Part shown: piece by piece, positions 1-64,000 of the stretch
Layout: the number at the start of each line of letters is the position of its first letter
How positions within the stretch are numbered: the first letter of the stretch is position 1
Assembly (NCBI GenBank): GCA_011032825.1
Contig: JAADJZ010000017.1
Coordinates: forward strand, 310,001 to 374,000
Direction: 5' to 3'
DNA length: 64,000 nt
Origin: Massariosphaeria phaeospora
Lineage: Eukaryota; Ascomycota; Dothideomycetes; Pleosporales
The notes under the pieces: generated by a model
What the model was told of the DNA's origin: nothing
Databases searched by the model: none
What the model saw: the letters and a program-made list of their open reading frames with translations, nothing else
Made by a program: the position numbers and the translations under genes

Positions 1-860
1 CAGTGGGATGCCAAACTGCTTGTGTTAAAGGTGGACTCCTCTCTGTGGAAATTGACGTGGGGTCTGAATCGCCGCCAGGAGCGCCCTTGGGCAGCAGATA
101 CTGGAAGAATTTGACGGCTTTGTTCTGCTTGAATGAATATATGACGGCACCAACATCGTAGCCAATCATCAAAGTGCCGATGTCTCTTGGGTGGAAAGCT
201 AGGGCGACGATGGACGTAGGGCGTGAGCGAGGGAACTGCGCACGCCACAGGTTGGGTATCTTGAATGGCGCGAGGCTCTCTCGATCGAGATCGTAGGCAA
301 GAACATCCCCTGCACTCTTTTAGCTGCCATCCCGAATACAAACCATACCATGGGTTTACATACCTACCTGGGTGCCCAGCAACGCATAGTCGAGAGTGGG
401 ATCGCTATGCAAGGCTGTGATTTTCGCCGGCACCGAGTGCGCATTCAGTAGGCGCTTTGTCTCCAACGAGAAGACTTGTAAGTCATTCCGCGAGTCGACA
501 CACAGCAGCTTGTCTGCGCAGAACTGGAGAATCTTCACGGACGCCCGTTGCGGCAAGGACAGTACTACTTCGACGCGGTTCTGACCAAAGACGTAGATCT
601 GGCCGGGCCCAAACTTGCTTTCTATGGTGCCGATGGCGATAAGGGATTGCACTGGATCATAGGCAATTTGGCTGACTTTGCTGTTCAGCCCGTAGTTGCG
701 AATCTACACGATGGCCCTTGTCAGTACTGGACGAGCTCTGAACGCGCGGACGCATGGCGGGGCGAGTTATTACACAGTCGAGCACAAATAGATCCGGCCC
801 TAGCCCAGTAGAGAGGTCGTTGGGGACGCCGGCCTGCTTCCCGCGGAGAAGATGGGCCAT
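1..860 (-). CDS. SRO7: Lgl/tomosyn-type WD40 exocytosis protein (Sro7 homologue), 5' part only
   Basis: Only the N-terminal part is present; the gene runs off the left edge. Exons are 774-860, 368-703 and 1-316, with introns of 70 bp (704-773) and 51 bp (317-367). The protein starts MAHLLRGKQAG, and the spliced text continues through a WD40-like beta-propeller region (FGPGQIYVFGQ, CADKLLCVDSRNDLQVF, DYALLGTQ, then FHPRDIGTLMIGY). This order is typical of fungal Lgl/Sro7 proteins. Family members bind the t-SNARE Sec9 and the Rab Sec4 and act in polarised exocytosis at the plasma membrane. The start is supported by the conserved first residues and a good ATG context. The assignment rests on recognised family text, not on a search. 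The next gene (1365-4187) is on the same strand behind a 504-bp gap. Confidence 0.83.
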
Positions 861-1364
861 GGTGTGGGGGATGTCTCATGGATGGATAGCATGGGCTTTG
901 TCTGGCACAGATGACTGACGGTCGGTCGCGCGTACCCGCGTACCCGACCTCGCTGCTGCGCGTGACGTCGGCAGGTTTTAGCGAGGAATGCACCTTCTAT
1001 GGGCGCACTACCTGGGAGGGTCGGTGCATGTTCCACAGGTAGTCTCGGGAGGCATTCACACGACAAATTTACTGAGCAATAATCAATTCATTCGTTCCAG
1101 CAAATACTAGTCATAGCAGCAACTATCTAATTGAACACCCCTTCTGATGCTCGACAATGTGTCTTCTCGTGCACCGCAACCCGGATAAAGCGAAAACCGG
1201 GGTCCAGAAGAGACTGGGAAAGTAGAAATAGAGCCCGATAGCCGACTAGACCGCACCTTGCAGTACACTACCAGTACAGACGCCGCGTCCATGTCTATGG
1301 TATCCAATTACGCCGCCCCCAATACACTCATTCTGAAAACAAAAGACTTTTCGTACAGACAGCT
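861..1364. other. intergenic, no gene seen
   Basis: This is the upstream region of the Sro7-like gene and the 3' flank of the next minus-strand gene. I see no conserved reading frame, RNA gene or strong repeat. Confidence 0.6.
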
Positions 1365-4187
1365 CTACGTCATCATGGGAGCTCCATTGGGATGCTGTCC
1401 GCCATACTGGCCGCCGTTGGGCGGCGGCTGTGGAGTACCCGACCCTTGTCTGCTGATGAGGTTGTTCTGTGCTGCTAACCTAGCTTGAGCCTGTGCCGTA
1501 ACCTGTGCTTGTTGTCGCTCCAGCAGCGCCTGCTGATGACTTGGGGGTAACCCGCCATACCCGGTTGGCGGAATGGTGGCTGGCGGAGGCTGCGGAGTGC
1601 CGTATTGAGATGCACCATAGTAGGAGCTACGTATCTGGCCCCCTGACACTGGCGTTCCGTACGCAGGGCGTGGTGCGTAGTTTCCTTGAGCAACAGGCGG
1701 ATTCGCTTTTAGAGGTGAGGCAGTGCGCGCATGCGGACTAGGTACAGGATTATAGCTGTGCATCGGGGCCACAGTCGGAGTTCGCTGGTAATAGCCGTTC
1801 GGTGGTTGCTGCGCCGGATATCGACTGTGACCTTGGGGTTGAGGATTCGGTGGGTAGAATTGCGAACTCGCAGCGCCACCATAGTTCGCAGGCTGTGTAG
1901 GCCGTTGAGGGTAGTATTGCCCGGTCGGAGTCTGTCCATACGATGTCCTTGGGGTTTGCTGGCCGTATGGCTGTGATGAAGGGTACACCGGGCGGGGCGC
2001 ACTGGCATAGGAAGATGTGGGTGCTTGATATCCTGGCATAGCACCAGAAAGCGGACGCTGATGATAGTGCACAGACGGTGATCGATGCGCCGTTTGTTGT
2101 TGTGGGTAATATGATTGGGGAGTTGAGACGGGCCGAGAAGTCGAGTGCGCTGACGGGGTTGCACGAGCATATTGAGTGCTTGAAGGCGGATAATGTGCGT
2201 GCGCAGTCGATCCGGTAGACGCCATACGTGAGAGACTGGGGACGGCTGCCGCAGCCGGCACTGTTTGGGGCTTTTCGAGCCTGGACTGACGATCGTCCTC
2301 GAGTACTCCTCTGTGCTCTTTGGTCTCCATGATGATGGTGCGGCTGATATTGAGCTCTTCCAGTTGATCGCCATTCAGTTTGGCAACTGCGTAGGGAGGC
2401 AGTTGCGAGATCATCAGCCTCAACTGCAGTTTGAGCATCTGATAAACATCGACCTCTTCCGAAGATGGAGCAGCGGGACTCCCCGCAAGCGAGGCGAGTG
2501 ATGAGTTGTGTATGACTGGCGTGTGAGGATTGGTCGCGAGCGACGAATTTCGAATACGCTGGTGGGATGCTAATGTCTCCAGAAGCTCCGAAATCTCGTC
2601 GAGCACCTCCTCAGTGTTCTTGTCAGGATCAGAATTTTCTGCGGTTTCCAGAGACGGATCAATGCCAATGGGGTCGAAATTCTCAACAGCTTCCTGGAAG
2701 CATTCGTCCTCGTCGGCAGTCCCGTTTGCATCGCCCTTTGCAGTCGCATCCAAATCCAGAAGATCGGGGTCGATGGGAAACGCATCGTTGAAGCGCTTTT
2801 CGCCGACTCTCTGCCACCAAACCTTATTCTTTGTTTCCTCAGGGATGAGTGCTGTAGCATCATCCCGAGTGGGAGCGAAACTGGAGTAGGCACTGCGAAA
2901 GAGCGCATCTTCCTTTGCTTGCTTGACGGCAGCAATCGTCACTTCAGACGGCGGCAGTTGCGCTTCACCGGTACTAAGCGCTCGTTGTCTACTCTTTTGT
3001 CTCGCAGTAGGCGATGTGGGGTCCTTTGGCATATCGACTCCGCCATATCCTAACCAGTTACCCGTGGACAAGCTTTGTTTCGCATAGTTGTACGAACTCC
3101 TACGGCTAGGCTTGGAGGGTTCCGGATGTGCGAAAGTTATGGTATTCCCTTTTGTTGTGGAAGGCTTCGCAACCTTCGGTGGACCGAGTTGAGGGAGGGG
3201 CGGAAGGGGTCGGAAGATTTCACCAAATGTCAATCCCTTCTTTCCCTTATTGCTATTGGCCTCGTCGGACGTCGGAAAGACTTGGGTCGTTGAGATGATA
3301 TTGGGCAGACTCGATTCTCGCAATGGCAGCGTGACCTTCACCGCCGTGTCTAGACTGGAAGTTACAGCTCCATTAGTAGGAGCAACCCGTTGAGGCTGTT
3401 GTAAACTCGAAAAGAGCTGTTTGGGGCCCTGCGCGCTTCCGTAGAGCGTAAGGACTGACCGACCTTCAGACTCCTCTTCCAAGAGTTGAATGAGCTGTTC
3501 GTTCGACGAGTCCTTTTCTACAGTGCCGTCCACTGCCTCGATTGTTCCAGCTATACAGGCCCTGCGAGCCGTTTCTCTAGATACTAGCATTCTTACGGTC
3601 TTCCGGAACGCTAGAACTGTAGCCTGCAACCTAGTCTCCTCTAGAGAGGGTTGCGCAGTCGGTAGCTCACTTGTGCCTACAGATGCCAGGATCTCGGTGG
3701 TTGCATTTTCCACATCTTTCTCAAAAGCTTCAAGAGAATCGTAGGATCCGTTTTGTATCAGGGTAGTAATAGTAGCACCACCTGGAAGTGCCAACTTTGT
3801 ACGCTTTGACTCGGACTCGCCTGAGGAGGCGCGACTAATAGACGAAGTTATGGGGTGGGCTAATACAGAGGGCTCGGTATCGTAGCTGTGATACACTGGT
3901 TAGAATGCGGCGTCAAACAAGGGATACGATCCGTCAAGGAAAAGCGACGGTGTTCTAGGACATGCGACGGCGACATACCTCTTCAGAACAGCAAGGATAT
4001 CTTCCAGCACTGGCTGCACGGGAGCGGTGCTTCTATTTGCCAAATGCGCCGACGATGGGTTCGACGCGCCGTTGAGGGCAATTGCATCCGTCCCGGAGCG
4101 CTTGCGTTTGGCGAGAGAAGGCGACGAGGGCGGCTGTGGCAGCGATGGCGGGACTAGGGTGCCGTTGGTGGAGGCCATGGTGGCCAT
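1365..4187 (-). CDS. Gln/Pro-rich conserved fungal protein, 909 aa
   Basis: Two exons, 3979-4187 and 1365-3885, are joined across a 93-bp intron (3886-3978, GTATGT...CACAG). Splicing gives the junction LEDILAVLKSYDTEPSVL. The start at 4187 has an ACCATGG context; a second in-frame ATG at 4178 and one at 4229 are alternatives. The N-terminus has a KRKRS basic patch that could be a nuclear signal. A central conserved block contains LTFGEIFRPLPPLP, RSAYSSFAPTRDD and NKVWWQRVGEKRFNDAF. The last 300 or so residues are low complexity, rich in Gln, Pro, Tyr, Ser and Gly. It resembles fungal proteins sometimes labelled 'glutamine repeat protein-1'; I know of no established biochemical role. A chromatin or transcription-linked role would be a guess from composition only. 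Confidence 0.82.
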
Positions 4188-4715
4188 GGTGATGGCGGGC
4201 GCTGTTCGCGATGCCGTTGAGACGTGCAACGCGCTCAGGGCCGGGCGTCGTGGTTAGCGGTCGTGCCCACGACTTCTGCGTGTCCTGGGTGGCGAGGCGA
4301 AATCACACTGCACACTGCACAGCAGCAGTGGGACGGTCCAGGACGTCGACAGATGCGCGCGCAGCGGGTTGCAGCGAGGGGGCAAGCCGGGGGGAGCGTG
4401 TGAAGCTGGCGGTGGAGTGGAGGATGGCTACGTTTTGGGGTTGGTGAGGCAGGAACGCGAGAATGGACTGACTGGCGCCAAGGCCCCTCGGTCACACCAC
4501 AGGCCCCGACGGGCACAGTGCAAGCGGCGGGCACCAACGTATTGCCGTGCCGTTGCAGCCAATGTCAAGGTGATGCGACGGAGCCTGTTCCCGGGGCTGC
4601 TTGCGCGCACACAGATTGCGTAGACAGGGCGAGAATGGCGACTGCACGGAGAGGGTGATTGAGCCTGGACGAGGAGTTGCGCCCGCGCCCTTGGTCCAAG
4701 CGGGCTAGCTGCACT
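4188..4715. promoter_or_regulatory. divergent promoter region
   Basis: About 530 bp separate the starts of the Gln/Pro-rich gene (minus) and the PPR-like gene (plus). It is GC-rich with no recognisable coding conservation. Bidirectional promoter function is inferred from the head-to-head arrangement only. Confidence 0.45.
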
Positions 4716-7700
4716 ATGCAACTATGCCCAGCGCAGCTTAGCGCATTCCAATATATCCCCGGCACCCATGGGCCTCGCGCGGTATTCTCACTCGACCACA
4801 GCCATCCCGCGCTGCCTTTACGACATTGGTCTCGATGTCATTGCACCGTCTCGCCCCGTGCTGTCAATGAATGCCCTTCTACCCTTTGCTGGCGGCTCCA
4901 GGTAGCCCGAGTCGCTGTCTGCTGCTCAGGTCGTGCTTTCCGTCTGCGAGTAGCCCGGTACATTTTGCTCGACAGCTTCTGCACCGCCAATGCTGACCCT
5001 TCCCAGCGTCCGACAGCGTCAATTGCGTTGCGTCGTTTGATCCTGCGCGGGCAGTCATGTCTACTCCGCAGCTTTCCCCCCAATGCGCCCGTGCCGCGCC
5101 AGCACTTCACCAGACGGCTGTGCGGAGGAGCCCGTTTCTCTATTCCTGAGCATGCCGCCCGATCTACAGGTCCATCCTTGGGCGATGAAGAGATTGCAGA
5201 GCATGAGTGGGATATGTCAGCTTCTGTCCTCGAAGTAGGCGAAGCCCAAGTACACGAAGGGACCGAGGAACACGTGTTTTTCCAACCCACTAGGAACACG
5301 TCCAAGGCCCGACGCCGGAGCCGCCCTTATTCCATACTGCGCACTCTTCCCCAGTCCGCCCAAACTCTCTACGAACTGACGCCACCGGGCAAAGTTGATT
5401 TGTCCTACGCAAGCCCCCGACGGTTCGGGTCTGGTGGGGTGTCGCGATATAAGATCTCGGCTCCAGCGGCTACTATAACGCTGGCAGAAAGTCCCATGTC
5501 AACGTATTCTATCCTAGCCCGATACATTGCCATCGCTACCGCACTCCCCGCCGAGTCTGAGTACTGCTTTCGCCATGAGGAACTTGGTTATATGAGGGAA
5601 AGGGGCTATTCCCAGAAAAATATAGAGGAGTGGGCAGCAGCACTGCTTACTCAGACATCTGATTCTGCATCTCAGATATTTAGCGGCAGTGAAGGACGAG
5701 ACTCGCCACCGTTGTTCCTAGTGCTACTTTTCCTGCGTCGAAGACACTTGAAAGGCTCTGCCTTTCAAACTGTCCTGAATCATATCGAATACAGATTACG
5801 CCATGAAGCCACTGGTTGGACAACCCTGAAGATCCTTGTCATACGTTTACTCCGGCATGCGCGTAAAAACTGGCCCGAGTCAATCCCATGGATCGCATCT
5901 GTTTTCACCACCGAGGCTAGCAAAATCCTTGACACATTCGCCGAGAAAGGAGGTCCCTCTGCTGGTTTGCCAGCTGACTTTGCTCACTTCAGCAATATAT
6001 TTCTGTCACTCCTTGCTTCCCCAACTAGCTTACGTACCGTACTCTGTTCCATCCACCAAGAGAGAGCGCAATTCTACGTACTTCAATTCATGGCGGACCA
6101 ATCTCCACCACTGATCGTGACTAGAGAAGGCTTTAGAGCGATCACAAGGACTCAACTAGCCCATGTCAAAACCAACCAGGAGCATGAATGGGCAGAGCTG
6201 AAAGGAACCTCTTGGCCTCCTTGGAAAGAGAATCGGACGGCTGTGGACGACGACAAGGGATACGAATTTGGTACTTCAAGAGCGTCAAGTATCCTTCATC
6301 GCATGTACGAAGCTGGATACCCGGCTCGTACCTGGGAAAAACTTGCGGAGGTCTATGCTGGATGGGATATAGATCTCAGCCCCACGATCCAGACTCGAAC
6401 CCTGCTTCCCCATGTTCAAACAGGATTCAGAGACCAGGACGACTTGGATTTACTCCTTTGGGCCGCGAGAGTCCGAACGACACGGACGCGAAGAGAGGCT
6501 TGGGCATGTTTTCTCGCTTATGAGTCCTCAAAAGCACGTCCACATCAGGAAGTCTATTTCGCCATGTTTGAAAAGTTACACCACCCAGAAAGAACACGCA
6601 ATCACCAGCAAGAAGAGGATGAACTCCGTAAAGGTTCCAGGAGGGAACCGCTCCCTGGTGACATGAAGGAACCATTACCGGATCCCGCATCTCCACTCAA
6701 TCTTGTTTATCTCCGAGAACCTGTGCCTACACTTGATGCACTGTATCATAGAATGATAGCCCGTGGACTACGTCCCACTACACGGCTACTCGCATTCTTA
6801 ATCGAGACATTGCCGGATTTTCGAGTGGTAGTAAACTTGCTAGACTCCGCAAAAGATGAGTTTGGTGCAGGCATAGACGCCCTTCTTCATGGAAAACTAT
6901 CACACGAGACAAGAGAGCCAGTGCCGGGCTACCTATTCGCAGCTTTTATTCGCTTTCTCTGTCGCTTCGGCCAATTTTCCCATGTCCCTAATGCAAATCC
7001 ACATTTCGTTGTTCCAGAAGATCACTACGACAAGCTTATGAGAGATCAACACTACGTTCTCGAATATGCTTATTTTCTTCTGATGCACTTCCGCCCGCAA
7101 TATCGACCTGCTTGGACCGCGTTCATGCACAAACTCGTGTTTTTCAACCTTACCAGTGGTGACCATGCTGTTCTGAACCGCACTATAATCCAGTACAGAA
7201 TGGTCGGGGATATGCTAGATAAAATTAATGAGCTGGATCTCGATCTGGACGAGCAGCAGTTTCGCCTCATCTGCACGGCTGCGCGGTATGCCGCGCAATC
7301 TGCCTTGGCAAAACGGCTCTTGAGCGAAGATGCACACCATGTACGCACGACCGCACCCCACCGACTACGGAAATCGTTCCACCAGCTATGTGGCACAATC
7401 TCAGACGGAAACTCAGACACGGAGTACCCGATACCCTTGCGCATTCCCGGCCCCGCCGCCCTCCATTCGTTCGTCCGCGCTCTAGGCATCCTCCAAGACT
7501 TTGAAGGCCTCTTTTCCTTCTCGAGTTGGTTGTGCAAGAATCATGCTGAGGTGATAGCTCGCGCTGATGCTCAGCATTCGGGTCCGCAGGCGCTCTACAG
7601 AACTGTTGTAGCGCTGCGAGCGGCTTTGGAGGGTGTGCTGGAGGCGGGACAAGATGCTGCGCCGAGTGATCTCATCGCGTTGATCAAGGCGCAAATTGAG

Positions 7701-7817
7701 GGCGTGGAGGCTTGGGGTGGTTGGCCGTCGGATGACGCTGTGGATGCGTATACTAATGGGAGACTGACGAGACAAGCCGACCATTTCATGAAGGTCGGGC
7801 GGGGTTATAATAACTAA
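4716..7817 (+). CDS. large helical-repeat (PPR-like) protein, probably mitochondrial, ~1030 aa
   Basis: One long open frame without visible introns. The frame continues upstream only from a TTG, so the first in-frame ATG is at 4716. This start is uncertain: the first ~150 residues are rich in Arg, Cys and Ser, and a 5' intron or a later start is possible. Text near residues 110-140 (LRRLILRGQSCLLR, then FTRRL) looks like a mitochondrial targeting segment. The rest is mostly alpha-helical with repeated helix pairs, for example MSTYSILARYIAIATALP, FQTVLNHIEYRLR and TLDALYHRMIARGLRPTTRL. The last reads like a PPR motif (xYxxMIxxGxxPxxxx). Fungal proteins of this build usually act on mitochondrial RNAs. 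I cannot name the orthologue. Confidence 0.7.
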   Translation: MQLCPAQLSAFQYIPGTHGPRAVFSLDHSHPALPLRHWSRCHCTVSPRAVNECPSTLCWRLQVARVAVCCSGRAFRLRVARYILLDSFCTANADPSQRPTASIALRRLILRGQSCLLRSFPPNAPVPRQHFTRRLCGGARFSIPEHAARSTGPSLGDEEIAEHEWDMSASVLEVGEAQVHEGTEEHVFFQPTRNTSKARRRSRPYSILRTLPQSAQTLYELTPPGKVDLSYASPRRFGSGGVSRYKISAPAATITLAESPMSTYSILARYIAIATALPAESEYCFRHEELGYMRERGYSQKNIEEWAAALLTQTSDSASQIFSGSEGRDSPPLFLVLLFLRRRHLKGSAFQTVLNHIEYRLRHEATGWTTLKILVIRLLRHARKNWPESIPWIASVFTTEASKILDTFAEKGGPSAGLPADFAHFSNIFLSLLASPTSLRTVLCSIHQERAQFYVLQFMADQSPPLIVTREGFRAITRTQLAHVKTNQEHEWAELKGTSWPPWKENRTAVDDDKGYEFGTSRASSILHRMYEAGYPARTWEKLAEVYAGWDIDLSPTIQTRTLLPHVQTGFRDQDDLDLLLWAARVRTTRTRREAWACFLAYESSKARPHQEVYFAMFEKLHHPERTRNHQQEEDELRKGSRREPLPGDMKEPLPDPASPLNLVYLREPVPTLDALYHRMIARGLRPTTRLLAFLIETLPDFRVVVNLLDSAKDEFGAGIDALLHGKLSHETREPVPGYLFAAFIRFLCRFGQFSHVPNANPHFVVPEDHYDKLMRDQHYVLEYAYFLLMHFRPQYRPAWTAFMHKLVFFNLTSGDHAVLNRTIIQYRMVGDMLDKINELDLDLDEQQFRLICTAARYAAQSALAKRLLSEDAHHVRTTAPHRLRKSFHQLCGTISDGNSDTEYPIPLRIPGPAALHSFVRALGILQDFEGLFSFSSWLCKNHAEVIARADAQHSGPQALYRTVVALRAALEGVLEAGQDAAPSDLIALIKAQIEGVEAWGGWPSDDAVDAYTNGRLTRQADHFMKVGRGYNN

Positions 7818-7984
7818 CCAGCCCTGCGGAATAGAAACTCAATAATATTGTGGAAGACGGATTTGGCTTCAGATACCCTTAGAGATCCCGTTATTTATGC
7901 TTTCATAGAATTGTCTATGTACCACTTGTGTAGACGGGGTGTTGCTGCTCGTCCAGAAGAACATGGTGTTCGTTCACCTTACCC

Positions 7985-9850
7985 TCACGTCGTCAGTCTG
8001 AATCCAGGATGGTCGTCTCCCAAATTATCTGCATCCGCCTCACTCAGCCGATAATCCCTCTCTCCCCTATCCCTCTTGCGGTTCTCCGCCCTGACCAGAA
8101 AGAACAAGGCCGTACACGCAACCCCACAGATCCACAACAGCCCCAAACTCACCCCATAGCCCGTCCTATACGTCGGGCTCTCGCGCTGCAGAAACACATT
8201 CGACGCCACAATGCCCCCGATGTTGCCGAAGCCGACCTGCATGGCGGCGCTGACACTGCGCTTGTAGTGGCCGGACACGAGGTTCGACATCCAGACCACC
8301 AGGATGGGCTGCGTGATGTAGCCGCCGGGCACGACGAGGAAGAGCGCAAAGTACTTGACTGCGGCCGAGAGGTGCGCCTGTGCAAGCAGCAGGATGTATC
8401 CCACACTCGCAACGCACAGCCCAAAGATACAGAAGAAATAGCGGTGGCGCAGGCGGTCTGTGATCCACGCCGCCACAATCGCCGTCACGGTAGCGACGAC
8501 AAAGATGGGGATCGAGCGGATTTGCGCGGCCGACGACGTGTATCCGAGCTCCTTGACGATGGTCGGGATGAAGAAGGAGCCGGCGTAGCCGGTGTTTACG
8601 ATGCCGAAGTAGGCGACGGTGCCGAGGTAGATTTTGGGGTCGCGGAAGATGCGGCGTGCGGCGGGCTTGTCGAGGCGGTTCATGATGGCGTCGCCGCTGT
8701 CTTGGCTGAGGCGGGCGATGAGGAGTGCGCGTTCGGGCTCGGTGAGGAAGGAGGCGGTTTCGGGCCAGTCGGTTACCCAGAATTTGGCTGCGATGCCGAT
8801 GAGGAGGGTCATGAGGCCTTCGATGATGACTGTGTGGCGGATTTGTCTTGTCAGTGTCGTTTGGGAAGGGGGTAAGATGCCACGTTTGGCCATAAGGCTG
8901 GGATTGCTCCAGTTGCGCCTTGTGAATACTGTACTTCTGGATAGGGCCCGCTAGGGCTAGCATAATGATAACTAGTATGAGATGGTCACTTACAGATCCA
9001 ACGCCACCCGCGGTACCCTCTTATCCCGTCCATCTTTGCTATTGCGAAGGCGAGAAGCTGGGAAAGGTCAATAAGCTATGTATCGAGGGAAAAGGGGAAA
9101 ACAAACGCCGCCAAAGGCGCCTGCTATAATGCCAGCCGCGAAGAAAAGGGTGATGCGCCATTGAAGCTCGTAACGCTTGTAGTACCTGTAGAAGTCAACA
9201 AGTAACCAGTTCGGGACTGTGGATCTAAGTTACATAGAGATCAAGTAAACACAACCTGAGCATTGTTAGACACTTCATGACAGTTCCTTGGAGGTGTGTC
9301 TTACCCGGAAACAGGCCAGCTTCAAAGAAGCCCAATAACGCTCTCATCGCGACGAGCCCGCTGAATGTGTTTACTAGTCCCATTCCTATAGTTGAAATGC
9401 CTACAAAAGCCTTTAGCAACGAGAGACAGGTTTGTGGTTGATGACTGACCCCAAAGGACCATGATTAGAGCCAGCCATGTGGAAGGAGCGAGCCTCTTGA
9501 GAACTAGATTGGACGGAACTTCGAAGAGGATGTACGGGATGAAGAAAACAAAAAGAGCAATATTGTAGTCGGAGTTCTGCAGGTGGAGGTCTTCGGTAAG
9601 TCCTTGGATTTTGGCGTTTCCTAGGCGGATTTCAGTAAACATCCAACAACAGAAACAGGTAGCACGTACCTATATTTACTCGATCCAGAAAGGCCACAAG
9701 GAAAAGAACGAACAGAGGCGGCAAAACATGCAGATCACATTTTCTCAACAATCTCTTCTCGGCTTCTGGGTCTATGTTGTATCTTTCCGTGGCACTGATA
9801 ACTTCAATCTTTTCGGCAGGAACGCCAGGCTCTCTCTTCTCGTCGGTCAT
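7985..9850 (-). CDS. MFS transporter, anion:cation symporter (Dal5/Tna1-like) family, 485 aa
   Basis: Seven exons were assembled by hand: 9670-9850, 9450-9620, 9305-9400, 9234-9255, 9107-9185, 8994-9057 and 7985-8829. Most introns are 48-49 bp; the last is 158 bp. One exon is only 22 nt. All phases agree and give 1458 nt. The product has twelve hydrophobic segments. The N-terminal RKCDLHVLPPLFVLFLVAFLDRVNIGNAK and the loop GWRWIFIIEG are signatures of the ACS/allantoate permease group, whose members carry nicotinate, allantoate, pantothenate, biotin and similar organic anions by proton symport. The substrate cannot be told from sequence. It is convergent with the PPR-like gene (167 bp between stops) and divergent from 10770-11693. 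No other catabolic gene lies next to it. Confidence 0.9.
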
Positions 9851-10769
9851 GGTGAACCTGAGGAACTAAAGGGATACTGGATATGAGGGCACAACACGGC
9901 GTCGTTGTGTGTAGAGGGGCAGACGTTAAAGTGGTGCGCAGGCATAGTGATAGGCATTGTCACCCCGCTCTGTGCTCATATGTATACCTAGAGTCTTAAT
10001 GGCACCAATATAAGTCGATAGCCGACTTCAACTAGCGAACTCATATCCCCGCAGTTTGGGGTTCTTGGAGGAGAATCTGGGGAGGTGCTAGGGAACGACC
10101 GACCACGAAATAGATTCCGTCTTGTTTCTGCTACTGGAAAGAACCAAGCTAGTACCTAGAATAACTTTTAAATTGTCGGCAAGTGCCCTTGTGGTTCAGA
10201 AGGACGCAAAGGTGTACAAGGAGAGAGCAAGCAGGGTGGGAAAGGAAAGTTGCCCCCCATGCAAGTACAATGAGCGGGGTTCCTGTACCGTCATGCGAAC
10301 TATACTATTCACTTGTTACTTGCATCAGATTGGATCATATGTACAAAGAGATAGGGCTAAGCTATGGCGAAATCATGCGTGACAGCAAAGATAATGTTAT
10401 GAGAGCCGAGAAAGTCGAAGTCGAAGTCTAATTAGGCATGCACAAGGTCGCTGAATCGGGACGAACGCAACGTCACCGCCAAGGCCCGTCGAATAGTGGG
10501 GCTTCAACGGCTGCATCTACAGTACGACCGAAGGAATCGATCAATTTGCGCAGGTTGAGGTGTCGGTATTCGTGAAGCTTTCAAGTCGTCGATCGGGGAG
10601 GCTCTTTCAAACTGCCCTTGCATGCCTTTCCTTTGAGGCCTCACCCCACCACCCAATACGTCACTCCAACAAGGCGCCCCTGCAAGTCTTTAGCAAAACA
10701 CGCCTCGACCACCTCCCTTACTCTGACTCTCCACCCACAGCAACTCACACATACTCGATACTGCCCAGC
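9851..10769. promoter_or_regulatory. divergent intergenic region, 919 bp
   Basis: Lies between the MFS start (minus) and the Ser-rich gene start (plus). The last ~130 bp are pyrimidine-rich, as often found upstream of fungal start codons. No gene, RNA or repeat is seen. Confidence 0.5.
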
Positions 10770-11693
10770 ATGACCGCGAAACCGCCAACCCTGATCAACC
10801 TCCCGCCCCCGCCTTCTGATCCAGCGACGCCCAACGATGCACCGTAAGGCAGACACTCTGCGCGCATTGATCTCTTGTACGAAGACTGACCAGATGCGTT
10901 TTCTAGGGGCACGCCAAACTCAGCCACGACCACCATGTCCGAGCTGTCCACGGTCGCCATCAAGGACGGCCATCGCGGTCACTTCCCGCACCACCAGCAT
11001 CCCGCCGAGGCCGAGCGCGCCGACCGCATTTCGCGCCTCGCAGGGCTTGAAAGAGTCGCCGTCTCTGGGCGCACTCCATATGGCCTCACTCCTGGAAGCG
11101 CGAACAACCCCCCGCCCGGCTACTTCGACACCAACAACCAGCCCCCTATGTTCCGCGAGCGTAGCACTGTCGGCAGCGCCAGTGCAACTGGCAGTGTAGG
11201 GGGTCGCACGACGTGGGCTAGTGGCAGCGACGTGTATGACGGAGACAGAATGAGCGAGGACCAGGACGTCGAGACCTCCAGCATGGGCGGCTTCAGCGAT
11301 GAGGCGGCGTCACTGGTCGGATTCGGAGAGGGTGCAAGGACGCCGGCCCGGCAGCAGAGTTTGATTGGAAGCCCAGCGGTTGGGAAGGCGAGCGCTCTGC
11401 CACCGTACCTCAGGGATCAACCTCCTTTGAGCCCGATGACTGGTGTCAGTGTCCCCAGCAACTCAGGAACCGCACAGACGAGTTCGAGCGCAGACCAGAA
11501 GCAGGATGCAAGAATGCTCGACGGCATGTCTTACGATGGGGACTCCGTTGACGAAGGGAACCGCACACCACCTTATTCCAGCCAGGGTGCTGGTGGAGCC
11601 GAGACGGCAGAGCAAGTCGTTCAGGAGAGGATGCGTCAGCGTGCTGATCAAGCTAGCGCACAACGTCAGGATGCTATGGACTACGAGAAGTAG
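10770..11693 (+). CDS. conserved Ser/Gly-rich fungal protein of unknown function, 286 aa
   Basis: Two exons, 10770-10843 and 10907-11693, with a 63-bp intron (GTAAGG...TTCTAG) that keeps frame. The start MTAKPPTLINLPPPP is the first ATG after a CT-rich leader. The conserved parts look like HRGHFPHHQHP followed by AERADRISRLAGLERV near residues 45-75, and an acidic block MSEDQDVETSSMGGFSDEAASLVGFGEG in the middle. Most of the remainder is low-complexity Ser, Gly, Pro and Gln, so the protein is probably largely disordered. No signal peptide, membrane segment or catalytic motif is visible. I recognise it as a pattern found across Pezizomycotina but cannot assign a function. Confidence 0.8.
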
Positions 11694-12096
11694 GGGACAT
11701 TGGTTTGGGACAGTGGCCAGGTTATTTCCTTCATGATATCACGAGGCGTTCAGAGAGCCTGGGAACTCTTACTGGCCTACGGAGTATAACTGACGATGAC
11801 GGCTAAAATGGCCTACAAAGATGGCTGGTGGCCCAAATTTGCTGATGGCTGTAGCTATCACCCGTACACTATGTACGAATGTAAAAACATTTCATACGAA
11901 CTTCGTTGCGGAGTGATGATTGAGCTGAAGATCCTAGGTTCTGTCACAGGGGCCGGTTTCTGGATCCGAGCTAGTTTGCTAGCGTCTAGCGTAGGCTTGG
12001 CAGCTCGCTACACACACTCGGAATCTATTCGCAGTCGCTCCCACACGAAACCTCATCCCCAGTCCACCAGCCAAATCGACGTAGAAATCAGTCGCA
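11694..12096 (+). promoter_or_regulatory. upstream region of the eL29 gene
   Basis: About 400 bp between two plus-strand genes. Reading frames here are fortuitous. The last 80 bp before the ATG are pyrimidine-rich, a common feature of fungal ribosomal-protein gene leaders. No specific operator was identified. Confidence 0.45.
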
Positions 12097-12526
12097 ATGG
12101 CCAGTATGTTGCACCCGAGCTGATCACTTCATTGCAGTTCCGCTAACATGATAACTAGAATCCAAGAACTCGTCTCAGCACAACCAGTCGAAGAAGAACC
12201 ACAGGAACGGGTACGCAATCCGAAATTTTCACAGCACACACTGAACATCCATCTCAACTCAACACGCAATATCGATGATTTGCTGTACTCAGTGGAAGTA
12301 TAGAGGCTAATCTGCACGTAACAATACAGCATCAAGAAACCTAAGACGAGCCGTTACCCCTCGCTCAAGGGCACCGACCCCAAGTTCCGAAGAAACCATA
12401 GGCATGCTCTTCACGGCACTATGCGCGCACTGGTCCGTTCTATACCGGTTCCCGATCGATATCGAAGCACACAGACTGACACCATTGCAGAAGGAAGTCA
12501 AGGAGGGCAAGCGCGATGCAGCATGA
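12097..12526 (+). CDS. RPL29: 60S ribosomal protein eL29, 65 aa, four exons
   Basis: This gene is not visible as an open frame because its exons are tiny: 12097-12103 (7 nt), 12159-12210, 12330-12432 and 12491-12526. Introns are 55, 119 and 58 bp. Spliced translation begins MAKSKNSSQHNQSKKNHRNG, continues with PSLKGTDPKFRRNHRHALHG and ends EVKEGKRDAA, which is the textbook eL29 sequence and length. It is a small, very basic protein of the large ribosomal subunit. The first intron interrupts codon 3, which is common in fungal ribosomal-protein genes. The third donor is GTCCGT, an unusual form that also occurs in the AMSH gene of this window. Confidence 0.95.
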
Positions 12527-14680
<2,154 letters not shown>

Positions 14681-15482
14681 GTGGGCTGCGGGTTGGGGTT
14701 GGGCAGTCTTGAGGGATTGCGAAGGGAGGGTATTATATCCACGATCAAATTGGTGTCGTGGGAGGATTCATTCACGGACTTGATTTGGGGTTTAGTTGAC
14801 CTCGGGATTGGCTACCATTAGTCTTTGTTCTGTGCGTCTGAGATATATAGATGGGTCATAGAGAACAAGATTTCACAAATTCTGCTCGTCTTACCACTTC
14901 ATCTGCGCTGCGTGAAGTCATGGCAGACCAAGGCTCTCTCTCATAAGCACGCACGGGTTCTCCCAAAATAAGCGATTAACTTATCCTACAGGCACTGTAC
15001 CCGTGTTAAGCGTACAGGTAGCTACAAACGAATATTACTTAGGATCATAGACATGATAGCTATAGCTGTCGAGCCTGCTTGACTGTACGGTCTATATATA
15101 CTTTTAGGTGCGTATGGTATTTTTGGGGTAGAGTCCTGTATTTTGGGGTAATTCCCCTTTCCTTTGGATAAGAGTAAGGTCGCCGTCACCTCCCTATATC
15201 GGCACTGTATCTAGTCTCGCTACTTGTAGTTCCCACCGACAAAAAAAAACTATTAGAAAGTCTCCTAACACTGGTATATCTATAACATCATACGCATACG
15301 CATACGCATACGTATACCATACCCAAATATTGTCACTAACCCTCCCGAGATGCCCATCTTCCGAACGCCCCGCTATCGCTATGCAAGACCGACTATCCAT
15401 ATATATCCCCAAACCATTTCGCTTCGAATACCCCCTTTCCCCGTAGCGCACATCCACCAGCCGCATCCACTCTTTTTTTTAC
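14681..15482. other. convergent intergenic region, 802 bp
   Basis: Lies between two convergent stop codons and should hold both 3' ends. It is moderately AT-rich in the middle. Apart from a short hexamer repeat at 15289-15312 I see nothing. Confidence 0.5.
15289..15312. repeat. short tandem repeat (CATACG)x4
   Basis: Four perfect copies of the hexamer CATACG, followed by a degenerate one. A likely length-variable microsatellite in the 3' intergenic space. Confidence 0.9.
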
Positions 15483-17330
15483 TCACTTGCCGGGGCGCAT
15501 ATCCACCAGCTCCAGGGGCGCATTCGCCAACTCGACCACATGCCCCGGCTTCAGCGCGCCCGTGTATATATTGTCTACGTGATGAGGGTGGAAGATGCCC
15601 GGCTGGCTGCAGTTCAGGATGGCTTGTTTGCCGGGGGGGTCGGTGAGGCGGAAGCAGCCCCAGCTATTGCACTAGCGTTAGCATAATCCATGAGTGCAAT
15701 TGACAAGAGGTAGTGGAAGTGGAAGAGAGCTTACCTCGGCTCCTTACTCGGCGCACAAACAATCGCGATGCTCTCCGACATCATGACCTGGTACCCCACA
15801 TGCGTGTGCAGATCCCGCGAGCTCATGAAACACGTCTGCGAAGGGTGCGTGTGGATCCAGCCGAGCACCATCAACTCCTCCTTGTCGCAGTAGTCGAAGA
15901 TTTCGCCCTCGTTGACGGTTTCGCACGTGTCCGACGTGCTTGTCTGCTCTGGAATCACCAGCCGCGTGATGAACAGCGCGTTGGATTTGAGGATGCCGCA
16001 GAGGATGCCGCATGTTTCGAGGTTGAGACGCGTGTTCTTCGAGGCGGCGGAGAGGAACTGGTGGCGGAGTTGTTGCGGGAGGAAGATGCTGCGGAGCGGT
16101 TCTCCGTTTTCGAGGTACGCTGAAGGCTTGAAAGTGAATTCGTCGAGATCTTGGCCGTCCGTCGATGGGGAAGACGGGCGTGGTGTTGAGCTCGAGGAGT
16201 CCAGGAGTTTGGCGGGGATGGCTGGCGCGGAAGGTGCACCTTCTACGTATTTGCCTGGTATGGGTGGAGCTCGCGGTTGCTCGAAGATGGGGATAGAGGG
16301 CGGCGCTGTTGGTGATTTCGGAGGGAGAGCCGGTGCTTCTGGTGTCGCATCGAAAGGCCCGCGGAAGAGCTCTTTGGGAGGTCGTATGGGGCCTGTACCT
16401 TGGGTTGGGAGTCTTGTGTCTGAGCCCGACCATCGTTCTTGGGCGCTCTTATGCGGAACGGACGGGTACTGGTAGGTAGAAGTTGGTTGGTAGGAGGTTG
16501 GGCGCTGCGAAGCATGAGTACCTCTTCCAATTGCAGTACATGGCGAGCTCACTGAGAAGTTCGGGGCCTTTTGTCCGTTTTGTTGCATCCGAGCCACCTC
16601 CTGGATCTGGCTGGAGAGATCGTCGTCAGCTTCACCACTCTGTCGCTTTAGTTCGGTCTCCCAGTCTCCCCACATGCCCGCGACCCGTCGTTCATGCTCC
16701 TCATCTTCTGACACTCCTGCCTGGCGCACACTCCTCCGCGCCACATCTCTGCGGCGGACCTCCCTCTGCGCAAGCTTGGCCGCCAACGACCGGTTTCCTT
16801 CAGCATCGAGATGGGCTTTCTCATACGATCTTCTCTTTGCAGACGATCTGTTCAGAGACAGCCCCTCGAAGTCCTGCTGAAGCGTCCGAGCAGCGCCCTT
16901 GCCCTCCAGCGATTCTAGTGCTTTCAACTGCACTTTGCGTCGCTCCTGGTATTCATTGTGTCTCTTCGCTATCCGCGGTTTGATCTCCTCGAGTTTTCTC
17001 AAATCTCGATTGACGGCCGCGGTCGCTGCATTAAGCGCTTTCCGATTCTCTGGTAGGCTCTTTTGCGGGTGGTTCAGTAGTTTATCGAGCACGAGATTCG
17101 CGTGCCGGTAGAGGAGGAGGTATGTCTGCGGGTCGTTGCCTTCTGCCTCGTAGACTTGCGCCTGCGACGGGTGAGCGGGGGACATGGAAGGGGATTGGGC
17201 AACGGACTTCTTTTTGCATGGTGCTCGCCGAGCGTAACCAGCTCTTGAGCGGGATGTATCCATTGTACTCGTAGTTTTCGGCCTGTTTGGTGAGGTCCGG
17301 GACGCCCAAGGGAGCGCCTAACGACGCCAT
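15483..17330 (-). CDS. sst2: AMSH/STAMBP-type JAMM deubiquitinase (Sst2-like), 576 aa
   Basis: Exons are 17208-17330, 15735-17161 and 15483-15663; introns are 46 bp and 71 bp and all phases agree. Residues 1-110 form the MIT/USP8-dimerisation helical domain (YNGYIPLKSWLRSA, then YLLLYRHANLVLDKLLNHP). A long disordered Pro/Ser-rich linker with several PxxP stretches follows. The C-terminal MPN+/JAMM domain carries Glu423 (ETCGILCGIL), the His478-x-His480 pair (GWIHTHPSQTCFMSSRD) and Asp491, the complete zinc and catalytic set. The third exon supplies the C-terminus GCFRLTDPPG and QPGIFHPHHVDN, diagnostic of the AMSH family. The family cleaves Lys63-linked ubiquitin chains on cargo at ESCRT-positive endosomes. 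The first donor is GTCCGT. Confidence 0.95.
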
Positions 17331-17914
17331 GTCGACTATGGCGAGCGGGAATGGAGGGGGGTGGATGGGCGGGGTGCAGGTCGAGGTCGGGCACGGGAAG
17401 GCAGCCTCTACCGGCAAGGCAGCAGGCGACGGTGTTTCATTTGCGGTCGTTGGGTGCAGTTCCCAGAGACGTGCTCCCCGTTGCCCATTGCAAGTGTCTG
17501 GGCGCTGTGTTGTCTATTTCACGAGGAGCTCCGGCGCCTGCCTGATGCTGCATCATCGCGGGGCAACCGTCCAGCACGAGCCCCCAGCTCCGTAAAGTTT
17601 GGGGCAGCAACCTTGAAGCTGATAGTCTAGGTACACGGGAGAGAGTTGTTCCCAAAAATGTGAAAGGCATGCAAATTCAACTAGATGAGTCTTCGAGCAT
17701 TGTCCAGACGGAACCACCTGGGCAAGGTGTGATGCGCTATGATCGACTATCGCGCCGCCACGTAGGAAGAAGCGAACTGGACGGGAGTGGGAGCAACCGG
17801 GGGTTGATAGTATGAAGAGCAAAGATTGGGTGGTATTGGTAGTACGATAGAGATACTAATCGATAAACCTGTGGCAACATCATTTGGTATCGGAGTCTAT
17901 AGACCGCACAGCCG
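17331..17914. other. upstream region of the AMSH gene, 584 bp
   Basis: Lies between the AMSH start and the Pkr1 stop, both on the minus strand. No conserved coding text or structured repeat is seen. Confidence 0.5.
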
Positions 17915-18541
17915 TCATCTGTCTTCAGAGTCCTCAGAGAGCTTCTCCCACTCGCTGTCCGTACTCAGTTCGCCCGTCGACTCTCCCATGCTCCTACGTT
18001 TCTTCAACGCGTCGTCTACCTGCGGAGCGAGCTTCGTTGCAGCGCCAGTGGCGCTTGCTGCCTCTGCACCGGACGAAGAGTGCGCTGGCGCGTCTCTTCC
18101 CCGGGCCTCCACAGGCCTGTCGACGAACACAGTACTCTGCGTTTCCGGCCGCGGGGCTCGTGTAGAAGGCTTCGGAGTTGGCTTGTGCTTCGCTTCCACC
18201 TCGGTGTCGACCTCGGTGTCGTCGCCGGTATCCATGCCCTCGCCCTCACTCCCTGCGCCTTGCTTGCCCTTCTCCTTCTCGCGCCTGGCCTCACGGATGC
18301 GCTTGGCCTCCTCCTCCTTCGCCTGCGCGGCGCGGATCTCGGTCGCGAACCAGTTGATTGCCCACCATAGTCCTGCAGTAAGGCCGGAGAGGATGACAAA
18401 GTGTATGCTGTAGGTAGCGAGGAGCAGGGCGAAGAGGAGCAGCTGGAGCGCCGCAAAAGAAGCGTTCGTTGCGACGAGGAGGGTCGGCGTGGGTCCTGGC
18501 GTGAAGACGGACTCCCAGAGCTGCTCGAAGAAGGATGCCAT
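17915..18541 (-). CDS. PKR1: V-ATPase assembly factor Pkr1, 208 aa
   Basis: Uninterrupted frame from a good ATG. The N-terminus FFEQLWESVFTPGPTPTLL followed by two closely spaced hydrophobic segments (about residues 19-41 and 45-64, the second ending GLWWAINWFATEI) is the Pkr1 family signature. The remainder is a charged, disordered tail rich in Glu, Lys and Ser, longer than in the yeast protein. In yeast, Pkr1 is an ER membrane protein that works with Vma12, Vma21 and Vma22 to assemble the V-ATPase membrane sector. The tail has several acidic Ser sites near the C-terminus (WEKLSEDSED) that could be phosphorylated; that is inference. Confidence 0.93.
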   Translation of the reverse strand: MASFFEQLWESVFTPGPTPTLLVATNASFAALQLLLFALLLATYSIHFVILSGLTAGLWWAINWFATEIRAAQAKEEEAKRIREARREKEKGKQGAGSEGEGMDTGDDTEVDTEVEAKHKPTPKPSTRAPRPETQSTVFVDRPVEARGRDAPAHSSSGAEAASATGAATKLAPQVDDALKKRRSMGESTGELSTDSEWEKLSEDSEDR

Positions 18542-19159
18542 GGTGTTTGTTTGTGGTGTGGTGAGTTTGCTTGGAGCTGTGAGCTGTTCGTTGCTGGGGG
18601 CGCTGCAAGCTTTATCGGTGACGACTGGTCCAGTTCCGCAGGTGCCTAGTGAACAGGACAGGTAGGGAGACGATGTTGCGACGTTGCGATTTCTGCGCTT
18701 CTGCCTGGCAACGGTCTGTGTAGCGGGAGCGGACGAGGCGGAGGAGCGGAGTACTGCAGTGCTTGGAGTGGTGGAGTGTGTAGTAGGTACTAGAGGACCC
18801 TCGTCGCTCCCTTCCTGACGTGTCGGCCGCGGTTCGCGGGGTCGGCGCGAGGCTGTCGCTAGCTCGTGATTGGCCGCCCATACCCAACTCCATATTCATC
18901 ATATTAAATGCGAGGTTGGCGTGGTCACGCAGAGCAAGGCAGTTATTGAGGGCCGTTGAGTAAACCTACTCTCTAAAATAGTATCGCCTCTAGCGTGTGA
19001 GAAGTATTGAAAGAAGATATCGAAAACATGACCGACGACACCAGATCCATCCCGTCCAGGTAGAACGACTGGACATGTACACACATACCACCACCTACTC
19101 CGTACAGTAACAAGTTCGGAAGCACGCTGAAAGCACTGAGTCCCTGATACCGGGAAAGC
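18542..19159. other. intergenic, 618 bp
   Basis: Holds the Pkr1 promoter and the 3' end of the next minus-strand gene. No gene or repeat seen. Confidence 0.5.
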
Positions 19160-19696
19160 TCACATAACGATGCAGTTGTTCGCAGGGCGGGTCGACCTTC
19201 GATACGAGAAGTATTGGGAGTCCCTCTTTCGGTTCCTCCTCCGCGAGTCGCCGTAGTACCACGGCTGCCCCATGTCTCTGTCGCAGCAATCATCGTACAT
19301 CGCGCCCCCCTGACAACCCTCGATCATCATTTGATTTCCACCAGCCAGAGGGGATACCAACGGACTATTTCCCCACTCCGGAACCATTGCACCGTTGCCC
19401 CAACGGGTACGCGGGACCATCTGACCGCCGTGCCACTGGCTTTGGCCGATTTGTCGACATCCAAACTGAGTTCGTAGCATTTGGTTGCATCCCCAGGGTC
19501 CAGGCAGCATTTGGATAGTCTCCCCGTCTCCCCATCCGCCGTTACACTGTGGGCAGGTAAAGGGTGGCGCGACTAACGTCTGGTAGATCTGATGGTTGGT
19601 ACAGTTGAGTAGGTCTCGTAAAAAGCCGCAGGCGTGGGACATGGATATCCATGAGTGGCCACAGCTCGCCGAGTCGTACTGCGTACACATACACAT
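19160..19696 (-). CDS. Cys-rich orphan protein, 178 aa
   Basis: The frame opens further upstream, but only from a TTG; the first ATG is at 19696 and gives MCMCTQYDSASCGHSW. The N-terminal third has regularly placed Cys and His (CMC, SCGHSW, HACGF, LNC, CPQC), which looks like a zinc-binding or disulfide module. The rest is Gly, Gln and Met-rich with repeated Trp-Gly pairs, then a basic stretch (SRRRNRKRDS). I see no signal peptide. Similar fungal proteins with a C-x-GHSW plus CPxC arrangement exist but have no known function. Confidence is higher that it is expressed coding sequence than in any role. Confidence 0.6.
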   Translation of the reverse strand: MCMCTQYDSASCGHSWISMSHACGFLRDLLNCTNHQIYQTLVAPPFTCPQCNGGWGDGETIQMLPGPWGCNQMLRTQFGCRQIGQSQWHGGQMVPRTRWGNGAMVPEWGNSPLVSPLAGGNQMMIEGCQGGAMYDDCCDRDMGQPWYYGDSRRRNRKRDSQYFSYRRSTRPANNCIVM

Positions 19697-20070
19697 GATG
19701 GCGGATAGTAGGTAATGTGGCGTGTTGGAGACCCGTGTCGCCAGGAGTTGAGAAGGACTGGTTGTGGTCTGCAAGTCTGCAAGTCTGATGAGATCCGAAT
19801 ATGAGAACTGATCCTCGACGCCTGCTGAATACTAATGTCTTGATGGAGGTCCACAGGCTCGGTTAGAAGGAAGAGTGCGATCAAGCGGGTAAAACAAGAG
19901 CAGGCTTAAGGTAGTGACTCGGTCGAGTGATGGTATTATATACTGATGTCCAAGAGGTATCCACTGCGGTCTGCTTGGTATGTGAATTCTGTGCTATGGG
20001 CGCGCTCTTCGTATTGAATATCCACGTCCATGTGGCCGTGAATAGAGTTGGGCCTGTGTTTGAGGAACCG
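19697..20070. other. intergenic, 374 bp
   Basis: Between two minus-strand genes; presumed promoter of the Cys-rich gene. Nothing else seen. Confidence 0.5.
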
Positions 20071-20644
20071 TCACTGCTGGGGCTTCCATTCTGGATCACC
20101 ATCTTCCAGCTCTTGTTTCCGAATGGCTTGCATCAGTTCGTACATTTGGCCAATTTGCTGGTCTGCAGTCGGTGTTAGCAAACCTCTATCGATAATCCAC
20201 GGACCGCACGTTATGGAAGAGTGGTAATAGAGAATGCGCCACGCAAACGCCAAATCGAGAAGGGCCTGGCTCACCACTCATTTTATCGATCTTGGTTCTG
20301 TCCATCTTCGCATCTTTCCAAGAGTCCCCTTCTAATGCCTGAGCATAGAACTGCCACTCGGTGAGGAACCCAATCTGGCAGGATGTTATTCGTGGACTTC
20401 CAAGGCGTAGAGGAAGGTGACGTACGATTTGGACGGGGTTATCAATGTCCCTATGAGCTCTGAACTCGGCTTTCACATACTTGTCACCCAGGATGCGTTG
20501 TTCTACGTCTAGATTCTTTCGATGCGACCGCAGCAATCTTCTGTACAGCGGAATCGGAGGAAGCAGAGCCATTGGGGCTGGCCGGAACGGCCTGGATGTG
20601 CCGGCATCCGTGGCCATTGCCAGGAGTCGACTACATGGTCGCAT
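20071..20644 (-). CDS. SDH7: succinate dehydrogenase assembly factor 3 (ACN9/SDHAF3), 136 aa
   Basis: Three exons: 20426-20644, 20275-20374 and 20071-20162, with 51-bp and 112-bp introns and consistent phases. The LYR motif sits at residues 33-35 (PLYRRLLRSHR). It is followed by GDKYVKAEFRAHRDIDNP, IGFLTEWQFYAQ and QQIGQMYELMQAIR, the conserved order of the ACN9 family. These are mitochondrial matrix LYR proteins that protect and deliver the iron-sulfur subunit Sdh2 during succinate dehydrogenase assembly. The Arg/Ser-rich N-terminus before the LYR motif fits a mitochondrial targeting peptide. The gene is head-to-head with MTQ2, 192 bp apart. Confidence 0.94.
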
Positions 20645-20836
20645 GGCCGACGGGGACTCTTCAGAACACGCTTGATGTGGTGGCAGAAGTTGAATAGGAA
20701 TGATGCAACGATCATCTTCGTGGAGACACTAAAACTACCTCGGCATTACATAAGCCGGGGCCACCTCCACCTCAGCCTCTGCACGTCTTTCCGAAGTCCA
20801 TTCCGAGGCCGGCGACTGCACCGCACGTTGGCAACG

Positions 20837-21616
20837 ATGCTGTCGACGCCGTCCACAGCGCATGTGTGCTTTGACCGCGTCTACGAGCCGGCCGAGGACT
20901 CGTTCCTGTTCCTGGACACCGTGTCTTCGGCCCCGGAGACGGCCTTCCTCGGCGACCGCTTTGGCCAGCGTTCCGAGCAACGGCGCAGTCCCCCGCTGGT
21001 CGTCGAGGTGGGCGTCGGGTCTGGCGTCGTGCTGGCCTTTGTCGCCGCGAATGCGCCTGCCATCTTTGGCCGGCACGATGTGCTCTGCCTGGGCACTGAC
21101 CTCAACAGCTTTGCCTGTCGGGCAGCCGCGCAGACAGTCCAGACCGCCATCAAGGAGCCCGCCCGCGAGCCTTCGGTCTTCCTAGACGTGGTGAACGGCG
21201 ACCTGGCATCATGCATCCGGCCACACTCTGTCGACGTGCTCATATTCAACCCGCCATACGTGCCCGCCGAGCTCCCCGACTTCTCGCGCCACGCCGACTA
21301 CAACACTCTGCCGCCCGAGTCCAGGTCTACTACCTTCGAACAGGACTCTTATCTGCTGGAGCTCTCCTACGCCGGTGGGGACGACGGCATGGTGGTCACC
21401 AACCGGATGCTGGAGCAAATACCGGCGATGCTGCATCCCACTAGGGGGGTGGCCTACCTGCTCCTGTGTGCCCAGAACAGACCTGACGCAGTGAAGAGTC
21501 GCATCAGAGACTGGGGCCCTGGGTGGTTGGCCGAGACCGTGGGGACCAGCGGCAGGCAAGCGGGGTGGGAGAAGTTGCAGATAATCCGGATATGGAGGCA
21601 GGAGCTGGCTGGGTAG
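20837..21616 (+). CDS. MTQ2: eRF1 methyltransferase catalytic subunit Mtq2, 259 aa
   Basis: The start is the ATG giving MLSTPSTAHVCF; upstream frame lacks family text. YEPAEDSFLFLD at residues 16-27 is the conserved entry of the HemK2/Mtq2 family. The S-adenosylmethionine loop EVGVGSG lies at residues 57-63 and the catalytic NPPY at residues 138-141. Family members, with the zinc-finger partner Trm112, methylate the glutamine of the GGQ motif of release factor eRF1 in the cytosol. The intronless frame and full length fit the family. It shares a 192-bp intergenic region with the SDHAF3 gene, so a common bidirectional promoter is likely. Confidence 0.95.
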   Translation: MLSTPSTAHVCFDRVYEPAEDSFLFLDTVSSAPETAFLGDRFGQRSEQRRSPPLVVEVGVGSGVVLAFVAANAPAIFGRHDVLCLGTDLNSFACRAAAQTVQTAIKEPAREPSVFLDVVNGDLASCIRPHSVDVLIFNPPYVPAELPDFSRHADYNTLPPESRSTTFEQDSYLLELSYAGGDDGMVVTNRMLEQIPAMLHPTRGVAYLLLCAQNRPDAVKSRIRDWGPGWLAETVGTSGRQAGWEKLQIIRIWRQELAG

Positions 21617-21949
21617 CGATTTGTCGCCATGGTAGAATACCGCAGCTTAGAACTTCAAGAAGGTCGGCAGTGTCCAATGCGAGACTCTCGCGTCACGGCC
21701 TCGGCCGGAGGCGTTTCAACATGCAAGCTTTCACTCGAGGGATACCAGCTCAGGTTGCACCGTTACAATCAGAGGCAGGTGCAGGTGCAGGCACGATAAT
21801 TCCCAGCGCAGGCACGGCTACACCCAGCGCAGGCACGATCACACACAGGTGTGCCTTTCAACTCTGTCATCTTGGTGGCTCGCAAACTTAAACAGTGGGC
21901 CCCTCCATCCACAACCTCTTTCCACTCTTCATCCTGCACCTGTTTGCAC
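21617..21949 (+). repeat. short imperfect tandem repeat upstream of the FAD oxidase
   Basis: This 333-bp gap contains, at about 21774-21848, degenerate tandem copies built on GCAGGCACG with the longer unit CCCAGCGCAGGCACG occurring twice. The rest looks like ordinary promoter DNA. The repeat lies about 100 bp before the ATG and could lie in the 5' leader. Confidence 0.7.
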
Positions 21950-23961
21950 ATGGAAGGAATGGCGCCCTCTCAGATGCGGCTTACGTGGGCCTTGCTCCCT
22001 GTTCTGGCTGCTATCGTCACAGTGGTCTTGTCCCCGTCCTCTACCCTATACTGCCTACCTGGCGACAAGTGCTTCCCGAGCGAGGAAAAACTCCAAGTCT
22101 TCAATGCGACTGTCAACGGTCGCCTCATCAAGAGCACGCCCTATGGCGCCGCCTGCTACAGCGGCAGTTATGACGCCGAAGCATGCAAGGCATTGGCTGC
22201 TCAGAAGCATAACGTCGGGTACCGCCTGTCTCTGCCAGGTGCGACTCTCGTGCCGACTCTCTCAAAGCCTTTGACTAATGACTAGCAGCTGGTCTCATGT
22301 ACACCAATTGGGAGGCAGATGGGGCATCCGGCTGTCCAGTTCCGGAGCTTCCGCTGGATGGCTCTTATCCAACCCCACTGCCGAAAAAGTGCTCTCTCGG
22401 TGGCATGTCATCCTATGTGGTCAATGTTACTTCTAGAAACGACATAGCGTTGGCCGTCGACTTCGCGGCTAAGCACAAACTGCGCTTTCGAATCAAGAAC
22501 ACCGGTCATGATTACAAGGGCCGATCCTCTGGCCCTGCTACTTTTGCGGTCTGGACTCATCACCTCACAGATCTCACATACATCAAGAATTTCAGACCCG
22601 CCAGTTGTCCTCCTGCGTCCATGCAGGACGTCATTTCTGTGGGCCCAGGTGTTAGTTTTGATGAGTTGTACGAATTCGCACATCGCAATGGGGTTATGAC
22701 TATGGGTGGCTGGGCAGGGACAGTGGGGGCAGCCGGTGGTTACGTGCTGGGGGGTGGTATTGGTCCTCTCGGTCACTTCTTTGGCATGGGAGTTGACAGT
22801 AAGTGCCCATAAATTGCTCTTCTGCTGGGAAGTGTCTCACGTGTTCCAGATATCGTTCAGTTCGAGGCCATTACTGCGGATGGCCACCTCAGAACCATCA
22901 ACAAGTGCAGGAATGCTGACCTTTTCTGGGCACTGCGCGGTGGAGGCGGGGCGTTTGCAGCAGTCACTCAAGTTTACTACAAGCTTCACCGTCCGCAACA
23001 TTCAGCGGTAGACACTGAATCAGGCCAGATCGTATGCGCCAATTCTGCTGCCTATGAAGGGCTCATTGAGGCCTTTGTAGACTTACAGGAAGATCTGCGG
23101 AAAGATGGCCAGACAGTAAGTGAGCACCGATTGAGCATATTCGTATCTAACCGCTATAGGGAATCTGGACCGCTTCCTCAAGCCCATACGTGGTGGCACT
23201 CCTTTTTGTTCGACCTTTTCAAGCCGTACAGGGCCATGAGGAAAACATGCTCGATCGTTGGCAGTCCTTGACCAATCTGGAAGGTTGCCAAACAAAGATA
23301 CAATCAGCACATTTCCCAAACTGGAATGCGGCATTCCGGGCTGCGATCAGACCCGTAATCGAGGCCGGCTCTCCCATTGGGACCAATGCCCTTGTTTCCA
23401 GCCGTCTCGTCTCTCTTGATATCATGAAGAGTCCCGAGCGGTTGCGACAAGTAAAAGACTACATCATCAATCTGCCAGCCGCAAGCAGGTTCATATGGCA
23501 GAACTGTAAGTTACCCTCTTCTGCAATTTGGAGTGTCTGGGCAAGCTGTCGCACACAAGACAAGCTTTGCCCTTGTGAAGAGAAACCCGATACTACGAAG
23601 AGAATACCGTTGTACTCACATACTCGTAGCCGTCGGCGATGCTTCCGCCGCCATTCCTCGTAACGAGACAGCTATCCACCCCGAATGGCGGAACGCCTTT
23701 GCCTACGTAGACACTACAGTATTCGGGCCATGGTCGGGGGTGACTCCAGAGCAAGATGGCCTGGCGAAAAACATCTCGGCCAACGCCATCGCTGTGTTTG
23801 GCACTGCTGCCTACTACAATGAGGCCTCGGTTTCTGAGAAGGACTGGCAAAAGTCTTTCTGGGGAACTAACTATGCCAGGCTTCTTCAAATCAAGGCTAG
23901 GGTTGATCCGAACAGGGTGTTCAGCTGCCGCATGTGTGTTGGCAGTGAGCGTGGATTTTAG
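21950..23961 (+). CDS. secreted FAD-linked oxidase (PCMH + BBE domains), 580 aa
   Basis: Five exons: 21950-22238, 22289-22798, 22850-23115, 23160-23505 and 23630-23961. All phases agree. The last intron (124 bp) is the least certain and could be two introns. The first in-frame ATG is at 21950; a hydrophobic stretch (WALLPVLAAIVTVVLS) then gives a signal peptide. The FAD-binding PCMH domain contains RIKNTGHDYKGRS, with His170 the likely covalent FAD residue, and GGYVLGGGIGPLGHFFGMGVD. The C-terminal BBE segment reads WGTNYARLLQIKARVDPNRVF. This resembles isoamyl alcohol oxidase and berberine-bridge-type enzymes that oxidise alcohols or sugars and give H2O2. The substrate is unknown. No biosynthetic cluster surrounds it. 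Confidence 0.9.
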
Positions 23962-24349
23962 TGTCCTTCGATGGAGCCGCGTGCTAAGAATTTACGTTTA
24001 GGGTGGATATCTGTTATTACAGATGTCTGTCCTAAATAGCTAGGACAAAGTGCATATAGGGGATTCTATGACCTAACAGGTCAGAAAACTACCAGTTAGT
24101 TAGTCTATCTGGCATTTCCAAGACCGCATTATCCCGATACTCCGTGCACATGATTCGTAGTAAGAATCATCTGATTGATTTATTAACAAGAATGGGTATC
24201 GGACCACTGAATAAGCAGTCCAAGAGAATTAGAAGAAAAGTGAAAAAACGCCCACGCTAATGCAATCCCGTAACAAATCATCGTAACGCTAAACAACCCA
24301 GCTCACAAAATCTCTCTCTCTCTCTCTGATCGCAAGATGAGCTGCTCAT
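23962..24349. other. convergent intergenic region, 388 bp
   Basis: Between the stops of the FAD oxidase and the cupredoxin. Contains a short CT-dinucleotide run near 24310-24327. Nothing else seen. Confidence 0.5.
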
Positions 24350-24885
24350 CTACAAAGGCTTGCTAGCAACCACATCCCCACCCTTGCTCTCAACCGGGTT
24401 CGCACTCGGCTGCTTCGTCACCGCCGTCTTGGCCTTCTCCTTATACGCCGCCAACGTCTTCTCGCCATCAAAGTTCTGATTGATCACGCCCGCCATGCCC
24501 TTCTGGCAATGGTCGCCATTCGTCTGGCTGCAGTAGTACCAGAAGGGCTCCTTGTTCAGCACCGTGAACGTGAACACGTTGGGCGCCTCGCCGGCATCGG
24601 TGCGGAAGTTGAAGCCCGAGAACACGCCGTGCTCGAGCGGCTCGCAGGGCGCGTCGAACGACGACTGTGTCACGGTGTGGTTCTTGGGCAGGAAGTGGAA
24701 TTCGATGACGTCGCCGGGTTCGGCGACGACGTTTTGGGGTTCGTAGTGGAGGCCCCCGTTTTCGGTGGTAGCGCCCGCGAAGATGCGGTGCGTGACGCCG
24801 GTGCTGTGGGGGCGGAAGGCGCGGCTGTGGTGAGGGTGAGGAGCGTGGTGAGGAGGAGGGCGAGGGAGGAGGGCATGGCGACCAT
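24350..24885 (-). CDS. secreted cupredoxin-like protein, reading frame shifted after the signal peptide
   Basis: The downstream frame reads GLHYEPQNVVAEPGDVIEFHF, then KNHTVTQSSFDAPCEPL and FWYYCSQTNGDHCQKGMAG. It contains the His, Cys and nearby Met expected for a fungal blue-copper (cupredoxin) domain of the small extracellular type. The ATG at 24885 opens a perfect signal peptide (ALLLTTLLTLTTAA), but in another frame. The two frames meet at a run of five C on the coding strand (24808-24812): adding one base or removing two would join them. No usable donor GT exists between the ATG and the domain, so an intron does not explain it. Either it is a recent frameshift (pseudogene) or a homopolymer error. 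A TATA box and leader are intact. Confidence 0.75.
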
Positions 24886-27606
24886 TTTGGGGATTGATTG
24901 AGTGGTTGATCAGTGGGTGAGGTGGTTTCTAGTGGGTTGATGACTAGGAACTTGAGAAGGAGAAGAGGAGATGATGATGATGATGGATGATGAGTTATTG
25001 TGCTGATGGATGAGTAGTACGCTTGATGAGCAGACTCCGCTCCCCTTTATATCAGCATCTCCTCTCTCCATCCTTCCGCCGTCAGCATCATGAACTTAGC
25101 CTCCATCAGGCATCGCCATACGGCGAGACCTCACACCAACGCAGCGAATCTCGAAACGCGCCTCCAATCGCCATCCAGTGAATCCAGGATACACCCGCAT
25201 AGAGCCTAGCGTCCAGCCAGCTGATGATATCGCCTGCAGCGTCCGTGTCCAACACCCACGCTCCGCCCGCCCCAGTGGCCGTGCGAAATGAACATCAGCT
25301 GCTGACGCATACTGCGACCGCTGTGGTTATGTTTAGTCTTTGATTTAAGCTTCTTTTTCATCCGCCACAGCGGGCTTGCGGGCTTGCGGGCTAACGTGAT
25401 GGGGCTTAGGTGGTGGTTGTTCGGACTGTCATTGGTGTGGTGTTTGGGTCGTCTGTTGCTCATTCTTCCTGGGCAGACTGGGCGGAGGTTCTCTCAGCCG
25501 CAGGCTTGGAGCGTTGAGTCGTGCGTGGCGGCGGGCTGGCCGCTGGAGGCTGGAGGGACGGTCGTGGTGGTGGAGTTGTAATCGAGGCTATTAATAGAAC
25601 GTGGGTTTCTTAACTTAGGTGCGGCCTCGCCTCGAATCCTATGTGGGGATCCTCCGACTTCCTTCCTACATCCTCAACACTAAGACTTGAATTTGTTGAT
25701 ACTCATCTTATCATTGTCTTTGTTTCTAGTCCGATGATATCCTACTGGAGGATTCATGTATATCGCGCCTGATTGTGCAAGACTTGTTGGCGACCAGGGA
25801 ATCGCAGCCAGCAGGAGCGCGCCGCGAACAACATCGTCAAGTGATGGACGGAGAATCATTGAAGGATCATGTCCACGTGCCTGATGCGCGAAAGGTCGTT
25901 TGTACAGTGGAATAGCTTTACGCACGCTGCCTAGATCCCCAAGTCTCTAAACCACAATCTTCTTTCGGAACAGCCTCAGTCTTGAAGACGAGAGCACTAT
26001 TCTAACAAATGCGTCCTTCCGACCCCTCACTAGAAGACAAACACAGCATAGTATGACCTCTTCGTCAGCCTCAGTCTTGGGGTTACACGTCAACAACATA
26101 TCGCCGCCATCAGTAGCCGGTCACGTCACCTGTACGTCTCGACCTCGATGGCTTCGCCTCGATATCTGTGCCGCCTAAGATACCTATCCGCTGTCAGGAT
26201 TAAAATGCTTAGCCGTCGGGCCGCAAGCGTGCCACCTTGTGCCATTGACAGCGTCTACTATCACCATGCCGCATGGCAACATGACGGGAGACACTTTTAG
26301 AACACTGGCCTAATAGAGGCTATGAGTATGGCAGTACTTCATAGAAGGCAGTACAGTTAACACAGCCCCTGGTCATATTTTTGCTTCTGCTGACCAGCTC
26401 TCCTAAGTTCTGATTAACAAACAGGTGGTCGCCTCTACGGCACAGCAAGAGTCAGACCGAAGTGACTTGTTCAGCAAACTCAGGAAGCTAGACGCGTCCC
26501 AACTGACATCGAGGAGCCCGACTCTGTCAAACGCTTTCCTAAATCAACTATGCTCTTTCCCTGTTTTACCCAAAACTCGAACTCCGAATATGATTGAAGA
26601 TTGAAGACGAGCGCGGGAGACCTGGAAGGCAGTGAAGGTGCGCCGCGCGTATCGGACTACGAGTCTTTCCTTGGTCGCTTCGGTTTGGGGTAGGGAGTGG
26701 AGGGGTGGCCCTTTGACCCACGATTTGACCTTGCCGCCGAAGCTGCATATTTCCGTTGGCCTCTGTTGTCACAATATAGGAGTATTCCCAGGCGGGCATT
26801 ACCTGTATCTCTGTAGGCCATGGCTCCGCCAACGTCCTTACAAGATCCGGCCTCGTTTCCGCCAACTCGTTGTGCACCCTCCAACTACTACTCAACCTGC
26901 TCTTACCGCTCGCCCTAGGCCCGCTGTCTCCAGACACAGCAGCGCGATGACATCGCCCGAGTTTGTGAGAATCAGCTGTATACACCGACGCCCCTATCCT
27001 ACTCGCATCGTACACGCCACTCAAGTCTTTGATGTACTTCATGAACACATCCACCGACTCGCCCTTGTACTGGGGATCTTGAGTATTGCGATTGTCCTAT
27101 ACGAGATCGGATTCCAGCTGCTGCGGAAATCCGGGCAGAAGTGACTTTTCTATACGCTCGTCTGCGAGTCGGGCTCTTACGCGTGCAATACCGGTACGTG
27201 TCGCAGTCTGATGTGTACCCATTATCTGGCTATTAGGCTGTGCGCGACGTCAGCGATGGCTATATTTGTTGGCATGTCCACTTAGTATTAAGCAACAAGC
27301 GGCAGTTACTAATTGATGTCGGTAGGGTATCAGTCGACGTGAAATCGTCAGCAGGAAGTTTCAAATCAGTTGAGACCAGCATCGGATTGTGTGCTTTGAT
27401 CATATACCACGTAGTGTGTGCTGGATAGATGCACCGCATGATTACCTATGGATTGGCAATTGTGTTAGTATATGTAGCCAACAACATCATTTCAGCCATC
27501 TTTATCAATCATGCTGCAGCTAACGCTTTCCCGGGTATAAGATCAAAAGTCTCGTTAGTTTGAGGATATCAAATAGTTCGTGAATATCGTTACAACATTA
27601 ATCATG
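24886..27606. other. gene-poor stretch, 2.7 kb
   Basis: Besides the cupredoxin promoter I find no supported gene. A plus-strand frame at 26632-27144 ends in a hydrophobic segment (RLALVLGILSIAIVLYEIGF) but has no ATG start near its beginning and no family text. Base composition is ordinary, not AT-rich, so this does not look like RIP-treated transposon DNA. It may hold an orphan or decayed gene. Confidence 0.45.
25042..25052 (-). promoter_or_regulatory. TATA box of the cupredoxin gene
   Basis: ATATAAAGGGG on the minus strand, about 160 bp before the cupredoxin ATG, followed by a pyrimidine and CAT-rich leader. Position and sequence fit a TATA-driven fungal gene. Confidence 0.55.
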
Positions 27607-29209
27607 CTAGTTTCCAGGCCCCGTAAAGTTTCCAATGAACACTACTAGGATTGCGCAATATGCCGCTGAAGCGGCGAATAATTCGTGCCTAGCAGCCTTT
27701 GTGAGGAGGCTCATTGCCGCACTAAACAACAGCGTAAACACTATCAGGACACCGACTGCATTTATCGTATCCCTGGTGTTAATGTCGGCTGGATTTGGAG
27801 AGCTTGCGGTCGAGTTGCTGGGTGATGCAGCGTCGATGAAGGTGGTGGTTGAGGTGAGATGGTACATTACGATGACGGGAATGACTAAGAGCATGAAGAT
27901 AACAAAGGTGATCATGACGTTAATGAGTTTGTCGATCCGGGTGGAGCTGTAGAGCGCGATGAAGTTGTTGGTGGTCTTTTCTCGGAGCTCGGGAGTGCGG
28001 AAGTACCTCTTTGGAGAATGTTAGCTTTGCTTTGTACACGACCTAGGTGGTAGTAGATGAGACATTGACTCACTTGAAGCGGCGGGTCCTTAGCCCCAAA
28101 GAGCTTCTTAAGCCAGTTGTCAACCTGCCCGATTATGCTCTCGACACCACCATCGAAAGTCGCCCATTCGCGACCGCTGCGAAGAGATACCGTGTCCTCC
28201 TTGCTACGAATCGAGTCCGTATCAGCGTCCATGAGCGGCTTGGTGTTATGGTGGTAACGGCGGACACTGCGGTAGTTGCGGTCTGACGGTTTCTGGAAAG
28301 ATTCCAAGGTCCTTGCCTTGATGAGGACTTCGTCTAGTCGTAGTGAGCTTGGATGCCATCATGCTTGTTCGCAGTAGGTACACACCGTATTCCAATAACT
28401 TGTTCTTGATTTCACGGAGAATCACTCTCCGGTTCCTAGCATCTCCTTCCCCTGCCGCTTTGGTAACATCTATGTCGCGCGAGCGCAAGCGGTCTGGATC
28501 ATCGTCGAAGTCGTCCCAGTCGAATTCATCCAATTCATTTTCTAGCTCTCTAATCTCGTCCTGCAAATCAAGCAGAACGCGGGAATGAAGATAGCTAAAC
28601 GATCGATACAGTGAAAAGTTGGCTTCACTAGCCTGGAAAGCGGCTAATCTTGGGAATCCGTTGGGTGTATTCTCCACTAATCTTGATGAGTATTGGGACA
28701 GGGTGTTATCATAATGGAGTTAGACTATCGCTTACATGTTCGTGTTTTAGTTTCTGTGACGTCGGGTGGCTCTGGCACGGATTTGAAGGAGCCTGTTATT
28801 CGTCGTAGAATAGTTGGTCGTTTATTTTCATCATCTGCTTATGTCTCAGCATTGTAGGCCGCGTGTTACACGTGTGGTTCCAGCTTTGATACGGCGGAGT
28901 TCCATCTGTTTTTTCCGCGGGGCCAGTCATCGCGGTATCTTAGTCATCATGATGGGAGGTAGAGGGGAAGCATCCAGTATTTGGGGGCCAGAGTTGAGGG
29001 CAGCAGGATCACCTACGAGGCTGTGCAGGCTCATCATTGACCGACGAGCGGGAGTCAGAAGAGGGTCGTGGGGTCGGGTTATCCTCCTCAATCTCAATAA
29101 TAGCGTCTCCACGAAGCGTATCAACCGTGCTGGTGGGTGATGTAGGTGACTGCGGACTCTTCTCTTCGTCCACAACTGTATCACCAGTCATACTACGAGA
29201 GGGGGCCAT
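27607..29209 (-). CDS. DUF6594 fungal membrane protein, ~381 aa
   Basis: The body is certain: exons ending 28386, then 28074-28333 and 27607-28008, with 52-bp and 65-bp introns in phase. It reads NGFPRLAAFQASEANFSLYR, LDLQDEIRELENEL, LLEYDEVLIKARTLESFQKP and SLRSGREWATFDGGVE. It ends with three membrane helices (MITFVIFMLLVIPVIVMY, VGVLIVFTLLFSAAMSLL, AASAAYCAILVVFIGNF), the DUF6594 layout. The open frame at the N-terminal border begins with GTG, so an upstream exon is needed. An acidic Ser-rich exon 29017-29209 (ATG at 29209, MAPSRSMTGDT) joins in phase across a 340-bp intron to 28676; that intron is long and the join is a proposal. The function of DUF6594 is unknown. Confidence 0.8.
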
Positions 29210-29562
29210 TTCAGGGACACGGGAGGCTGAGCGGTGACCCGCGCACAGGCAATGAAAGAATCTAAGGAAAGACCAGGACTTTTGCAGCACTAGCGAGAGA
29301 AGATGTGAAATAACCAAATCGACATTAAGAATCAACAGTAGTGTCCTGGCCGTCTAGCTGGGAGTGTGGGGTGAGCCGTCTATGTACGCAAGGAAAGTGC
29401 AGTGAGGTGGTGAACGAAACCTCGGAAGATGATCGTCGGCGCCGACCGCCCTCCGCCAAGAACGCCGGAGAGCCAACCGAATCCGAAAGCCTAGAAACGC
29501 GCCACAGCATAGCCACACGTCTGATGCGCCCTCAGCTGATCCTACGGTGGTACAGCCTCTGC
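29210..29562. other. intergenic, 353 bp
   Basis: Between the DUF6594 start and the stop of the small gene below. No independent gene seen. Confidence 0.45.
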
Positions 29563-29986
29563 CTAGCTGTGTTTCTGCTCCAGCCGCAGGTCCTTCTCGC
29601 GAACCCACGCCCCGTTTTTGTAAGGGTTGCCGTACCCGTCTTGGAGCTGGTACTCGTAGAAGGCTCCTGAGCTGTGCCGGCGGGCTTTGGACACCGAAAA
29701 CGTGCCTTTCGTGCGAACGCCATTCGCAATCATGGCCATGTGTACGACATCAAGCTTCCCATATCGGCCGCTTTGCTGTGCTTTTTAGCAAGAGACATAC
29801 GACGAGGATGACGAGGAGAAGACGTACATCAGGCGCGTTGGGGTTAAGGACGACTCCCGACTTCTCCCTCACTTCTTCCTTCTCGGCCTGTGGCACTTGT
29901 CATCAGCATCATGCGGCGATGCCTTACACGGTACGACTTACATCTGAACCCTGTACAGGTTGGTCTTGGAGCTCTATTGGGGCCAT
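29563..29986 (-). CDS. small three-exon fungal protein, 105 aa, unknown function
   Basis: Assembled by hand. Exon 29942-29986 encodes MAPIELQDQPVQGSD, exon 29828-29887 encodes AEKEEVREKSGVVLNPNAPD and exon 29563-29775 runs to the stop. Introns are 54 bp (GTAAGT...CCACAG) and 52 bp (GTACGT...GCACAG), both phase 0. The last exon reads GKLDVVHMAMIANGVRTKGT, then SSGAFYEYQLQDGYGNPYKN and GAWVREKDLRL. The pattern 'YxxQLxDxxGxxYxxGxWVxExDL' resembles a short beta-rich module found at the ends of fungal proteins with 'YTLxxxDGxxxxNGxEIxExxL'; a small beta barrel is a reasonable guess. It lies between DUF6594 and the caspase-like gene, divergent from the latter. No other naming is justified. Confidence 0.7.
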
Positions 29987-30533
29987 GGGGTGTATTGCCG
30001 ATATCCGGGCGTAAGAGAGTCGAGGTTTGATTTGATGGCCTTCTCGAAAGGTAGAGCGCAGAGAGAAGACTGTCGGGCTGATATACAATGTAGCTGTTGC
30101 AGGCCTCCACAGCTGCTCTTAGTGCTGCCTGGGGAATCCGGTAGAATGTGACCGCTTTTGAGGCTTATGGCATTGCTCAGCCGCATGGCTGGGAACTATC
30201 GTTCACCAGGCCAGATGGCCATTTCGGCCCCCACTCTTCCGGCTGTGAGCATGGCGGCCAACTGCAGGTTGCGTTCCGCCTCTTAACCGTCGCAAAGAAA
30301 ACTATAATGGAACTGAAGGAGGAGGGTTGGCACACATGGAGGACGTTGTGGCCCCCAATCTTGGGTGTGACTAAGCACCGGATTGGCGGGGCTTGACACC
30401 ACCCTCGACTAAGCTCGTTCAAGATGCCTCGTCCGCCTGCCTCGACATGGGGGCTGAAGAAACCTCGAGCAGTCGGAACGGCGGTGCCTGCGAACACCTC
30501 CTAACCCGCAAAGCCTCGCGTCCTCCTTGAGCC
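29987..30533. promoter_or_regulatory. divergent intergenic region, 547 bp
   Basis: Between the small 105-aa gene (minus) and the caspase-like gene (plus). Short frames here do not look coding. Confidence 0.45.
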
Positions 30534-32037
30534 ATGGCTTTGACGACCGTCCTACCGCTTGACGCCATGGAAACGAACTTGTCGCCCACCGTGACGAGTG
30601 CGCTGAAAGACAAGGTCTTCCACGCCGACATCCAAATTACATCGGTCGACGAAGGTCGTAGCAATGGAGACGGTTCCTCCCAGCAGCAGCAGAGACTGAT
30701 CGAACAGAATTCACAAAAGCTTGAAGATGTGGCAGACCAGGAACGAGCTGCAGAGATGCAGACGTGGTGGGATGAAGCCATTGCGAGGAACATGGATCTA
30801 CCAGATGGCTATTCACGCGCGGCAGTCATTCTGATCAAATGGGCGGATGAGCTGGATGAGCTAAACACTCGGAGCGAGGTAGGATTGTCTCGGCATCTGA
30901 CCAACCCTCGTTCTAACACCACTCAAGGCCGAAGAGCTCGAAGCCGTTTTCCGCGATCGATTCCACTTCTACACCGAGACCGTCGAACTGAACCTCTCCA
31001 GCAAGCCTCAACATCAGCTGAACCGTTACCTCACCGCTTTCGTTGAGACGCACGACGGGCCGAATACTCTGTTGATTGTCTACTATACTGGTCATGGTGT
31101 TTTTCGGGAAGACCACAAACATCTGGAGCTGACAGCCAGCCTCACCCCTGCTAGCAAGAAGGGTTTCAGCAAGGATGCGCGCGCGAACTGGAGCAAAGCG
31201 GAAGAAATACTGCGATCTGAAGATGTGGAAGGGGATGTCCTGACGATTTTGGATACGTGCTATTCCTCCAATGTCGCCAAATCTGGCAAGGAGGATACGA
31301 GGACGTTTGAACTTCTCAGCGCGTGCTCAATCGATGGCACAACAGCGGCCCCGGGTAACAATTCATTCACACGCGCTCTAATTGACGCCCTCTACGAGCT
31401 TTCGAAGGAGTACGTCGACAGGTCTTTCACCACCTTTCATCTCAACCAGCGTATTCTTCTGGACCCACGTCGGCATGACACCCCATCGCAACTCTGGTTT
31501 AGACTCCAGAATAACGAGCGCCATATCCGTCTAGCACCATTGAAGCCAGAAAAGGACCACGGGGCGAAGATGTTTGCCCCACCGCGGGGTTACTTGAACT
31601 TACGCTTCGCCCTCCGAGACGAATACCTTAACAGGGAACAGATTGAGTTCCTGACCAGAAACCTGGCAAAAGCGTTCAACAACAAAGCTCTCGTTGGTCT
31701 TCGAAGAATTGACTGGCTCGGTATGAAGCCTGCACGTTCCACACATTTCGGACGGGCTGCTCTGGCTATGGTGGCAGTAGCTCAGTGGAAAAAATTCTTG
31801 AACAAGAAACAGGAGGAGAGGCTATCGCAAAGGACGGTCGATGATGTCAATCTACCTGCAGACATGTCGGTCGAGTCCACATCATCTTCACCAATGCGGA
31901 AACGCGCTCGCGACGACCTTGACGTTTTGCCCGACCCAAAGCGCGAGTATCTTGTTATACCTCAACCACCTTCACCTCCCGTATCACATTCTTCATACGT
32001 CGAGGCGGAGTTTGACACAGCCAGCGAAGACACTTGA
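30534..32037 (+). CDS. stand-alone caspase-like (peptidase C14) protein, 484 aa
   Basis: Exons 30534-30878 and 30928-32037 with a 49-bp intron (GTAGGA...ACTCAAG), phase 0. The N-terminal ~95 residues are variable and acidic. The caspase-fold core begins VILIKWADELDEL, then AVFRDRFHFYTETV and LLIVYYTGHG, with catalytic His171. LTILDTCYSSN follows with catalytic Cys226, then the strand LLSACSIDGTTAAPGNNSFT. This is the p20-like core of clan CD; both catalytic residues are present. The C-terminal 150 residues include a helical segment and a Ser/Pro-rich tail with a KRARDD basic patch. Fungal genomes carry many such proteins apart from classical metacaspases; some are linked with NLR-type heterokaryon incompatibility and regulated cell death. 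No NACHT, WD40 or HET domain is next to it here. Confidence 0.88.
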
Positions 32038-32904
32038 TAGTTTGGCCTTTAGATTTATTTGGAATTGTGTTTACCTGGGATACCCGCAGCTATATGCTGC
32101 ATCATACTTGGACCATGCTTCGTATAATTCAGTCTCGTCACGTCTGTAGAGTTAGTAATTATATCTTAGAATTTTGCATCTCTACGGTATTTATCAATAT
32201 GAAGAGAAACTGGCTTTTTAGACCAGTAAAACTTAGGGTGTTAATAATAGCTGCCAAGTTATTCGTGGAAGAATGCGCTTCAATACTAGACCAGTGCCAT
32301 TGCCTTTTCTAGCCTCATCCACCACAGTATCTTCAATACCTAGTCACGAACAGCGAAGCATACACATCGAAACCATTCCCTTAGAACGTCTCTTAGTTAT
32401 TCTTCAGAGGGTAACACTATTCTTTCAAGAGTCTGAGATACCACCTAGACTGTTAATGTCCTCGCGCCATGGTCTTACGGAAACGGAATCTCTGGAACTA
32501 AAGAGATGAATCCGCGCGCCTCCAAAACGATCGCACAACGTAACAATATTACTCTAGAAAGCTACAATTCTATACGGAGCGTTCACTCAATTATACAAGA
32601 CACAGGACAAAATATAAGTAATGGATAGTGCTCTAGCCACGTCCTAGCGTATTCAGGGTATTGTATTGCCCCGCGCCTTCCCCGCTCCGCTTCTGCAACA
32701 TGACGATGACAGCTCCACAGTATTTAATGGCCGTGCATGCGTGCGGGGATATTTATTGTTGAGATAGTGGAAAGCTGAGAAGGGGGGACAAGTCTCCACA
32801 GTGGGATTGTAGTATAAGAAGACTCGGGTCGCGATGGACAAACTCATTGATCGTCGGCTCGACAGCTTTGCACAATCCACAGATCCTGCAACAGCTTCGC
32901 TACT
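32038..32904. other. intergenic, 867 bp
   Basis: Between two plus-strand genes; moderately AT-rich. Carries the 3' end of the caspase-like gene and the promoter of the alpha-galactosidase. No gene seen. Confidence 0.5.
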
Positions 32905-34526
32905 ATGATTCGAGCAGTCACTCTTCCACTGTTAGCAGCTTTGCTGTTTAGGGAGACCGGCGCATACAATCAGCGGCGCTACATCGACAACTCTTCCGGA
33001 ACACCAGAGGTTATCATACCGGGCGCATCCTCATACAATGGTCTCAACCTAGTGCCTCAGATGGGATGGAACAATTGGAACGCGTTCGTATTGATTTCTA
33101 GTTGAGAGCAAGCGATCTTAACGATCGCTAGATTCCAGTGCGACGTGGACGAGAGTCTGCTGCTCGATACTGCTCAGAAGATGATTGATTTTGGGTTGCG
33201 CGATCTCGGATATAACCACATCGTGCTTGATGACTGCTGGTCAATTGACAGAAACGAGAGCGGATATCTAGTCTCAGATCGTAAGCAGCAATTCTTTCTT
33301 TAATGTTGAGATTCTGACTTCAAAAAGCTATCAAGTTTCCAAGCGGTATGAAGGCCATTGCGGATCGGCTCCACCAGTTAGGATTCAGATTCGGAATGTA
33401 TTCCTCTGCAGGCATATTTACCTGCGCTCGGTACCCTGGCTCTCTTGGCCATGAACAAAAAGATGCGGATTTATGGGCCAGCTGGGGCGTCGACTACCTG
33501 AAATACGACAACTGCTTCAACCAGGGTCAATCTGGAACGCCGAAGTTGTCTTTCGATCGCTACAAAGTAATGTCCGATGCGCTGAACAGTACGGGCCATC
33601 CTATGGTATATTCGATGTGTAACTGGGGGAACGATGACCCGTACGATTGGGCATATACCATCGCAAATTCCGGCAGGATGTCAGGCGACATCTACGACTC
33701 TTTTAATCGACCAGATGCTCGATGCCCCTGCACTGAGGCCATCGGGTGCTCATGGCCAGGTTTCCACTGCTCCGTCATGAATATCCTCAACAAGATGGCC
33801 CCAATCGCTCCCCGCACGATGTCCGGTTACTTCAACGATATGGATATGCTCGAAGTCGGCAACGGCGGACAGTCTGATTCAGAATATGTTGTCCATTTCT
33901 CCATGTGGGCCATCCACTCTTCACCAATGCTGATCGGCACGAACGTTGGCACGCTATCCCCCGCGAACCTGGCCATCTATTCCAACCCAGCGATTCTGGC
34001 AATCAACCAGGATCCATCTGCTGGCGGAGCATCCAGGAAGTGGCGTTACTTTGTTGACCCCGACGAGACTGGTGAGGGTGAAATCTCTCTCTGGACGCGT
34101 GGCTTGAAAAACGGCGACCGCATCGTTGCGCTCCTCAATGCCGCCAACTCCACCATGATGATGAACGCGAGCATGAACGAGATCTTCTTCGACCAGCGCA
34201 CAGCTGGGGCGTACCGAGAGCCCGAGGAGCTACGACAAACATGGGACATCTACGATCTCTGGGCGAACCGCATGTCGGAAGAGGAGGCTGCTTCAATCAT
34301 TAATGGGAACGCGACGACACGAGGAAACCATACCACAAGGTTCAATGCAACCGCAACGAGCTACGCAGAGGGTATCGCGAACAATGATACTGCGCTTTTT
34401 GGGGTCCATGTTGGTAGCATTGCGCCGAGCGGAACGTTTAGCGCCGAGATCGCAAGGCACTCTGTTGGTGTGTATCGGCTGAGGGCTCGACCGACTCCTA
34501 CCTCGAGAAAGAGGGATGAATTGTGA
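32905..34526 (+). CDS. secreted GH27 alpha-galactosidase, 508 aa
   Basis: Exons 32905-33083, 33132-33280 and 33328-34526. The first intron uses donor GTTCGT and acceptor CTAG with a CTTAAC branch site and restores the family text MGWNNWNAFQCDV; the second is 47 bp. A signal peptide (AVTLPLLAALLFRETGA) leads the protein. The (beta/alpha)8 domain contains VLDDCWS, WGVDYLKYDNC with nucleophile Asp170, and RMSGDI with the likely acid/base Asp230. FNDMDMLEVGNGG and INQDP are further clan GH-D marks. The C-terminal beta domain has several N-glycosylation sequons. It releases terminal alpha-1,6-galactose from plant galactomannans and raffinose-type sugars outside the cell. The short basic tail after residue 490 is unusual. 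Confidence 0.95.
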
Positions 34527-35446
34527 AGGGAATTGTATGAAAGAACGGCCTATCGACGAAAACTTACGTTTGACACTCGAAAGTTAACTGATACCATCTT
34601 TTTGTTTGAATGCAGAATCCCAGGCAGTGCCCAGGAGAGTCAGGCCCGGGGCGCATGTCACATTATGCTGGCTACAGTCATCGAAGTGAACGTCAAGAGT
34701 TTCACATCTCTGACTGGAGCTGGCGTCAACCTTACCTGGGGTTTTAAGAAGGGCTTTATAAATACTCTATCTGAATGCAAAACTATTAGTGAGTCGTGCC
34801 ACGTCAACGGCGCTTTGTGTTAAGAACACGATGTTCGAAACTTATGTATGCAATGCAGAGACTCGCTTCCAAATAACAAGAGCTGCATCGATATTAGCAG
34901 ATCGCATCCAGACACCCGGATACTTCGCTACCAAACAGTCTCCAAACGCTCCTCTGTGCGACGCACCTCATCCTAAGCGAATCCTCTTGTACCGCAAGTC
35001 GAGAAACATTAAGGTCCGTCACAAAGTTTGCGATCTCTAAATGTGGTCTGGTACGCCTGCACTGTCACCCTGTTCCTTCAGCTCAGCTCAATGCAAAGTC
35101 CGTTCTACCCCTCGTGTCAGCATACATAGCATGGCCGACCGCCAGGGGCATAAGTTGAGTGTTGGGATGTATCGCGTATTGTGGATGGGCCAGCAGCAGC
35201 AGCAGTCAGCACAACATATCGATGGCCCACGGACACCGGTGGTCGATAAGATGACCCGTCCGTCAGCTGCATCGCGTCTAGTCCAATCTGGGGCGACGAT
35301 AAGATCATGAATTGCAACCGTTTTGGGTGAGTGAAACAAAGTCCAGGGCCATGGATGCCCTGGTCTTGTAGTGCAGATGTTCGTTTGTTCGGCGAGATGT
35401 TCGGGAGTCCCGAAGCCTGACGCTGAGGTTGTTTGTTCGGCGTGAA
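34527..35446. other. intergenic, 920 bp
   Basis: 3' flank of the alpha-galactosidase. Open frames are short and lack family text. Near 35390-35440 the word TTTGTTCGGCG occurs twice. No gene seen. Confidence 0.45.
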
Positions 35447-35609
35447 GATACAAAGGGCAAGCTCAAAAAGTCTATGGTTCACGTGAATGCCAAGAAGAGA
35501 CTGTAACCAATTAGATCTGCTGCATCAACTGTCCCTCGTTTATTTTGGTGCGAAAAGTTTTGATGTTCCTCACGTGAACTATAGACTTTTTGAGCTTGCC
35601 CTTTGTATC
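35447..35609. repeat. 40-bp inverted repeat (hairpin) with 83-bp loop
   Basis: Left arm 35447-35486 begins GATACAAAGGGCAAGCTC. Right arm 35570-35609 is its reverse complement with one difference in 40 (C versus T). No clear target duplication flanks it. It could be a fold-back mini-element or a transcribed hairpin. It sits 82 bp outside the AT-rich block. Confidence 0.9.
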
Positions 35610-35691
35610 GTGTCTTGCTGAAGGCGTAAGCGCGCGCCGCGCGGAATGCCGATCCCGGATGCCCTGCCCTGGGTCTGGCCACAGGTCTCAG

Positions 35692-35723
35692 GTCATCCGA
35701 ACGTAGGTAGCGAGAGATAACCT
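35692..35723 (+). repeat. left terminal inverted repeat of the AT-rich block
   Basis: Begins GTCATCCG and continues ACGTAGGTAGCGA. It matches the reverse complement of 47885-47916 at 30 of 32 positions. It marks the exact left border of the AT-rich block. Confidence 0.85.
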
Positions 35724-35882
35724 AGGTCTAACGTATGTAGGTTAGCGTTGCGCGCCAAGAAACTTAGGTTAAGTTAGGTTAGAGAATTAGGTATAGCGTA
35801 CTTTCTATTATATACTAGTATATCTACTATTTTAAACTAATTCTAAATACGCTAGCGAATAGGTAGAAAGTACTTATTAATA

Positions 35883-37746
35883 ACGTACCTCACGAGTTCG
35901 TGCACTACATAAGTTCGTGCACTACTTTTGCCAAGCTCTCACCAAAACCACTCTATTCTGGCGCAAAACAGCTTACTTTAGCCCTGTATAGAGCAATATA
36001 ACACAAGATATTATTTAAAGTTTACTTTTACTGCTTGCTTACACGTACGCGCGTTATGCTTAGTCTAATTGCACTATTTACACTACTTTTAAGATAGTTC
36101 ACCTGCTTTAGCGCGCACCTGCGTTTTTAGCTTCTTTTTATTACTACGCGCCTCAAACTCCTTTAGAGCAGTTAGACGAGCTTTATTCTCAACTGTCAAA
36201 GTTCTTTTTGCTTGAACCTGCTTTCTTTTATGCGATTTACGTCGCGTAGCAGCTTTATTTGCTACTTTTAGCTTAGCTATCTTTCGTTGCGCTAACACTA
36301 GCTTGTGCGCGATAATAGCTGCTTTCTTTAAAACCTTTTTAAAGGCCTCTACTATAGACGTTGGTAAGCTATCTATATGCTTCTAAATTCTTGCTTTTAC
36401 AAGCGTCGATTGCGACTCTAGTTTAAAAGTATTGCTTAAGGTTTGCAACTGCTAGGGCTCGTTGTTGATAAGTAGTAGTAGTAATAAAGTACGCAACTAG
36501 ACGTCAAGAGCTGTTATAACCCGTTCTAGGTCAAATAAAACCAATCTAGCGCTTTGAAACTCTTTTTGGATATTACTCTTAGTAATTGCAGCATTATAGG
36601 CGCGTATAAAGCATAGTAGAAACTTAAGTTTTGTAATGTAAGTAATCTAGTTGCGCATAAAATCTTCGGCTTAGCGCTCGTACGCTTTCTTTAAAAGAGC
36701 AAAACAACTTACATTAAAAAGCTGTAAGAGGTGCGATAAGTGCGGAAGCATACAAATAGTAATAATCTTGTTCTCTTTGTAGTATTGCTAGAATGCGAGC
36801 GAGTTATAGCTTTTATAGCTGTTAATTGCGAGTAGTTAGTAGCTGCTAACTACTCTTTTCTTTGTATGCTTATTAAAGTGCTTTAACTACTGCAAGCTAA
36901 GCTTATTTGTTGTCCAGCTCTTTTTAGAAACTGCAATAACCTAGTTCTAAAGCAAATTCTTTTTCTTGTACTAAGCAAAGAAGTAGTAGCAGCCTTTAAA
37001 AATAATAAAAAGTAGAATAGCTTACCTTGTTGCGTTGATGCTTTAGATAACTGTTGTTTACTTTCTATTGCCTTGCTGTATTGCCTTTAGCTTTCCTCGT
37101 TTCTCTAAAGCTGTAACAACTGCTTTAGTTAATATTTAGCCTATTATAAAGCCTGTCTTGTCGAAGTTGTACGTGTTTTTATTTTAGATACTATACTTGG
37201 CTTTTATGTTAGCTACTAGGCGAAACTAGCTCTAGATAACTTTAGAATTCTCGCAAAGTGCTTTTTTGTAATTGTACTTGCAATTGAACTTTATTGTAAA
37301 CTCAAGGCAGTGCATGACCTACGTACTAGGCTAGTTTAAGCTAATCTAGCCTAGATTGCGCTTTGCGCGTAAGAAATTGGCTATATTAGCTACAGCTGCG
37401 AGCCTAGAGGGGAATCCGCGCGAAATAAAGTTAAGTATATGCTCAACAACTACGCTCTCTTTAGTCTTTGTTAGATTTCTTAATTTCAGCTAGCAATTTG
37501 CTTGTAGAGTTTGTTTTGCGCGTTAGCAGCTTAGTGTTGTATAAGTAACTTTGTAGATAGCTGCAGCGCGTTGCAAAAAAAGTGTTGCGTTTTGTTTAAA
37601 AGCCTAAAAAGCAGTTTGTATCTAACGCTTATTAGAAAGCTCTATTTAGTATTGTTGTTAAGGCATTACGTATAGAGGTTGAGTTGGTAGAAGCTTGGCA
37701 AAAGTAGTGCACGAACTTGTGTAGTGCACGAACTCGTAAAGTACGT
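35883..37746 (-). mobile_element. pogo-type TIR transposon with decayed transposase, 1864 bp
   Basis: Terminal repeats start ACGTAC and are flanked by TA duplications. Each end has two copies of GTTCGTGCACTAC 17 bp apart (35896 and 35913 on the left). A DDE_1-type transposase is readable on the minus strand in several pieces; the last ~70 codons (36089-36298, LAQRKIAKLKVANKAATRRK) are still open. Upstream text matches the fungal Tan1/Flipper-like pattern (NFDKTGF, LKHFNKHTKK). Many stop codons sit at Trp and Gln positions, as expected from RIP. Not functional. Confidence 0.85.
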
Positions 37747-37922
37747 TAAGTATAAGTTAAGTTATAAGTCGCACAAACTTTAGGTTAAAATTAAGTTAGA
37801 GTTAACAACTTAACCTAGCGTAGGTAGAAGTTAAGTTAGAGTAGTTAAAGCTTTAGGTTAAAAGTTAAGTTAGAGTTACCTAAATAGTTAAGAAACTATA
37901 ATAAATAAATGTAATAAATATA

Positions 37923-39783
37923 ACGTACTTTACGAGTAGTTAAGCTACACGAGTTTGCAAAATACTTTTGCTAAGCTTTTACCAACTCTACCTATGTACA
38001 CAATGCTTTAACAACAATACTAAATAGAACTTTCTAATAAACGTTAGATACAAACTGCTTTTTAAGCTTTTAAACAAAACGTAATACTTTTTTTGCAACG
38101 CGCTACAGCTATTTATAACGTTATTTAAACAACACTAAGCTATTAACGCGCTAAACAACTTTTACAAGCAAATTATAAGCCTAAATTAATAAATCTAACA
38201 AAAACTAAAGAAAGCGTAGTTGTTAAGTATATACTTAAGCTTATATCGCGCGGATTTTTTTTTAAGCTTGCAGCTGTAGCTAATATAGCTAATTCTTTAC
38301 GCGCAAAGCGCAATCTAGGCTAGGTTAGCTTAAACTAGCCTAGTACGTAGGTTATGCACTGCTTTGAGTTTACAATAAAGTTTAATTGCAAGTACAATTA
38401 CAAAAAAGTGCTTTGCAAGAATTTTAAAGTTATTTAGAGCTAGTTTCGCCTAGTAGCTAACATAAAAGCTAAGTATAGTATTTAAAATATTAATACGTAC
38501 AACTTTAACAAAACAAGCTTTATAATAAGCTAGATATTAACTAAAGCAGTTGTTATAGCTTTAGAAAAACAAGAATAGCCAAAGGCAATACAGCAAAGCA
38601 ATAGAAAGTAAACAATAGTTATCTAAAGCATCAACGCATTAGAGTAAGCTATTCTACTTTTTATTATTTTTAAAAGCTAATACTACTTCTTTGCCTAGTA
38701 TAAAAAAAAGTATCTACTTTAAAACTAGGTTATTGCAGTTTCTAAAAAAAGCTAGACAACAAATAAGCTTAAGCTGTAGTAGTTAAAGCACTTTAATAAG
38801 TATACAAAGAAAAAAGTAGTTAGCAGCTACTAACTACTCGCAATTAACGGCTATAAAAGCTATAACTCGCTTGCATTCTAGCAATACTACAAGAAAAACA
38901 AAATTATTACTATTTGCATGCTTTCGCACTTATTGCACTTTCTACAGCTTTTTAATGTAGGTTGTTTTGTTTCTTTAAAGAAAGCGTACAAGCGCTAAGC
39001 TAAAAATTTCATGCGCAACTAAATTACCTACATTACAAAACTTAAGTTTTTACTATACTTTATACGCGCTTATAATGCAGCAATTACTTTTAGTAATATT
39101 CAAAAAAAGTTTCAAAGCGCTAGATTGGTTTTATTTAACCTAAAACGAGTTATAATAGCTTTTAACGTTTGGCTACGTACTCTATTACTACTACTTTTTA
39201 GCAATAAGCTCTAGCAGTTGCAAACTCTAAGCAATACTTTTGAATTAAAGTTGCAATTAACGCTTGTAAAAGCAAGAATTTAGAAGTATATAAATAGCTT
39301 GCTAACTTCTATAATAAAAGCTTTTAAAAAAGTTTTAAAGAAAGTAGCTATTATCGCGCACAAGCTAGTGTTAGCGCAACGAAAAATAGCTAAGCTAAAA
39401 GTAGCAAATAAAGCTACTACGCAACGTAAATTGCATAAAAGAAAGCAGGTTTAAGTAGAAAAAACTTTAATAGTTAAGAATAAAGCTTGTTTAACTACTC
39501 TAAAGAAGTTTGAAGCGCGTAGTAATAAAAAAAAGCTAAAAACGCAAGTGCGCGCTAGAGTAAGTAAACTATTTTAAAAGTAGTGTAAATAGTGCAATTA
39601 AACTAAGCATAACGCGCGTACGTGTAAGCAAGTAGCAAAAGTAAACTCTAAATAATATCTTAGGTTAAATTGCTTTATATAAACCTAAAATAAGCTGTTT
39701 TGCGCTAGAATAGAGTAGTTTTGGTAGAAACTTAGTAAAAGTGTTTTGCAAACTCGTGTAGCTTAACTACTCGTAAAGTACGT
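37923..39783 (+). mobile_element. pogo-type TIR transposon, opposite orientation, ~1861 bp
   Basis: Same family as 35883-37746 but with the transposase on the plus strand and far more AT-rich. Ends begin ACGTACTTTACGAG and are flanked by TA. The paired 17-bp-spaced motifs (GTAGTTAAGCTAC, then GTTTGCAAAA.AC) are different from those of the first copy. It lies 176 bp from that copy inside the same MITE. No frame longer than ~60 codons survives. Confidence 0.8.
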
Positions 39784-40660
39784 TACATAAAAAACTTAAT
39801 ATTAATATAAATTGTAAATATTATGTAAAACCTAACTACAATTTTAAATTTTAACTACTTTAACTTAACTTTAACTTAAGCTGCTTAGTAACTAGCGCGA
39901 GTTAAAGCTAAAGTTAAGTTAAAGTCTAACGTAAGCTAACTTAACTTTAACTTAACTTTTACTTATTTACTAGCCTAGTTCTAAACACGTTTAGATTTTT
40001 AACTTATATTTTTAAAGACAGTTTCGTTTAATTAATAAGATTTTTTTTAAACTAGGTTAGAACGTGTTTAGAACGTGTTTAAAAAATCTGTCTTAAATTT
40101 TAAAAAAAGATTTAGAAGTTATTTTCAAATATATTAGAGTTAGTATAGTTAGAGTTAATATATATATATAACAACGTTAGAGTTAGAATAAAGTAAAGAA
40201 AAATAAACATATTAAAATAGAGTTAGAATAGAGTTAAAGTAAACACGTTTAGAATACGTTTAAAATATATTTAAAAAAAACTATAACGTAAAGCACTATT
40301 AAGTAACTTAAACTACTAAGTAACTTAAAATTGCTTAGCACAACTAACTTATTTTAAAGAAAATTAAATTAATTGCTATTAAATAAGAAACTTGCGTACA
40401 TCGTGCTAGTTTTAGATTTAAAAGCTTTTTTTGTATTTTTTTAGCAAGTTTAAGTATTGTGCTTTGTATTACTATAGTTTCTACAACGCTGTAAAGCTAG
40501 TTGTACTTTTTCTTAACTCTTTTTACTACGCGCTTTTTTTAATAGCTAAAGTGCTATAAACGCTTTAGCAGCTACTTGCGCTAATTTATTACTATACTCT
40601 ATTATGCTACTTGTTTAAATCTACTTTTGTTTTCGTAATTTTCTTTTTGTTGCTTTTTTA

Positions 40661-41084
40661 ATGTACTTTACGAGTTCGCTGCCTACACGGATTCGCCGCC
40701 TACCGAATTTTACTAAGAAAAATCAATAATCTAGAGCTTAATAACTCTTAACCTACTTAATAAAATTCTCTAAAAATTTTACTACTAAGCTGCATCTATA
40801 TAAACTTTTAGATTCCTAGATTACTAAGCTACAACTTTAGTATTTAGAAAGTTATTAAAGAAAAGCTTAAATTATCTGTGCGCTCTAAGCTATCTACTCT
40901 TCTAGACTAGCTAGAGCTTAGTAATCTTAAAACTAGAAAGTTTATATATACAGAAATAATATATTAAATTTTTAGAGAATTTTATTAAGTAGGTTAAAAG
41001 TTATTAAGCTCTAGATTATTGATTTTTCTTAGTAAAATTCGGTAGGCGGCGAACTCGTGTAGGCAGCGAACTCGTAAAGTACGT
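40661..41084. mobile_element. 424-bp pogo-derived MITE, copy 1
   Basis: Ends carry the ACGTACTTTACGAG terminus (first copy mutated to ATGTAC) and long inverted repeats of ~90 bp. The paired motifs are 17 bp apart, read most clearly at the right end; at the left end the second one is mutated (GTTCGCTGCCTAC and GATTCGCCGCCTAC). Flanked by TA. It has no coding capacity and is the reverse complement of the copy at 41980-42403, with the same length. Confidence 0.85.
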
Positions 41085-41703
41085 TAATAGTTTTCTTTAA
41101 AGCTAGAAATTCGATTGCGTATTAGCTTAACTTAATAAACTATCTAGTAAAACTCTTTAACAAGCTATTTAACTCTATTTTTTTTAAATAATAGAAAGAA
41201 ACTAAGCTTTAATTGCGATTTAAATTTAAGCGTATTGCTTAGAGTTTTTAACTACTACGGCGTTTTTAGTGCGAAAAGTAGTAGCAAAGTATACAGCTAT
41301 ACTTTAAAACAATTAAAAACTACCTGCGCGTTAACAAAAACTAGCTTTAAAGTTTTAAAAGCTTTTTTGTAGTTCTTTGTTGTAAACACTTTTAAAAACG
41401 CGGTTTTAAAAGCTAGTAGTAAGCTTTTTTTGTTAATATAGAAAACGCGCTAGCGAGCTAAGTTTTAAACGCGTTAAGAGTACTTTAGCTTTAGCAACGA
41501 AAAGCAAACTACATTTAAAAGCTAGAGAATATAAAATAAATAAACTAGTATGCAAAGCGTAAAATTTTTGTTTCTAAAGCAATAGTTTTTAAAATTCTAA
41601 AATTAGTAGCTTTTATAGCTGTTTAAAATAAGTAGCTAATAATTTTCTACCTAACGCGCTTTTATATACATATTAAAATGCTTTAACTATTTAAAACTAA
41701 AAG

Positions 41704-43097
41704 TAGGCTAGCGAATAGGTAGAAGTTAAGTTAAAGTTAAGTTGCTTTTTTTATAGCTCTAACTTAACTCTACTTATATACTTAATTTTTTAACGCTAGT
41801 ACAAGTTTATAGTTAGATTAAGTTGCATAAACTTTAGGTTAAAGTTAAGTTATTTTACATAAGCTCTAGGTTATAGTTAAGTTATAGTTAAGTTGTTATA
41901 TTTAGAGTTTACATATTGTATTTTAACATTAGCAAAGTATAAGTTGCTTAAGTTTATTATAAATTGTTATTATAGCGTAACGTACTTTACGAGTTCGCTG
42001 CCTACACGAGTTCGCCGCCTACCGAATTTTACTAAGAAAAATCAATAATCTAGAGCTTAATAACTTTTAACCTACTTAATAAAATTCTCTAAAAATTTAA
42101 TATATTATTTCTGTATATATAAACTTTCTAGTTTTAAGATTACTAAGCTCTAGCTAGTCTAGAAGAGTAGATAGCTTAGAGCGCACAGATAATTTAAGCT
42201 TTTCTTTAATAACTTTCTAAATACTAAAGTTGTAGCTTAGTAATCTAGGAATCTAAAAGTTTATATAGATGCAGCTTAGTAGTAAAATTTTTAGAGAATT
42301 TTATTAAGTAGGTTAAGAGTTATTAAGCTCTAGATTATTGATTTTCCTTAGTAAAATTCGGTAGGCGGCGAACCCGTGTAGGCAGCGAACTCGTAAAGTA
42401 CGTTAAAACAGCGTTTTTTAGTTTGCAAAAGCAAATAATAAAGAACTACTATGTAACGAAGTTAAGGACTTACTTAACTTTTAAGCGTAGTATGTAGATT
42501 TTACTTTTAGACCTATACTTACGCTTATACTTAGCTCGTTATCTAAGCTAATACTTAAGTTAATACCTAAGCTAATATTTAAGCTTATACTTAGCTTGTT
42601 ATCTAAGCTTACATCTAGGTCTATATCTAAGCTTTTACAATTAAAAATAACTTTGTTAAATAATAATTTAAAAAAAAAATTCGCTACTTCTGCTACAAAA
42701 GCGCGCTTGACTTTTACGCTACTATAATTAATATTTGTAATAATACAATTTTTTTTACTTTACTTGTGTTTTTGTACGTAAATAGTAGCTATAGTAATAG
42801 AACTTTGTAAATACTATTTGCGCGTTCTTAAATGTAATAACTAGCTGTAATAACTTTACAAACTTTAGCAACTTTCTAAGCTAACACATAACTCTATAAC
42901 TTAAATATAACTTTTAACTTAACTTTAACTTAAAGCTTTAATTACTTTAAATAAACTATAACTTAATACTTTAATAATTCTAACTTAATTTCTACCTACG
43001 CTAGAGTAACTATAACTTAACTTTAACTTAAAGTTTATGCAACTTATAACTTAACCTATACCTATTAATAAATACTTTTTACTTATTTGCTAGCGTA
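41704..43097 (-). mobile_element. hAT-like MITE, copy 3, interrupted
   Basis: Ends TAGGCTAGCGAATAGG... and ...TTATTTGCTAGCGTA, flanked by a perfect 8-bp duplication ACTAAAAG (41696-41703 and 43098-43105). It contains the 424-bp MITE at 41980-42403 plus roughly 570 bp of extra DNA of unknown origin (mainly 42404-42880). Its flanks read on as one decayed pogo-type transposase (TTAAAGTGCTTTAACTA-like text on the left, TTTTTAGAAACT on the right). It therefore inserted into an older transposon. Confidence 0.75.
41980..42403. mobile_element. 424-bp pogo-derived MITE, copy 2 (inverted)
   Basis: Begins ACGTACTTTACGAG, with paired motifs GTTCGCTGCCTAC and GTTCGCCGCCTAC 17 bp apart, flanked by TA. It is nearly the exact reverse complement of copy 1, and the differences I see are transitions. 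It is nested in the hAT-like MITE at 41704-43097. Confidence 0.85.
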
Positions 43098-43152
43098 ACT
43101 AAAAGCGTTGTTTGTCTAGCTGTTTTTAGAAACTAAAAGCTTTTAATTGCTA

Positions 43153-46100
43153 ACGTACTCTACGAGCGAGTTAGTTACGCAAGCAAGTTAGTTACTTTGC
43201 TAAAACTCTACCAAAACGTACTATTGCAAATAGTAAAGTTGTATTTTAACAATTTTGTATAGTACTACATAGTAGAGTATATTAATTAAAAGCTATTTTT
43301 TTAACTTATTTACATGTGCGCGAGTTGTGCTTAACTTTGTTGCAGCGCTTACAATGTCTTTAAGTTAGCTCGCTGCTTTTAGCGCGCGCGTTTTTTTTAT
43401 ACTTTTTTTTTATTACTGCGCGTTGTAAACTTCTTTAAAGTAGTTAAGCGCACGCTTTTTTAGTTGTAAAAGTTTCTTTAGCTTGTATACGCTTTTTTTT
43501 GCGCAATTTACAGCGCAAAGTAGCTTTGTTAGCTACCTAAAGCTCTTTAACTTAGTTGCTTATTAATACTAAAGAATACGCTATTATCTTTGCGCTTTTG
43601 GCAAGCTTTTTAACTGCATTAACTATGTAAGTAACCAAGCTATTACCGTGTTATCAAATTCTTTCTCAAATTAGCGTTAATTGCAACTTAAATTTTAGAG
43701 TATTGCTTAAAGTTTTAGACACTTAAAGCGCAATATTAGTAGTAAGTAGTATAAGCGTACAAAAGCAAATATTAAACTTTAATATTAACGTACTTTACGA
43801 GCTCGCCGGACACACGAGTTCGCTGAACACTTTTGCTAAGCTCCTACCAAAACTACTCTATTCTAGCGCAAAACAGCTTACTTTAGCTCTATATAGAGCA
43901 ATTTAACTTAAAATATTATTTAAAGTTTACTTTTGCTACTTGCTTACACGTACGTGCGTTATGCTTGGTTTAACTACACTATTTACACTACCTTTAAGAT
44001 AGTTTACCTGCTTTAGCGCGCACTTGCGTCTTTAGCTTTTTTTTATTACTACGCGCTCTAAACTTCTTTAGAGCAGTTAGACGAGCTCTATTTTTAACTA
44101 TCAAAGTTTTTTCTGCTTAAACCTGCTTTCTTTTATGCGATCTACGTTGCGTAGCAGCTTTATTTGCTGCTCGAAGCTTTGCGATTTTCTTTTGCGCTAA
44201 CACTAGCTTGTGCGCGATAATAGCTGCTTTCTTTAAAACCTTTTTAAAGGCCTCTACTATAGACGTCGGTAAGCTATTTATATGCTTCTAAATTCTTGCC
44301 TTTACAAGCGTTAATTGCGACTTTAGTTTAAAAGTATTGCTTAGAGTTTGCAACTGCTAAGGCTTGTTGTTAATAAATAGTAGTAGTAATAGAGTACGCA
44401 ACTAAACGTCAAAAGCTGTTATAACCTATTTTAGGTTAAATAGAACCAATCTAGCGCCTTAAAACTTTTCTTGGATATTACTAAAAGTAATTGCTGCATT
44501 ATAAGCGCGTATAAAGCATAGTAGAAACTTAAGTTTTGTAATGTAAGTAATCTAGTTGCGCATAAAATCTTCGGCTTAGCGCCTGTACGCTTTCTTTAAA
44601 AAAGCAAAACAACCTACATTAAAAAGCTGCAAAAAGTGCGATAAGTGCGAAAGCATACAAATAGTAATAATCTTATTCTTCTTGTAGTATTGCTGGAATG
44701 CGAGCGAGTTATAGCTCTTATAGCCGTTAATTGCGAGTAGTTAGTAGGCACTAACTACTTTTTTCTTTGTATGCTTATTAAAGTGCTTTAACTACTGCAA
44801 GCTAAGCTTATTTGTTGTCTAGCCGTTCTTAGAGACTGCAATAACCTAGTCCTAAAGCAGATTCTTCTTTTTGTACTAAGCAAAAAGGTAATAGCAGCTT
44901 TTAAAAATAATAAAAAGTAGAATAGCTTACTTTGTTGCGTTAATGCTTTGGATAACTGTTGTCTATTCTCTATTGCCTTGCTGTATTGCCTTTAGCCGTT
45001 CTCGTTTCTCTAAAGCTGTAACAACTGCTTTAGTTGTTATCTAGCCTATTATAAAGCCTGTTTTGTTAAAGTTGTACGTGTTTTTATCCTAGATGCCGTA
45101 CTTAGCTTTAATGTTAGCTACTAGGCTAAACTAGCTCTAGATAACCTCTAGGTCCTTGCAAAGCGCTTTTTTATAATTGTACTTGCAATTAAACTTTATT
45201 GTAAACTTAAAGCAGTGCTTAACCTACGTACTAGGCTAGTTTAAACTAACCTAGCCTAGATTGCGCTCTGCGCGCAAGGAATTGGCTATATTAGCTACAG
45301 CTGCAAGCCTAAAGAGAAATCCGCGCGTAATAAGCTCAAGTATATACTCAACAACTACGCTCTCCTTAGTTTTTGTTAGATTTATTAATTTAAGCTTGTA
45401 ATCTGCTTGTAAAAGCTGTTTAGCGCGTTGATTGCTTAGTGTTGCTTAAGAGACGTTATAGATAGCTGCAGCGCGTTGCAAAAAAAGTGTCGCGTTTTGT
45501 TTAAAAGCTTAAAGAGCAGTTTGTATCTAACGTTTATTAAAAAGCTCTATCTAGTGTTGTTGTAGAAGCATCGTGTACATAGGTAGAGTTAGTAGAAGCT
45601 TACTAAAAGTGTTCGGCGAACTCGTGTGTCTAGCGAGCTCGTAAAGTACGTTAGTTATTTTCTTTGTGTAAGCGTTAAAGTGCTTTAGCTACTCTAAACT
45701 AAGCTTATTTGTTGTCTAGCTATTTTTAGAAACTGCAATAACTTAGTTGCAAAGTAAGTTATTTTTCTTGTACTAAGCAAAGAAGCAGTTTTTGCTTTAA
45801 AAAATAACAAAAAGTAGAATTGCCTACTTAGTTGCGTTGATACTTTAAATTACTATAGTCTACTTGCAATTGCTTTGCTAAACGCTTTTTAGCTATTTTT
45901 AACGCTTAGAGCTTGTAACTACTACTTTAGTTAATATTATACCTATTATAAAGCTAAACTTGTTAAAGTTGTAAGTATTTTTGTTAAGAATACTATACTT
46001 AGCTTTTGTATTCTCTACAAGTTAAAACTAGCTTTGTATAACTTTAAAATTTTTGCAAAAAGCTTGCTTGTAGTTGTACTTGCAATTAAACTTAACTTAA

Positions 46101-46558
46101 AGCTTAAAGCAACATTTAACGAAAGTTGAAGCTTAGTTAACACTTACTAGTAGTTAGCTACGCTTTTTGCGTAGTAAATTAGCTATATTCTTTACAGCAG
46201 CAAGTTGTAGCGAAAATTCTTGCGCGTTAAGATTAAGTATATGCTAAACAATTACTTTTTCTTTGTTAAACAAAGATTTACTAAGTTAAGCGCGCAATTG
46301 CGTTAAAACTACTTTCTAGCGCGTTAATTGCTAAGTATTGTTTAAAAAACGTTGTAGATAGCTGCAACGCGTTGTTAAAAAAAAGTTGCATTTTGTTTAA
46401 TAGCCTAAAGCGCAAGCTGTATACGTGCTTTTTAAAATTCAAGTTGCTTATATTGTTGTTAAGCTATTGTTATTTTACTATTTGCAATAGTACGTTTTAG
46501 TAGAGTTTTAGCAAAGTAACTAACTCGCTTGTATAACTAACTCGCTTGTAAAGTACGT
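43153..46558 (-). mobile_element. older pogo-type element split by a younger one
   Basis: Ends begin ACGTAC with paired motifs GCGAGTTAGTTAC and GCAAGTTAGTTAC 17 bp apart at both termini, flanked by TA. After removing the inner element (43788-45651 plus TA), only about 1540 bp remain against ~1864 bp for the relatives. The central part of the transposase is missing, between the C-terminal text at left and the LKHFN-like text at right. The insertion point coincides with the deletion. Confidence 0.75.
43788..45651 (-). mobile_element. pogo-type TIR transposon nested in an older one, 1864 bp
   Basis: Exactly the same length as 35883-37746 and the same orientation of a decayed minus-strand transposase. 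TA duplications flank it. Terminal paired motifs are GCTCGCCGGACAC and GTTCGCTGAACAC, 17 bp apart, different from those of the first element. The transposase text is close to that of the first element but again full of stops. Confidence 0.85.
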
Positions 46559-47767
46559 TAGATATAAAGTTTTCTTTGTACTACGCTAAAATGTAAACGC
46601 GCTTTTTGTAAATAATAAAAAGTAGAATTGCGTACTTTGCAGCGTAGCTGCTTTAGATAACTATTACCTACTTCTAATTGCTTAGCTAGATAAAATTAAG
46701 TTGAGTACGTTTTTAAAAGCTTGTAACTACGCTAGCGAATAAGTAGAAAGTATTTATTAATAGGTATAAGTTAAGTTATAAGTTGCACAAACTTTAAGTT
46801 AAAGTTAAGTTAAAGTTAATCTAGCGTAAGTAGAAGTTAAGTTAGAGTAGTTAAAGCTTTAAGTTAAAAGTTAAGTTAAAGTTACCTAAATAGTTAAGAA
46901 ACTATAATAAATAAATGTAATAAATATACATAAAAAACTTTATATTAATATAAGTTGTAAATATTATGTACAACTTAACTACAACTTTAAGTTTTAACTA
47001 CTTTAACTTAACTTTAACCTAAGCTGCTTAGTAACTAGTGCGAATTAAAGCTAAAGTTAAGTTAGAGTTTAACGTAAGCTAACTTAACTCTAACTTAATT
47101 TTTACTTATTTACTAGCTTACTTGTAACAACTTTTATAAACTTAATTACGCTTATTTAAAAGCTAGTTTTGTTGAAGTTGTACACGTTATTTTTGTAAAT
47201 ACTATACTTAGCTTTAGTATTCTTAACAAGCTTAAACTACGCGCTAATTACTTTAGAATCTTTTTGTTGTATTCTCTGCTAGTTTTTTGCTTAATTGAAA
47301 GCTATTTTAAGCTCGCTTAAACGCGTTACAAATTTCTTAGCTTAGTTTTTGCCTACTAGCTTTCTACTCTACGTAGCTACTAGTTTATCTTTTATATTTT
47401 CTACTTTAAACAGCTAGAAAGCAAATTCTCGTAAATTAAAGTTGAGAATATATTAGATAATTGTTTGCTTTTTAGTCGTAGTAAGCTTTAAAAATGTAAG
47501 TTGTGTTTAAGCTTAAAATAAATTTTCTTTAGCGCGTTTAGAAAGAGTATAGTATTTAACGTTAAAAGCACTAGCAGCAGCTTAATAGCTTTAAAATTAG
47601 CTAGAATTATAAGCTTTAAAAGCAAACTAAAGTTTTTTTTTATATTAGTGTAATAACGCGTTAGTTAGTTAAAACATATCGCGTTGATAGAGAAAGTAGT
47701 AGTCTTGGCAAATTTTGTTGAGTTTACTAGTTTGTTGAGTTCGCTAGTGCTTTACGTTAGTACTTTA
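46559..47767 (-). mobile_element. remnant of a further pogo-type element hosting a MITE
   Basis: Left piece 46559-46719 and right piece 47129-47767 align with the middle and N-terminal parts of the transposase text of 35883-37746. The right piece ends in ACTTTACGTTA-like terminal sequence near 47760. The uninterrupted hAT-like MITE sits between them. The left end of the element is missing or overlaps the neighbouring element. Confidence 0.55.
46728..47120 (+). mobile_element. hAT-like MITE, copy 2, uninterrupted, 393 bp
   Basis: The cleanest copy of the family. Ends TACGCTAGCGAATAAGTAG and the reverse complement TAAGCTAGTAAATAAGTAAA pair as imperfect TIRs. The perfect 8-bp duplication CTTGTAAC flanks it (46720-46727 and 47121-47128). 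The interior corresponds to the pieces left around the two elements inserted in copy 1, so it serves as the empty-site reference. Confidence 0.8.
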
Positions 47768-47884
47768 CGTTATTAATTAAACAAAACTATTTTCAAAAAT
47801 ATAAGTTAAAAATCTAAACGTGTTTAGATAAGAATTACTTAATTAGGACTAGTTAAAAGTCGGCTGACTTAGGCGCTAATCTTA

Positions 47885-47916
47885 AGGTTATCTTTCGCTA
47901 CCTACGTACGGATGAC
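47885..47916 (-). repeat. right terminal inverted repeat of the AT-rich block
   Basis: Reverse complement begins GTCATCCG and continues ACGTAGGTAGCGA. The two differences from the left arm are A/T and G/A. Further inward the arms remain similar for about ten bases with C/T-type differences. No target duplication is obvious. Confidence 0.85.
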
Positions 47917-49331
47917 ATGTAGCCTTGTCTAGCCATCGCTATTCTCCTGAGCTGAGTCCTCGGTGCACCGATAACGGGGCGGGCTGACCCGCCGGGAACG
48001 GGAGGCAATCCAATAAGTGTGCCCCCTGACTCGACAAGCCGCCCGTTGACTGATTCTCTAATGAAATGAAGAGAAGAGACGAAGCTGCACAATACATATC
48101 TGAAATGAACGGAACAACCAGAACTGCAAGGACACATGGTAGGATTGAAGAAGAACCGCCTCGTTCAGAGCACAGCTGTCTCCCATACTGTTCTTTAAAG
48201 CCGCATCAATGCCTTAACGCTAGCGTAAGACTTCAAATAGATAGTGGTGGCAGTGCTGTTCTTACATACAGAAGAATGCCAAACAGATGCAATCTTAACA
48301 ATCCACATTATAACTCAGCACAACCCCATGCAGCGAAGGAAGATACGTCGCATGTTCTCACTTTCTCTTCTCAAATACTTCATTCGGAAGGTTGAGAAGG
48401 TCGTTCCGAACGCAAGCTCGCCGTTAGGAAACTCGCGTCTCTAACCTAACGTTAACGTCGCGCGACGCTTCTCTACGGAGTATTCATCGAATCGGATTGT
48501 TAGACACCAAGACATTGCAACAGGGATACTTCGTGCATTGCCACGACCAATAATACCATACTTCTCTTAATACCTGGATCTCCGCCCAACACCGGGGTGC
48601 AGCAATCCTATACCTTGGGATTGGGACTTTATCCAGGGGAGCGGCAAGACGCCCTGCTACGCGCATCTCGCCTCTATCGAGTATCATCCAGAGTCCAGGC
48701 AACGACGGTCCTCCCACCAAAAAGATACAACAGAGCGAAAAACGGCGTGGCCGTCAAACGGGATGTGCGGGGGCCCAGACTCCAGATGCAGCGTGTGACC
48801 CGAGTCGTGGCTGGTTGAATACGCCCGCGCCAGGGCGGATGCGCTTCCCCGGCTTTGGACCGCAGTTTAAAGTCCTCGCTTCCGCTCCTTCGATCCTTCA
48901 TGCAGCTCCATCGAGCTTGGGCAGGTTTGCGAGCGAATGGGGGCCTGGGGAACGCCCGGCAGGTGTGCGCTTGTGCAGCCATCACACGGCCGCCTACGAA
49001 GCCGCGACGTGGATGCCCCTGGTTTCAACACGAGCATAACGACGTGCTGTTAAGACGACCCATGGCGGGCGCGCCCCATACCGGCCGTCCTACAAAGACG
49101 ATGCCGGCCCTGGGACCCCTCTCGAGCAGCTTTTTGAACGGCGACTCGATTCTGCCGACACGGTACCGTCGGGCCATGTCTTACTCTGTCTGCGAAGGAC
49201 CCATCTCCTGCTGAAGGCAATCACGTCGACGAGTTCCCCACTACTCCATCTTCGTCCCCACGATCGTTTTCGACTAAGTCGCCACTTCATGTGCCTGTCA
49301 CAGAGGTCGCCCATGCACACACCATACCGTT
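47917..49331. other. intergenic, 1.4 kb, normal base composition
   Basis: From the AT-rich block border to the Pth11-like gene. Several short frames exist on both strands but none has an ATG plus family text. Presumably promoter DNA and perhaps decayed sequence. Confidence 0.45.
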
Positions 49332-50752
49332 ATGATGTACCGCGTATCGGACTCGACGGGCGAGCATGTCCACTTTCCTGAATATGAGCTACTGGCACCG
49401 CGGGCTCCCAAGGTCTTCACTGTCACTAACGACCAGTTCACGCTGGCGTACACGTTTCTGATCGCAACGGCCATCGTTGAAGTCATTGCCGTACTGGTGT
49501 TCTTCGCGCGAGTGTGGACTCGAGCGCTTCCGGCATGGAGGTTCACGCTTGACGACTATATCATCTCGGTAGCCTTTGTACGTGGTGTTCGAATACCCAT
49601 CCCCCCATACCTAGATACTACACCGACGACGATGGAGATGTACTTTGACTGGAGCTAACATCTTCACAGATCCTAATGACAGTCATGTTTGGTCTGCAGT
49701 ACCGCACACAAACCTGGGCATGGGGCGGCACCAATCCCGGCACGCGCTCCATGAACGCCGTCTCGTACACCATCATGCTCGGATCCATCTCGCTCCCCTT
49801 CTGGGCGTGGGCCACCGGCCTCGTAAAAATCAGCATTGCCTGCATGCTGCTCCGCTTCCAGCAATCGCCCAGATGGCGCATCCCCATCTACCTTGTCATC
49901 GGTCTAAACATCCTCTTCATCGGCTTCATGGGCATTGCCGTTCTCTTCCAGTGCATCCCGTACGCCTCGATCTGGGACTTCAAGGGCAAATATCCGAATC
50001 GCAAGTGCTGGAGCCCACGCATCAGCGTGGCATCGCTGTGGGTGTCGTGTCTCTGCAACGTGATATCCGACGTTGTGCTGAGTCTGATGCCACTCACGTT
50101 CCTGGGGAAAATCCGCCGTCCGCTGAAAGAGAAGGTTGTAGTCGGGGGCCTGATGGGCCTAGGACTTCTGGCCTCGTCGTTCTCGCTCGCTAGGCTGATA
50201 CTCACGTGTCGAGGAGGCCGAGTCAAGGACATCGGCGCCAACACGACACTTACCGGACTCTTGGCCTGCCTCGAAGTCCAAACTTCGCTCATCGCGGCCT
50301 GCATACCCACACTCCGGAGCTCATCCAGACGTCTGCTGGGCCGCATTGGCATACTACGCGGTAATTGTTCCAATTCAGTAGTAGGCCGGTACGGGCCCGG
50401 GAGCGATGTCAGCGGAGAGCCGAAATCCCCAGCCCTGGTACCTGTACCACGCAGGCGCCATGAACTACATGCCATAGACTCCAGTTGCCCGTCCATGAGC
50501 TCGGAAGACGATGACGACGATAGCCAGTACATCATGGACCCAGTCACCGGCCGTATAACACGCGTCTCACCAGCCTTGACATCCTCGGCTCCCTCCTCGC
50601 CTGAACGAGACCTCGCCAATTCATGCTCCAAGCTAAACGAAGGGTGGAAAGTAGACGAGGACGTCGAGCTGGGGAGAATGGTACAGAAGAAGCGCGACCC
50701 GGAACGACAGCGGTCAGACTCCATACCAGATTCCATTGGCGTGGCACGATAG
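49332..50752 (+). CDS. Pth11-like seven-helix membrane receptor (fungal rhodopsin-type domain), 442 aa
   Basis: Exons 49332-49577 and 49670-50752, 92-bp intron (GTACGT...TTCACAG), phase 0. The start is the double ATG at 49332. Seven hydrophobic segments follow, beginning FLIATAIVEVIAVLVFFARV. The loop RFTLDDYIISVAF and the later YPNRKCWSPRISVASLW with LSLMPLTFLGKIRRPLKEKV are marks of the large fungal family named after Pth11 and the satratoxin SC4 protein. There is no N-terminal CFEM domain. A disordered acidic Ser-rich C-tail of about 150 residues is present. Members are thought to sense surface or chemical cues; very few have ligands. It is the first gene beside the transposon block, and such genes often vary between strains. 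Confidence 0.88.
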
Positions 50753-51140
50753 CGTAACGACTTCATGTTTTGTTTACTGTTTGGCATTGGGCTGGCGTAT
50801 CAACGGACCATGGGAATGGGAAATGGGAATGAATGGCGTCTTACCGGTTGAGCATATATATACCACGCATAGCGAGCCACTGCTAGGAAAAATAGCAGGG
50901 CTTACATTGATCGACGAACCAACCAATAAAAGCTTTAATATGTTACACAAGCAACCTTGATATTTCCGTAGTGTTGTTCTGCCTGGGTCGTCGAACTACA
51001 TAAACATCAGTATTCACAATCGAACATGTTGTCGCGAGCATAAAGGGCCTGCGAGAGGCATATCTCGATGGATGATGGTTTAGATTGTATGATTGACCAG
51101 TGACCGTGCAGAGGGAATTGGTGAAGAGGTCATCACCTCT
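50753..51140. other. convergent intergenic region, 388 bp
   Basis: Holds the 3' ends of the Pth11-like gene and GPI1. No gene seen. Confidence 0.5.
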
Positions 51141-53477
51141 CTATTTGCTCCCTCTTCTACTAGCTCCATTCGGCAACGCTCGTCTTGAAGGCAAAGTAGG
51201 GTAGCCATTTAGTGGAAGTTTCGGTTGAATTTCATGGTCATTCAACCTCGTCCATAGTTCCGTGATTCCCGCTCTTTTCGCGGGAAGCATACTGTATTGC
51301 AGGCTGTATAAATCTCGCCGGTGAATCGGGGGGACGAACTGGCCTGACACTAGACTGAGGAAGACACTGGGTGAAAGGTAGTGTTTCCGGATACGGTTGC
51401 CGAGCTCAAAGTAGGATTGAAACATTGCTCGCAGGGGGAGAGGTATTGACTGTCATTATATAAGTATAAAAATGTGACGGGATCGGGTTGCTATTACCTT
51501 GAGGACAATGTAGGATGTAGGGGCGGAGCTTGACGCATCCTGATGTGGAAACATAACAGGGCTCACATCTTGGAGTTCGAAGCATATACCCCCTACAAAA
51601 TATCAGCATGGTGTTCATGAGCAATAGAAGCGAGTGTCTACATACCAGGTAAGCGTCTCGAATCCTTAAGTCGAAGCATGGCAGCAAAGAGCGGAAAGTG
51701 ATTCAAGAATGCCAGTCCAATTTCCAGTGCCGCCTTCATGCCTATGACTGCGACTCTTGCGCTTGCAAAAGTCAGGTAAAACACGAAAACAGTTGGCAAC
51801 AGAAAGAACAGAAGTGTGAATAAAATCGTTCCTAATAGGAGTTGGTCCAGGTCGTAGTCGCAGGAATCGATTCGATTTCGGAGGATATTTCGCTTCTTTC
51901 CGCGGAAGAGATGGAAGAGAGAGATGATGATCGTTAGCTGCCAATGGAAGATTCGAGCAGAGGCGATGTAGAAGGAATATATGTGAAGTGTGAGCAGCGA
52001 GACCAGGTCTGAAAACAGTGAGATTGGCATAGTGGCACCAGCAAATGCGGAAATCCCAATGAAATGAATTATACCGGGCAGAAATGGACGAAGGAGTGAC
52101 ATGCATCCTGTGTGAGTTAGCAATTGTGCTATTACAGCGTAGCATCGTCACAAAGAACCTACCAGCCCAATGATCAATGACCCAGAGGAACAGATCTCCC
52201 AGAAACTCTGCAAGTTCGGTGTTCAGTTTGAGACCTCCTGGCCATTCCATGAGCCACGATATTATCCGACGCAACCCTTCAATTGACCACGTTGTGAAGA
52301 TGGTGTCGACCTGAGCCGCTACAAACTGGGAATTCTCGATGATGTAGGAGCCTATAGCGATGCCAATAATTACATCATTGGCAACCAGCCATAAACTGTT
52401 GTAAAAGCGTATATATTCAGGGTGACTGTTGGTGATGCTCCCCCAGTTCCCCTTCCGTTTGCGCAGAGTAAGGTATTGAATGGGCCAGTAACAAAACTGT
52501 TGCAGTCGAATATCGAGCTGTTGCGCCGTGGCCGAGACATCTTTCAATGCGGGAGAATCGGGGTTTCCTGGCCGCCAATCCAATACCTTTAACATTATCT
52601 CACCGGCTACCCGGTGCGCGACCAAGCCGAGAATGAGAATTTGCGCGACGACGGGGTATATCCAGACGCTTGCAATGTAGTAGAGCCCGATGTAGAGGTA
52701 ATCCCAGAGGTCATTGGCAGATTCGACTACTCGTTCGCTGACACTCAAGGCCCGCTTCATTCGTCTCCCAATCAGGCCAATATTCTTCTGCAGCACCGAG
52801 TTCAACTCGAAAGAGCAGTTGATCTGGTCGATTATAACAGGTAGTGAGAGCTCCTTCTGGTCGGCTGGTCGCGAGACGACCGTGTGCAATCTCAACTTCT
52901 CGACCAGCTTCTCTTTCTTCTGCTGCTCTCTCTCTTCCTCCTCTTCGGCACCCGCGAAGGGTAAGTTCCACTTTCTACTATCCGTTTTATCGCCTAATGC
53001 CAGAGAGATCGGCATGAGAGAAAGATATTGCATGCGTGTTGGGTGAGGCCGATCGTAAAGAATCACTTGGAGTGTGAGCAGCGTCTCGGATGGACAGTGG
53101 AGACGTGGGAAGCGGTTGCGAGGGTTCGTGTATGCACTCAGAAGAGTTGGCTCGAACCGTTCTGGTGGTGCTTGTGGATTGACGCATCCGAGGACGCGCA
53201 TCGAAGAATGGCCGCATCGCTTGAATAGATCTTGGATGCTATACGGGCTGTGCCGGAGGAGCGTGCCTACTAACAATGCGTTTTCAACATTCCGTACCTG
53301 CGCCCTATTAGCATGGTTCTACTTGCCATTCTGGGGACATACCTCGACGTCCTGGAGGATTGACACGACGAAGATATCGAGCTCCGAGTTTCGGAATCCT
53401 ACAAGAACGCCAGGTGACGGCGCTGTGGGCGCATCAGAAGGCCAGAATATACGCATCAACCCATTGTGTGGGACCAT
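51141..53477 (-). CDS. GPI1: GPI-GlcNAc transferase subunit Gpi1 (PIG-Q), 711 aa
   Basis: Five exons: 53343-53477, 52163-53297, 51646-52107, 51498-51592 and 51141-51449. Introns of 45-55 bp all agree in phase. The start MVPHNGLMRIFWPSDAP is the usual fungal Gpi1 N-terminus, with PGVLVGFRNSELDIFVVSIL next. The Gpi1 domain with multiple membrane helices covers the middle and includes WLMEWPGGLKLNTELAEFLG, FLWVIDHWAG and DQLLLGTILFTLLFFLLPT. The last exons give RAMFQSYFELGNRIRKHYLS. Gpi1 is a stabilising subunit of the ER complex that adds N-acetylglucosamine to phosphatidylinositol, the first step of GPI-anchor synthesis. Length and exon pattern look complete. Confidence 0.95.
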
Positions 53478-53525
53478 GTCATCATAGTGCGTGGGCGCTA
53501 GAAAGATCCGCGACGTTTGAGTTGT

Positions 53526-53822
53526 TCACGGGCAGAGATGCCTCCCCCAGCAGTGCGCGGGTGCTGTGACTGTCAGCGCTGTCGTCCAGAGCCCCATCGC
53601 CTTACTAACCAGGTCTGTTTCGAGTGCAGCAATCCGCTCAAAGGGCAGGAACACGAGGAAGAAGAACACAGAGAGCACGGCAAACCCCTTCGCGGCTCTC
53701 GTCACCACGGCGTGGTCCCAAGCAAAGATGGCTAGCTCGTATAGGCGAGTGACGAGATCCCAGCGGGCCGTCGAGTATCCCGCGACAAAGATGCCAAGGG
53801 TGACAATGGAAAAGCCGCGCAT
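53526..53822 (-). CDS. small two-helix membrane protein, ~98 aa
   Basis: ATG at 53822 opens FSIVTLGIFVAGYSTARWD, a hydrophobic segment. A soluble stretch RLYELAIFAWDHAVVTRAAKG follows, then a second hydrophobic segment VLSVFFFLVFLPFERI. The text looks conserved and coding, and it lies 48 bp before the Gpi1 start codon region on the same strand. The last ~25 residues (after AALETD) read less convincingly; a GTTAGT donor there suggests a missed intron, so the C-terminus is uncertain. I do not recognise a function. Confidence 0.5.
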   Translation of the reverse strand: MRGFSIVTLGIFVAGYSTARWDLVTRLYELAIFAWDHAVVTRAAKGFAVLSVFFFLVFLPFERIAALETDLVSKAMGLWTTALTVTAPAHCWGRHLCP

Positions 53823-54652
53823 CTACAGCGTCCTGTCGGGCCGGGATGCGGTTGTGTCGATCAGACTGCGCGGGCGAGGGCGGAAGATCGTAGCGAGTTC
53901 AATGGAACGAATCGAGAAGACGCTTTTTGGCAAGTGGAGTCTCTAAGAGAAGAAGCCGAGAGAGTTGTGTGGCACATGGTGCTGCTGCGGACGTGGAGGG
54001 GGGAACTTTGTCGACAGAATCGTGGAACGCGGGAGTTTCCGCAGTCTGTTTGCCCATTCTACGCTAGTGCCGGCTTCGGCCTAGCGCGACTTCCTCTCTC
54101 GACGGCGACGAGCACGACAACAATTTCGACGGCAGTCCGGCCAGAAAGCCAGCGACTCCGCCGCACCATCGTCGACACCGCCGTCTTTGTGCGATTTCAA
54201 CCCAGTATGAAACCCCCTCTCGGTTCCAGAGCCATTAACAGAAACTCCATCCTCTTTGTCTAGCACAAACAGCCAATCAGCGCACACCAAGACCGAACTC
54301 TACATCAATGAAAAAATCGAAGTACGCGCCCGACGGCAGTGCGTTGTGGCGTAATTATAGGCCAAACTATAATAGAGCGAGGTACTATCAGAAGATCCGA
54401 GCCCCGTCAGCGACATCATAGTGGGGGCAATCCTTGGGCTTCACAGGGTTGTTGTCACTAATGTTGCCGCCCGATTGGGGAAAGCGTCTTTCGGCTGACT
54501 TACCTCTGCTCTCACCAGCCATTTCCAACATCACCTCACACCGTTTCGCACCTGCGCACATTTATCAACAACCATACTCATTCCTTCATAGATTTCCTGA
54601 CACTCCACAACCTGAAGAAAGCCACCCTCCTTACTTAAACTACGGCGACGCC
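53823..54652. promoter_or_regulatory. divergent intergenic region, 830 bp
   Basis: Lies upstream of the small membrane protein (minus) and NUP42 (plus). The open frames are not conserved text. The last ~150 bp before NUP42 are pyrimidine-rich. Confidence 0.45.
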
Positions 54653-56707
54653 ATGGCCGTCTGCACCTTCTTCCAACGCGGTTACTGCAAGTTTGGAGGT
54701 GAGTAACCATGCAAACCTTCATCAATACCCGCAAAAACTAACGTGTCGAAGACCGTTGCAATAACGAGCATCCCAATGGCCAAACCCGTGCTCCTGCGGG
54801 CAACTACGGAGGGTCAAACACGAATCGCTTTGGCGCCTTCAATGGCGGCGGAGATCGTTATCGGCCAGGGCAACAGGCGGGAAGCACATTCGCAGGTGAG
54901 TGCTAATTTTGTTCTCTTTTTCCTATCCTACGTCTCCACATTTTGGACCATGAAAGAACGACGAGGTATCCATTGGGGCCTCGGGAAAAATCCTGCAGCC
55001 ATGCGGGCCCGTGCCTCCCATATGCGCAGTCGTACTTAATGGGGTCACTAGATCTCGTCTCCTGTAATAGCCTCGTTGAACTAATTGAGCTAACTTTAAT
55101 AGGCGGCCGTGATACTCGAACACCACGCTTTCATCTGACCAAGGATGACATCAAAGCCGACCTCACAGACCAACGTCCAATATATCCCTTGTCTTGCTTT
55201 GGACCTGGCCGAGATGCACCCCGTCAGTTAATCGAAGGGCGCGTTGAAGTCAGCCCCGAGGAACTCCGGGTACGATACTACTCTCAAGGTGCCACAGGCA
55301 ATGAAGCTGTAGCAGTAAGTCTTTTGATCTCTATGCTGGCCTCTGCTAACCATAATACAGCAAAATGAGGAGCAGGAGTTGCACACGATGATGCAGCAAC
55401 AGGTCGAAGCTATCCTCAAAGATTTGAACGGAGCTATGAAGTATGTTGAAGACGGTGCCGACATTCACCCAAATAGGGTCGACATCGCCCAGGGCAAAGC
55501 TTTTCCAAACACCCCAGCAGATGCGCCATCCAACCAACCTAATTCGGATCCCTTCCCCAAGGCCTCTTCGAACTCGTTCGGTAATACGAACCAGTCCAGC
55601 GCATCTGCATTCGGACAGCCATCTACTTCAGCATTCGGCCAACCCCGCCCAACTCCTTTCGGTCAACCCTCCGGCTTGGGTCAAACAGCATCGCCTTTTG
55701 GACAACCTTCTAATCCAGGCCAAACCACGTCAGCCTTTGGACAACCCGCAAATCCAGGTCAGTCTACTTCGGCTTTCGGGCAGCCCTCAAACCCAGGTCA
55801 GACTACTTCAGCCTTTGGGCAGACAACCATTCTGGGCGGTGGTGGAGCATTTGGAAAGCCAACTATGCCCGGTTCGAACTCAAACCCCTTCGGCCAACCT
55901 GCTCAATTGGGCGGGTCTGCGTTCGGACAACCTTCGGCCGTGGGATCTGCGTTTGGCAAACCCTCACTACCAGGAACGGGGTCCGCTTTCGGACAGACAG
56001 GCGCAATGGGTCAACAGTCGGCGTTTGGACAACCACCAGCATCTACGGCGGCACCAGCTTTCGGACAGCCCTCGGCACCAGTAGCTACTCCTGCTTTTGG
56101 ACAGTCCTCGACGCCTAGCCAAACATCCGCATTTGGACAACCTAGTGCACCTGGAAGTAACCCGTTTGGTAAGCCGGCATTTGGTCAATCTGGTTTGGGT
56201 CAACCTTCTCAGCCTGGTGCTGCTGTCCCTCCATTCGCTCAGCGCGCCACACAACCTCAGGCAAGTGTTGTATCAGCATCGGTCAACTCTAACCCCTTTG
56301 GAACTCCTGCGCCTCTTCAACAAACCAATACTTTTGGTCAAACAGGCTTTGGCGTAGCGCGGAACCAAATGCCCTCATCTCAGTCTGTGCAGCCTTCCGT
56401 CCCGCAACCCGCCGCCGCTACAACAGGCTCACCGTTTGCTGCTTCAGCCCAGACAAGCACCCCGTCTATGCAACCCACTCAGCCGACTGCTTCGCCTGCA
56501 GCTGCCCATGGCAACGGCGGCAAACCAATTGACGAGAGGGATAGATTCAAAGAAGGTAATTCCGCAGATTACGAGGGTGAGCAAGGCCGCATTCTAGAGG
56601 AGATCTACAGGCGTGTTGGCCGACTTGGTCGATTCGATGAAAATGAGGATATTCCGCTCATCCCGCCGAAGTGCGAGTGGATCGTGCCTGTAGAGCTACC
56701 TAGGTAG
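54653..56707 (+). CDS. NUP42: CCCH zinc-finger FG nucleoporin Nup42, 582 aa
   Basis: Exons 54653-54698, 54752-54895, 55103-55314 and 55361-56707. The third junction spans a 207-bp intron that could hide a small exon; other introns are 46-53 bp. The N-terminal finger reads CTFFQRGYCKFGDRCNNEH, with Cys4, Cys12, Cys18 and His22. A conserved segment follows (LTKDDIKADL, RPIYPLSCFGPGRDAPRQLI, VSPEELRVRYYS) with a short helical part ending LKDLNGAMKYVED. Then come more than 25 FG dipeptides, mostly as SAFGQP or PFGQP repeats. The C-terminal helix (RILEEIYRRVGRLGRFDEN) fits the Gle1-binding end of the family. Nup42 sits on the cytoplasmic face of the nuclear pore and helps Gle1/Dbp5 in mRNA export. 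Confidence 0.93.
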
Positions 56708-57110
56708 ACGACTGGATGTCACAATCTGGGGTGCTACAACGAGAGATCAGGGGCCTTGCCACGATGAGATTTGTACAGTAAGCCTATACGGCAGGATATG
56801 TTGAGTTCCAGATCCCGGTTGATCGTAGGATCTGAGAGATCAAAGGCGAGCTCAAAATACTAGATTAATGAATTTCGTGCCGCATGGCATGTTCATGTGA
56901 ACAATACATCTTGACCATGTTGTGATCTTGGTATGATTGCGTCTCGTCTTGCAATTAAGATCAGCCAGTGGTAGAAGCAAAGCAGCATTGAATCTACGCT
57001 TCACTCTAGCCTTTGCAACAGGTCGAACTTCGTTTTCGGTAGGAAATGGCACGATATTCTCGGTGACTCGTGAGGTTTTGATCGATACAAGAGCGCTATC
57101 CTATTAGTTA
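56708..57110. other. 3' flank of NUP42 up to the first Fot1-like element
   Basis: 403 bp without a supported gene. It ends with the TA target duplicate of the next element. Confidence 0.5.
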
Positions 57111-59243
57111 CCGTGTCCGTGCGCGCAACGCCCGGAGTCGCGCAACGCCCGATCACCAAAACAGCACCCACACTTCAACGCGTAACAACTCAACGGCCAT
57201 GGCACCTATTGATGATGCGCTTGCAGCAATCAAAGCGCTAGACTCAGGAAAGAAACTTGTGTATCAAAAAATTGCTGATCAATTTGGTGTCGATCGCTCA
57301 ACTTTGGCGCGGAGACACAAGGCTGTTCAGGCACCCCGAGAAACCAAAGACTCCAACTAGCAGAAGCTTACCCAACAACAGGAGGAGGAGCTTGTAAAGT
57401 ATATAGAAGAGCTTACTGCTCGTCATATACCTCCTACAAGAGAGATAATCGCCAATTTTGCGTCAGCAGTCGCCCAGGAGCTAGTGAGCGAAAGCTAGGT
57501 TACCCGCTTTATCAACAAGTACTCTATCCATCTTATCTCTCAATACTCAACGGGGATAGACGCCAATCGCCACAACGCCGACTCCTACACAAAGTATGAG
57601 TTATATTTCAACCTACTACAACGCAAGATTGCTGAGTATAAGGTTAACGCTGAGCACACGTACAATATGGATGAAAAAGGCTTTATAATAGGAGTTACCT
57701 CAAGAACAAAGCATGTGTTCAGCCGACGTATGTGGGAGAAAAAGGAAGTCAAAGCATCACTCTAAGATGGCAATTGTGCCTAGTTGACGCTTATAGCGTG
57801 TGTGTGCGGCGATGGATTAGCTCTGCCGCTAGGCCTCCTCTACGAGTCCGCCAACAACACTATCCAATCAAGCTAGGTAGAGGAAATCAAGCTAGAGATA
57901 CACTCTGTGCTTGTTTCCTCGTCACCTTCAGGGTGGATCAACAATGAGCTAGGCCTAGCTTAGCTTCAACAGGTGTTTGATCGCTTCACCAAGCAGAAAG
58001 CTCGAAGAAAGTACCGCCTATTGATCGTTGACGGCTACGGCTCTCATGTAACAATGGACTTTATCAACTACTGCGATTAGAACAAGATACTTCTAGCTAT
58101 TCTTCCTCCTCATTCAACCCACACGCTGCAGCTGCTTGATAAGGTAATGTTCAAGCCTCTGTCAACTGCGTACTTAAAGGAGCTTACAACACACCTTCAC
58201 AACGGCTAGGAGCTGTTAGTAATTAAGAAGAGCAACTTCTTTTACCTCTTCTAGAAGGCCTGGACAAGCACGTTTACTTAGGAGCTGATACTTAGGTCCT
58301 TTGAGGCAACGGGTATATCACCCCTTTAGCCTAACGTTATCCTCTAACGCTTTGCTAAGGATACTCTTGAGGACTCTGATAGCAGCACAAGCTCTTCTTT
58401 AGTCTACTCTAGCAAGGATTGGCTTAAAATAGAGACTCTGTTACGCAAAGTCGCCAAAGATAAGAGCAGTAAAGAGCTAAGGAAGGTCAGCCGCTCGCTC
58501 TACTACATCTCAATTCAAAACTCTCTCCTCCACCACGAGATAGTAGGCCTTAAAGAAGTTCTTAAGACTTAGAAAAAGCACAAGAAGAAGAGCAAAGCTC
58601 TTGAGTTCAAGCCTCGCAAGGAGTATTATAGTAGGGCTAAGTTCTACTCTCCTAGTAGAGTAGAGAAGGCACGCTCTGATAAGAGGACTAAACAACAGAA
58701 CTAGAGGGCAGAGGAACTTAGAAAAGCAGAGATGGCGAAGCTCAGACACGCTAATAAGCTGTACAATAAGAAGATTGCTTAGGAGAAGCGTAAGCAGCGC
58801 GCGAGGGAGAAAGCAAAGCGAGACCAAGTTAAAGCTAAGAAAGCTGAGGAAGCAGCTGAGCGCAAGGCTCAAAGAGAGCGTAATAAGCAAGCTTTTGACG
58901 CTGAAAAAGCTGTACAATTGCTTCAAAGAGGCAAGCGCAAGGCCTCACAGTCTGCTGCACCAAGAAAAAAGCAAAATCGTAGTGCAGTGGCTGCGCGGCG
59001 TGGTGTTGTTGCTGCAGAGCCTCCTGCCGCACCTCGCACCCACACTACCCGCAGCGGCAGAACAGCAACTCTATATAATTAATTTGTATGAGAGAATATC
59101 ATCGCATAGGTCTTTAGTGCACTCTACCAAAATATATCGCTATAGTAGCTATTGTATGTGGCTCTACAGCTTCAATTTTGTATGTTGCTGGAGAGTGATT
59201 ATCGGGCGTTGCGCGACTCCGGGCGTTGCGCGCACGGACACGG
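57111..59243 (+). mobile_element. Fot1/pogo-type element A, 2133 bp
   Basis: Perfect inverted termini of at least 43 bp beginning CCGTGTCCGTGCGC, flanked by TA (57109-57110 and 59244-59245). Each end has two copies of GCGCAACGCCCG spaced 17 bp (57123-57134 and 57140-57151). The only coding content is the transposase frame at 57199-59082. Base composition is near normal, so it is younger or less mutated than elements in the AT-rich block. Confidence 0.93.
57199..59082 (+). pseudogene. transposase of element A (DDE_1, CENP-B-type HTH), broken by nonsense codons
   Basis: A single 628-codon frame without indels but with more than ten internal TAG or TAA codons. It starts MAPIDDALAAIKALDSGKK, with an HTH_psq/CENP-B-type N-terminus (YQKIADQFGVDRSTLARRH). 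VTRFINKYSIHLISQY, HTYNMDEKGFIIG with the first catalytic Asp and LLIVDGYGSHVTMDFI with the second Asp follow, then LPPHSTHTLQLLD. The C-terminus is a long Lys/Arg/Glu-rich helical tail. Comparison with elements B and C places each stop at a Trp or Gln codon, consistent with RIP at CpA. A functional product is not expected. Confidence 0.9.
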
Positions 59244-59252
59244 TACGTACTA

Positions 59253-61363
59253 ACGTGTCTGTGCGCGTGCCGAGCCACTTCGCGTGCCGAGCCACTTAAT
59301 ACCATCACGAATTAATTAGAATTGAGGCTGTAGAGCCGCCTATAATTAATATTATCGCGAGATATTTTTCAGGAGTACTATATTGATACTCGCGATTAAA
59401 TTGTACTACTTATATTTATCTGGAAGCTTGACGCTGCGGCCGCGACGCGTTAGGATAGCTGGGGTAGCAGATACGCCCTCTGAGGCCTCCGCAGCATCTC
59501 TAGTATCAACGCTGCGTTTGTAACGCTTTTTGCTCTGTAGAGATAGCTGCGGAGCTTTTCTCTTACCCTTTTGTGAAAATTGTAGAGCTTTTGTAGCGTC
59601 GCGAGCTTCCTTCTGGCGAGCGCGCTTTGCTGCCTTTTCTGCTATCTTCTTCTTCCTAGCTACCTTAGCTGCCTTCCGCGCTATACGCTTTTCCTCTGCA
59701 ATTTTCTCCTTGTATAGCTTAGCTGCCTTCTTCAGCTCTGCCGTCTCTGCTTTTTGAAGCTGCTGCTCCTTCTTCTCTTGCTCTCTAACAGATTGACGAA
59801 CACGTGCCTCCCTTATCTTCCTTGGTAACCAGAAAACAGCTCCACCATGATATTCCTAGCGCTGTTGGAGATCTAGAGCTTTGCCCTTTTTCTTGCGCTT
59901 CTCCTTGATAGATAGCGCCTGCTTAATTCCATCTATCTCATGCTTAAGTAGCTCATTCTGAACAGATAGGTGGTGGAGCGATCGGCGAAGTTTCTGTGTA
60001 TCTTGACTACCTTAATCCTTCACTGCTAATCGTACAAGCCTATCTATCTTTTTTCAGTTATAATCGCTAAGCCCTAATGAGGAGCTATTGCCTAATTCTT
60101 TATCCTGTGCGAACCTATCAAGGATAGGCTTAGAATTAGGTAGTGATATGCCTGTAGCTCTAAAAGAGCTAAGAATAGTTGATTCCTTGAAGGAAGCCTT
60201 CTACGCATTCTAGAATAGAGGAAAGAAGTCGCCCTTAGTGATAGAAGCCAGGCCCTGGCTTCTATGAAGGTATTCTAATAGCTCTGCTAAGTAGGCCGTT
60301 GATAGAGGCTTGAACATTGCTACATCAAGTAGCTGAAGCGTATGAGTCGAATGAGAAAGTAGAATAGCAAGGAGAATCTTATTCTAATCACAGTAGTTGA
60401 TAAAATCCATAGTAATATAGGATCCGTGGCTATCTAGGGTTAAGAGTCGATAGGATCGTCGGGTTTTTTCTTTTGTACAGCGATCAAACACCTGCTCAAG
60501 CTAAGCAAGTCCAATATCGTTGTTTGTCCAGCCAGAGAGTGATGAGGTGATGAATACTAGGTGTTCTCCTGCCTGGATATCGTCTACCTAGCTTGATTGA
60601 ATGCCCTTGTTAGCAGCCTCATAGATAAGGCTTGGAGGCAGAGCAGTTCCATCAGCGCATATACATGCTAGGAGTGTAATCCATGCGCGGCTTCCATCCT
60701 GGAGCGATGCTCTAACTTCCTTCTTCTCCCACATTCGTTGGCTGAATATCCTCTTTGATCTGCCCACAATACCAATCATGAAGCCTTTCTCATCCATATT
60801 GTACGTATGACGAGGATCTATCTGATATTGATCGATCTTGCTATGTAGGAGCTGAAAATAGAGGCGATATTTATCCCCTGAATTAGCTTTGTGGCGATTG
60901 CTGTCCATGCCAACTGTCCATTGTGATATAAGATGAATGCTGTGCCGGTTGATAAAGCGCGTAACCCAGCTCTTACTGACTAGCTCCTGGGCTATCGTTG
61001 ATGCGAAATTTCGTATTATCTCTCTTGTAGGAGGTATATGTCTCTCTGATAATCCTTTGATATACTGTACAAGCTCCTGCTCTTGCTGTGGGTTGAGTTT
61101 CTGTTGATTGATCTTCTTGGCTTTATTGGAGGCCTGAACGCGCTTGTGCCTTCGGGATAACGTAGTTCTGTTGACATTATAGGTGGCAGCGATTTTTCTA
61201 TACGAGAATGATTCTCCTGGATCCAAAGATTCGATCGCATCGATCGCATCGTCGATTGCTCCCATGTTGGTGGAGTTAAGACGCGTCAAAGTTAGGGGGA
61301 TTTCGGTGTTTTGGTGATGGGTGGCTCGGCACGCGAAGTGGCTCGGCACGCGCACAGACACGT
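59253..61363 (-). mobile_element. Fot1/pogo-type element B, 2111 bp
   Basis: Perfect 43-bp inverted ends beginning ACGTGTCTGTG, then two tandem copies of the 17-mer CGCGTGCCGAGCCACTT. TA flanks at 59251-59252 and 61364-61365. Only 7 bp of unrelated DNA plus TA separate it from element A, and its right TA is shared with element C. Confidence 0.93.
59406..61265 (-). pseudogene. transposase of element B, N-terminal 220 codons open, then nonsense codons
   Basis: A 620-codon frame, no indels. The ATG at 61265 gives MGAIDDAIDAIESLDPGESF, then FSYRKIAATYNVNRTTLSRR, SWVTRFINRHSIHLISQW and HTYNMDEKGFMIGIVGRSKR. The frame is open from the start through IYEAANKGIQSS (to 60588) and then meets TAG where the relatives have Trp. 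Later stops again sit at Trp/Gln positions. It is the best preserved N-terminal half of the three and includes the first catalytic Asp. Confidence 0.9.
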
Positions 61364-61365
61364 TA

Positions 61366-63450
61366 CCGTGTCCGTGCGCGTGATGCGCCACCCTCATCAA
61401 AAACAGCTCAAGCATGAATGAAGCTATAGAGCCACCTACAATCAATATTATCACGAGATATTTAGGTGGAGTATTATATTGATACTTGCGATCAATTTGT
61501 ACTACTTGTATTTATCTGGAAGCTTGACGCTGCGGCCGCGACGCGTCAGGATAGCTTGGGCAGCAGATACGCTCTCTGAGGCCTCCGCAGCATCTCTAGC
61601 ATTAACGCTACGTTTGTAACGCTTTCTGCTCTGTAGAGATAGCTGCGCAGCTTTTCTCTTACTCTTCTGTAAAGATTGTAGAGCTTTTGTAGCGTCGCGA
61701 GCCTCCTTCTGGCGAGCCCGCTCTGCTGCCTTTTCTGCCTTCTCTTTCTCCTTCGCTACCTTAGCTGCCTCTCGCGCTACACGCTTTTCCTCTGCAATTT
61801 TCTCCTTGTACAGCTTAGCTGCCTTCCTTAGCTCTGCTGTCTCTGCTTTTTGAAGTTGCTGCTTCTGATTTTCCTGCTCCTTGATTGACTGACGAACACG
61901 TGCCTCCCTTACTTTCCTTGGTAACTAGAAAATAGCTCCACCATGATACTCCTAGCGCTGTTGAAAGTCTAGAGCTTTGCTCTTCTTCTTACGCTTCTTC
62001 TTAATAGATAGAGCCTGCTTAAGCCCATCCATCTTATGCTTGAGTAGGTCATTTTGGACAGATAGGTGGTAGAGCGATTGACGAAGCTTCTGTGTATTCT
62101 TACTGCTCTAATTACTTACTACAGAGCGTACAAGCCTATCCATCTTTTTCCAATCATGATCGCTAAGTAATGATAAGGAGTTTTCTCTTGATTCTTGAGC
62201 TTTGGTGAATCTATTGAGAATAGAATTAGGATTAGGAAGTGATATGCCTGTTGCTCTAAAAGAGCTAAGAATTATTGGTTCCTTAAAGGAGGTCTCCTAC
62301 GCCTTCTAGAATAGTAGGAAGAAGTCGCCTTTAGTGATAGAAAAGAGGCCTTGGCTTGTTTGAAGGTAGTTTGATAGTTCTACTGAGTAGGCAGTTGATA
62401 GAGGCTTGAACATCGCTACATCGAGTGGCTGAAGCGTATGAGTCGAATGAGGAGGTAGGATAGCAAGAAGAATCTTGTTCTGGTCACAGTAGTCGATAAA
62501 ATCCATAGTGATATAGGATCCGTGGCCATCTAGGATTAGAAGTCGATAGGATCGTCGGGTCTTCTGCCTTGTACAGCGATCAAACACCTGCTCAAGCTAG
62601 GCAAGTCCAATATCGTTGTTCGTCCAGCCAGAGGGTGATGAGGTGATAAAGACTGGGTGTTCTCCTGCCTAGATATCGTCTACCTAGCTTGATTGAATGC
62701 CCTTGTTGGCAGCTTCATAGATAAGGCTTGGAGGCAGAGCAGATCCATCAGCGCATATACATGCTAGGAGCGTGATCTATGCGCGATTACCATCCTGGAG
62801 TGATGCTCTAACCTCCTTATTCTCCCACATTTGCCTGCTGAATATTCTTTTTGATCTGCCAACAATACCAATTAGGAAGCCTTTCTCATCCATATTGTAG
62901 ATATGACGAGGATCTATCTGATATTGCTCGAGCTTGCTGTGTAGTAGATGAAAATAGAGGCGATATTTATCCTCTGAGTCAGCTTTGTGGCGATTGCTGT
63001 CCATCCCAGCTGTCCATTGTAAGATAAAGTGATCGCTCTGTCGGTTGATGAAGCTGGTAACCTAGCTCTCGCTAACTGGCTCCTTGGCTATTGTAGAGGC
63101 GAAATTCTGTATCATCTTTCTTGTAGGTGGCAAGTGTCTCTCTGTGAGTCCTTTAATATATCGTATAAGCTCCTGCTCTTGTTGTGGGCTGAGTTTCTGC
63201 TGTTCAAAGTTCTTCGCCTCTAGGGCGCGCGTTATCCCTCGATGCCTTCGGGTCAACGTAGATCGTACAACACCATGCTTAGCAGCAATCTTTCTATATG
63301 AGAAATCTTCGCCAGGTCCTAAGGATTCTATCTCTGCGAGTGCGTCGTCTATTGGAGCCATATTGGTAGAATTATCGCGTGTTGAACTTCTGTTGTTTTT
63401 GATGAGGGTGGCGCATCACGCGAACCGGCGCATCACGCGCACGGACACGG
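61366..63450 (-). mobile_element. Fot1/pogo-type element C, 2085 bp, asymmetric ends
   Basis: Outer termini CCGTGTCCGTG at both ends, TA at 61364-61365 and 63451-63452. The right end carries two copies of CGCGTGATGCGCC spaced 17 bp; the left end has only one, so one 17-bp unit has been lost. The ACCCTCATCAAAAACA sequence follows at both ends. Confidence 0.92.
61502..63361 (-). pseudogene. transposase of element C, broken by nonsense codons
   Basis: A 620-codon frame without indels. The ATG at 63361 gives MAPIDDALAEIESLGPGEDF. Open pieces include 63062-63361 (helix-turn-helix part), 62777-63004 (YNMDEKGFLIGIVGRSKRIF) and 62306-62587 (LLILDGHGSYITMDFIDYCD, then LPPHSTHTLQPLDVAMF). Stops are at Trp/Gln positions of the relatives. 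The ending RRGRSVKLPDKYK-like text matches element B. Confidence 0.9.
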
Positions 63451-63592
63451 TAGCGCCCTTGCTCCTTATCGATAAATATTTTTGATCGAACACCCTGAGA
63501 AACTGCAACACCGAACTAACACAGTCGATTCAACTGTATGAGAAACAGCAGGAGTAAAAGACGCATCATTGAAATTGACTAAAGGGGAATAA

Positions 63593-64000
63593 ATGACGAT
63601 AAATGCTGAACATGATCGAGTAATCAGTAAAAAACGAAAACGAGGCACAGAAAAAGGAAACGAGCTAGTCAAAGGCAGTGGAAAGTTGGTCAAATTCGAC
63701 GACGAGGATGACGCAGAAACAAAGTCTACCCATTCCAAACAGCAGATATCCGTACCGAAGCCGCTCCCAGTGCTAGAGCCGCAATCGAATGATAGACGCA
63801 AGAGCAAAAAGGAGAGAGCTAAGAAGGTCGAAAAGACGACTGAGAATTTTGAAAGTCCGCCATCGGATGTACATGAAATCGGAGGAAAAGCTACAACGTC
63901 TCTGTCTGGCCAAATTCACAGATCAAATGCTTCTCAACCCCAAACAAAACACTCTACGCATCTAGCTAAGCGGTCGAATGCTCATCAGCGCAATGAAACA
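63593..64000 (+). CDS. Lys-rich protein, N-terminal part only (runs off the window)
   Basis: An open frame of 136 codons from the ATG at 63593 to the edge, starting MTINAEHDRVISKKRKRGTE and continuing KLVKFDDEDDAETKS, RRKSKKERAKKVEKTTENF and SNASQPQTKHSTHLAKRSNA. It is highly charged with a KKRKR nuclear-localisation-like patch and an acidic cluster, a composition common in nucleolar proteins. Its start lies 143 bp from the end of element C, which may therefore have landed in its promoter. An upstream exon cannot be excluded. No family can be named from this piece. Confidence 0.55.
   Translation, partial: MTINAEHDRVISKKRKRGTEKGNELVKGSGKLVKFDDEDDAETKSTHSKQQISVPKPLPVLEPQSNDRRKSKKERAKKVEKTTENFESPPSDVHEIGGKATTSLSGQIHRSNASQPQTKHSTHLAKRSNAHQRNET

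Follow-up and report, generated by a model that had tools for sequence, protein, structure and literature searches.

Fungal Fot1/pogo transposons such as Trem of Paracoccidioides, Aft1 and Tan1 carry terminal inverted repeats (TIRs) of 42-49 bp with two 17-bp direct repeats, and the accessible part of the report describing them suggests HTH/CENPB domains as the readers of these repeats (PMC2836289). According to the same text, the DNA-binding domains differ between Trem elements, possibly in connection with their TIRs (PMC2836289). The authors of the Mariner_SS families, in the available portion of their work, hold that combinations of ends and transposase confer some specificity (PMC4188875). 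How a transposase stays matched to its own ends while both evolve is an open question, and so is how siblings avoid driving one another, which is usually approached by comparing distant elements.

The single genome of Massariosphaeria phaeospora holds about 19 natural pairs of heads and sites, several of them on a nearly identical core. Our reading, to which we assign a probability of about 70%, is that the ends described here come from cut-and-paste transposons of the pogo/Fot1 type, comprising two large families plus one fragment of a third family. In these transposons the first helix-turn-helix of the transposase (HTH1, codons 1-54) and the repeat units would form an address system, the cores having been recombined.

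Elements of the window and the 17-bp pitch of their ends

The window, that is, the whole stretch of 64,000 nucleotides analysed (contig JAADJZ010000017.1, positions 310,001 to 374,000), was searched for element ends, and 12 AT-type and 6 GC-type ends were recovered, making nine elements. Two units in 17-bp register were present at 17 of the 18 ends, and at 14 of these the units were alike at 9/12 bases or more. The first-pass annotation had described such pairs in eight TIR elements; its observation stands, for nine elements instead of eight and with the exception of one window end, the left end of element C (61366), which carries a single unit. The element-specific motifs that it quoted are all present.

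An AT-family element of type AT1 (GTTCGTGCACTAC) occupies 35881-37748 on the minus strand (units 35894-35910, 35911-35927, 37719-37735 and 37702-37718) and contains the remains of a minus-strand transposase. The next one, of type AT3, lies on the plus strand at 37921-39785 (units 37934-37950, 37951-37967, 39756-39772 and 39739-39755), with GTAGTTAAGCTAC as first unit and GTTTGCAAAA[CT]AC as second in an identical arrangement at both ends. The very divergent partner previously noted for the motif at 37923 is hence real, the two units matching at 6 and 5 of 12 bases at the two ends; unlike pairs resembling that of AT3 also occur in a C1 copy. Two MITEs of 428 bp and type AT5 (GTTCGCYGCCTAC) are found at 40659-41086 (units 40672-40688, 40689-40705, 41057-41073 and 41040-41056) and 41978-42405 (units 41991-42007, 42008-42024, 42376-42392 and 42359-42375). 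An AT4 element (GCGAGTTAGTTAC; 43151-46560, minus strand; units 43164-43180, 43181-43197, 46531-46547 and 46514-46530) is interrupted by a nested minus-strand element of type AT2 (GCTCGCCGGACAC / GTTCGCYGAACAC; 43786-45653; units 43799-43815, 43816-43832, 45624-45640 and 45607-45623), whose units match at 8/12 bases at one end. Counting the TA at each end, AT elements measure 1865-1868 bp. The end of a third-family element (47715-47759, minus strand), with TA-ACGTAAAGC as outer sequence, has its own 17-bp pair, ACTAGCGAACTCAACAA followed by ACTAGTAAACTCAACAA.

The GC family is represented by three elements. Element A, of type T9 (GCGCAACGCCCG), spans 57109-59245 on the plus strand (units 57123-57139, 57140-57156, 59215-59231 and 59198-59214); its transposase (57199-59079, plus strand) contains 13 TAG and 2 TAA internal stops, with HTH1 at 57199-57360 and a Gln at residue 44 (57328-57330). 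Element B, of type T1 (GCGTGCCGAGCC), spans 59251-61365 on the minus strand (units 59265-59281, 59282-59298, 61335-61351 and 61318-61334), and its minus-strand transposase (59409-61265; 6 TAG, 1 TAA and 1 TGA internal stops) has HTH1 at 61104-61265 and Gln 44 at 61134-61136. Element C, of type T14 (GCGTGATGCGCC; 61364-63452, minus strand), has one unit on the left (61378-61389) and two on the right (63422-63438 and 63405-63421); its transposase (61505-63361, minus strand) has 10 TAG internal stops, HTH1 at 63200-63361 and Thr at residue 44 (63230-63232). Every element of the window has the same unit type at both ends, bar a few base differences.

Domain searches support the view that these elements encode predicted pogo/Fot1-type transposases with a Tc5-type HTH, a DDE_1 domain and a weak psq HTH. 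Translations of A, B and C read through their stops matched DDE_1 (E 1e-19 to 3e-27) and HTH_Tnp_Tc5 (E 1e-7 to 8e-12) above cut-offs, and the latter was matched in 12/12 N-termini. HTH_psq was matched in 4/12 at E up to 0.01; B scored 19.7 bits for a cut-off of 20.4, and A and C were not listed. The best PDB profile match was the CENP-B DNA-binding domain (1HLV), colinear over residues 11-108, which ranks first after re-alignment but 19th by Foldseek; a PDB search with single sequences gave no useful match, and a scan of viral_contigs found no relative. Copies free of internal stops make up 10 of the 71 scored, in types T2, T10 and T14.

The pitch recurs across the 42-Mb genome, where AT outer ends gave 586 matches at no more than 1 mismatch (17 for the reversed-pattern control) and GC outer ends 327 at no more than 2 mismatches (control, 41). 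With a criterion of at least 9/12 bases, the best self-match shift was 17 bp in 48/57 distinct AT ends and 48/62 distinct GC ends examined (one tied with 9), against 0/57 and 1/62 in the interior control; no other shift was sole winner at any of them, and the exceptions (9 AT and 14 GC ends) are single-unit, unlike-unit or damaged. When the gap was left free (13-42 bp permitted for AT1/AT8, 11-40 bp for T3/T14), exact unit pairs were 17 bp apart in 99/99 and 39/39 cases respectively among the matches listed, with 0 in the controls. The repeat is a 17-bp block of which about 12 bp are type-specific; all types whose two units are alike have this pitch, as does the third family, and the skeleton positions of the units are kept across types.

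The TIRs are TA-flanked: the search pattern for ends was TA plus the outer sequence, and the distance between paired opposite ends is nearly constant. One T3 element, at C50:982811/982839, is inserted at a TA within a T17-like end. We found at least 19 GC-family types in the genome, with 18 different first units. Matched ends are likewise directly observed, since both ends agree within 2 mismatches in 44 of 46 GC elements (46 of 49 elements having both ends examined); one of the other two retains only the second-unit spelling of its type and the other is adjoined by a foreign end fragment. An outer fragment at C45:1502208 was rejected as a mixed-address element, as it adjoins a complete T4 element. 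RIP was also rejected as the source of type differences, which include transversions between types and are alike at both ends. Single units occupy 19 of the 106 GC ends examined, and T3 copies with a single unit at both ends are found at four locations, which speaks against a strict need for pairs.

Residue 44 of the transposase and base 7 of the unit

Residue 44 is Gln in 9 types with C at unit base 7, Thr in 9 types with T, and Met in one mixed type. Two types obtained after this rule was written conform to it (counted within the 9 + 9); an additional copy of T16, L111, is damaged, has a stop in place of residue 44 and was left out of the check. This combination is the first among 191 columns x 7 positions (score 0.886, the next being 0.54), and its score was reached by 0/300 permutations with 17 types. 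On the core tree, with T11 coded with the Thr types, residue 44 and base 7 each change at least 5 times; the independent pairs, of which there are 4 when only supported branches are used and 5 when all are, show concordance without exception. These alignments support an almost one-to-one link between one residue of the putative first HTH and one base of the unit. Together with the position of the units, at reported pogo-type binding positions, this link lends good support to the earlier proposal that the pairs are transposase sites.

The same link could be a coincidence of shared ancestry, with HTH1 blocks and ends travelling together and reading spread over many contacts. Weak Mantel correlations between overall unit similarity and HTH1 similarity are in line with this, as are an equal score in 3/1500 shuffles with T11 left out and the mixed outcome, with no clean transfer, when the rule was carried to the AT family, where RIP obscures the signal. 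We nevertheless consider such a coincidence unlikely, given at least 5 co-changes on the core tree with no exception, a next column that comes nowhere near (0.54 vs 0.886) and two new types that followed the written rule.

The first-pass annotation had also raised the question of whether unit type co-varies with N-terminal HTH residues. Such co-variation holds for residue 44 and base 7, and is weakened as a general correlation of distances, both by the Mantel results and by T12 and T15, which have an identical first unit yet share only 22/45 HTH1 residues. A pairing of acidic residue 32 with A at unit base 5, true in 6/6 types, was then contradicted by T17.

Separate history of the first helix-turn-helix

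Comparison of T1 with T3 yields 49% identity in HTH1, 95% in HTH2 and 89-96% in other regions; for T2 and T4, HTH1 identity is 53%, that of HTH2 is 95% and that of residues 113-192 is 100%. Nucleotide identity between T1 and T3, per 12 codons, rises from 39-72% to 97% past codon 60. Silent positions behave alike: in five pairs, fourfold sites of codons 1-54 vs 57-250 give 4/8 vs 6/72, 8/13 vs 15/68, 8/13 vs 10/74, 9/12 vs 16/70 and 7/10 vs 17/70 (Fisher p 0.0005-0.007). Furthermore, three codon blocks reject one another's trees: in AU tests, each of the six exchanges was rejected (p ≤ 3.2e-4). Public relatives occur in Pyrenophora, Parastagonospora and Alternaria. Among public proteins, of which 102 of the 120 listed were aligned, HTH1 identity is below 0.60 in 91 of 227 pairs with a core identity of at least 0.80 (pairs not being independent), and T16 and the public protein P0117 have an HTH1 identity of 0.95 for a core identity of 0.64.

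It had been proposed that unit specificities diversified quickly, that is, by point changes in HTH1 and units selected to escape siblings while the rest of the transposase is conserved. HTH1 and the linker are indeed the least conserved N-terminal parts, and in the recognition helix positions 32, 34 and 37 vary whereas 31, 33, 35, 36 and 38 are nearly invariant. Pairs of the T7/T16 type show no HTH1 step, and point change must therefore contribute too. As a general account, however, fast diversification is already disfavoured, and we find it quite improbable: silent sites of HTH1 are strongly diverged in five pairs, there is a sharp edge near codons 54-60 with incompatible trees, and nearly identical HTH1s sit on distant cores (T16/P0117). 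Silent-site divergence and a differing tree imply that address blocks were exchanged whole, or were retained while the core was overwritten; addresses look old, and the core recombined.

Among MITEs, a single body is found with different unit sets: a copy with AT5 addresses and one with AT6 addresses are identical at 315/334 inner bases and differ in all four units. It is very improbable that the units are a by-product of short tandem duplications, homogenised by slippage and inverted-end conversion, with no head-site role and incidental HTH1 differences: unit number does range from 1 to at least 8, loss removes exactly one 17-bp unit and ends match as expected from conversion, but 17-bp pitch is kept across types and in the third family, the skeleton is kept across types, the newly obtained types had the base 7 that their residue 44 called for, and recognition of such repeats by HTH/CENPB domains has been suggested in the accessible Trem text (PMC2836289).

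A proposed address system and its relation to known systems

Under the address reading, each 17-bp unit would most likely be the landing site of one DNA-binding head of the transposase, 17 bp being the footprint pitch of tandem heads. The roughly 12 type-specific bp would be read mainly by HTH1, whereas the outer 11-12 bp, the second HTH and the DDE core would be common to types, and an address would comprise HTH1 plus the sites of the two ends. Recombination between elements, by gap repair or gene conversion, would reshuffle the transposase core and MITE bodies; address and reader would remain matched, because mismatched products are presumably immobile and would be selected against, and siblings would not mobilise one another. 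Such insulation was also proposed in the first-pass annotation, by which each MITE would depend on one matching transposase. We advance a fuller version more tentatively, as somewhat short of an even chance: fungal pogo/Fot1 transposons of this sort would have an exchangeable system in which an HTH1 cassette and matching 17-bp boxes recombine with a catalytic core common to all, so that many mutually insulated strains of element coexist in one nucleus, with a partly readable code in which residue 44 sets base 7, and with MITEs switching drivers by acquiring a new address.

Since unit types differ by sibling and HTH1 has a separate history, the genome amounts to a natural set of heads and matching addresses; as several pairs lie on a near-identical core and some copies are stop-free, specificity can be tested with much else constant. 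If the code is true, orthogonal transposase heads could be drawn from it, and it would allow a MITE to be assigned to its driver from sequence alone.

The likeness to CENP-B lies in a putative DNA-binding region of two HTHs and a 17-bp box, and many units here start with TTCG. The consensus of the CENP-B box is nTTCGnnnnAnnCGGGn; with TTCG aligned, units of T1-T19 lack CGGG at bases 9-12. Unlike CENP-B boxes, those described here are in tandem at both element ends and variable in sequence. By analogy, GC units would work like CENP-B boxes while not being members. In Drosophila pogo, the HTH region reportedly recognises a 12-bp sequence in the TIRs (Wang et al. 1999, by title); that case concerns one element.

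Trem, Aft1 and Tan1 also have a TA target, measure 1.85-1.89 kb, in some cases with HTH_psq, CENPB and DDE domains, and share with the Massariosphaeria elements two 17-bp direct repeats per TIR (PMC2836289, accessible part). Beyond that part of their account (PMC2836289), we describe many address types on one core per genome, HTH1 block exchange, a residue-base link, re-addressed MITE bodies and ends with anything between a single unit and at least 8. The Mariner_SS families of Sclerotinia sclerotiorum likewise have ACGT ends, HTH_psq, HTH_Tnp_Tc5 and DDE domains, with several families in the one genome and TIRs of 36-70 bp, in the available portion of their description (PMC4188875). Molly (1862 bp) and Pixie (1845 bp) of Parastagonospora nodorum, RIP-damaged Tc1/mariner elements, are close to the 1865-1868-bp AT elements in size and kind only, as far as the available excerpt describes them (PMC3017866). 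In the open-licence literature searched, neither HTH1 block exchange nor a residue-base link was found described for these elements. Both the 17-bp pair and the reader suggested for it are already known; what is new is the system around the pair.

Paired 17-bp units inside the element ends

Between 35.9 and 63.5 kb the window (C9:310001-374000) holds nine elements, six of the RIP-damaged AT family (outer end TA-ACGTACTTTAC or a close variant) and three, A, B and C, of the GC family (TA-CCGTGTCCGTGC or a close variant). The first-pass annotation had described two motif copies 17 bp apart in each of eight elements. The pairing stood in 17 of the 18 ends, with at least 9 of 12 bases alike in 14 of those 17, and what had to be amended is the number of elements and the left end of C, which has one unit. 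The element at 37923 carries unlike units at both ends, and in the one at 43788 the units of one end match in 8/12 bases. The stretch from 36 to 48 kb is AT-rich and RIP-like (25-36% GC); at 47715-47759 it includes an end belonging to a third element family, of ACGT type, that has a direct 17-bp pair of its own. A, B and C nearly abut (59245-59251 and 61364-61365), the TA between B and C being common to both. Split frames at 54653-56707, starting MAVCTFFQRGYCKFG and continuing with many FGQ-type repeats, resemble a CCCH-finger FG nucleoporin.

The spacing also holds beyond the window. When the genome (42.08 Mb, 51 contigs) was searched for exact units with an unconstrained gap, 99/99 AT1/AT8 pairs and 39/39 T3/T14 pairs among the matches listed lay at 17 bp. 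Of the distinct ends in the sequence covered, 48 of 57 (AT) and 48 of 62 (GC) match themselves best at a shift of 17 bp; the exceptions (9 AT, 14 GC) are single-unit ends, ends whose two units differ, or damaged ends. T3/T14-like pairs also occur in reversed order, about 1.8 kb apart (C16:29110/30915, C34:634432/636237, C48:701952/703757 and C48:1543898/1545703), possibly as another element family with the same box in reverse.

GC-family units share a common skeleton and fall into at least 19 types with 18 different first units, that of T12 and T15 being identical. Left and right first units agree (at most 2 mismatches) in 44 of the 46 GC elements with both ends available (49 in total), and T17 carries identical units left and right. 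Of the two exceptions, one is left with the second-unit spelling of its own type only, and the second has a foreign end fragment abutting. Unit number varies too. Because T3 elements with one unit at each end (2080 bp) sit at four places, and 19 of the 106 GC ends covered are single-unit, one unit per end may suffice for movement. At C50:982811-982839 the linker of a T17-like end is interrupted by a T3 element, inserted at a TA, which severs that end after its first unit. Conversely, an AT4 end at C8:3922 has at least eight tandem units; in the fetched piece (C8:3900-4060) eight perfect 17-bp units follow a single outer end, a minisatellite grown out of a transposon end.

Separate histories of HTH1, core and MITE bodies

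A, B and C encode HTH_Tnp_Tc5 and DDE_1 domains. With the B transposase as query, 71 genomic copies were scored, 10 of them without internal stops. In-frame TAG codons at residues 225, 254 and 351 are common to A, B and C (57199-63361), and another at residue 99 to A and C, at positions that are Trp in B and several further copies; these fit RIP-type G-to-A change at tryptophan codons. Named relatives occur in Pyrenophora, Parastagonospora and Alternaria; T2 is about 60% identical to full-length ones and up to 83-88% to partial ones (Lentithecium, Paraphaeosphaeria). Together with the AT-rich, RIP-like stretches, the first three genera suggest a pleosporalean ascomycete.

In 17 type representatives, codons 1-54 (HTH1, the first helix-turn-helix) are often set apart from the rest. 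T1 and T3 share 49% identity in residues 1-45, 95% in HTH2 (the second), 96% in 113-192 and 89% in both the DDE region and the C-terminus; for T2 and T4 the values are 53, 95, 100, 93 and 77%. Nucleotide identity of T1 and T3 per 12 codons is 72, 67, 53, 39 and 72%, then 97, 97 and 94%. T7/T16, T7/T12 and T8/T18 have no such step (HTH1 80-82%). The specificity had been proposed to have diversified quickly. Silent sites, however, show the step as well, being more diverged in HTH1 than in codons 57-250 in five pairs (4/8 versus 6/72, 8/13 versus 15/68, 8/13 versus 10/74, 9/12 versus 16/70, 7/10 versus 17/70), and in AU tests of codons 1-54, 57-250 and 251-468 every block rejects both of the others' trees (p ≤ 3.2e-4). 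The pattern is one of block exchange rather than of rapid point changes alone. Since the latter two blocks reject each other's trees, the core is mosaic as well. Public relatives outside this genome show the same exchange: at core identity of at least 0.80, HTH1 falls below 0.60 in 91 of 227 non-independent pairs among 102 aligned relatives, P0055/P0066 having core 0.93 and HTH1 0.30. T16 and P0117 have HTH1 0.95 and core 0.64.

The 428-bp MITE at C1:262864 (AT5 units) and one on C37 (four AT6 units) are identical at 315/334 inner bases, with 4 transversions; the two window MITEs match the former at 326/334 and 325/334. AT7 units flank a body about 80% identical at C2:820709, and AT2-like units another at C1:2780863. 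These non-coding bodies have thus occurred under at least two addresses (HTH1 plus the units at both ends), and probably four.

Residue 44 and unit base 7

We scanned 191 variable protein columns (residues 1-400) against 7 variable unit positions in the 17 types with known HTH1 (T1-T16 and T18). Residue 44 with base 7 scored highest (0.886, next 0.54), a score reached in 0/300 shuffles; leaving out T11 gives a perfect match across 16 types, which 3/1500 shuffles equal. On the core tree, with T11 coded among Thr types, each changes at least five times, with agreement in every independent pair. T17 and T19, added later, both have T at base 7 and Thr44, and the rule had been fixed before either was fetched. 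In total, Gln44 goes with C in nine types and Thr44 with T in nine, while T11, with Met44, has one unit of each kind. Chemically, it would be reasonable for Thr to lie beside the methyl group of thymine and for Gln to contact a C-G pair. The predicted structure places residue 44 in a long third helix (33-54), though in a block with a mean pLDDT of 55. An apparent residue-32 rule was broken by T17.

Distance between whole units shows a weak correlation with distance in HTH1 (r 0.145-0.206, p 0.04-0.09) and none with distance in the core. T12 and T15 have 22/45 HTH1 residues in common despite their identical first unit, and the AT family gives mixed signals on the residue-44 rule.

Proposed mechanism and known systems

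Most likely each unit would hold one transposase head, HTH1 reading what varies in it and HTH2 a portion that is shared. Cores and MITE bodies would be overwritten when elements undergo conversion or gap repair with one another, conversion between the two inverted ends would keep an element's four units alike, and mismatched products would, hypothetically, be immobile.

For related Sclerotinia families, PMC4188875 states that no direct repeats were found in the TIRs. The paired motif as such is not new, because PMC2836289 already describes, for fungal Trem elements, TIRs with two 17-bp direct repeats, similar to Aft1 and Tan1, and proposes HTH and CENPB domains as their readers.
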